Position numbers and translations under genes: made by a program. From Alphaproteobacteria bacterium HGW-Alphaproteobacteria-6 (GTDB lineage: Bacteria > Pseudomonadota > Alphaproteobacteria > Rhodobacterales > Rhodobacteraceae), in the NCBI GenBank assembly GCA_002841115.1, contig PHEC01000012.1:24048-58346 (forward strand): DNA of 34,299 bases, written 5' to 3'. Of this stretch, positions 1 to 34,299 are shown piece after piece. The notes under the pieces are model-generated. The model worked only from the letters and a program-made list of their open reading frames with translations. It searched no databases and was not told the origin of the DNA. Each line of letters begins with the position of its first letter. Positions within the stretch are counted from its first letter, which is position 1.

Positions 1-542
1 GGCTCGCGGGTGACCAGCCCCAGCGCCAGCACCACCGCCGAGAGGATCGGAAAGACCACATCCGGCGGCCAGCCGGCGCTGCGCGCAAGGCTCGCCGCCA
101 GCGCCGAGAGACCCAGCGCGAAGGAAAACATCGCGTGCGCAAGGTTCATCAGGCCGGTCTGGTGGCGATCCTCCAGCATCGACAGGCGCACGTTGGTGCC
201 GATGTCGAGTAGCGAGACCGAGGCGCCCATGCCGAACAGCGCCAGCGCCAGGCCCGGCACCCCGCGCGCGCCAAGCGGATAGAACAGCGCCAGCGCCACC
301 ACGACCATCGCCAGCGGCAACGCGTGCCGGCCAAGGGCGGCCAGATAGCGCGGCACCAGCGCCATCGCGACGATCCCGCCCGCCGCCGCCATGATCAGCG
401 CCAGGCCGAGTTCGGCGTCGCTGGCGCCGCTGCGCAGCTTGATCTCGGGCACATAGGCGGCAAAACCGCCCCAGAAGACCCCAACCGCCGCCAGCCCCGC
501 CGCCGGCGCCCGCGCGATCCGTGCCGCCTCGAAGATCGCCAT
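1..542 (-). CDS. MFS transporter, 3' end outside the window
   Basis: The gene starts at ATG 542 with a GAGGGAG ribosome-binding site seven bases upstream, and the reading frame stays open to the window edge, so about 180 N-terminal residues are visible. The sequence is a chain of hydrophobic helices with short charged loops, as expected for the first six or so helices of a major facilitator permease. It aligns over its start with the upstream neighbour: both have a 13-residue lead ending ARAP, then a GVFWGGFAAYVPEIK-like helix, and both have a LMNL-H-A--SF motif near residue 135. The two genes are therefore tandem paralogues, 13 bp apart and probably cotranscribed. The substrate cannot be told from the sequence; YbjJ-type MFS members of this length often have no known substrate. 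Confidence 0.85.
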   Translation of the reverse strand, partial: MAIFEAARIARAPAAGLAAVGVFWGGFAAYVPEIKLRSGASDAELGLALIMAAAGGIVAMALVPRYLAALGRHALPLAMVVVALALFYPLGARGVPGLALALFGMGASVSLLDIGTNVRLSMLEDRHQTGLMNLAHAMFSFALGLSALAASLARSAGWPPDVVFPILSAVVLALGLVTRE

Positions 543-555
543 GCCTGCCGCTCCC

Positions 556-1722
556 TCAATCCGCGCTTTTTGCGGCGCCGGCCCGCCCCGCCGTGATCAG
601 CAGGGGATAAAGCCGCAGGACCGCAAGCACCATCCCGGCCATCGCCACAAAGGCCACCCTGAGGCCGAAAAGCTCGGATATCAGGCCAAGCGCCGGCGGG
701 CCGAAGAAATACCCCAGATAACCCAGCGCGGTGGCCCGCGCGATCACCAGCGCGCGCCGGTCCGGCGCCGACATCCGGCCGATCGCGGCATAGGCGGTGG
801 GCGCGATCACCGACCCGCCCAGCCCGGCAATCACCAGCCCGGCATAGGCCCAGGCGGGCGTTGGCGCCAGCCCGGCCAGCGCCATCCCCGCCGCCCCGAT
901 GACGGTGCCCCAGCGCATCAGCCGGGCCTCGTCGGTGCGCGCCACCACCACCTGACCCGCCAGCCGCCCGATCCCCATGGTCAGCGCCAGAACCGCCGGG
1001 CCCATGCTGCCCTCGGCCGGGGTCCCGCCCAGGGTCCGCTCGATATGCAGCGCCGACCAGCCCTCGGCGGCGTTTTCCGACATGAAGGCGATCAGCACGA
1101 TCACCCCGCCCCAGACCGGCACCGACCCGAGCCCGCCGACGATGCGCGCGGCATTGGCAAAGCCGTTGACCGCGCCGCCCCGCTCGATCGAAAGGAACGA
1201 CAGAACCGCAATCAGCAGCGCCGCTGCGCCCAGAACTTCGGCCGGGCCGAAGCCCTGGCTGCGCGCCCAGCCGGTGGCGATCGCCGCGCCGGCATAGCCG
1301 AAGGAATAGGCGGCATGGTTGAGGTTCATCAGGTGCAGCCCATGTTCGGCCTCGATCGCCGCGACGCGGGCGTTCATCGTGACGTCCAGAAGCCCGTTCG
1401 TGGCACCCACCAGCACCATCGCCAGCGCGAAAAGGGCCGGCACCGCGAACCAGCCCGGCAGCATGAACGATAGCGCCATCGCCAGCACCGACAGCGGCAG
1501 CACATGCCGGCCCACCGCCCGCGCGATCTGCGGCGCGGCAAGCATCACGATCACCGCCGCGATCGGTGTCGCCAGCATCAACGAGCCGAAGGCGGCATCG
1601 CCAACGCCCAGCATCGCCTTGGTATCGGGCACCAGGGCGGCATAGGCGCCCCACAGCACCCCCATTGCCGCAAAGGCGAAAAGCGGCGCCCGCGCGACAC
1701 CGGTCTGGCGCAGAATCAGCAT
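556..1722 (-). CDS. MFS transporter
   Basis: This is a 388-residue major facilitator permease of about 12 membrane segments, presumably a proton-coupled exporter or importer in the inner membrane. I chose ATG 1722 over the GTG at 1731. An AAGG lies eight bases before the ATG, while the GTG directly abuts that Shine-Dalgarno. From the ATG the N-terminus also matches the length of the downstream paralogue (13 residues up to ARAP). Family signs are the short hydrophobic helices, the HLMNLNHAAYSFGYAGA helix near residue 135, and the second-half repeat. It is the first gene of a two-gene unit with the MFS gene at 1-542 and is divergent from rplY across about 180 bp. The substrate is not inferable. 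Confidence 0.88.
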   Translation of the reverse strand: MLILRQTGVARAPLFAFAAMGVLWGAYAALVPDTKAMLGVGDAAFGSLMLATPIAAVIVMLAAPQIARAVGRHVLPLSVLAMALSFMLPGWFAVPALFALAMVLVGATNGLLDVTMNARVAAIEAEHGLHLMNLNHAAYSFGYAGAAIATGWARSQGFGPAEVLGAAALLIAVLSFLSIERGGAVNGFANAARIVGGLGSVPVWGGVIVLIAFMSENAAEGWSALHIERTLGGTPAEGSMGPAVLALTMGIGRLAGQVVVARTDEARLMRWGTVIGAAGMALAGLAPTPAWAYAGLVIAGLGGSVIAPTAYAAIGRMSAPDRRALVIARATALGYLGYFFGPPALGLISELFGLRVAFVAMAGMVLAVLRLYPLLITAGRAGAAKSAD

Positions 1723-1855
1723 TTGCGACACCTTTCCGGGGGGCAGGCCCCGGCCTTACACCGGCAGGCGCCCGGCCGGCTAGAGCGGCGGCGACGCCAC
1801 CTGCCGGTTTTTGCCCTTCCCAAGCGCGCGAATCTGACCTATACGCCGGGCCTCG

Positions 1856-1882
1856 CGGGCATGCACCCTTGGAGGATGCCCG
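1856..1882 (+). promoter_or_regulatory. Leader hairpin upstream of rplY
   Basis: A perfect 7-bp stem (CGGGCAT at 1856-1862 with ATGCCCG at 1876-1882) encloses a 13-nt loop and ends 20 bp before the rplY start. It lies where the 5' UTR should be. It could affect translation of the L25 mRNA, but stems of this size also occur by chance in GC-rich DNA. Confidence 0.3.
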
Positions 1883-1902
1883 GATAACCAATGGAGAGAC
1901 CT

Positions 1903-2514
1903 ATGGCTGGCGAGATCCCCGATCTTCTGGCCGAGGTACGGACGGGGACAGGCAAGGGGGCCGCCCGTCAAGCCCGACGCGAGGGCAGCGTACCCGGCAT
2001 CGTTTACGGCGACGGCAAGGAGCCGCAGCCGATCAACATCAACTACAACGCGCTGCTGAAGCGGCTGAAGGCGGGGCGTTTCCTGTCGACGCTGTTCAAC
2101 CTCAAGGTCGAGGGGCAAGAGGACGTGCGGGTGATCTGCCGCGGCGTCCAGCGCGATGTCGTCAAGGACCAGCCGACGCATCTCGACCTGATGCGCCTGC
2201 GCCGGACCTCGCGGATCAACCTCTTCATCCATGTCACCTTCGTCGAACACGACAAGGCGCCGGGGCTGAAGAAGGGCGGCACGCTGACAGTGGTGCGTCC
2301 CGAGGTCGAACTGGAAGTGACCGCGGGCGACATTCCCGATCACGTCACCGTCGACCTGACCGGCCGCGACATCGGCGACGTCATCCATATCGGCGATGTC
2401 GACCTGCCGGCCGGCGCCAAGCCGACGATCGCGCGCAATTTCGTCATCGCCAATCTCGCCGCGCCCTCGGGCCTGCGGTCGGCCGATAACGAAGAGGCGG
2501 CCGAAGAGGCCTGA
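1903..2514 (+). CDS. rplY: 50S ribosomal protein L25/general stress protein Ctc
   Basis: The 203-residue protein binds 5S rRNA in the large ribosomal subunit. It is the long TL5/Ctc form: an N-terminal L25 domain (about 1-90, with the conserved [11 protein letters not shown] stretch near residue 30) followed by a C-terminal beta domain (about 95-185). The C-terminus is a short acidic tail ending EEAAEEA. I chose ATG 1903 over the in-frame ATG at 1891 because the GGAGAG at 1893-1898 is then a well-placed ribosome-binding site and MAGEIPDL fits the family start. It is followed by a strong GC hairpin and then pth, the usual rplY-pth order in alphaproteobacteria. Confidence 0.95.
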
Positions 2515-2537
2515 TCACGGCCTGATCGTCGACGGTT

Positions 2538-2562
2538 GCGCGGGGCCCATGCGGCCCCGCGC
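2538..2562 (+). terminator. Terminator-like hairpin after rplY
   Basis: A perfect 10-bp stem (GCGCGGGGCC at 2538-2547 with GGCCCCGCGC at 2553-2562) has a 5-nt loop and begins 24 bp after the rplY stop. The T-tract is poor (TGCGTCTT follows), so termination would rely on the very stable stem. A separate pth promoter candidate lies just downstream, which fits. Confidence 0.55.
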
Positions 2563-2604
2563 TGCGTCTTGGCCCCCCGCGTTGCATCGGCCCCGCGTTG
2601 CATC
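2553..2604 (+). repeat. Three imperfect tandem repeats of 16-18 bp
   Basis: Three adjacent units share the form GGCCCCGCGTTGCATC: 2553-2570 (diverged), 2571-2588 (two extra C) and 2589-2604 (exact). The first overlaps the right arm of the rplY terminator hairpin and the last supplies the -35 box of the pth promoter candidate. Confidence 0.65.
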
Positions 2605-2626
2605 GACCAGCCCCCGGCCCTAGTCT
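2598..2626 (+). promoter_or_regulatory. Candidate promoter of pth
   Basis: TTGCAT (2598-2603) and TAGTCT (2621-2626) are separated by exactly 17 bp, with initiation expected near 2633, 24 bp before the pth ATG. The match to the sigma-70 consensus is moderate. Confidence 0.4.
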
Positions 2627-2656
2627 GGTCAGCGAAGCGGCGCAGGAGAACCGGCC

Positions 2657-3340
2657 ATGCGGCTTTTCGTCGGCCTCGGCAATCCGGGGACGAAATATGC
2701 GGGAAACCGCCACAACATCGGCTTCATGGCGGTCGACAGGATCGCCGCCGATCACGGGTTCTCGCCCTGGCGCGCACGCTTCCAGGGCCTGATCGGCGAG
2801 GGCCGGCTGGGCGCCGAAAAGGTCGTCCTGCTCAAGCCCGCGACCTTCATGAACCTCTCGGGCCAGTCGGTCGGCGAGGCGATGCGGTTCCACAAGCTCC
2901 AGCCGGCCGATGTCGTGGTCTTTCACGACGAGCTTGACCTTGCCCCCGGCAAGGTCCGGGTGAAGGCGGGCGGCGGCCACGCCGGCCATAACGGGCTGCG
3001 CTCGATCCATGCCCATATCGGCGAGGCCTACCAGCGCGTGCGCCTCGGCATCGGCCACCCCGGCGACAAGGACCGGGTTGCGGGATATGTGCTGTCGGAT
3101 TTCGCCAGGGCCGACCGCGACTGGCTCGACGACCTCTTGCACGGCATCTCCGACGGCGCCCCGGCCCTCGCCGAAGGCGACGGCGCAGGCTTCATGAACA
3201 AGGTCGCGCTCCGCACCGCGCCGCCGCGGTCTTCGGCGGGCGCGAGGCCGGCCGGGGCGGCACCGCCTGCGCCCGAACCTGCCGCCGAACCGGAAACACG
3301 CAGATCGCCGCTCCAGCGGCTCCTCGACCGGTTCTCGTGA
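2657..3340 (+). CDS. pth: Peptidyl-tRNA hydrolase
   Basis: This cytoplasmic esterase releases tRNA from prematurely dropped peptidyl-tRNA. All key residues of the bacterial Pth family are visible: N9 in GLGNPG, catalytic H19 in NRHNIGF, N66 in FMNLSG, D91 in FHDELDL and N112 in [11 protein letters not shown]. These correspond to E. coli N10, H20, N68, D93 and N114. At 227 residues it is longer than the roughly 190 usual; the extra part is a C-terminal Ala/Pro-rich tail (about 190-220), as seen in many alphaproteobacterial Pth proteins. AGGAG at 2644-2648 is a good ribosome-binding site eight bases from the ATG. Its stop overlaps the GTG start of the next gene. Confidence 0.97.
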
Positions 3341-4413
3341 CACTGCCCGCCGCCATGGCCGCCGCGCTTGCCGATCAGGCGGCATCCTGCGGCGCGCTCG
3401 GCTCGCCGCTGATGGAGCGACTCTTCCGCCTGATGGCGACCGGCTGGGCGCCGGCGGGCGCTCTGGCGCGCCGTCTGTCGGCTTGGCCCGGCGACCTGAC
3501 GAGCCGGGGCGACTCGGTGCCGCTGCGCCTTGGCGGCGCGCTTCATGCGCTGGTCCGCTCCGGCCGCGCCCCGGCCCTTGCCGCGATCTATGCCGGGCAC
3601 GAAGGGTTCGGCGACGGCGCCTTCCTCGACGCCGTCGGCGAGACGGTCGACCACAACGAAACCTTCGTCCTCGGCTTTCTCGACAGCGCGCCGCAAACCA
3701 ACGAGCTTCGCCGCTCGGTCGCGATCATCGCCGCCGCGCACTGGCTCGCCGACCGCATCGGCCTGCCCTTCGTCCTTTCCGAACTTGGCGCCAGCGCCGG
3801 GGCGAACCTGATCTGGGACCGCTACGCGGTGGCCACGCCCAAGGGACGCCTCGGACCGCAGGAGGCGCTTCTGACCCTGAGGCCGGACTGGCGCGGCAAG
3901 GCCGCGGCGCCCGGCAAGGCCCCGGCACAGGGGCCGCATCCCCGGGTGGTGGCGCGGGCGGGAGTCGATCTGAACCCGATCGACCCGGTCGCGGGGCGCG
4001 AACGGCTGATGGCCTATCTCTGGGCCGATCAGCCCGACCGGCTTGAGCGCACGGCCCGCGCGCTCGACGCGCTGGCCGCCGATCCGCCCGACATCGCCCG
4101 GGGCGACGCGGTCGAGTGGCTCGCCCGCCGCCTCGCAACGCCCCGCCCCGGCGCGCTGCACCTCGTCTATCACACGGTGGCCTGGCAGTATTTTCCCGCG
4201 GCCGTGCAGGACAGGGGCGAGGCCCTTCTGGCCAGGGCCGGAGCGGCAGCCTCGGCGACGGCGCCGCTGGCGCGCTTCGCCATGGAGGCGGACGGCGAGG
4301 GGCCCGGCGCCGGCATGATGCTCGACCTCTGGCCCGGCGGGTCTCGCATCGCGCTCGGCCGGGTGGACTTTCACGGGCGCTGGATCGACTGGCAGGCGCC
4401 AAAGACCGCCTGA
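3337..4413 (+). CDS. DUF2332 family protein
   Basis: This 358-residue protein is recognisable as DUF2332, a family of unknown biochemical function. Supporting segments are the [23 protein letters not shown] region near residue 58, [22 protein letters not shown] near 106 and [12 protein letters not shown] near 147, the last resembling a nucleotide or methyltransferase-type glycine loop. It has no signal peptide or membrane segments. I use GTG 3337, which overlaps the pth stop as GTGA and suggests translational coupling; ATG 3355 (six codons in) is an alternative because no clear Shine-Dalgarno precedes the GTG. The coupling to pth says only that the two are made together. Confidence 0.85.
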
Positions 4414-4478
4414 CCGGTATGGCGCGAGGCCGGGATGGCGGGTATATTCGCTCTTCGCAGAGCCGGAGGAAGGACAGG

Positions 4479-4850
4479 ATGGAGAAGGACCCGGCGATCA
4501 ACGTCCTCGGCGGCAGGCTGGAGCCCTGCTCCACCGCGCCCCTCACCGGCTATTTCCGCGACGGGCATTGCAACACCTGCGCCGAGGATCGCGGCAGCCA
4601 TACCGTCTGCGCGGTGATGACGGCGGAATTCCTTGCCTATTCGAAATATGTCGGCAACGACCTGTCGACGCCGCGGCCCGAATATGGCTTTGCCGGCCTG
4701 CACCCCGGCGACCGATGGTGCCTCTGTGCGGCGCGCTTCGCCCAGGCCCATGACGAAGGCTGCGCCCCGCTCGTGCACCTCGCCGCCACCCATGCCCGCG
4801 CAACCGACATCGTGCCCCTGGCCGTCCTGCAAGGCTGCGCGGCGCCCTGA
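4479..4850 (+). CDS. DUF2237 family protein
   Basis: This small cytoplasmic protein of 123 residues starts at ATG 4479, behind a strong GGAGGA (4465-4470) eight bases upstream. It matches the DUF2237 pattern: NVLGGRLEPCS near the start, TGYFRDGHCNTC, then GSHTVCAVMTAEFLAYSKYVGNDLSTP, and a GDRWCLCAARFAQA segment. Five or more conserved cysteines suggest metal binding or redox sensitivity, but no activity is established that I can name. It lies 65 bp after the DUF2332 gene and converges on the CodA-family gene. Confidence 0.85.
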   Translation: MEKDPAINVLGGRLEPCSTAPLTGYFRDGHCNTCAEDRGSHTVCAVMTAEFLAYSKYVGNDLSTPRPEYGFAGLHPGDRWCLCAARFAQAHDEGCAPLVHLAATHARATDIVPLAVLQGCAAP

Positions 4851-4871
4851 CCGGGGCAAGACGGGCAGCCA

Positions 4872-4887
4872 GGGCGGATCATCGCCC
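4872..4887. terminator. Weak hairpin between convergent genes
   Basis: A 5-bp stem GGGCG/CGCCC with a GATCAT loop sits between the DUF2237 stop (4850) and the codA-like stop (4993). There is no T-tract on either strand, so this is only a possible bidirectional terminator. Confidence 0.25.
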
Positions 4888-4931
4888 CGCGCACCCCCCC
4901 TGGCCCGCAGGCGCCATACGGCGCGCGCCCG

Positions 4932-4962
4932 GCGTGCCTTCGGCTCCTGCGTGCCTTCGGCT
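4932..4962. repeat. 14-bp direct repeat, period 17
   Basis: GCGTGCCTTCGGCT occurs at 4932-4945 and again at 4949-4962 in the convergent intergenic space and is followed by TCTTCGTTGCGCAAATAC. The position resembles that of dispersed intergenic repeats in Rhodobacteraceae genomes, but its copy number elsewhere cannot be seen here. Confidence 0.6.
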
Positions 4963-4992
4963 TCTTCGTTGCGCAAATACCCGATCCGGACC

Positions 4993-6282
4993 TCACCGTG
5001 GCGCCGCCGGCACCCCGTCGTGGCGCCGCCGGACACTGGCCGGCCGCCCCGGCAACGACAGCTGCGCGTCGCCCCGCGCCCGCCGCGCGATGACCTTGCC
5101 TCTCGCCACCACCGCCAGCCGCTCGGCGCGCAGCCGCAGCGCCTCGGTCGGGCTGCCGGCGTCGAGGACGACCAGCGAGGCGATGTCCCCCACCCCAAGC
5201 CCGTAACCGTCCAGCCCCATGATCGCCGCATTATCCGCCGTCACCATGCGAAAGCAGCGCGCCATCTCGTCCGGATGGGTCATCTGCGCGACATGAAGGC
5301 CCATGAAGGCCACATCCAGCATGTCGGCGGTGCCGAGCGAATACCACGGGTCCAGCACGCAGTCCTGACCCCAGCCGACGGTGATGCCATGCGCCTGCAA
5401 TTCCTTCACCCGGGTCAGGCCGCGGCGTTTGGGAAAGCTGTCGTGGCGACCCTGAAGGGTGATGTTGATCAAGGGATTGGGGATCGCGGTCATGCCGCTT
5501 TCGGCGATCAGCGGCAAGAGCTTCGAGACATAGTAGTTGTCCATCGAATGCATCGAGGTCAGATGCGACCCCGCCGCGCGCCGGCCCAGACCGTGCCGCG
5601 TCACCTCGGCCGCCAGCACCTCGACATGGCGGCTCAAGGGATCGTCGGTCTCGTCACAGTGGATGTCGAGCATCAGCCCGCGCTCGGCGGCGATCCGGGC
5701 AAGGTCTTTCACGCTCTCCCGGCCGTCTTCCATCGTGCGCTCGAAATGCGGGATGCCGCCGACCACATCCACACCCATGTCAAGCGCGCGGATCAGGTTT
5801 TCGCGGCCGGTCGCGGTGCGGTAAAGCCCGTCTTGCGGAAAGGCGACAAGCTGCAGGTCGATGTAGCCCGCCACCTGCCGCTTCACCTCCAGCATCGCCT
5901 CGACGCCGCGCAGGTGGTCGGGCGTCGTGTCCACATGCGACCTTATGGCAAGAAGCCCCATCGCGGCCGCCCAGTCGCAATAGGTCAACGCGCGGGCGAT
6001 CATCTCGTCCACCGTGGCGATGTCGCGCAACGCGCCCCAAAGCGCGATCCCCTCAAGCAGCGTTCCGCTCGCGTTGACCCGCGGCAGGCCGTAGGACAGC
6101 GTCGCGTCCATGTGGAAATGCGGATCGACGAAGGGCGGGGCGACAAGATCGCCCGCGGCGTCGATCACCTCGCGCGCCTCCCCCTCGACCCGACCGGTGG
6201 CGACGATCCGCTCGCCGGTGATGGCGATGTCCGCCACCGAGCCATCGGGCAGCGTGCCGCCCCTGATCAGAAGGTCGAACAT
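4993..6282 (-). CDS. codA: Cytosine-deaminase-family amidohydrolase (CodA-like)
   Basis: A 429-residue cytoplasmic TIM-barrel amidohydrolase that aligns along its length with E. coli cytosine deaminase at a constant offset of six residues. The metal and catalytic residues are present: H55 and H57 (PHFHMD), Q150 (VAFPQDG), H208 and E211 (HCDE), and D307. E. coli Asp314, a substrate-pocket residue, is replaced by Cys308 (GQDCVLDPW), so the substrate may not be cytosine. Candidates are other amino-heterocycles or creatinine, since creatinine iminohydrolases belong to this superfamily. The start abuts the permease stop (TGAATG), and the gene is last in the BMP-type ABC operon, so it probably acts on what that importer brings in. 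The C-terminal basic tail after about residue 405 is longer than in E. coli. The family call is firm; the reaction is open. Confidence 0.82.
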   Translation of the reverse strand: MFDLLIRGGTLPDGSVADIAITGERIVATGRVEGEAREVIDAAGDLVAPPFVDPHFHMDATLSYGLPRVNASGTLLEGIALWGALRDIATVDEMIARALTYCDWAAAMGLLAIRSHVDTTPDHLRGVEAMLEVKRQVAGYIDLQLVAFPQDGLYRTATGRENLIRALDMGVDVVGGIPHFERTMEDGRESVKDLARIAAERGLMLDIHCDETDDPLSRHVEVLAAEVTRHGLGRRAAGSHLTSMHSMDNYYVSKLLPLIAESGMTAIPNPLINITLQGRHDSFPKRRGLTRVKELQAHGITVGWGQDCVLDPWYSLGTADMLDVAFMGLHVAQMTHPDEMARCFRMVTADNAAIMGLDGYGLGVGDIASLVVLDAGSPTEALRLRAERLAVVARGKVIARRARGDAQLSLPGRPASVRRRHDGVPAAPR

Positions 6283-7227
6283 TCAGCGTTCCCCCTTGTT
6301 GAACGGCACCATCAGCGCCGCCGGAACCTCGGCCCGACGCGACATCAGCTCCAGCGCCAGGATCGACAGCAGATAAGGCACCATCAGGAAGACCTGATAG
6401 GGGACGTAAGCCCCGATCGGCGTCTGCTGAAGCCGGACCTGACCGGCATCGAAAGCGGCGAAGAGAAGCGCGCCAAGGGCTGCCTTGCCCGGCCGCCAGG
6501 CGCCGAAGACGACAAGGGCGATGCAGATCCAGCCACGCCCGTTGACCATCTCGAAAAAGAAGCTGGAAAAGGCCGACATGGTCAGGAACGCCCCCCCGAC
6601 CGCCATCAGCCCCGATCCGACGATCACCGCGCCCATGCGCAGTGCGGTCACCGAAAGCCCCTGCGCCTCGACCGATGCGGGGTTCTCGCCGGCGGCGCGC
6701 AGGGCAAGGCCGAGGGGCGTGCGGTAAAGCACCACCGAGACCACCGCGATCAGCGCGAAGGCGAGGTAGGTCAGCGGGGTCTGGGCAAAGAGCGCCGGCC
6801 CGATCAGCGGGATGTCGGCGAGGCCGGGGATCGGCCAGGGCTGGAACGGTTCGATCCTGGGCGGCGAGGTGACTTCCGGCAGCGACAACCGGTAGGCGAA
6901 GGCGGCGGTCGCGGTGGCCAGAAGCGTGACGCCAAGGCCGACGACATGCTGGGAAAGCCCGAAGGGCACGGTCAGCGTGGCGTGCAGCAGGCCGAAGGCC
7001 ATGCCCGCCAGCATCGCGACGAAGACCCCGGCCCAGAGCCCGGCCCCAAGATAGACCGCCATCCAGCCGGCAAAGGCGCCGATCACCATGATCCCCTCGA
7101 TCCCGAGGTTCAGCACCCCGGCGCGTTCGCAGATCAACTCGCCCAGCGTGGCAAAGATCAGCGGCGAGGCGATGCGCACGGCGGCGGCCCAGAAGCTGGC
7201 GGACAGAAGGATGTCGAAAAGCTCCAT
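6283..7227 (-). CDS. Nucleoside/nucleobase-type ABC transporter permease (second)
   Basis: Inner-membrane permease of 314 residues, with about 8-9 hydrophobic segments. It shows the signature of the BMP-linked permease family (BPD_transp_2): the N-terminal PLIFATLGELICERAGVLNL helix/loop and the EG-MV-GAFAGW run. The coupling segment is LRAAGENPASVEAQGLSV, around residue 180. Its start codon follows directly on the stop of the first permease (TAGATG), and its own stop abuts the codA-like ATG. With the partner permease, the double ATPase and the BMP binding protein it forms a purine/pyrimidine-type importer; such systems carry nucleosides or bases. Confidence 0.9.
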   Translation of the reverse strand: MELFDILLSASFWAAAVRIASPLIFATLGELICERAGVLNLGIEGIMVIGAFAGWMAVYLGAGLWAGVFVAMLAGMAFGLLHATLTVPFGLSQHVVGLGVTLLATATAAFAYRLSLPEVTSPPRIEPFQPWPIPGLADIPLIGPALFAQTPLTYLAFALIAVVSVVLYRTPLGLALRAAGENPASVEAQGLSVTALRMGAVIVGSGLMAVGGAFLTMSAFSSFFFEMVNGRGWICIALVVFGAWRPGKAALGALLFAAFDAGQVRLQQTPIGAYVPYQVFLMVPYLLSILALELMSRRAEVPAALMVPFNKGER

Positions 7228-8277
7228 CTAGCGCCACCTCACCCGCATCGTGGTCAGCCTGAGCGCCAGCACCATGGTCAGAAGCGCCGTGGCGGTCAGG
7301 ATATCGGCGATATAGGTCGGCACGCCGGCGGCCCGGCTCATGCTGTCGGCACCGACGAAGACGCCGGCGACGAAGATCGCCGACAGAACGACGCCAAGGG
7401 GATTGAGCAGCGCCAGCATGGCGACGATGATCCCGGCGTAGCCAAAGCCGGGCGACAGATCCAGGGTCAGGCTGCCCTTCAGCCCGGCGACCTCGGAAAA
7501 GCCGGCAAGGGCGGCAAGCCCGCCCGACAGGAGCGCCGTCTTGACCATCACCCGGCCGACCGGAATGCCGGAAAACCGCGCCGCTTCGGCGTTCAGCCCG
7601 ACGGCGCGGATCTCGTAGCCAAGCGTGGTGCGGGTCTGGACCACCCAGACGGCAAGGGCCGCAAGGATCGCCAGCGCGAAACCCCAGTGCAGGCGCAGCC
7701 CGGTGACGATCCGCGGCAGCCGCGCCGATGCCTCCAGTGCCGGCGATTTCGGCCAGCCCATGCCAAGCGGGTCCTTCATCGGCCCCTCCAGAAGGTAAGA
7801 GACGAAAAGCAGCATGATGAAATTGAACAGAAGCGTGGTGACCACCTCGTCGACGCCAAGGCGGGTCTTCAGCAGCACCGGGCCAAGCAGCACCAGCGCG
7901 CCGGCGGCCATCGCGGCCAGGGCGATGGCCGGGATCAGCAGCGCCGGGGGCAGCGGCAGCGCCCCGGTGCCGAGAAGCACGGTGACCACGGCGCCGGCGT
8001 ATAGCTGCGCCTCGGCGCCGATGTTCCACAGCCGCGCGCGGAACGCCACCGCCACCGCAAGGCCGGTGAAGATCAGCGGCGTCGCCCGGTTCAGCGTCTC
8101 GAGCGCGGCAAAGCGCGAGCCGACCGCGCCCTTGACGATCAGTCCGAGGGTGGCGAAGGGATCGGCACCGGCCAGAAGCGCCAGCAGCGAGGCGGCGAGG
8201 ACCGTCAGCGCCAGCGCCGCCGCCGGCAGGCCGACACGGCGCAGCGCCGACGGGTTGGCGATCGGCTCAAGCCGCAT
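7228..8277 (-). CDS. Nucleoside/nucleobase-type ABC transporter permease (first)
   Basis: A 349-residue polytopic membrane protein. I chose ATG 8277 (MRLEPIANP), which overlaps the ATPase stop by 11 bp, rather than the in-frame start at 8298. Features of the family include ATPLIFTGLAVAVAFRARLWNIGAEAQ in the first third, GVDEVVTTLLFNFI in the middle, and the EIRAVGLNAEAARFSGI coupling loop, the EAA-like contact with the ATPase. It pairs with the permease encoded immediately downstream to form the translocation pore. Confidence 0.9.
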   Translation of the reverse strand: MRLEPIANPSALRRVGLPAAALALTVLAASLLALLAGADPFATLGLIVKGAVGSRFAALETLNRATPLIFTGLAVAVAFRARLWNIGAEAQLYAGAVVTVLLGTGALPLPPALLIPAIALAAMAAGALVLLGPVLLKTRLGVDEVVTTLLFNFIMLLFVSYLLEGPMKDPLGMGWPKSPALEASARLPRIVTGLRLHWGFALAILAALAVWVVQTRTTLGYEIRAVGLNAEAARFSGIPVGRVMVKTALLSGGLAALAGFSEVAGLKGSLTLDLSPGFGYAGIIVAMLALLNPLGVVLSAIFVAGVFVGADSMSRAAGVPTYIADILTATALLTMVLALRLTTMRVRWR

Positions 8278-9811
8278 CGACGGCGCCCTCGAAACCATCG
8301 CCGGCCATCCAGATGCCCAGTTCGGCCGGGCTCATCGAACCCCGCGGGAAGGCCGGCGAAAGCTGGCCCTCGTAGATGACGTGGATCACGTCCGACAGCG
8401 CCATCACCTCGTCGAGATCCTCGGAGATCAGCAGCACCGCCGCGCCGCGGTGGCGCGCCGCGACAAGCTCTGCGTGGACGAAGGTCACAGCACCGATGTC
8501 GAGCCCGCGCACCGGCTGGTTGGCAAGGATGATCCGCGGGCCGGCGGCCAGCGCCCGGCCGAGGATCAGCTTTTGCATGTTGCCGCCCGACAGCAGGCGG
8601 ATCGGCACCCGCGGGCCGGGGCAGCGGACATCATAGGTCTTGATGATCCGTCGCGCGAAGGCTTCCGCCTCGGGCCAGTTCATCCATCCCTTCCGGCTGT
8701 AGGGTGCGTCCGCATAGCTTTCGAGCACGGCGTTTTCGGTCAGGCTGAGATCGGCGATGCTGCCGGTCCGGTGCCGGTCCTCGGGGATGCGGGCGATGCC
8801 GGCGGCCAGGGCGGCGCGCGGCGACCAGTCGGCGGGCACCAGCCCGTGCAGTTCCATGCCGCCCCGCACCGGCGCCTCGAGCCCGCCGATCAGCGCCGCC
8901 AGCGCCGCCTGGCCATTGCCGGAAACCCCGGCAAGCCCGGTGATCTGGCCGGCATGAAGGCCAAGGCTGACCCCCCTGAGCCCCGGCGCATTGCCGCGGC
9001 GCGGGGTGTGAACCGCCGACAGCGTCAGAAGCGCCGGGCCGGGCGCGCGCTCGGCCAGCTTCGGCTGGGTGATCTCGGCCCCGACCATCATCTCGGCCAG
9101 CCGGTGGCGGTCGGTGTCGGCGGTGGCGACCTCGCCGGCCAGCCGGCCATGGCGCAGGACGAGGACGCGCGAAGAGATCGCCATCACCTCGCCCAGCTTG
9201 TGCGAGATGAAGATCACCGAAAGGCCAAGGGTCACCGCCTTTCTCAACGTCTCGAACAGCGCCGCGGTCTCTTGCGGGGTCAGCACCGCGGTCGGCTCGT
9301 CAAGGATCAGGATGCGCGCGTCGCGGTAGAGCGCCTTCAGGATCTCGACCCGTTGGCGCTCGCCCACCGAAAGCGTGCCGACACGGGCGCCGGGATCGAC
9401 CGCAAGACCGAAATCGGCCGCAAGCCGCGCCACCCTGGCCCGCGCCGCCCGCATGTCGAGCCGCAGCGACAGGATCGGCCGGGTGCCGATGAGGATGTTC
9501 TCCAGCACGGTCATGTTGTCGGCCAGGGTGAAGTGCTGATGCACCATGCCGACCCCGGCCATGAGCGCCGCGCGCGGCTGGCCGGGGGGCAGCGGCCGGC
9601 CGAAGACCTCGACCGTCCCTTCATCGGCGGTGTAATGGCCGAAGAGGATGTTCATCAGCGTCGTCTTGCCGGCACCGTTCTCGCCGAGAAGGGCGACCAC
9701 CTCGCCCCGCCTCAGGTCGAACGAAATCGCGTCATTGGCCAGAAGCGGGCCGAACCGCTTGGTGATGCCGCAAAGGCGGAGGACGACCTCCGCCTCCACC
9801 TCGCGAGCCAT
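8267..9811 (-). CDS. ABC transporter double ATP-binding protein, simple sugar/nucleoside type
   Basis: This 514-residue protein holds two fused ABC domains, the layout of the nucleoside and monosaccharide importers. Domain 1 has Walker A GENGAGKT (43-50), signature LSVGERQR and Walker B ILILDEPTAVL. Domain 2 is degenerate, as usual for this family: GVSGNGQAAL in place of Walker A, but an intact LSGGNMQK signature and ILANQPVRGLD at the Walker B site. ATP hydrolysis is therefore expected mainly at one composite site. The start ATG overlaps the stop of the BMP gene by one base (TGATG), and the stop lies inside the start of the first permease gene. It powers import on the cytoplasmic face of the complex. 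Confidence 0.93.
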   Translation of the reverse strand: MAREVEAEVVLRLCGITKRFGPLLANDAISFDLRRGEVVALLGENGAGKTTLMNILFGHYTADEGTVEVFGRPLPPGQPRAALMAGVGMVHQHFTLADNMTVLENILIGTRPILSLRLDMRAARARVARLAADFGLAVDPGARVGTLSVGERQRVEILKALYRDARILILDEPTAVLTPQETAALFETLRKAVTLGLSVIFISHKLGEVMAISSRVLVLRHGRLAGEVATADTDRHRLAEMMVGAEITQPKLAERAPGPALLTLSAVHTPRRGNAPGLRGVSLGLHAGQITGLAGVSGNGQAALAALIGGLEAPVRGGMELHGLVPADWSPRAALAAGIARIPEDRHRTGSIADLSLTENAVLESYADAPYSRKGWMNWPEAEAFARRIIKTYDVRCPGPRVPIRLLSGGNMQKLILGRALAAGPRIILANQPVRGLDIGAVTFVHAELVAARHRGAAVLLISEDLDEVMALSDVIHVIYEGQLSPAFPRGSMSPAELGIWMAGDGFEGAVDAA

Positions 9812-10833
9812 CAGGATGACTTCGGCTCTTCGTCGTTGATCTCGACGGCAAAGCTGCCCGCCCGGATCGCCGCCTCGCGCGCCGTGACCAGCGCCATCGC
9901 CGCCTCGGGCACCCTGCCCTCGAAGGTGCCAAGCGGGGCGAGGGACGAGCCGCCTTCCTTCAGGAAGGAATAGCTGCCGTAGTTGTCGGCGGTAAAGCTG
10001 CCGGCGGCAACCGCGGCAAGGGCGGCGTTCAGCGTCGGCTCGAAATGCCAGAGCGCCGAGGCGACGACAGTGTCGGGATAGTCACCTTGCGTGTCGATCA
10101 CGTTGCCGATCGCCAGAACCCCGCGTTCCTTGGCCGCGTCCGACACCCCGAAGCGTTCGGCGTAAAGCAGGTCGGCGCCGCCGTCGATCATCGCAAAGGC
10201 GGTTTCCTTGGCCTTGGGCGGATCGAACCACGAGCCGATGAAACTGACCTGGAAGCGGATGTCCGGGTTCATCTCGCGCGCGCCGGCCATGAAGGCGTTC
10301 ATCAGCCGGTTGACTTCCGGGATCGGAAAGCCGCCGACCATGCCGATGTTGCCCTTGGTCATCGCGCCGGCGATGATGCCGGAAAGGTAGCTGGCATCCT
10401 GAATGTAGTTGTCGAAGACGGCGAGGTTCGGATGCGCCGCATCCGGCAGGAAGCTTGAACCCAGAAGGAAGGCCACGTCGGGATATTCGTCGACGACCTC
10501 GCGCGCCTCGGCCTCGACCCCGAAGATCTCGCCGACGATCAGTTGCACCCCCTGCTCGGCATATTCGCGCATGACGCGGGGGTAATCGGTGTTCGCCGTG
10601 TTCTCGGTATAGACATAGCTTGCGGTGCCGGCGGCAACGGCGGCTTCGGCCGCCTTGTGGATGCGGCTGACCCATTGCTGCTCGACGGGCACGGTATAGA
10701 TGCCGGCGACCCTGATCGGGTCGGCCGCGCGGGCGCGCCCGGGCAGGCCGAGGATGCCGGTCGCGGCAACCCCCGCCGCCGTGGCCATGAGGTGGCGCCG
10801 GCTCAGCCCGGCGGTCTTGGTTCTGTCGGTCAT
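9811..10833 (-). CDS. BMP-family ABC transporter substrate-binding protein
   Basis: This is the periplasmic binding component of the purine/nucleoside-type importer. From ATG 10833 the 340-residue protein begins with a Tat signal (twin arginine R12-R13 in LSRRHLM, hydrophobic stretch, cleavage near ARA-AD at about 37). The mature part matches the BMP/PnrA-like lipoprotein family: an IRVAGIYTVPVEQQWVSRIH start, a GVQLIVGEIFG strand, then DNYIQDASYLSGIIAGAMTKGNIGMVGG and NAFMAGAREMNPD. Export by Tat implies folding in the cytoplasm, and it is not lipidated (no lipobox cysteine). AGGGG lies eight bases before the ATG; the GTG at 10866 is less likely. It is the first gene of the five-gene operon. 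Confidence 0.9.
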   Translation of the reverse strand: MTDRTKTAGLSRRHLMATAAGVAATGILGLPGRARAADPIRVAGIYTVPVEQQWVSRIHKAAEAAVAAGTASYVYTENTANTDYPRVMREYAEQGVQLIVGEIFGVEAEAREVVDEYPDVAFLLGSSFLPDAAHPNLAVFDNYIQDASYLSGIIAGAMTKGNIGMVGGFPIPEVNRLMNAFMAGAREMNPDIRFQVSFIGSWFDPPKAKETAFAMIDGGADLLYAERFGVSDAAKERGVLAIGNVIDTQGDYPDTVVASALWHFEPTLNAALAAVAAGSFTADNYGSYSFLKEGGSSLAPLGTFEGRVPEAAMALVTAREAAIRAGSFAVEINDEEPKSS

Positions 10834-10860
10834 GTTCAGCCCCTGCTGGTTGGAGAGACG

Positions 10861-10915
10861 ATGCACTTTTTTTTATCAATCGGTAAAGTTATTCTGGATT
10901 CGCGCAACTGAATTC
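10861..10915 (-). promoter_or_regulatory. AT-rich control region ahead of the BMP operon
   Basis: A striking AT-rich island in GC-rich surroundings, with A8 on the coding strand (T8 at 10867-10874) and a TTTA-8-TAAA dyad at 10871-10886. It lies 30-80 bp upstream of the BMP start. No textbook -35/-10 pair stands out, so exact promoter elements are not assigned. Confidence 0.4.
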
Positions 10916-10956
10916 TGTGCCTGTGCGAGGGGCAGCGCAATCCTGTCCCGCCGGGA

Positions 10957-12645
10957 TCAATCTTCGCCGCGGGCAAAGAGCCGGCGTGCATCCTCGGCGG
11001 TGTAGCGGCCCAGCCGCACATCCTCGGCCACCGCCTCGGGATCACGCTGGCGCGGATCACCATAGCCGCCGCCGCCCGGAGTGCGCACCCGGACCCGGTC
11101 GCCGGGGTTCAGCACGATGTCCTGCGCCTTCGACAGATGCTCGGGCACCGTCACCACCCCGGCGCGGATCACCTCGACCCGGTTGACCCCGCCGTCGCCG
11201 CCGCCCATTGCCCCCTGCGGGCCGACCCGGCCGTGATCCATCACGAAACTGGCCCGCGCGGTGCCGCGCAAAAGCTCGATCTCGTAGTCGAGGCCGAAGC
11301 CGCCGCGCTGCCGCCCGGCCCCGCCCGAGCCTTCGTGCAGTGCGTAGCGGCGATACAGCACCGGATAGGTCTGCTCCATGATCTCGACCGGCGGCGCCTT
11401 CGATATGCCGATCGTCGAACAGCCGTTCGACAGCCCGTCATGGTCGGCATTGCCGCCGTAGCCGCCGCCCGAGATCTGATACATCACATAGTCGCGGCCG
11501 CGTTCGGGATCGTGCCCGCCCAGGCCGAAATTGCCCGAGGTGCCGGCCGGCGCCGCCGTCACCCGGTCGGGCAGCGCCTGGACAAGGGCGGCAAAGACCG
11601 CCTCGGCGATGCGCTGGCTGACCTCGGCGGCGCAGCCCGAGACCGGGCGCGGATAGGCGGCGTCAAGAAAGGTGCCGGCGATCCCGCTGACACTCAGCGG
11701 CGCGAAGGCCCCGGCACTCATCGGCACGTCGGGGAAGATGTGGCGCATCGCCAGATAGACCGATGACAGCGTGGTGGCGCGGACCGAGTTCATCGGCCCG
11801 GCGCAGGGCGCCGAGGTGCCGGTGAAATCGAAGTGCAACGTATCGCCCGACCGGGTGACGGCCAGGGCGATGGTCAGCGGCTCATTCACCACCCCGTCGC
11901 TGTCGACGATGGCGGTGGCGCGGAAGGTGGCCTCTGGGATCAGGGTGATCGCGGCGCGCATCTGCCGCGCGGCAAGGTCGCGCATCTCGGCGATGGCGCC
12001 GCGCACCGTGTCGTCACCGTAGCGATCAAGGATCGCGCCCAGCCGTTCGGCGCCGACCAGAAGGGCCGCGGCCTGCGCCTTGACGTCGCCGATCCGCTGT
12101 TCGGACACCCGGATGTTGGAACAGATGATCTGCCAGATCTCGTCATTCATCACGCCCCGGCGGAACAGCTTGACCGGCGGCAGCCGCAGCCCCTCCTGCT
12201 CGGCCGAGATCGCGCTGGCGGAAAAGCCGCCGGGCACCGCGCCGCCGGTATCGGGCCAGTGGCCGGTGTTCGAGAGCCAGCAGAAGATCCGGCCGGCGCG
12301 GGAAAACGGCATCGCAAAGCGCACATCCATCAGATGGGTGCCGCCCAGATAGGGGTCGTTGACGATGTAGATGTCGCCGGGCTCGGGCGGCAGGGTGACG
12401 CCGGCGGCGATCCGCTCGATGATGTGGCGGGTGGAAAACTGCATGGTGCCGACAAAGACCGGCAGCCCGCGCGCCCCTTGCGCGATCAGCGATCCGTCGA
12501 CCGCGTCATAGATCCCGTCGGACCGGTCGTCGGCCTCGGCGATCACCGGCGAGAAGGCGGCGCGCGAGAACGACAGGTCCATCTCGTCGCAGACCTGCTG
12601 AAGCCCGGCCTGGATGACCGCAAGGGTGACCGGATCAAGGCTCAT
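10957..12645 (-). CDS. hyuB: Hydantoinase B/oxoprolinase subunit
   Basis: A 562-residue cytoplasmic HydB-type subunit, the partner of HyuA in ATP-dependent cleavage of cyclic amides (N-methylhydantoinase, 5-oxoprolinase and acetone/acetophenone carboxylase relatives). Family marks are the LDPVTLAVIQAGLQQVCDEM start and SPVIAEADDRSDGIYDA near residue 31. They continue with GDIYIVNDPYLGGTHLMDV near 90 and GGGDGGVNRVEVIR plus the RVRTPGGGGYGDP loop near the C-terminus. I used ATG 12645, which overlaps the HyuA stop as ATGA; an open frame runs further upstream to 13254 but is inside hyuA and is not coding. It is the last gene of the long catabolic operon, 123 bp before the BMP operon on the same strand. 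Confidence 0.93.
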   Translation of the reverse strand: MSLDPVTLAVIQAGLQQVCDEMDLSFSRAAFSPVIAEADDRSDGIYDAVDGSLIAQGARGLPVFVGTMQFSTRHIIERIAAGVTLPPEPGDIYIVNDPYLGGTHLMDVRFAMPFSRAGRIFCWLSNTGHWPDTGGAVPGGFSASAISAEQEGLRLPPVKLFRRGVMNDEIWQIICSNIRVSEQRIGDVKAQAAALLVGAERLGAILDRYGDDTVRGAIAEMRDLAARQMRAAITLIPEATFRATAIVDSDGVVNEPLTIALAVTRSGDTLHFDFTGTSAPCAGPMNSVRATTLSSVYLAMRHIFPDVPMSAGAFAPLSVSGIAGTFLDAAYPRPVSGCAAEVSQRIAEAVFAALVQALPDRVTAAPAGTSGNFGLGGHDPERGRDYVMYQISGGGYGGNADHDGLSNGCSTIGISKAPPVEIMEQTYPVLYRRYALHEGSGGAGRQRGGFGLDYEIELLRGTARASFVMDHGRVGPQGAMGGGDGGVNRVEVIRAGVVTVPEHLSKAQDIVLNPGDRVRVRTPGGGGYGDPRQRDPEAVAEDVRLGRYTAEDARRLFARGED

Positions 12646-14696
12646 GTCAGGGTTCCGATGCTGATGATCAGGTTGCCGTCGGCGTCGGTCACCACCCGGT
12701 CGCCGGGGCCGACGAGGGTGGTGGTATCCATCTGCTCGATGACCGCCGGGCCGACCAGTGCTGCGTCCATCGGCAGATGGTCGCGCCAGTAGACCGGGGT
12801 GTCGTGCCAGCGCCCGAACCAGACCGGGCGGGCGCCGGTCTGCGCCTCTGCCACCGTCGCCCGCCGCCCGGCCGGATCGATCAGCGCGCGCAGGTCGATA
12901 TCCGGCCGCCGCCCGATCACCGAACAGTTGAGATTGACCAGCCCGGCGCGGATCGTCGCCAGATCGACGTGGAAGCGGTCGTGATAGGCGCGCTCGAACG
13001 CCGCCTGAAGGCTGGCGCGGCTTGGCCGGCGATCGGGCAGCGCCACCCGCAGAAGATGGGTCTGGCCGAGAAACTGCATGTCGACGCTGAATTCGGCGCG
13101 GATGTCGGAAACGCTGATCCGTTCCGCCGCGATCAGCCGGCGGCCCTCGGCCTCCTGTGCCGCAAGGGTGGCATGGACCGCGTCGATGTCGGCGAGATCG
13201 AGCGGCCGGTTCAGCGTGCGCACGAAATCGTGGCGCAGGTCGGCGACCACGCAACCCAGCGCATTGGTGATGCCCGGCCGCGCCGGCACCAGGACCCGCG
13301 GGATCGCCAGTTCGCGGGCGAGATCGGCGGCATGCAAGGGCCCCGCGCCACCAAAGGCGAAAAGCGCGAAATCGCGCGGATCGGCACCAAGCGAGATCGA
13401 CACCATGCGGATCGCCCCGGCCATATGGGTATTGGCGAGCGTCAGCACCGCGGCGGCGGCGGGTTCGGCACCAAGCCCCAACGGCGCGCCGATCTGCTCG
13501 GCGAAGGCCGCGCGCACCGCCGCCCCGGCGCCGGCGAACCGCGCCGACCCGAGCCGGCCGAGAAGCAGGTTGGCATCCGAGATCGTCGGCCTTGTGCCGC
13601 CCCGCCCGTAGCAGATCGGGCCGGGATCCGACCCGGCACTTTCCGGCCCGACCCTGAGCATGCCGCCGGCATCGATCCGCGCCACCGATCCGCCGCCGGC
13701 GCCCACGGTGCGCACATCGACCATCGGCACATGGATCGGCATCGCATATTCGACCTCGATCTCGTTCGAGACCGGGGCGCGGCCGGCGCGGATCAGCGCC
13801 ACATCGGTCGAGGTGCCGCCCATGTCATAGGTGATCAGGTTTTCCTGCCCGGCGCGCCGCCCGGTATAGACCGCCGCCATCACCCCCGAGGCCGGCCCCG
13901 ACATCACCGTCTTGACCGCCTCGCGCGAAACGCTGCGGGCGCCGACCATGCCGCCATTGCCGTTCATCACCAGCAGTTCGCGCCCATAGCCCCGGTCGGC
14001 CAGTTCGTCGGCCAGCCGCGCGATATAGCGTTCCAGCACCGGCTGCACCGCGGCATTCAGCGCCGCCGTCACCCCGCGTTCATATTCGCGGCTTTCGGAC
14101 AAAAGCGCATGGCCCGTCGTCACATGCGCGTTCGGCCAGAGCGTGGCGGCAATCGCGCCGGCGCGGAGTTCATGCGCGGGGTTGGCATAGGCATGCAGGA
14201 AATGGATCACCAGCGCCTCGCAACCCTGATCGCGCAAATGCAGGACCGCCGCCTTCAGCCCGGCCTCGTCCAGAGGCGTGATCACCCGTCCCTGCGCATC
14301 CATCCGCTCGGCCACCTCAAGGCGCAGGTCGCGCGGGATCACCGGGGTGAAGCGGCCGGTCATGCCGTAGGGATGCGGCCGGGTGCGGCGGCCAAGCTCC
14401 AGCACGTCGCGGAAACCTTCGGTGGTGATCAGCCCGGTCTTCGCCAGCCGCCGTTCAAGGACCGCATTGGTGGTGGTCGTGGTGCCATGCACGATCAGGT
14501 CGATCGCCGCCAGATCGGCGCCGGCGGCCGCCAGGGCATCAAGCACGCCGAAGGCCTGGTTGGGCAGCGTCGTCGGCACCTTGGCCAGCCGCACCGCGCC
14601 GGTCGCGGCATCATAGATCACCAGATCGGTGAAGGTGCCGCCGACATCGATCCCGGCCATCAGACCGGCCATCAGCCCCGCCCCGGTTTTCGTCAT
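12642..14696 (-). CDS. hyuA: Hydantoinase A/oxoprolinase subunit
   Basis: A 684-residue ATP-binding subunit of the hydantoinase/oxoprolinase family. The actin-like ATPase signatures are present: GIDVGGTFTDLV (15-26) at the start, GTTTTTNAVLER near 71, VMSGPASGVMAA near 264, DMGGTSTDVALI (291-302) and FGGAGPLHA near 455. Such enzymes phosphorylate a ring carbonyl and then open or carboxylate the substrate. The start abuts the stop of the upstream ABC ATPase (TGAATG) with GGGGG five bases before it; ATGs at codons 9 and 13 are alternatives because family proteins often begin close to the GIDVGG motif. In this operon the likely job is ATP-driven opening of a lactam made by the upstream hydroxylase and reductase (inference). 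Confidence 0.92.
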   Translation of the reverse strand: MTKTGAGLMAGLMAGIDVGGTFTDLVIYDAATGAVRLAKVPTTLPNQAFGVLDALAAAGADLAAIDLIVHGTTTTTNAVLERRLAKTGLITTEGFRDVLELGRRTRPHPYGMTGRFTPVIPRDLRLEVAERMDAQGRVITPLDEAGLKAAVLHLRDQGCEALVIHFLHAYANPAHELRAGAIAATLWPNAHVTTGHALLSESREYERGVTAALNAAVQPVLERYIARLADELADRGYGRELLVMNGNGGMVGARSVSREAVKTVMSGPASGVMAAVYTGRRAGQENLITYDMGGTSTDVALIRAGRAPVSNEIEVEYAMPIHVPMVDVRTVGAGGGSVARIDAGGMLRVGPESAGSDPGPICYGRGGTRPTISDANLLLGRLGSARFAGAGAAVRAAFAEQIGAPLGLGAEPAAAAVLTLANTHMAGAIRMVSISLGADPRDFALFAFGGAGPLHAADLARELAIPRVLVPARPGITNALGCVVADLRHDFVRTLNRPLDLADIDAVHATLAAQEAEGRRLIAAERISVSDIRAEFSVDMQFLGQTHLLRVALPDRRPSRASLQAAFERAYHDRFHVDLATIRAGLVNLNCSVIGRRPDIDLRALIDPAGRRATVAEAQTGARPVWFGRWHDTPVYWRDHLPMDAALVGPAVIEQMDTTTLVGPGDRVVTDADGNLIISIGTLT

Positions 14697-15391
<695 letters not shown>

Positions 15392-15392
<1 letters not shown>

Positions 15393-16102
15393 CAGCCCCC
15401 CAGATAGGCGGTCTGCACCGCCCGGTTGGCGCGGATTTCCGCCGGCGTGCCGCTGGCCAGCACGGTGCCGAAATTCAGGACGGTGATCCGTTCCGCCAGA
15501 TCCATCACCACATCCATGTTGTGTTCGATCAACAGCACCGTGGCGCCGGGCACCACGGCGCGCACGATGTCCTTGAAGGCGGCGATCTCGGCCAGGGCCA
15601 GGCCTTGCGTCGGCTCGTCAAGGATCAGAAGGGTCGGGCGCAGCGCCAGCCCCATCGCCACCTCCAAGAGCCGCTGGTGGCCATAGCTGAGGGTGCCGGC
15701 CACCTGATCGGCGCGCGCCTCAAGCCCGACCCGGGCCAGCGCCGCCATCGTGTCGGCGGCGAGGTCGGCAGCGCCCCTTGACTGCACCGCCAGCGCGACA
15801 TTGTCGAAGACGCTCAGCGCACCGTAAACCTGGGTGATCTGGAACGTATAGGCGATGCCGGCGCGGACCCGTGCATGGGCCGGCATCCGGGTGATGTCGC
15901 GCCCTTTCAGGCGGATGCTGCCCGACTGCACCGGGACACGGCCCGACAGCAGGCTGACAAAGGTGGTCTTGCCGGCGCCGTTGGGGCCGATCAGGGCGTG
16001 GATCTCGCCCTCGGCAAGGTCGAAATCGACCCGGTCCACCGCCTTCAGCCCGCCGAAATGGCGGGTCAGGCCGCGCGCCTCCAGCAAGCTCACGGCAGCC
16101 AT
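15392..16102 (-). CDS. livG: Branched-chain-type ABC transporter ATPase, LivG class
   Basis: A 236-residue ATPase with Walker A GPNGAGKTT, the RVRAGIAYTFQITQVYGALSVFDN segment and Walker B LLILDEPTQGL. It lacks the long insert of E. coli LivG. The signature motif reads LSYGHQRLLEV rather than LSGGQ, a variant common in this class. The start overlaps the LivM end by 13 bp and the stop overlaps the LivF start by one base. Confidence 0.92.
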
Positions 16103-17031
16103 CTCAGCCCCCTTGCCCTGAGCGTGCCGAGAATGCCGCGCGGCGCGAAGAGGACAAGGGCGACAAGCGCCGCGCCGGTGACGAACTGATGCGCGTCGGT
16201 CAGCGAACTAGCGTAGTCGATCAGGTAGAACATCACCAGCGCCCCGAGAAGCGGGCCAAGAACGGTGCCGGCGCCGCCCAGAAGGACGTAGAGCAGCGGC
16301 AGGATCGAATACTGCACCGAAGCCAGACTGGCACCGACATAGCCGAACATCAGCCCATAGGCGGCACCGGACAGCCCGGCATAAAGCCCCGAGATCGCCA
16401 GCGCGCCAAGCTTCACCGTAAAGGGGTTGTAGCCAAGCATCCGGCTGCGCTCCTCGTTCTCGCGCATCGCCACCATGACCCGGCCGAAGGGCGAGCGGAC
16501 CAGCGCGAGGTTGCCCAGAAGGGCAAGGGCGAAAAGGCCGAGGGCCACGAGGTAGCGGGTATTGTCGTCGGACAGATCCAGCCCGCCCAGCATCCGTGCC
16601 GCCCGTGGGATCACGATCCCCTCGTCGCCGCGGGTCCAGGCGCCGAAATAGAGGATGGTCAGATAGCCCGCCTGCGCGAACATCAGGGTCACGATCATGA
16701 AGGCGACGCCAGCAGTCCTGAGCGCCAGAAGCCCGACCGCCACCGCCACCGCGCCGCCGGCAAGCACCCCGGCGATCATCGCCACCGGGGCGCCGGCGCC
16801 GGCATGGTAGACCAGAAGCCCGGCCGCGTAGAGCCCGGCGGCGAAGAACAGCGCGTGGCCGAGGCTTAAAAGCCCGGTATAGCCGAAGGCGATGTTGTAG
16901 CCCATCGCGTAGACCGCCAGCACCATGATCCGGGCCAGGTTGGTGTGGTGGTAGGGCGGCGCCAGGACATGCAGCGCGAGAAGCGCCGCCAGCACCCCGA
17001 GGTGAAGGAAAAGCCCGCGGTCGGCCCTCAT
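16090..17031 (-). CDS. livM: Branched-chain-type ABC transporter permease, LivM class
   Basis: A 313-residue inner-membrane permease starting at ATG 17031, which overlaps the LivH stop as ATGA; a longer open frame to 17736 runs through livH and is not used. The LivM signature is clear: NIAFGYTGLLSLGHALFF in the first third, the SPFGRVMVAMRENEERSRMLGYN coupling loop near residue 195, and GGAGTVLGPLLGALV near 255. About eight to nine membrane segments are visible. Confidence 0.93.
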   Translation of the reverse strand: MRADRGLFLHLGVLAALLALHVLAPPYHHTNLARIMVLAVYAMGYNIAFGYTGLLSLGHALFFAAGLYAAGLLVYHAGAGAPVAMIAGVLAGGAVAVAVGLLALRTAGVAFMIVTLMFAQAGYLTILYFGAWTRGDEGIVIPRAARMLGGLDLSDDNTRYLVALGLFALALLGNLALVRSPFGRVMVAMRENEERSRMLGYNPFTVKLGALAISGLYAGLSGAAYGLMFGYVGASLASVQYSILPLLYVLLGGAGTVLGPLLGALVMFYLIDYASSLTDAHQFVTGAALVALVLFAPRGILGTLRARGLRWLP

Positions 17032-17909
17032 GCGGCGCGCTTTCCGAAAAGGCCCTGGGGGCGGAAGACGAGGACGAGGGCGACAACCAGCGTGGCGATG
17101 ATCTTGGCCAGCGTCGGCGCGAAGAAGGTCGAGATGACGCCATCCGACAGCCCGATCAGCAGGGCGGCGACCAGCGTGCCGCGCAAGGACCCAAGCCCGC
17201 CGATGATCACCACGATGAACGACAGAAGCAAGGGATCGCCGCCCATCAGGTAGTGGGCCTGGCTGATCGGCACGATCAGCACCGCGGCAATCGCGGCAAG
17301 CCCGGCGCCCATCGCGAAGACCCCGGCATAGACCCGGTCGACGTTGATCCCGAAGGCCCGCGCGGTGTCGCGGTCTTCCTGCGTCGCGCGCATCAAAAGC
17401 CCGGCGCGGCTGTGCTTCAGGATCAGCCAGACGCCCAAGAGCACCAGCGCCGCCGCGACGACGACGGCAAGCTTGTAGCCCGAGTAGCCGAACCACGGCA
17501 GTTGCAGCCGGAAGCTGAAAGGCGCCTCGACCGGGCGGGCGTCGGGGCCAAAGAGGCTGAGCGCCGCCTGTTCGAGGATGTAGAGAAGCCCGATGGTGGC
17601 GACGATCGTCGCCTCGGGCTCGTAGTTCAGCCGCTTCAGCACAGCCATGTCGGCGATGGCCGCGATGGCGCCGACGACCAGCGGGCAGAAGACCAGCGCC
17701 GCGGCAAAGGCCAGCGCCGGTGGCCCGGGCAGCCACTCGGCCACGAACCAGGCCAGCACCGCGCCAAGCATGAAGAATGCCCCATGCGCGACGTTCACCA
17801 CCCGCATGATGCCGAAGACAAGCGAAAGCCCCGAGGCGGTCAGCGCCAGCACCGCCGCGGTCACCAGCCCTTCCATCAGGGCCAGAAGCAGGAAAGGTCC
17901 GAAATCCAC
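17028..17909 (-). CDS. livH: Branched-chain-type ABC transporter permease, LivH class
   Basis: A 293-residue polytopic permease. It starts with GTG 17909, with GGAG nine bases upstream. Family features are the ALTASGLSLVFGIMRVVNVAHG helix near residue 22, the RAGLLMRATQEDRDTARAFGIN coupling loop near 165, and a GGLGSLRGTLVAALLIG stretch near 238. It is separated from the binding-protein gene by a stem-loop in a 48-bp gap and overlaps livM by four bases. Confidence 0.93.
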   Translation of the reverse strand: MDFGPFLLLALMEGLVTAAVLALTASGLSLVFGIMRVVNVAHGAFFMLGAVLAWFVAEWLPGPPALAFAAALVFCPLVVGAIAAIADMAVLKRLNYEPEATIVATIGLLYILEQAALSLFGPDARPVEAPFSFRLQLPWFGYSGYKLAVVVAAALVLLGVWLILKHSRAGLLMRATQEDRDTARAFGINVDRVYAGVFAMGAGLAAIAAVLIVPISQAHYLMGGDPLLLSFIVVIIGGLGSLRGTLVAALLIGLSDGVISTFFAPTLAKIIATLVVALVLVFRPQGLFGKRAA

Positions 17910-17922
17910 GTCAGGGGGCTCC

Positions 17923-17944
17923 GGGGCGGGTCTGGGCCCGCCCC
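17923..17944 (-). promoter_or_regulatory. Intercistronic stem-loop between binding protein and permease genes
   Basis: A perfect 8-bp GC stem (GGGGCGGG at 17923-17930 with CCCGCCCC at 17937-17944) with a 6-nt loop lies 13 bp after the binding-protein stop. No T-run follows on the coding strand. Stems in this position commonly protect the upstream mRNA or attenuate transcription, giving more binding protein than permease. Confidence 0.5.
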
Positions 17945-17957
17945 TTGCTGTGTCGGA

Positions 17958-19250
17958 TCAGAAGGATTGCGTGGTATAGTCGACCTCGTCGGGATAAAGC
18001 CCGTCCTCGATCGCGGTCTGGTGGACCCGCAGCAGCCGGCCGCCCTCGACCCGGCTGATCGACTGGTGGCCGAAGGCCTGATGGGTCTTGCCGTTGAAGG
18101 TCTTGGCGCCCTGCGGATGCTCGCGGCCCTCGTCGAAACCGGTCATCGCCTCGATCGCCTCGACCACCTTCTGGCGATCCGCCGGACCCTGATAGCCCGC
18201 CGCCTCCATCGCCGCCTTGATCACGAACAGCGTCTCCCAGGCCGAAAACATATGGGCATAGGTGGCGATGTCCTTGCCGTCGGAGACCGAGGCGCCGCTG
18301 TCGTCGACCCCGACCGCGGCGCGGTAGAAGGCTTCGTGCTCGCTGGCGTCCTGTTGCTTGTAGCGCGGATGGCCTTCCCAGAAATGCGTGCCGTCCAGGA
18401 ATTCGAGCCCCGGCGAGGCGATGTCGACCGCCTCGAGGCTGTCGATGAAGCCGAAGATCTCGGGGCGCGCGCCCGAGCCGTAGAACTCGCCCAGTTCCTT
18501 GACGAAGGTCAGGACGGCGGGGCCGACCATGACGTGGTAAAGCACCTCGGTCTCGGTCGGGATCTGCGGCAGGTAGCGGGTGAACGAGGTCTCGGTCGGC
18601 GGGATCGCGATATGCTTGATCACCTCGCCGCCCTGCGCGGCCACCGCGGCGGTGAAGAAGTCGCGGTGGTCATGGCCGAAGGCATAGTCGGGAAAGACCA
18701 TCGTCACCTTCTTGCCGAGGTTCGCGGTGACCCAGGGTGCCATCGCCTGCACCTGGCTTTTCACATCGGTGATGCCGGGTTGCAGCGCCCAGCGGTTGAG
18801 TGCGCCCGAGGCGACGTGATGGCCCTCGGAACAGACCAGATAGGGCACCCGCAATTCGCCCGCCCGCGGCGCCGAGCCCATCACCACATGGCTGAACAGC
18901 GTGCCGAAGATCAGGTCGCAGCCGGCCTGCGTGGTCAGCTTTTCCACCACCTCGGCGCCGCGCTTGGGATCGGTGCCGTCATCCTCGAAGACGATCTCGA
19001 CCGGGCGGCCGTTGATGCCGCCGGCCTCGTTCAGCACCTTCAGTGCGGCGCTTGCGGTGCGCTCATACCAGCGCCCGTAAGAGGCGCCGATGCCGGTGCG
19101 GTGCAACTGGAAACCAAGCTTCAGGGGTGCCGAGGACTGCGCCTGAACAAAGCGCGGCGTGACGCCGGCCGCGACAAGCGCGCCGGCCCCCGCGATGCCT
19201 TGCAGAACCGATCGCCGGGTCGGGGTGGTGCTGATCCATCTCTTGGTCAT
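17958..19250 (-). CDS. Branched-chain-type ABC transporter substrate-binding protein
   Basis: A periplasmic binding protein of 430 residues (Peripla_BP_6 family, type I fold). I chose ATG 19250 because GGAGA sits six bases before it but only one base before the ATG at 19256. The start encodes a Tat signal: R12-R13 in TRRSVLQGIAG, then a hydrophobic stretch and cleavage after VQA at about residue 37. The mature region shows LKLGFQLHRTG, the LNEAGGINGRPVEIVFEDD motif typical of the family, and GTLFSHVVMGSAP. It heads the liv-hyu half of the operon, 109 bp after the membrane-protein gene, so this half may also have its own promoter, though I see no clear one. The ligand is unknown; context suggests a heterocycle or its derivative. 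Confidence 0.92.
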   Translation of the reverse strand: MTKRWISTTPTRRSVLQGIAGAGALVAAGVTPRFVQAQSSAPLKLGFQLHRTGIGASYGRWYERTASAALKVLNEAGGINGRPVEIVFEDDGTDPKRGAEVVEKLTTQAGCDLIFGTLFSHVVMGSAPRAGELRVPYLVCSEGHHVASGALNRWALQPGITDVKSQVQAMAPWVTANLGKKVTMVFPDYAFGHDHRDFFTAAVAAQGGEVIKHIAIPPTETSFTRYLPQIPTETEVLYHVMVGPAVLTFVKELGEFYGSGARPEIFGFIDSLEAVDIASPGLEFLDGTHFWEGHPRYKQQDASEHEAFYRAAVGVDDSGASVSDGKDIATYAHMFSAWETLFVIKAAMEAAGYQGPADRQKVVEAIEAMTGFDEGREHPQGAKTFNGKTHQAFGHQSISRVEGGRLLRVHQTAIEDGLYPDEVDYTTQSF

Positions 19251-19359
19251 GGTCATTCTCCGCTGCTGTGATGGCGTGGTCCCGAGGCACCGGGCCGCGC
19301 TCTTGTGAAATCCTCTTGCCGTCACGGAACACGGGAAAGGCCACCATTGCAAGGCTTTC

Positions 19360-20769
19360 TCATCCCGCCGCCGGGCTCGACAGAAGCCAGAGGCCGAAGA
19401 CCGTGTAGCCGACCATCAGCACCGTCATCGGCAGATGCGTGCCGGGCCTTCGCCCGCCGGCAAGCCGCGCCGACAGCATGAGCCCGAGCAGCACCGCCAG
19501 GAGATGCGCGCCCAGGATCACCGCGAATTGCGCGGTCCAGACCGCCTGCACCCCGGCCCGCGTCGCAAGAAACCCGAACGAGACCCAATGCTCGGGCAGG
19601 CCGAAAAGCGACCAGCCTCGCGCGAAGGGGTCGCCCAGCGCGACCAGCGCATATTGGCCATTGGTCAGAAGCGCCACCAGGTAATGGGCGACATGATAGC
19701 CCGCCGCGATCGGCAGGAAGGACAGCATCAGGGGCCCCGCCGCCGCAGCGACAGCCACCCCGCGCGGCAGGCCGAGACGGATCGCGCCGAGGATCAGCCC
19801 CGAGACCAGCGCCCAGGCCGCCAGCAGCCCGGCGCTGTTGACCGCCACCACCGCCGAGCGGCCGGGAAACTCCAGGGGGTTGATGCCGATCCGCGCCAGC
19901 CACCAGAAGGTCTCGCTCAGCCCGTCGAAGCTGACCGAGGCAAGGACCAGCGTGACGAAGGCCATGGCCGAGGCGCCGAGCGGCGCCATCGCCGCCACCT
20001 GCGCGCCGGGCCATCCGGCCATGATCCGCAGCCGGCCGCCCTGCGGTTCCGCCCAGACCGGCGCGATCCGCGCGATCATGCCGAAATAGACGGTCAGGAA
20101 CTCTCCCCGGGCCAGCCAGCCCTCGCCCTCGGCCACCGCCAGCACGAGGATCAGCAGCGCATAGCCCGCCACCACCCGGGCCAGAACCGCCGGATCGGCC
20201 GGCGACAGCGAGACGATCTCGAACCAGGCAAAACCGAGGTATCCCGCCACCGCGGGCCAGTGGCCAAGCCGGGAAAGGCCGATGCTGCCCTGCCAGCCGA
20301 GCAGCCGGCGAAGGGCGCGGACCGGGCCGGTCCAGGGCTCGATATCGCGCCAGAGATTGCCGAAAAGCACGCAAGCCAGGGTCAGCCCGACCCAGAGCAG
20401 GGTCCAGACCGTCAGCGGCAGCAGGTTCTCCAAGGGGTCGCGGGTGCCGTAAAGACCGATGGCGACCAGCCCGGCCCAGACCAGCGCGGCGATGAGGCTT
20501 GCAAGGGCGCGCGGCACGATCACCGACCGGCTGAACAAGGGCCTCGCGGCAAAGCCGGGCGGGTGCCGCGCCATCAGCCCCGCTGCGGCGGTCAGCGCCA
20601 CCACCACGCCCGCACCGACCATGTACCAGCCGGTCGGCAAGGTCAGGATCACCATCCGGTCCGAGGCATGGGCCAGCGCCGGCCCCGGCGCCAGCACCAG
20701 CACCAGCAGCGCCGGCAAGGCGCGCCCGGGCAGACTGGGGCCAATCAGCCGAAGCCGCGGGCGGTTCAC
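19360..20769 (-). CDS. Polytopic membrane protein of unknown function
   Basis: A 469-residue protein with a signal-like N-terminus (hydrophobic 18-33, ALA-HASD cleavage possible after 33) and about ten or more further hydrophobic segments. The motif FGNLWRDIEPW (136-146) and the AHA-like start recall a family of integral membrane proteins, some labelled fenitrothion hydrolase in databases; that label is from memory and the activity is not supported here. A buried GYHVAHYL motif near residue 358 gives two membrane histidines. It starts with GTG 20769 overlapping the DUF1185 stop as GTGA, so it is translationally coupled to the catabolic genes and probably serves them, for example as a transporter or electron-transfer partner (speculation). 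Confidence 0.7.
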   Translation of the reverse strand: MNRPRLRLIGPSLPGRALPALLVLVLAPGPALAHASDRMVILTLPTGWYMVGAGVVVALTAAAGLMARHPPGFAARPLFSRSVIVPRALASLIAALVWAGLVAIGLYGTRDPLENLLPLTVWTLLWVGLTLACVLFGNLWRDIEPWTGPVRALRRLLGWQGSIGLSRLGHWPAVAGYLGFAWFEIVSLSPADPAVLARVVAGYALLILVLAVAEGEGWLARGEFLTVYFGMIARIAPVWAEPQGGRLRIMAGWPGAQVAAMAPLGASAMAFVTLVLASVSFDGLSETFWWLARIGINPLEFPGRSAVVAVNSAGLLAAWALVSGLILGAIRLGLPRGVAVAAAAGPLMLSFLPIAAGYHVAHYLVALLTNGQYALVALGDPFARGWSLFGLPEHWVSFGFLATRAGVQAVWTAQFAVILGAHLLAVLLGLMLSARLAGGRRPGTHLPMTVLMVGYTVFGLWLLSSPAAG

Positions 20770-21347
20770 CGCAGGCCATCCTCGCCCCTGACCTGCGACA
20801 CCTCCAGCCCGCCCATCCGGCTGTGGACCCGGCCGCCCTTCGCCATCGCCAGCACGAAGACGATCTCTCCCTCGCGCGGCCCGTCGGGCAGCGCCACGGT
20901 GATCGCGTCGAAATGGCTGCGCACATAGGCGGCGTTGATATGGCCGAGCGGCACGTCAAGACCCGCGCCTACACCGGCGACCTTCATCGCCGAGGGCACG
21001 ATGGCGCGGCTTTCGCCGAGGTGCTCGCGCATCGCATAGCCGCCCGGCACATGCCAGAGCGCGCCATGCTCGATCTCGCCAGCGGCACCGACGATGGCGC
21101 CCTTGCCATAGCCGTCGATCCCCTCGCGCCCGCCAAGAGCGGCGATCAGCCGCGCCGACATCATCAGGCCGAGGGGTTTCAAATCCTCCATCGCCGGTTG
21201 CAGTTCGGCCGCGAACCGTCCGGCGAAGGGGTTCGACACCAGCGCCAGGATCGCCGCGCGCTGACGCGGGCGGGCCGCTGGCGGGCCGCCGTCATGGTGG
21301 ATCTCTTCGCTGAGGATGGTCAGCTTGCGCAGTCTGAAATCAGCCAA
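20766..21347 (-). CDS. Amino acid synthesis family protein (DUF1185)
   Basis: A 193-residue soluble protein of the PF06684/DUF1185 family, named amino acid synthesis from context; no reaction is firmly known to me. Matching segments are KLTILSEEIHHDGG near the start, AILALVSNPFAGRF, LGGREGIDGYGKGAIVGAAGEIEHGALWH in the middle and FDAITVALPDGPR near the end. I propose a TTG start at 21347: GGAG lies seven bases upstream, it overlaps the UPF0280 stop by only eight bases, and the protein then begins a few residues before the conserved core. The alternative GTG/ATG-like start at 21386 would add 13 residues unlike the family. It lies between the ApbE-like gene and the membrane protein. Confidence 0.78.
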   Translation of the reverse strand: MADFRLRKLTILSEEIHHDGGPPAARPRQRAAILALVSNPFAGRFAAELQPAMEDLKPLGLMMSARLIAALGGREGIDGYGKGAIVGAAGEIEHGALWHVPGGYAMREHLGESRAIVPSAMKVAGVGAGLDVPLGHINAAYVRSHFDAITVALPDGPREGEIVFVLAMAKGGRVHSRMGGLEVSQVRGEDGLR

Positions 21348-22200
21348 GGCAGGGCTCCGTCTGAGGGTGGGAAAGGCTGCGGGCATGGTCGCCGATCGTG
21401 CGCACCTCGCCCTGAAGGAACAGCGCGGCGGCGGCGATCAGCCCGCGGTCACGCGCACGACCGGCCGCCGCCAGACCGCGGTCCAGCGCGCGGGCCCGGG
21501 CCTGGGGCGAAAGCGGCGCCACCGCCACCGTCACGGCGCGGCGGCCAAGATCGCTGTCGGCCCTGACCGCGCGGGCCGGGCGCCTGAGGATGGCCGGATC
21601 GCCCGGCAGGTCGACGGCATTGGCGATCATCGTCGCCGCCGCATCGGCCGCCGCCGCATCGCGCGCCAGAACCGTCACCGCATCGGCAATCCCCAAGGAC
21701 TGGCTCCGCCCGCGCCAGCCCGAGGTGGCGATGCCGCGCACCGGATCACCATGCGTCACCACCACCCGGCCCGGCCCCGCCCCGGTCAGCGCGATCGCCG
21801 CGGTCAGGCGCTCGCCCGGTTCCAGGTGCAGCGCGATGTCGCCGCCGTTGTTGACATAGGCGCGGCCGATCCCGCCACCGGCGACCAGGGCCGCCAGCAC
21901 CGCATCGGCCACCGCGCCGGCCACCGCCGCCATCGGGGTGATGAAGGCGGGGCGGAACGGCGCCACCGCGCGCCCCATCGCCCGCGCCACCGGCCCGGTC
22001 AGCGCCGAACCGGCAGCGCTGCGCAGGGCCGGCAGTTCGGCCACCAGTTCCTCCAGCAGCCCGTCGAAGCGCGCCGTGGCCAGGGCGTAGCCTTCGCGCA
22101 CCGCCTCTGGCGCGCCGAACGCCTCGATCACCAGATCGATCGGCCCGTGGTTCAGGTGCAGCCGCCCGCCCGGCAGCATCATCGCCTGCGCGCCGCTCAT
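21340..22200 (-). CDS. UPF0280 family protein, ApbE-like
   Basis: A 286-residue protein of the UPF0280 family (COG2122), distantly related to the FAD:protein FMN transferase ApbE. ApbE-like features are an FITPMAAVAGAVAD helix (about 86-99) and NNGGDIAL (117-124), which mirrors the NVGGDI motif of ApbE. It has no signal peptide, so it should act in the cytoplasm. ATG 22200 overlaps the stop of the 6-hydroxynicotinate-reductase-like gene as ATGA. Because the E. barkeri 6-hydroxynicotinate reductase carries a covalently bound flavin, I infer that this protein could attach that flavin to its neighbour. The family assignment is sound; the role is a hypothesis. Confidence 0.82.
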   Translation of the reverse strand: MSGAQAMMLPGGRLHLNHGPIDLVIEAFGAPEAVREGYALATARFDGLLEELVAELPALRSAAGSALTGPVARAMGRAVAPFRPAFITPMAAVAGAVADAVLAALVAGGGIGRAYVNNGGDIALHLEPGERLTAAIALTGAGPGRVVVTHGDPVRGIATSGWRGRSQSLGIADAVTVLARDAAAADAAATMIANAVDLPGDPAILRRPARAVRADSDLGRRAVTVAVAPLSPQARARALDRGLAAAGRARDRGLIAAAALFLQGEVRTIGDHARSLSHPQTEPCLG

Positions 22201-23714
22201 CCGCCGGCCCCCGGCCAGCGCCTTACCTGCGCGGCGGTGACATATTCGCCCCCCTCGGCGATGACCTGATCCAGCCGCCGGATCGCCGCCTGATGCCCGC
22301 CAAGGGCGAGGTATTCGGCGTGCGGCAGGGTGAACTCCAGCGGCGCCACCAGCGCCGGGGTCGGCACCGAACCGAAGGCGCCGGGCGGCAGACGGGTGAC
22401 ATCGACCATGAAGGTGATGCCGCCACCCGGCCAGATGAAGCACGGTGCCCCGCCCGCGGTCAGCCGCGTCACCCCGGACTGCACCGACCGGGTCAGCCGC
22501 ACCGGGTTCTTCGTCACCCCCGCCCGCAAGCTTCCCCCCGCCCCGCCCATGAAAAGAACCGTGCAAAGCGAAGGCTCGCAGTTCTCGTCGATCAGCCGCA
22601 CCGTCGGGACCAGATCGGCCGGCAGGTCACGCCGCTCGGGCACCAGCGCCTCGTCAAGGACGTAATAGGCGTATTCCTCGCCGGTGGTCGAGACCATCAG
22701 CAGGCGCAGACCCGGCCGCGCGCCCTTCTTCGGGTTCCACGGCCCGAGGATATCCAAGGGATCGCTCAGCCGGGTGCCGCCCCAGCCGGGCCCCGGTTCC
22801 GAGACCCGGAAATAGCGCCCCGGCGTCGAGCGCTGGCCCCTGATCCTGATCCCGCTGTCCTCCCAGCCCAGCACCTTGCCGGCCTGATGTTCCGACACCA
22901 CCCCGGTGATATGGTCATCGACCACCACCACCTCGTCGACCAGGCCGCGCCACTGGTCGGCGAACATGCCGATCGTCGCCGAGCCGCAGCCGACCCGCAT
23001 CCGCCGCTCGGGCGTGCCGTCGACCACCGGCGCGCAACCGGCCTGCACCGTTACCGCGGATCCGCCGTCGATCGCCAGCGCCACCGCCTCGGCGTTGCAC
23101 AGCGCCAGCAGGGCGGCACAGGTCGCCCGGCCTTCGGACTTCTCGCCGCCGGTCAGGTGATGCACCCCGCCGAGCGACAGCATCTGGCTGCCGTATTCGG
23201 CGGTGCTGACATGGCCGATCGCCTCGCCCCCGGCGCGCACCACGGCGCCTTCGGGGCCAAGGTAGCGGTCGGTGTCGATCTTCACCTTGACCCCGCAGTA
23301 GGAAAAGATTGCCTCGGTCACCACGGTCACCATCTCGGCGCCCTCGACCTCGCTTGCGACGATGAAGGGCGCGGGCTTGTAGTCGGGATAGGTGGTGCCG
23401 GCGCCGATCCCGGTGACTACGGCGTCGGCGGGCATTGCCGCGCCGTCGCCGCCGTCGCCGCCACCGTCGCGCAGCGCGAAGGGCACGATGCGCCCGCCGG
23501 CCGCGACCTGGCGCGACAGGATGGTCACCGGGTCCGAGCGCAGGATGCGGCCGCCCTCGTTGGCGTAGCGGTCGCAGGCGCCGGTCTGGCCCGGCGCGAT
23601 GTAGCACATCACCGGACAGGCATCGCAGCGGATCTTGTCGCCCATCCGCGCCGCGCGCGCCGCCTCGCGGGCGCCGCCGTGATCGGCGGGCGGGGGCAGG
23701 GGATCATCAGTCAT
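22197..23714 (-). CDS. 6-hydroxynicotinate-reductase-like Fe-S flavoprotein
   Basis: A 505-residue cytoplasmic protein resembling 6-hydroxynicotinate reductase (Hnr), which in Eubacterium barkeri reduces 6-hydroxynicotinate to 1,4,5,6-tetrahydro-6-oxonicotinate and holds Fe-S clusters and covalent flavin. The N-terminus has a cluster motif CDACPVMC followed by GACDRY (C30, C33, C37, C47); further cysteines occur at 140, 200, 206, 227 and 243. The middle contains VKIDTDRYLGPEGAVVR, and HHLTGGEKSEGRAT near 185. The segment VGCGSATIG (241-249) loosely resembles ApbE flavinylation sites. A Gly/Asp-rich linker (84-91) is variable. The gene overlaps the Mo subunit gene and the UPF0280 gene by four bases each. 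The exact substrate is unknown; the family match is from memory of the sequence pattern. Confidence 0.75.
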   Translation of the reverse strand: MTDDPLPPPADHGGAREAARAARMGDKIRCDACPVMCYIAPGQTGACDRYANEGGRILRSDPVTILSRQVAAGGRIVPFALRDGGGDGGDGAAMPADAVVTGIGAGTTYPDYKPAPFIVASEVEGAEMVTVVTEAIFSYCGVKVKIDTDRYLGPEGAVVRAGGEAIGHVSTAEYGSQMLSLGGVHHLTGGEKSEGRATCAALLALCNAEAVALAIDGGSAVTVQAGCAPVVDGTPERRMRVGCGSATIGMFADQWRGLVDEVVVVDDHITGVVSEHQAGKVLGWEDSGIRIRGQRSTPGRYFRVSEPGPGWGGTRLSDPLDILGPWNPKKGARPGLRLLMVSTTGEEYAYYVLDEALVPERRDLPADLVPTVRLIDENCEPSLCTVLFMGGAGGSLRAGVTKNPVRLTRSVQSGVTRLTAGGAPCFIWPGGGITFMVDVTRLPPGAFGSVPTPALVAPLEFTLPHAEYLALGGHQAAIRRLDQVIAEGGEYVTAAQVRRWPGAGG

Positions 23715-26488
23715 CGCCCGCCGCCCCCGCCCCCGGCCTCTGCCGCCTCTGCCGCAAGGATCGCCGCGCGCAGCCGGTGCGGCAGGACCGGCACCCGGTC
23801 GATCACCACGCCGGTGGCATCGCCGATCGCATTCAGGATCGCCGGCGCGGTCGGGATCAGCACATGCTCGCCCAGGCCGCGCGCGCCGCCGCCCGGCCCC
23901 TCGGGGTCGGGCACCTCGATCAGGATGCTGTCGATCGGCGGCACGTCGCCGGTGGTCGGGATCAGGTAGTCATGCAGGTTCTCGGTCCGCCCCGGCACAT
24001 AATCCTCCATCAGCGCCAGCCCGATGCCCTGCGCGATGCCGCCTTCGATCTGGCCCTCGGCCAGCATCGGGTTGATCACCCGGCCAAGGTCATGCGCTGC
24101 GGTGATCCGCAACAGCCGCACCGTGCCCAGCGCCCGGTCAACCTCCAGTTCCGCCAGTTGCGCGCCATAGCCGTAGACCGCATAGGGAACCCCCTGCCCG
24201 TCGGCATCAAGGGCCGAGGTCGGCGGGTCATAGCTTTCCTCGGCAACCAGGACATGGCCATCGGCATCGGCCGGCAGCCGCGAAAGCTCGATCCGCCTTT
24301 GCCCGCCGGCGCCCGGTTCGGCGACCCGGATCGCCCCGGCCTCCGACGTCAGCACCGCCCCATCGCCAAGATTGGCATGGCTCAGGATCATCGCCCTCAG
24401 CGCGCGGGCCGCGGTCTCGGCGGCGCGTCCGGTGACGAAGGTCTGGCGCGAGGCCGAGGTCTTGCCGGCATCGGGCGTCAGCGCGGTATCCGGGCCGATC
24501 AGGTCGAAGGCATCGACCGGCAGGCCCAGCGCATCGGCGGCGATCTGGGTGATCACGGTGTCGGAGCCCTGGCCGATCTCGGTCGCGCCCTGATAGAGCA
24601 CCACCCTGCCGGTCCGGTTCAGCGCGATGCGGATGGTCGAGGGGTTGGGCAGCGAAGTATTGCCGCAGCCATACCAGCAGGACGCCACGCCGACCCCGCG
24701 CCTTGTGATGCCGCCCTGCGCGTTATGCGCCGCCGCGGCGGCAAGCGCCCGGCTCCAGGGCGCGCGCAGCGCCTCGAGGCAGGCGCGGATGCCGGTGCTG
24801 CGCAGCACCTGCCCGGTCGCCGTCGCATCGCCATCCGAAAGCGCGTTCAGGATGCGGAATTCCAGCCGGTCGATGCCGGCCGCCCGCGCCAGCCGGTCGT
24901 AAAGCATCTCCTGCATGATCGCCGCCTGCGGCACGCCGAAACCGCGAAAGGCGCCCGAGACCGGCCCGTTGGTATGAACCGCCCGGGCGCGGGCGCGGAC
25001 ATGCGGGGTGCGGTAGGGGCCGGTGGCATGGACCGGGACGCGGTTGGCGACGGTCGGGCCCCAGCTGGCGTAGGCGCCGGTGTCGAACAGCCCGTCGAAG
25101 TCGAAGCCCACCATCCGGCCCGCCGCATCGCAGCCGGCCCGCGCGACAATCCGCGCCGGATGCCTTTTGGTGGTCGAGGCCATCGATTCGGCGCGGGAAT
25201 AGACCATCCGCGCCGGCCGCCCGGTCTTCAGCACGGCGAGCCCGAGCAGGGGTTGCAGCGACAGGTCAAGCTTCGATCCGAAACCGCCGCCGACCGCCGA
25301 GGGGATGATCCGCAGCCGCGCCACCGGCAGGCCGAGGATCGCCGCGGTCTCGTCACGGTCCATCACCGGCGCCTGGGTGCAGGCGCGGATCACCAGCACA
25401 TCGCCCTCAAGCCAGGCGGCGCCGGCCTCGGGCTCGATATAGGCATGTTCGACAAAGGCGGTCTCGACCCGGCCCGCGACCGCGAAGGCCGCCCCGGCCA
25501 GCGCCGCCCCGACATCGCCGCGCACCACCCGCCCCGCGGTCAGAAGGTTCGCCGGGCGGTGCGGGTGAAGCTGCGCCGCGCCCGCCGCCTCGGCCAGGAC
25601 GGGATCGAGAAGCGGCTCCCCGGCGGCCCAGGTCACCGGGAAATCCGCCAGATCGGGCTCGGCCCCGTCATCCTCGAAGGCGACAAGCGCCACCGCCTCG
25701 CCGCGAAAGCGCACCTGGCCCTCGGCCAGCACCGGCTGGTCGGCAAAAGGCGCGATGGTGCCGAAGATGTTGCGCCCGGGAATGTCGGCGGCGGTGAAGA
25801 CGGCGGCGACGGCAGGGGCCCGGGCGGCGGCCCAGCCGGCGATATCGCCGAGGCCGAAGCGCGCCCGGTGATGTGGCGAGCGCACCGCCTTCAGCAAAAG
25901 CCCGCCCGGTTGCCACAGATCGGCGCCGAAGACGGCGCGGCCGTCGACCTTGGCCGCGCCGTCAAGCCGCGCCATCCGCGCGCCGATCGCCTGGCCGCTG
26001 GCCGGCGAGGCTGCCGCGGGCGCGTCGCGCCAGGCATCGCAGACCGCGGCGATGATCCGGGCATAGCCGGTGCAGCGGCACAGCACCCCGCCCAGCGCCG
26101 CCTCGGCCTGATCGCGGGACGGGCGCGGCACCTCGGCCAGCAGCGCCGCCGCCGCCATCAGCATGCCGGGCGTGCAGATCCCGCATTGCGCAGCACCATG
26201 GCGCAGGAAGGCGGCGCGCAGCCGCGTCACCGCGGCATTGCCGGCCCCTTCCACCGTCTCCACCGCGCGTCCCGCGACCTGCGCCACCGGGGTCAGGCAG
26301 GCGCAGACCGCGCGCCCGTCCACCAGCACGGTGCAGGCGCCGCAATCGCCGGCATCGCAGCCGATCTTGGTGCCGGTCAGGCCCAGATCCTCGCGCAGCG
26401 CCTGCGACAGGCGGCGCGCGGGATCGCCGCGCAGGGTCGCCGGCGCACCGTTCAGGGTAAGGCCGAGGCCGGGATCGGGACGGTTCAT
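23711..26488 (-). CDS. Xanthine-dehydrogenase-family hydroxylase, fused 2Fe-2S and molybdopterin subunit
   Basis: A 925-residue fusion. The first 150 residues are the two-cluster ferredoxin part (C44, C49, C52, C64 and C102, C105, C137, C139). The rest is the molybdopterin domain, with GGGFGSK (400-406), AFRGFGVPQ (513-521), QGATEIGQG (633-641) and the catalytic Glu874 in ARGLGEH. The enzyme hydroxylates a carbon next to ring nitrogen using water, passing electrons via Fe-S to the separate FAD subunit. This Fe-S/Mo fusion plus separate FAD protein matches the E. coli XdhD/YgfM layout. By alignment with bovine XDH, Glu802 is Leu407 while Arg880 (R483) and Phe914 (F517) are kept, which argues against xanthine and fits a substrate with a carboxylate. 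No Tat signal is present, so it is cytoplasmic. It needs molybdenum cofactor; no XdhC-type maturase lies in the window. Confidence 0.92.
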   Translation of the reverse strand: MNRPDPGLGLTLNGAPATLRGDPARRLSQALREDLGLTGTKIGCDAGDCGACTVLVDGRAVCACLTPVAQVAGRAVETVEGAGNAAVTRLRAAFLRHGAAQCGICTPGMLMAAAALLAEVPRPSRDQAEAALGGVLCRCTGYARIIAAVCDAWRDAPAAASPASGQAIGARMARLDGAAKVDGRAVFGADLWQPGGLLLKAVRSPHHRARFGLGDIAGWAAARAPAVAAVFTAADIPGRNIFGTIAPFADQPVLAEGQVRFRGEAVALVAFEDDGAEPDLADFPVTWAAGEPLLDPVLAEAAGAAQLHPHRPANLLTAGRVVRGDVGAALAGAAFAVAGRVETAFVEHAYIEPEAGAAWLEGDVLVIRACTQAPVMDRDETAAILGLPVARLRIIPSAVGGGFGSKLDLSLQPLLGLAVLKTGRPARMVYSRAESMASTTKRHPARIVARAGCDAAGRMVGFDFDGLFDTGAYASWGPTVANRVPVHATGPYRTPHVRARARAVHTNGPVSGAFRGFGVPQAAIMQEMLYDRLARAAGIDRLEFRILNALSDGDATATGQVLRSTGIRACLEALRAPWSRALAAAAAHNAQGGITRRGVGVASCWYGCGNTSLPNPSTIRIALNRTGRVVLYQGATEIGQGSDTVITQIAADALGLPVDAFDLIGPDTALTPDAGKTSASRQTFVTGRAAETAARALRAMILSHANLGDGAVLTSEAGAIRVAEPGAGGQRRIELSRLPADADGHVLVAEESYDPPTSALDADGQGVPYAVYGYGAQLAELEVDRALGTVRLLRITAAHDLGRVINPMLAEGQIEGGIAQGIGLALMEDYVPGRTENLHDYLIPTTGDVPPIDSILIEVPDPEGPGGGARGLGEHVLIPTAPAILNAIGDATGVVIDRVPVLPHRLRAAILAAEAAEAGGGGGGR

Positions 26489-27393
26489 CGCGCCGCCGCT
26501 CCATCGCTCGCCAGCGCCGCCACCGCGCGGCGCAAAAGCTCTGCCGCCGCCGCGGCACGGTAGCCGGCCGAGGCGCGGATGTCGTCAAGCGGCGACAGCG
26601 CCGCGGCCACCTCGGCGTCGTGGATCAGCCCCGCCGCGCGGTCCGGGGCGGCACCAAAGAGCGCCGCCTCGACCGCCGGCAGGCGCCGGGTGGTGGCGCT
26701 GCAGGCACCGACGGCAAGGGCGGCGGTGGCGATCCGGCCGCCCTCGACCACCAGCCTGACCGCCACCATCGCGATCGAGATCACCAGATAGCGCCGCGCC
26801 CCGAGCTTCACGAAGCGTGACCGACCCGACAGTGCCGCCACGGGGATGAAGATGCCGGTCATCACCTCGTCATCCCGGCGCAGGGTCAGGCGCGGACCAG
26901 TCAGGAAATCGGCCAAAGGCACCCGGCGGAGGCCGCGGGCCGAGGCCAGATCGATTTCGGCATCGACGGTCAGCAGCGGCGGCACCCCGTCGGCGGCGGG
27001 CGAGGCATTGCACAGGTTGCCGCCGAGGGTGCCGGCATTCTGGATCTGCCGGCCGCCGACCTCGGCCGCGGCCTGCCTCAGCGCGGCGAGCGCCGGCGGC
27101 AGGTCGGCCGCCGCGATATCGGCCCAGCGGGTCAGCGCACCGACCCTGAGGCCGCCCGCGACCGGGCCGATCCCGGCCAGCCCGTCGACCGCGGTCAGAT
27201 CGAGGATCGGCCCCGCCGGTGCCTGCCGCCCGGTTCCGGGGTAGACATCGGTGCCGCCGGCCAGGATCAGCCGCGGGCCACGGGCCAGACAGTCGAGAGC
27301 CGCGCCAAGATCGCGCGGCCGCAGGTAGGCACCGCGATCAGGGTCCGGTTCCCGATCACCGGGACGGGCATCGGGGCGGGCGGGTGCGGTCAT
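26485..27393 (-). CDS. FAD-binding subunit of xanthine-dehydrogenase-family hydroxylase
   Basis: A 302-residue CO-dehydrogenase-type flavoprotein that takes electrons from the Fe-S domains of the partner subunit. Both FAD-binding motifs are visible: AGGTDVYP (45-52) and GGNLCNASPAAD (124-135). The C-terminal CO_deh_flav_C domain follows from about 190. I chose ATG 27393. The upstream ATG at 27444 would read through a C9G11 tract to give a PPPGGG leader, and it overlaps the proposed MarR operator. It is the first gene of the long operon, divergent from marR, and its stop overlaps the next start as ATGA. Confidence 0.9.
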   Translation of the reverse strand: MTAPARPDARPGDREPDPDRGAYLRPRDLGAALDCLARGPRLILAGGTDVYPGTGRQAPAGPILDLTAVDGLAGIGPVAGGLRVGALTRWADIAAADLPPALAALRQAAAEVGGRQIQNAGTLGGNLCNASPAADGVPPLLTVDAEIDLASARGLRRVPLADFLTGPRLTLRRDDEVMTGIFIPVAALSGRSRFVKLGARRYLVISIAMVAVRLVVEGGRIATAALAVGACSATTRRLPAVEAALFGAAPDRAAGLIHDAEVAAALSPLDDIRASAGYRAAAAAELLRRAVAALASDGAAAR

Positions 27394-27410
27394 CGTCAGC
27401 CTGCCTTCGG

Positions 27411-27430
27411 CCCCCCCCCCCGGGGGGGGG
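27411..27430. repeat. C11G9 homopolymer palindrome
   Basis: Eleven C (27411-27421) are followed directly by nine G (27422-27430), forming a near-perfect palindrome 18 bp upstream of the FAD-subunit ATG. It lies in the predicted 5' UTR and could form a hairpin, vary in length by slippage, or be a sequencing weak spot. Confidence 0.85.
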
Positions 27431-27443
27431 CGCGCGAAATTCA

Positions 27444-27455
27444 TATGTATACAAA
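27444..27455. promoter_or_regulatory. Candidate MarR operator
   Basis: TATGTATACAAA holds a perfect TGTATACA core (27446-27453) with matching outer bases except at positions 2 and 11. It is an AT-rich palindrome typical of MarR-family sites, between the divergent catabolic operon (51 bp to its ATG) and marR (80 bp to its GTG). Regulation by the adjacent MarR protein is inferred from position. Confidence 0.55.
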
Positions 27456-27535
27456 TCAGTCTGCAGCCTCTGCCCCCGGCCTGTCAATCGCCCCGAGCGC
27501 TTGCGCGACCGGTCCGGCCCGGCTATCGCGGAAGG

Positions 27536-27952
27536 GTGAAGAGCGACGGATACAGTCTGGACGATCAGATCGGCTTCGTGCTGCGCCGCGCGACGCAGCG
27601 CCACCTTGCGATCTTTTCCGAAGCGATCCCCGGGCTGACCACCCGGCAGTTCGCCGCCCTCGCGCGGCTGGCAGCCTCTGGTCCGCTGTCGCAGAACCAG
27701 TTGGGGCGGGCGGCGGCGATGGATGCGGCGACGATCAAGGGCGTGGTCGACCGGCTGCGGAGCCAGGGCCTGGTCGCCACCGCCGCCGATCCGGGCGACG
27801 GCCGACGGCTGGTGGTGCGGCTGACCGGGCAGGGGCAGGCGCTTTTCGATGCGACCCGGGCGGCGGCGCTCGAGGTTTCCGAACGCACGCTGGCGCCCCT
27901 GGACAAGGCAGAGCGCGCGGCGCTGCTGGCGCTTCTGGCGCGGCTGGCCTAA
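27536..27952 (+). CDS. MarR-family transcriptional regulator
   Basis: A 138-residue winged-helix protein: LTTRQFAALARLAASGPLSQNQL (about 34-56), then the recognition helix region MDAATIKGVVDRLRSQGLV (62-80) and the wing with DPGDGRRLVVRLT (84-96). Such proteins repress neighbouring genes and release DNA on binding a phenolic or heterocyclic ligand. The gene is divergent from the hydroxylase operon, its expected target. The annotated start is GTG 27536, but its GGAAG is too close for a good ribosome-binding site, so the start is uncertain. An insertion-sequence end begins directly after the stop codon, so the native 3' end may have been altered. Confidence 0.88.
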   Translation: MKSDGYSLDDQIGFVLRRATQRHLAIFSEAIPGLTTRQFAALARLAASGPLSQNQLGRAAAMDAATIKGVVDRLRSQGLVATAADPGDGRRLVVRLTGQGQALFDATRAAALEVSERTLAPLDKAERAALLALLARLA

Positions 27953-28071
27953 CAGGCTGCTGAAAAAGTCACGCGCCCGTCCGTTTTCACCCTTGAGACC
28001 GGATAAACGTTCCGCGCCGCGCTTCCCACAATCTCGGGCCCGGGCGACCAGCCCGGACCGCGCCCGACCCT
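27953..28071 (-). mobile_element. Insertion-sequence end fragment
   Basis: The sequence starts CAGGCTGCTGAAAAAGTC, a form common to the terminal repeats of several insertion-sequence families (IS1182-like, from memory). On the minus strand a short open frame runs into this end, finishing KTDGRVTFSAAC, as transposase tails embedded in the terminal repeat do. About 120 bp survive; the rest is gone and a serine recombinase fragment follows. Confidence 0.4.
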
Positions 28072-28235
28072 CAACTGGTCGCTCATGCGCTTGAAGAACG
28101 GGTTGAAAAGCTGACCAAGGAGAAGCTGGCTCTGGCGGAAAAGATCGCCTCCGGCGGTCAATCGCTCAAGAGTTTCGATCAGTCACTTAGAACTGCGCTC
28201 ACGTTTCTTTCTAATCCTTGGAAGCTTTGGAGTTT
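28072..28235 (+). pseudogene. C-terminal fragment of a serine recombinase
   Basis: An open frame reads QLVAHALEERVEKLTKEK, then LALAEKIASGGQSLKSFDQS and LRTALTFLSNPWKLW. This coiled-coil followed by the FLxNPWKLW box is characteristic of the C-terminal part of large site-specific serine recombinases. Neither the catalytic domain nor the true C-terminus is present: the left side is fused to an insertion-sequence end and the right side is interrupted at 28236 by the terminal repeat of an IS3-type element. It is non-functional. Confidence 0.7.
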
Positions 28236-28378
28236 TGAACCGCCCCGGGTTTACCGAAGAGTTTCTGGTTCAATGATTACGCTGCTTTTTCATCAACGTT
28301 CAAGTTTGCGTAGAATGCCTCCTCTGCTTCGTTCGGTGTGATGTATCCGATGGCGCTGTGCAGGCGCCGATGATGATG
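28236..28378 (-). mobile_element. IS3-family remnant: terminal repeat and transposase tail
   Basis: The element end TGAACCGCCCCGGGTTT begins at 28236 inside the recombinase fragment and looks like an IS3-family terminal repeat. The minus strand encodes a transposase C-terminus from about 28378 to the TAA at 28277: HRRLHSAIGYITPNEAEEAF and YANLN then a short tail, the standard end of the DDE protein OrfB. The rest of the transposase is missing; the left edge joins the start of an unrelated oxidoreductase gene, so a deletion took out the body of the element. Confidence 0.7.
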
Positions 28379-28404
28379 ACGTCGAAGGATGCTTCTGTCG
28401 GCAC
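28363..28404 (-). pseudogene. Orphan 5' end of an FAD-type oxidoreductase gene
   Basis: GTG 28404 is preceded by a strong GGAGG (28411-28415) at six bases and encodes MPTEASFDVIIIGA, the beginning of a Rossmann FAD-binding fold as in GMC oxidoreductases. The frame then leaves the homology exactly where the IS3 tail begins. It resembles the start of the intact GMC gene at 32000 ([14 protein letters not shown]) at protein level but differs in DNA and ribosome-binding site, so it is a different gene, not a duplicate of that start. Confidence 0.6.
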
Positions 28405-28435
28405 GACGTTCCTCCGTTTTGCTTTTTTCTTTGGG

Positions 28436-28450
28436 CTACAATACTTGTAG
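28436..28450. promoter_or_regulatory. Perfect 15-bp operator-like palindrome upstream of the orphan start
   Basis: CTACAA-TAC-TTGTAG is a perfect inverted repeat (6-bp arms, 3-bp spacer) 31 bp upstream of the orphan GTG at 28404, in locally AT-rich DNA. Spacing and shape fit a MarR/HxlR/TetR-type operator left behind when the gene it controlled was deleted. Confidence 0.45.
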
Positions 28451-28543
28451 TTCAAGTTTAGCTCTTCCACGGAGGTGGCCGAAGCGTCGAGGCCAGACCG
28501 CGCCGAACGCCAAGACGCCGCGCCTTCGCAGCTTCTGATTTTC
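28451..28543. other. Unassigned junction sequence
   Basis: This stretch lies between the orphan operator and the end of the decarboxylase homology. The minus-strand frame stays open through it (ENQKLRRRGVLAFG onward to a stop at 28436) but I recognise nothing in it. It probably includes the upstream flank of the lost oxidoreductase gene. Confidence 0.4.
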
Positions 28544-28723
28544 GAGGGATGCGGCGAAGGCAGAACGGACATCGTCGGGCATCGGTTGCCACACCGTCCC
28601 GTCGCGCAGGCCCTGCCGGCGGGCGATGGCATCGTCCCCCATCCGGTGCGCCAGCGTTGCCGCAACGTCCCAGCCGGACGGGTCAAGAGGTGCACCATCG
28701 GCGGGGTGCAGGGCGTCGTTCAC
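28544..28723 (-). pseudogene. N-terminal fragment of a PLP-dependent amino acid decarboxylase
   Basis: GTG 28723 overlaps the stop of the alpha/beta hydrolase gene as GTGA and has GGAG ten bases upstream. The first 60 codons match the beginning of group II aromatic amino acid decarboxylases: DPSGWDVAATLAHRMGDD followed by RDGTVWQPMPDDVRSAF. The PLP-binding domain (about 400 residues) is missing; the frame continues into unrelated sequence to a stop at 28436. The four-gene operon upstream therefore once ended with a decarboxylase, now destroyed by the rearrangement. Confidence 0.65.
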
Positions 28724-29556
28724 CGGGCACTGGCTCCTTGTGAAGGCACAGCGTTGGTCGCTGACGCCAGATGGTCGATCAACAAAGACGCGCAAGCCGC
28801 AGGGTGGGTCGAGGTGAGGAAATGCCCGGCCCCGCCGACGACCGCGTGGTGCGAGCCGGGCAGATTTACGCGCAGCGCCTCGGTCATCGCCACCATGGCG
28901 GGCACCGCGGCCTCGCCCCGAACCAGCAGGACCGGCAAGCCGAGCGCGGCAAGGGCGTCGCGGACGGGACGGAAACCGAAGCAGGTCTCCCAGTCCAGCG
29001 CATTGGCCGGGGCGACCCGGCGGCAGAAGCCCTGAAGCCGGGGCGACATCGCGGCGAGGCTGCTCGCCCCGCCCCACCAGTCGATGATCCGGGCCGCTGC
29101 ATCGGCCTCGCCGGCTCCGACCGCCGCCGTAAAGCTGGCAGCGAGCGCCCGCGCCTCGGGATAGAGAACCGAGTCGGTAGCGATCAGGTCGAAGGGATTG
29201 GCCTCGAAGAGCGTGATGCTGGCAATCTTGACACCGCCCGCCAGTGCCGCCGCCAGAGCCACCGTGCCGCCGAAGGAGTGGCCGACCAGATGCACCAGGC
29301 CACCGCCCAGACGGTCCACCGCCGCTCGAACCAAAGCAACTTCATGCGCCATGTCGGCATCGCCGGGGCGCCGGGTCTCGACTGTCGTGCCGCAGCCGAG
29401 CAGGCTGGTCGCCGCAAGGTGCCAGTGATCCGGCAGATGCGCCCAGACACCCCGCCAGCCGGCTGCAATGCTGTAGGAACCGGGCAGAAACAGTACCGGC
29501 AGTCCTGCCCCTTCGCGGGTGACGAACTCGATAGTGGAAGGTGCGGCAAGGGTCAT
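28720..29556 (-). CDS. Alpha/beta hydrolase
   Basis: A 278-residue cytoplasmic alpha/beta-fold hydrolase. The nucleophile elbow is GHSFGG with Ser94, the oxyanion region is FLPGSYSI near residue 23, and the catalytic histidine lies in GGAGHFLTSTHP near residue 250. The substrate (ester, thioester or lactone) cannot be told. Its ATG overlaps the stop of the upstream methyltransferase gene as ATGA, and its stop overlaps the decarboxylase remnant, so it was internal to a tight operon. Confidence 0.88.
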   Translation of the reverse strand: MTLAAPSTIEFVTREGAGLPVLFLPGSYSIAAGWRGVWAHLPDHWHLAATSLLGCGTTVETRRPGDADMAHEVALVRAAVDRLGGGLVHLVGHSFGGTVALAAALAGGVKIASITLFEANPFDLIATDSVLYPEARALAASFTAAVGAGEADAAARIIDWWGGASSLAAMSPRLQGFCRRVAPANALDWETCFGFRPVRDALAALGLPVLLVRGEAAVPAMVAMTEALRVNLPGSHHAVVGGAGHFLTSTHPAACASLLIDHLASATNAVPSQGASAR

Positions 29557-30371
29557 GGCAAAGGCCCTTCCTTCTGACCGGAGACGACGAAGGCGGGCAT
29601 GGGAAGCCGGATTTCGTCGCCCGCGCGAAAGGCTTGCGCCTCATGGTCGAGTGCCTCGTGGATCGCCGCCCGCACCATCTCTGTCTGCCGGTCGAGGATC
29701 AGCGGGATGCGCACGCCGAACCGCATCATGAAGTCGAAGAAGCCCTCGGCGGGTGCGCGCAGCAGGATCGGCACTTCGCGCAGGGCAATGTCGGCAAAGC
29801 CAGCCTTTACCATCATGCCATGCGCCGTATCGCGATCGGACAAGGTGAAAGCGTCGGGGGCCGGTGGCGCGATGCTCATGTCGGCAACACGCCGCACGAT
29901 GCCCAGTGTCAACCGATGAACGGGGTTCTCCTCGGGCGTGCACCATTGGCTGAAGGCATAGCGTCCGCCGGGGCGCAGCACCCGGAACGCCTCGGACATG
30001 GCGCGGCCGGGCGCGGTGACGTGGAACAGGCCGAAATTGCACAGGACCGCGTCGAAGGACGCATCCTGAAAGGCGAGGTGCTCCGCGTCGCCCTCGTCGA
30101 ATGCCAGCCCCGGAAATCGCGCCCGCGCCTGCCGCACCATTCCGGGCGCGAAGTCGATGCCGCGCGTCTCGGCCCCAAGCGCCGCCGCTGCCCCGGCCGC
30201 GTAACCCGGACCGCAGCAGACATCGAGAACCCGCATCCCGGGCGCAAGCCGCACCGCCGCGAGGAGATCGGGGATCGCCTGCGCCGTCGCCCGGGCTGTC
30301 GCCGTGTCATACGCCTCGGCGCGCGCGTCCCAGCCCTGCAACTCGCCGGCCCGGAAATCGTCGTAGGTCAT
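29553..30371 (-). CDS. SAM-dependent class I methyltransferase
   Basis: A 272-residue methyltransferase of the Methyltransf_11/UbiE type. SAM-binding motif I is VLDVCCGPGY (48-57); motif II region GIDFAPGMVRQA follows, then DAEHLAFQDASFDAVLCNFGLFH and FRVLRPGGRYAFSQW. The acceptor is unknown. ATG 30371 has GGAGG seven bases upstream and lies 18 bp after the GMC gene. Confidence 0.9.
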   Translation of the reverse strand: MTYDDFRAGELQGWDARAEAYDTATARATAQAIPDLLAAVRLAPGMRVLDVCCGPGYAAGAAAALGAETRGIDFAPGMVRQARARFPGLAFDEGDAEHLAFQDASFDAVLCNFGLFHVTAPGRAMSEAFRVLRPGGRYAFSQWCTPEENPVHRLTLGIVRRVADMSIAPPAPDAFTLSDRDTAHGMMVKAGFADIALREVPILLRAPAEGFFDFMMRFGVRIPLILDRQTEMVRAAIHEALDHEAQAFRAGDEIRLPMPAFVVSGQKEGPLP

Positions 30372-30389
30372 GGCGTTTCCTCCAGCCGG

Positions 30390-32000
30390 TCAGGTCGCCC
30401 CGACCGCCGAGAGCCGGGCGCGGATCAGGTCCGATCCCTTCTCGGCGATCATGATGGTCGGCGCATTGGTGTTGCCGCTGACCATCGTCGGCATGACGGA
30501 GGCGTCGCAGACCGACAGCCCCTCCAGCCCGTGCACCTTCAGGTCCGGCCCGACCACGGCCCCGTCCCCCGGCCCCATGCGGCAGGTGCTGGTGGGGTGC
30601 CAGACCGTGCTGGCAGTGCGCCGGATGAGGTCTTCCAGCTCCGCGTCGGTGGCACCGTCCGTGTCTGGCGGGCCGTCGCAGATGGCGTCGAAGGCGGGCG
30701 CCCGCATGATCTCCATCTTGCTGCGATGATGGGCGATCATCAGCCGCAAATCCTCGCGGTCGGATAGGTAATTCGGGTCGATCACCGGCGCATCGAGCGG
30801 ATTGGAGGATGCAAGTGACACCGATCCCTGGCTCCTTGGTCGGCAGATATAGCCGCCGAGCTTGACCGAGCTGCGGTCAGGCCGCCCAGCGTTGCGGTAG
30901 AATTCGGAGATGCTGGGCGTAAAGATCGACTGGAACTGCGGATACTCCGTACCGGGCTCGGCGGAGTGAAAGGCCACGGAGTCCAGATGCATCGTCGCGA
31001 GCAGCCCGCCGCCGGAGCGCTGGAACTCCGCGATGGCGTCGGCATGGCTTTGGGTGACCGCGCCGTAGATGGCGTCGGGGTCCTTGAGGCGGCGGGAAAT
31101 GCCGTCCTGAGAGTAGTGGTCCTCAAGGTGCTGGCCGACATGCGGGTTGTCGATGACGACATCGATGCCATGGGTCATCAGATGTTCGGCCGGTCCGATG
31201 CCCGACAGCATAAGCAGATGCGGCGAGCCGACCGCCCCGGCAGAGAGCACGATCTCGGCATGCGCGCGCAGGGTGCAGGGGGTCTGCCCGTTCTCAAGGA
31301 TGTAAACCGCAATGGCGCGGCCTTTCTCGACCACGATCCGGGTGACGAGCGCATTCTTGATCATGGTCAGGTTTGGTATGTTCCGGACCGGCTCAAGATA
31401 GGCGGTCGCGGTATCGCAGCGGCGACCGTCGCGGACGGTCGCCTGCATGTAGCCGCAGCCGAAGGGGTTGGATCCGTTGAGGTCGGGATTGAACGGAATG
31501 CCGGACTGGGCCGCCGCTTCGAAGAAGACCTCGCAAACCGGATCCCGATGTGCCTGGTAGGTCACCGAAAGCGGGCCCGTCGTGCCGTGATAGGCGTCAT
31601 CCAGATCGGCGTTTGATTCCGCCCGGATGAAGTAGGGCAGCACGTCGGCGTAGCCCCATCCGGAATTGCCACGCTGCGCCCAGCCGTCGTAGTCGCCCGC
31701 ATTTCCGCGCACATAGACCATGTAGTTGAGCACGCTCGTCCCGCCCAGCACACGCCCGCGCGGATAGTCGATGACCCGGTCGTAAAGCCCCCATTGCGGC
31801 ACCGTGCAGAAGCGCCAATCCGATCTTGTTCCCTGCTGCCGCGGTGCCGCGCCGGGAATACGGGACAGGACCGGGTCGGGGTCGCCCCCGGCCTCGATCA
31901 GGGCGACGCGCGCCGCGCCGTCCTCGCACAGACGGCGGGCCAGGACGCATCCGGCGCTGCCCGCACCGATGATGATGAAGTCGAATGATGATGCCGGCAT
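30390..32000 (-). CDS. GMC-family FAD-dependent oxidoreductase
   Basis: A 536-residue choline-dehydrogenase/alcohol-oxidase-type flavoprotein. The dinucleotide fold is IIIGAGSAG (9-17) with the ribose-binding LIEAGGD near 36; the GMC signature 1 is [19 protein letters not shown] near 80, signature 2 is [16 protein letters not shown] near 260. The active-site pair is His468 (HPTSTCRMG) and Asn512 (GNTNAP). It oxidises an alcohol to an aldehyde. I chose ATG 32000 with GGGAG seven bases upstream instead of the in-frame start at 32051. Context suggests a tailoring role with the two methyltransferases. Confidence 0.93.
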
Positions 32001-32034
32001 GCATATTCTCCCGTTGTGTCGCGCGTCCTGGGGT

Positions 32035-32832
32035 TCACCTCCGTCGGCCATGGATCAGCAGGTATTCCCGCGGCATCGAGATGCCGAGCGGAGCCTTGAA
32101 GCCGTCGTGGAAAGCGATGAAATCGGCCTCCAGCGCCCTGCGGTGGTCGGATTCCAGCGCGCCGGCAAGCATCTTCGTCGGCCCGTAGCCCTCCAGGAAC
32201 ACCTCCCAGGCGGCGCGGCCGTCGCGGTCATGATAGACCGTCACGCCTTCCTCGAAGGTCAGATCGAAGGCATCGCCCAGCAATTCCGTCGCGCGCGCGC
32301 GGTTGCCCCAGGCAAAAGGTGAGGGCGGCGCCGGGTCGGGCGGCGGCGGCATGTAGGGCCGCATCACGCCGAACATCTTTGCCAGATTGCTGTCGTCCTT
32401 CCAGACCACCAGCGCGATCCGCCCGCCGGGGCGGCACACGCGGGCAAGTTCGCCGGCCACCGCCTCGGGTCGCGAGGCGAACATCACGCCGAAGGTGGAG
32501 GCTATGCCGTCGAAGGCGCCGTCGTCGAAGCGCAGGTTTTCGGCATCCCCGACCTCATATGACGGCCCGCCCGCCTGCGCCTGCGCCGCCGCGATCAGGT
32601 CGGCGGCGATATCGACGCCGGTCACCTGTGCCCCGTGACGGGCGATCAGCCGTGCCGTCCAGCCGGTGCCGGTGGCCAGATCGAGGATGCGCTCGCCCGG
32701 TTGCGGCGCAACCCGCCGCACGCAATGGTCGAGCGCGCTGGCGATCTGGCGACTGATCTCGTCATAGGCCGCGCCACCCGAACTCCAGACCTTCGCGGGG
32801 CGCTCATTGTGGGGTTGAATTGTGGCGGTCAT
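32035..32832 (-). CDS. SAM-dependent class I methyltransferase
   Basis: A 265-residue methyltransferase with motif [10 protein letters not shown] (49-57), then [41 protein letters not shown] and [12 protein letters not shown]. It is a different branch from the methyltransferase two genes downstream. ATG 32832 has GGAGGG six bases upstream and is preferred over the frame start at 32874. It is the first gene of the operon and is divergent from the LuxR-type regulator. Confidence 0.9.
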
Positions 32833-32841
32833 CGGTAGCCC

Positions 32842-32855
32842 TCCATGCGCATGGA
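32842..32855. promoter_or_regulatory. 14-bp perfect palindrome before the methyltransferase operon
   Basis: TCCATGCGCATGGA is perfectly self-complementary and overlaps the ribosome-binding site region of the first operon gene, 10 bp before its ATG. It could be a regulator site or an mRNA hairpin that hides the Shine-Dalgarno. Confidence 0.4.
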
Positions 32856-32930
32856 TTGTCGGGACGGAACGCATTGAGAGACGGCGCCCGCTTTACTGGC
32901 GTCGTTTCGCAGGCATCCAGTCTTCGTTGC

Positions 32931-32959
32931 TTCGGATTTGTCGGCAAGTCGTCTATACT
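32931..32959 (+). promoter_or_regulatory. Candidate promoter of the LuxR-type gene
   Basis: TATACT (32954-32959) is a near-consensus -10 hexamer, 17 bp after a weak -35 TTCGGA (32931-32936). Transcription would begin close to 32966, giving a very short leader before GTG 32979. Confidence 0.45.
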
Positions 32960-32965
32960 GACGAC
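32948..32965. promoter_or_regulatory. Inverted repeat over the -10 box of the LuxR-type gene
   Basis: GTCGTC (32948-32953) and GACGAC (32960-32965) are perfect inverted arms flanking the TATACT hexamer. The 18-bp size is that of a LuxR-type operator, and a protein bound here would block the promoter, so negative autoregulation is a reasonable inference. Confidence 0.55.
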
Positions 32966-32978
32966 AGGAGGATACAGG

Positions 32979-33776
32979 GTGGACCGTCTCGACGTTGTCG
33001 CAATTTCGGATGCGATCAGCGCAAGCGCCACGGCCGAAGAGGCGTGGCGGCGCTTTTCGGCCGTTCTGGCCGGACACGGATTCTCCCGCACCGCCCTGCA
33101 CGCCGGAATGCCCCTCACGGCCGGAAACCCGTTTGCGCATGGCTCCTGCGCGCGGGCGTTCGGCGAAATCTGGGAGGCGGAATTCGACCGAAGTCTGCGT
33201 GCCTATCGCGGCGATCTGCGGTGCGCCGCGCAGCCTGAATTCCGTGGCTTCCGGCCGGCGCTCGACTACCTCTCCATGTCGCGGGCTCCGTTGCTGGTCG
33301 ATCACCGCAGGATTGCCGCCAGCGCATCGGATGAACCTGCATCGGCGCTCTCGCTCGACATGATCGAGCGGTTTGGCCAGTTCCAGGCGCTGCTGTTGCC
33401 GCTCGCCGATCCGGCAAACGGAACTGTAGCACTCCTGTCGATCTGGGGTGACGAAGATCGCGACGACTTCACCCGCGTCGCGCGCGAGAATCTTGCGGTT
33501 CTGCAGCTGGCAGGGCTCTTTCTCCTGTCGATGATCGAGGCGCGTTGGCCGGTAGATTTGGCGGACGGTGAGGCCGAACCCGACAGACCGCTCTCGTCGC
33601 GCGAACGGCAGGTCCTCGCCCTGATCGCGGAAGGCGCGCAGACAGCCGAGATTGCCGACAGGCTGAATGTCTCTGAGCGTTCCGTGCGCGAATACCTGTC
33701 GCGCGCGCGGCGCAAACTGGGCGCGCGGAACCGCAGCGTTGCCGTTGCTCGGGCGGTCATGGCTGGACTGCTGTAG
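32979..33776 (+). CDS. LuxR-type transcriptional regulator
   Basis: A 265-residue regulator. The C-terminus carries a complete LuxR/FixJ helix-turn-helix (LSSRERQVLALIAEGAQTAE, 206-225; IADRLNVSERSVREYLSRAR, 225-244). The N-terminal about 190 residues have the size and position of an autoinducer-binding or GAF-like domain, but I cannot see the conserved acyl-homoserine-lactone pocket residues. No luxI-like gene lies in the window, so it is a solo regulator if it senses a signal. I chose GTG 32979 with AGGAGG (32966-32971) seven bases upstream; the open frame back to 32820 runs over the promoter. It probably controls the divergent methyltransferase operon. Confidence 0.88.
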   Translation: MDRLDVVAISDAISASATAEEAWRRFSAVLAGHGFSRTALHAGMPLTAGNPFAHGSCARAFGEIWEAEFDRSLRAYRGDLRCAAQPEFRGFRPALDYLSMSRAPLLVDHRRIAASASDEPASALSLDMIERFGQFQALLLPLADPANGTVALLSIWGDEDRDDFTRVARENLAVLQLAGLFLLSMIEARWPVDLADGEAEPDRPLSSRERQVLALIAEGAQTAEIADRLNVSERSVREYLSRARRKLGARNRSVAVARAVMAGLL

Positions 33777-33834
33777 GCCGATGCCGGGCCGCCGGGAGAA
33801 CGCGTCACGTGATCTGCGACGCTTGCCAGCCATA

Positions 33835-34203
33835 TCATGCGCCGTTGCCACGAAGGACCAACGCGATACCGGCGAAGATCACGACTGCGCCGATCATCTG
33901 TGCTGCAGCCACCCTTTCGCCCAGGATCGCCATCGCCAGAGCCGGTCCGAAGACCGGCATCAGATGCACGAACTGGCCCGCGCGCTCCGGCCCCAGGCGC
34001 GCGACGCCGTATCCCCAGAGCCAGAAGGCCAGCACCGAGGGGAAGATTACGATGTAGGCCAGTGCGCCGAGGACGCCGGGACTGGCGACAAGATGCGCAG
34101 TTGGGAGGGTCAGGATCGCGACCGGCAGCATCATGGCCGCGCCGACAACCATGCTTGCGGCGAGCGTGACAGTTGGCGGCAGATCGGCCGGGCGGCGCTT
34201 TAG
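33835..34203 (-). pseudogene. EamA-type permease, 5' half lost
   Basis: About 122 residues of the second EamA domain remain: a KRRPADLPPTVTLAAS lead, PSVLAFWLWGYGVARLGPERA in the middle and LGERVAAAQMIGAVVIFAGIA before the end. Full drug/metabolite-transporter EamA proteins have about 290 residues and two such domains. The frame is open up to 34203, where insertion-sequence DNA starts, so the gene was cut by the insertion. An internal ATG at 34152 could in principle start a short product but lacks a visible ribosome-binding site. Confidence 0.75.
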
Positions 34204-34299
34204 AGCGTGTTGCAGCCTTTCCGATTCAGGATTCCCATGAGGCTTGATCTGTGATTCCCTGTCTGTAGAGCAGATTTGGGGGGTTGAGATGGGCAGACC
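34204..34299 (+). mobile_element. Left end of an insertion sequence with transposase start
   Basis: The sequence from GAGCGTGTTGCAGCC onward is not coding, is less GC-rich and interrupts the EamA gene. At 34289 an ATG opens a frame MGRP, the usual beginning of IS5-group transposases in Rhodobacterales (from memory), preceded by GGGGGG/TTGAG. Only three codons are inside the window, so family assignment is tentative. Confidence 0.5.

Follow-up and report, generated by a model that had tools for sequence, protein, structure and literature searches.

A 13-gene alphaproteobacterial operon proposed to degrade nicotinate, with HyuAB as a candidate ATP-dependent replacement for enamidase

The window, here the whole 34,299-nucleotide stretch of DNA analysed, carries a 13-gene operon that probably serves to import nicotinate and degrade it by a reductive route, in which HyuAB would open the lactam 1,4,5,6-tetrahydro-6-oxonicotinate (THON) with ATP and so take the place of enamidase. 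Comparative data strongly support this replacement, as HyuB and enamidase show a near-perfect either/or distribution among genomes that carry the 6-hydroxynicotinate reductase homologue, Hnr. The suggestion in the original prediction that HyuAB is an ATP-dependent substitute is borne out to that extent. If correct, the assignment predicts what a widespread subfamily of HyuAB does, with an ATP-paid route where the known enzyme needs none, and provides annotation for hundreds of Hnr clusters (at least 588 relatives were confirmed by a scan). Roles in vitamin B3 turnover are also proposed for the orphan families UPF0280 and DUF1185, in bacteria of sea, soil and root nodules.

Gene content and order of the operon

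The 13 genes are all on the minus strand, and the order originally predicted (hydroxylase, Hnr, ApbE-like protein, DUF1185, membrane protein, importer and HyuAB) was confirmed using Pfam and NCBIfam profiles, the annotation of a relative and a gene-order check. A divergent MarR gene, which was missing from the earlier gene list, precedes them. The features are as follows.

27536..27952, plus strand, regulator gene of the MarR family, transcribed divergently to the operon (Pfam MarR_2/MarR)
27444..27455, no strand assigned, operator-like palindrome TATGTATACAAA between the MarR and FAD-subunit genes (one mismatch to TTTGYATACRAA)
26485..27444, minus strand, FAD subunit of a molybdenum hydroxylase (PF00941, PF03450; a start at 27393 is also possible)
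23711..26488, minus strand, fused [2Fe-2S] and molybdopterin hydroxylase subunit, proposed nicotinate 6-hydroxylase (Fer2, Fer2_2, MoCoBD_1/2)
22197..23714, minus strand, Hnr, 6-hydroxynicotinate reductase homologue (plasmid-record homologues, N-terminal cysteines)
21340..22200, minus strand, UPF0280 protein, ApbE-like flavin-transferase fold (NF003322, 362 bits, cut-off 290)
20766..21386, minus strand, DUF1185/AA_synth protein (PF06684, 217 bits; PDB 3BYQ, 2QTP)
19360..20769, minus strand, hydrophobic (membrane) protein (no Pfam match; place conserved in close relatives)
17958..19256, minus strand, periplasmic substrate-binding protein of a Liv-type ABC importer (PF13458; start revised)
17028..17909, minus strand, Liv-type permease 1 (PF02653)
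16090..17031, minus strand, Liv-type permease 2 (PF02653; start revised)
15392..16102, minus strand, ABC ATPase 1 (PF00005, PF12399)
14697..15392, minus strand, ABC ATPase 2 (PF00005)
12642..14696, minus strand, HyuA, ATP-binding subunit of the proposed THON lactamase (PF01968, PF05378)
10957..12645, minus strand, HyuB, metal-site subunit of the proposed THON lactamase (PF02538, 515 bits)

Overlaps at the junctions, taken from open reading frame coordinates and revised starts, are 4, 4, 4, 4, 4, 13, 1 and 4 bp, with one of 47 bp should the ATG be the start of DUF1185; one gene pair abuts and there is a gap on either side of the binding-protein gene. The 765-aa HyuB and 548-aa permease reading frames are over-extended, with likely starts at 12645 and 17031, respectively. 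The annotated relative Fuscovulum ytuae has corresponding products in an order identical to that in the window, and a check of 28 related loci found the full set of 13 genes on a single strand and in this order in 12. Several of the remaining 16 loci end inside the cluster. UPF0280 is present in all 40 sampled Hnr loci and the Mo subunit, at ≥50% identity, in 36 of them, indicating that the grouping is not due to chance. The hydroxylase, Hnr and UPF0280 form the conserved core among related loci.

Hnr, which has one match in the window's genome, is 57-79% identical to proteins from 26 plasmid records, many of them annotated as 6-hydroxynicotinate reductase, and its N-terminal cysteines are conserved. 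In five loci (L150, L153, L154, L158 and L162) a NicAB-type nicotinate dehydrogenase occupies the place of the hydroxylase, accompanied by HyuAB in L153, L158 and L162 and by enamidase in L154, which suggests that both ring openers serve the same front half. The conserved core and the NicAB substitution uphold the earlier view that the hydroxylase and Hnr form the front of a nicotinate-type pathway and, on the same grounds, nicotinate appears to be the most likely substrate, replacing the unknown N-heterocycle of the original prediction. Counting against this, the fused Mo subunit matches the Eubacterium barkeri nicotinate dehydrogenase [PDB 3HRD] but scores higher to other PDB entries, including aldehyde oxidoreductase [PDB 1SIJ], and nicotinate dehydrogenase is not clearly the nearest homologue of the hydroxylase.

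Nicotinate fermentation in E. barkeri is said to start with a molybdenum hydroxylase followed by Hnr, and the window also encodes this pair. However, the E. barkeri hydroxylase has four subunits (3HRD) whereas the window has a fused FeS/Mo subunit, and HyuAB is found in place of the bifunctional enamidase [PDB 2VUN] and anaerobic lower pathway of that organism. PMC3511419 describes a nicotinate cluster in Azorhizobium, Bradyrhizobium and Rhodopseudomonas that comprises Hnr, two unknown proteins and a transporter. There, the Azorhizobium caulinodans/Bradyrhizobiaceae cluster is said to encode steps one to three of the pathway; HyuAB does not appear in the description, and the word 'hydantoinase' occurs 0 times. 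Hence, the front half was already in print when the combination was thought to belong to no described pathway, but HyuAB was nowhere placed in nicotinate catabolism in a literature search with key older papers outside its coverage.

The UPF0280 protein, modelled with a pLDDT of 91.7, has as its best Foldseek match the UPF0280/DUF375 structure 2O34 (TM 0.60), and ApbE structures are among its matches with E below 0.001, at TM-scores of only ∼0.3-0.5. From the model, UPF0280 may flavinylate Hnr. The Hnr model is weak (pLDDT 68.8) and Foldseek returned nothing below E 0.001, so a fold was not assigned. Nor was a covalent flavin site, as the GCGSAT sequence resembles the ApbE target weakly and its T varies.

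HyuAB and characterised lactamases

The ATP motifs of lactamase subunit A, DxGGTxTD, DxGGT and GxxPGP, were taken from PMC8453981 and lie at residues 17, 291 (the second DxGGT) and 355 of the window HyuA. DxGGTxTD and GxxPGP are retained in all 53 HyuA orthologues; the DxGGT pattern, contained in the longer motif, was tested apart in the window HyuA only. The Asp-His-Asp-His metal site of HyuB (D40, H104, D107 and H129) is intact in all 35 aligned orthologues, the window HyuB among them. By sequence, HyuAB keeps both the ATP and the metal motifs of ATP-dependent lactamases.

The best PDB match of HyuB is caprolactamase [PDB 6YRA], which is the two-subunit, ATP-dependent CapAB of Pseudomonas jessenii. 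According to PMC8453981, its ATP motifs and four metal ligands match those of HyuAB, but CapB has a hydrophobic pocket that contains a vicinal disulfide, whereas the HyuB counterparts include E37, S343, S410, T411 and S415. These five residues are identical in 35/35 orthologues. Scores to the caprolactamase equivalog models NF050156/NF050157 are 489 and 309 bits, below the curated cut-off of 1000. Among PDB entries, HyuA is most similar to N-methylhydantoinase [PDB 7HK5], which is a single fused chain of 1288 residues, whereas HyuA and HyuB are encoded by two genes. The oxoprolinase OplAB from Pseudomonas putida, as described in PMC11033972, opens the six-membered delta-valerolactam with ATP, much like the step proposed for HyuAB, though it is treated there as a valerolactam biocatalyst outside any pyridine pathway.

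Distribution of HyuB and enamidase in Hnr genomes

In a sample of 289 genomes from the window's class, Hnr is present in 44 and absent from the other 245, after a hit in G182 (39% over 55 residues) was dropped from the count. Each of the 44 has a single Hnr gene, that of G028 being in two pieces. The HyuB subfamily was found in 27 and an enamidase orthologue in 17, with none carrying both or neither, though at most 4 HyuB and 6 enamidase first-look candidates were scored per genome and a second gene of either type could be missed. Enamidase was detected in 1 of the 245 Hnr-negative genomes, and HyuB at ≥64% identity in 0. A second set, 80 of 99 new Hnr genomes (19 order-level genomes were left out), was searched with up to 17 HyuB and 23 enamidase candidates scored; exactly one of the two genes was found in 75, both in 2 (G682 and G746) and neither in 3. 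One of the last three, G461, has a divergent enamidase (48-51% identity) that was missed by the strict cut-offs used for this set, leaving G406 and G414. These four exceptions count against replacement. HyuB in G104 is accompanied by a distant (41%) enamidase-like protein.

The gene exchanged with HyuB is an enamidase, matching 2VUN over 383 residues with 360 bits. As predicted, none is present in the window's operon, and the best match in its own genome is only 31% over 83 residues, though this genome is 87% complete and absence is not certain. The 80 named loci have the Hnr proteins closest to that of the window, which biases their lack of enamidase.

A phylogeny of 121 Hnr proteins implies 10 changes in HyuB and 14 in enamidase. 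Seven independent pairs on starred branches gave a mean of 6.9 opposite in enamidase and 0 the same (median p 0.0156). This tree comes from a quick search, with SH-aLRT as its sole support measure, and retains rows G326, G356 and G857, which failed the reading-frame motif check. A smaller tree of 41 Hnr proteins provided 4 independent pairs (p 0.125), too few for significance. The trees leave out three genomes of the 44, namely G028, whose Hnr is in two pieces, G231, which gave a partial hit, and G064. HyuB-type and enamidase-type genomes both occur in the window's own genus.

HyuB and Hnr are no more than 25 kb apart in 16 of the 27 genomes, and the original prediction, for which unlinked genes in relatives would have been damaging, is not refuted. 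The other 11 count against the proposal; in these HyuB is 52-73 kb away (n = 3), 1.4 Mb away (n = 1) or on another contig (n = 7); two of these, G066 and G093, have HyuA but not HyuB near Hnr.

The either/or pattern could reflect a change of substrate rather than of enzyme if the pyridine or N-methylpyridine degraded by HyuAB clusters is not the one degraded by enamidase clusters. The hydroxylase and Hnr would then convert that analogue, and HyuAB would open the lactam formed from it. Similarity of the window hydroxylase to 3HRD is only moderate, the transporters differ between clusters (SBP versus SBP2) and some clusters include a Rieske demethylase-like gene. However, this reading is considered unlikely, given that each Hnr genome of the class sample has one Hnr gene, that the two kinds are mixed on the Hnr tree and both occur within one genus, that NicAB-type hydroxylases accompany both ring openers, and that the same transporter type is found with HyuAB (L153) and with enamidase (L160, L163).

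Complementarity to enamidase in 44/44 and 75/80 genomes, together with the absence of HyuB (at ≥64% identity) from all 245 Hnr-negative genomes of the class sample, would not be expected of a hydantoinase or 5-oxoprolinase with no tie to the pyridine genes beyond a common nitrogen-scavenging operon. This makes such an enzyme very improbable, even though the family includes hydantoinases and oxoprolinases and the best PDB matches are 6YRA (HyuB) and 7HK5 (HyuA). Least probable is that HyuAB carboxylates a reduced or ring-opened intermediate in the manner of acetophenone/acetone carboxylases. Some relatives are annotated as acetophenone carboxylase subunits and HyuA matches ApcC with 301 bits, but scores to the acetophenone carboxylase models (116-301 bits) are below the curated cut-offs of 1250-1500. 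Lactamases score better (CapA model 489, 7HK5 432, and 6YRA_B 265 versus 118 bits for acetophenone carboxylase 5L9W_A), and complementarity with enamidase points to hydrolysis.

Proposed pathway, MarR gene and neighbouring genes

For the preferred route, nicotinate degradation with HyuAB as THON lactamase, we infer every substrate and reaction from sequence. Nicotinate would enter through the Liv-type ABC transporter and be converted to 6-hydroxynicotinate by the Mo/FeS/FAD hydroxylase. With reduced ferredoxin feeding it and UPF0280 probably loading its flavin, the flavin/iron-sulfur enzyme Hnr would then reduce this product to THON, a six-membered lactam. HyuA would spend ATP on converting the lactam to its activated lactim form, which the HyuB metal site would cleave to 2-(aminomethylene)glutarate. 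Loss of ammonia from this enamine would yield 2-formylglutarate and then glutarate; DUF1185 is proposed to act on the ring-opened product, probably the formyl acid. HyuAB would thus perform with ATP the step that enamidase performs without it. Enamidase requires no ATP, and the need for a reason to spend it counts against the proposal.

A fuller version, put forward tentatively, is an aerobic nicotinate-to-glutarate pathway completed by HyuAB, as a THON lactamase exchanged with enamidase about 10 times, by UPF0280 as a dedicated Hnr flavinyl-transferase and by DUF1185 decarboxylating or tautomerising 2-formylglutarate, all controlled by a MarR protein that recognises a TTTGYATACRAA-like site. 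If so, DUF1185 could have the same role for formyl dicarboxylates in other heterocycle pathways, for example as the TgnF homologue in trigonelline degradation.

The MarR protein, the proposed switch of the operon, is 68% identical to the MarR adjoining the Fuscovulum cluster. TATGTATACAAA is the only site in the window with ≤2 mismatches to TTTGYATACRAA (plus strand scanned). The TTTGYATACRAA palindrome was found at 77 sites versus 5-8 in simulations, a count made on one strand in the same loci from which the motif was derived, many of them close kin. In part of the loci it precedes HyuA, enamidase, Fpr or hydroxylase genes, which favours the proposed pathway. Counting against the proposal, many of the closest relatives lack it around the MarR and FAD-subunit genes.

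Downstream on the same strand (10866-4993) are a separate-looking Bmp-type importer and a cytosine-deaminase-like amidohydrolase. The importer was rejected as part of the system, as it is not beside HyuB in Fuscovulum; behind HyuB in five near relatives (L256-L259 and L263), a search for the importer and amidohydrolase found only two ATPase matches (32-36%, L259). The amidohydrolase (4993-6282) is not the missing enamidase, as it belongs to the cytosine deaminase subfamily (PRK07572, 716 bits, above the cut-off of 438) and is not recovered by the enamidase query in the genome. A glutarate CoA-transferase gene 3 kb from HyuB in G347 was not accepted as a pathway gene, as it is located between a KDO-transferase homologue and mutY. 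The gene adjoining MarR in G406/G414 was rejected as a third ring opener, as it encodes a succinate--glutarate CoA-transferase homologue. In favour of the proposed pathway, such homologues lie next to enamidase in two genomes and next to the MarR gene in two others.

Gene content and neighbourhood of the operon

The 13 genes of the minus-strand operon were confirmed at the positions of the original prediction by Pfam, NCBIfam and comparison with relatives, and the predicted overlaps of 1-13 bp are seen at most of its gene junctions. Start codons were refined for HyuB (12645) and permease 2 (17031). Pfam and NCBIfam assign an FAD subunit, a fused FeS/Mo subunit, UPF0280, DUF1185, a complete Liv-type ABC importer, HyuA and HyuB. 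The Pfam search gave no match for either the 6-hydroxynicotinate reductase homologue (Hnr) or a hydrophobic protein (19360-20769), which accompanies the Liv-type importer beside Hnr in close relatives. Hnr was named from relatives on 26 plasmid records, many annotated as 6-hydroxynicotinate reductase, and this plasmid location suggests that the pathway moves horizontally between bacteria. The plasmids are from Sulfitobacter, Fuscovulum, Sagittula, Neorhizobium, Methylobacterium and others. The source of the window is a draft genome of 3.77 Mb with 87% completeness. The flanking genes, of which the MarR-family gene is an addition to the original prediction, are:

4993-10866, minus strand: Bmp-type ABC importer and amidohydrolase, directly downstream of HyuB
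27536-27952, plus strand: MarR-family gene
28720-32874, minus strand: alpha/beta hydrolase, two SAM methyltransferases and a GMC (choline-dehydrogenase-like) oxidoreductase, consecutive, upstream of the operon

The Bmp-type importer comprises a binding protein, a fused ATPase and two permeases, and its scores against models of putative B6 transporters fall short of the cut-offs. The amidohydrolase that follows belongs to the cytosine-deaminase subfamily.

An identical 13-gene order on one strand was found in 12 of 28 loci (L071-L097 and Fuscovulum L151). Among the 12 are Fertoeibacter, Tabrizicola, Frigidibacter and Fuscovulum, and several of the remaining loci break off within the cluster. 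Across wider locus sets, UPF0280 and the Mo subunit are the steadiest partners of Hnr.

Table. Genes found with Hnr in 40 sampled loci, the 80 loci closest to the Hnr of the window (a set biased by that choice) and 13 plasmid loci
Gene; sampled; closest; plasmid
UPF0280; 40/40; 77/80; 13/13
Mo subunit; 36/40; 73/80; 7/13
DUF1185; 24/40; 71/80; 13/13
MarR; 22/40; 52/80; 12/13
Ferredoxin-NADP reductase (Fpr); 0/40; 16/80; 8/13
HyuAB; 15/40; 30/80; 8/13
Enamidase; 10/40; 0/80; 5/13

The genome of the window has an Fpr match (64%) outside the operon. In L150, L153, L154, L158 and L162, the FAD/Mo pair is replaced by a nicotinate dehydrogenase of the NicAB type, a name taken from the annotation of the plasmids carrying the genes, and NicB (at least 45% identity) and the Mo subunit (at least 50%) were never together among the loci inspected. 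The one NicB checked, from L158, has cytochrome c domains. Some Hnr clusters include a Rieske oxygenase (L159:18058-19125, L152, L155, L157, L032, L053, L058, L060, L061, L063, L068 and L069). That of L159 has a vanillate O-demethylase-like C-terminal domain, and the enzyme could be an N-demethylase passing trigonelline into nicotinate breakdown.

Distribution of HyuAB and enamidase

An amidohydrolase is frequent in clusters lacking HyuAB; among solved structures it is most similar to enamidase 2VUN, with 360 bits across almost the entire chain. HyuAB (at least 55% identity) and enamidase (at least 60%) do not occur together at any of the 40, 80 and 13 loci. Hnr was found in 44 of 289 genomes of the class of the window, leaving out one spurious match. 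With up to four HyuB and six enamidase candidates scored per genome, HyuB (at least 64%) was found in 27 of these 44 and in none of the 245 Hnr-negative genomes, and enamidase (at least 64%) in 17 of 44 and 1 of 245; none of the 44 has both or neither. At HyuB cut-offs of 55, 60 and 63% the 27/17/0/0 split is retained, with 7, 3 and 1 extra Hnr-negative genomes, respectively. A second set, 80 of the 99 Hnr genomes found in the order and phylum, includes 31 with HyuAB only, 44 with enamidase only, 2 with both and 3 with neither. G461, one of the last three, carries a divergent enamidase within its cluster. Hnr was present with neither ring opener at the cut-offs used in G406 and G414 (L252 and L254). 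In L155:1-3319 (Sulfitobacter sp. S190), another, distantly related HyuAB pair (38-44% identity) and an isochorismatase-family hydrolase lie upstream of an enamidase-type Hnr cluster.

Shared ancestry alone is insufficient to account for this pattern, because the type changes repeatedly in Hnr trees and both kinds occur within genera. In a tree of 41 Hnr sequences the HyuB/enamidase label changes six times, four of these forced by well-supported branches, and the four independent pairs are all opposite (p 0.125, too few for significance). A quick tree of 121 Hnr sequences with SH-aLRT support requires 10 changes for HyuB and 14 for enamidase. Its starred branches give seven independent pairs differing in HyuB, of which a mean of 6.9 are opposite in enamidase and 0 differ the same way (sign test, median p 0.0156, range 0.0156-0.0312). 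Genus codes g246 and g229 include both kinds, and two genomes with the genus code of the window, G384 and G391, have enamidase and no HyuB. The predicted replacement of enamidase by HyuAB is thus backed by an either/or distribution at the locus and genome levels and, for comparative data, the case that HyuAB takes the place of enamidase is strong.

Gene linkage in relatives does not refute the predicted connection of HyuAB with Hnr: the full gene order is kept in the 12 loci. Among the first-set genomes that carry HyuB, 16 of 27 have it no more than 25 kb from Hnr. Of the other 11, three show a distance of 52-73 kb and one of 1.4 Mb, and in seven the two genes are on separate contigs. In G066 (L059, L266) and G093 (L043, L267) the two subunits are encoded apart: HyuA (62%) is near Hnr and is not followed by HyuB, which matched on another contig or at a distance of 1.4 Mb. 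These genomes bring those with HyuA or HyuB near Hnr to 18 of 27.

Predicted ring-opening chemistry

All 53 HyuA orthologues checked have the ATP motifs of caprolactamase, and all 35 HyuB orthologues checked have its Asp-His-Asp-His metal site. The expected product of Hnr, 1,4,5,6-tetrahydro-6-oxonicotinate (THON), is a six-membered lactam, and HyuAB would open its ring in an ATP-driven step. Mutation of CapAB shows a need for such ATP-motif and metal-site residues (PMC8453981), caprolactamase and oxoprolinase open lactams via ATP activation, and OplAB prefers the six-membered delta-valerolactam over caprolactam (PMC11033972). Several positions in the CapB pocket are hydrophobic, whereas their equivalents in HyuB orthologues are polar and invariant, which is consistent with, though not specific for, a carboxylated substrate. 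HyuB E37 aligns with a glutamate of N-methylhydantoinase.

The enamidase of E. barkeri is bifunctional (PMC9304392). An Hnr cluster and THON route are described for Azorhizobium, Bradyrhizobium, Rhodopseudomonas and strain SG-6C in PMC3511419, which reports in the cluster two uncharacterized proteins and a putative transporter for nicotinate and does not use the word hydantoinase. A literature search, largely of open-access papers, found no description of HyuAB in a nicotinate pathway. The pathway is of a known kind, with a proposed ring-opening variant that is new; the detailed reaction of HyuAB is a prediction, as are the functions of UPF0280 and DUF1185.

Accessory proteins and the promoter palindrome

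The UPF0280 model (pLDDT 91.7) has an ApbE-like fold. Its structure matches below E 0.001 include ApbE and FmnB (TM-scores ∼0.3-0.5), and its TM-score with the UPF0280/DUF375 structure 2O34 is 0.60. Segments NNGGD, ATSG and AD-AAT are invariant. As Hnr of E. barkeri reportedly carries a covalently bound flavin, the modelled fold and these segments make UPF0280 a candidate Hnr flavinyl-transferase. For Hnr itself (22197-23714), a sequence search found no solved homologue (best PDB E-value 0.53) and Foldseek gave no match below E 0.001 for a weak model; the protein may have a new fold. DUF1185 has solved relatives with unknown function, and the member SPO0826 is adjoined by branched-chain amino-acid-type transporter genes (PMC2954203). 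Because the DUF1185 homologue TgnF is reported to boost TgnE-dependent oxidation of succinic semialdehyde (PMC7913881), we propose that DUF1185 acts on the formyl acid of the pathway. A succinate--glutarate CoA-transferase homologue (527.6 bits, below the curated cut-off of 750) lies next to the enamidase gene in two genomes (G318 and G445) and next to the MarR gene in two others (G406 and G414), and fits the glutarate route cited for Azorhizobium in PMC3511419.

A palindrome at 27444, between the MarR and FAD-subunit genes, is close to TTTGTATACAAA, with one mismatch. Many of the closest relatives of the window have no site near MarR/FAD, even with two mismatches. Scanning one strand of 93 loci (80 closest and 13 plasmid; 1.81 Mb) for TTTGYATACRAA with at most one mismatch gave 77 sites versus 5-8 in five first-order Markov simulations, counts that describe rather than prove, since the motif was derived from the same loci, many of them close kin. 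Chosen cluster genes start near 57 of the 77 sites. Substrate-binding protein genes of two importer types (SBP and SBP2) have a site near the start in 6/38 and 0/7 loci, and Rieske oxygenase in 0/4. The corresponding values are 22/68 for FAD, 8/91 for Hnr, 3/5 for enamidase, 1/4 for NicA, 14/38 for HyuA and 20/24 for Fpr, where a site separating HyuA from a divergently oriented Fpr is counted for both genes.
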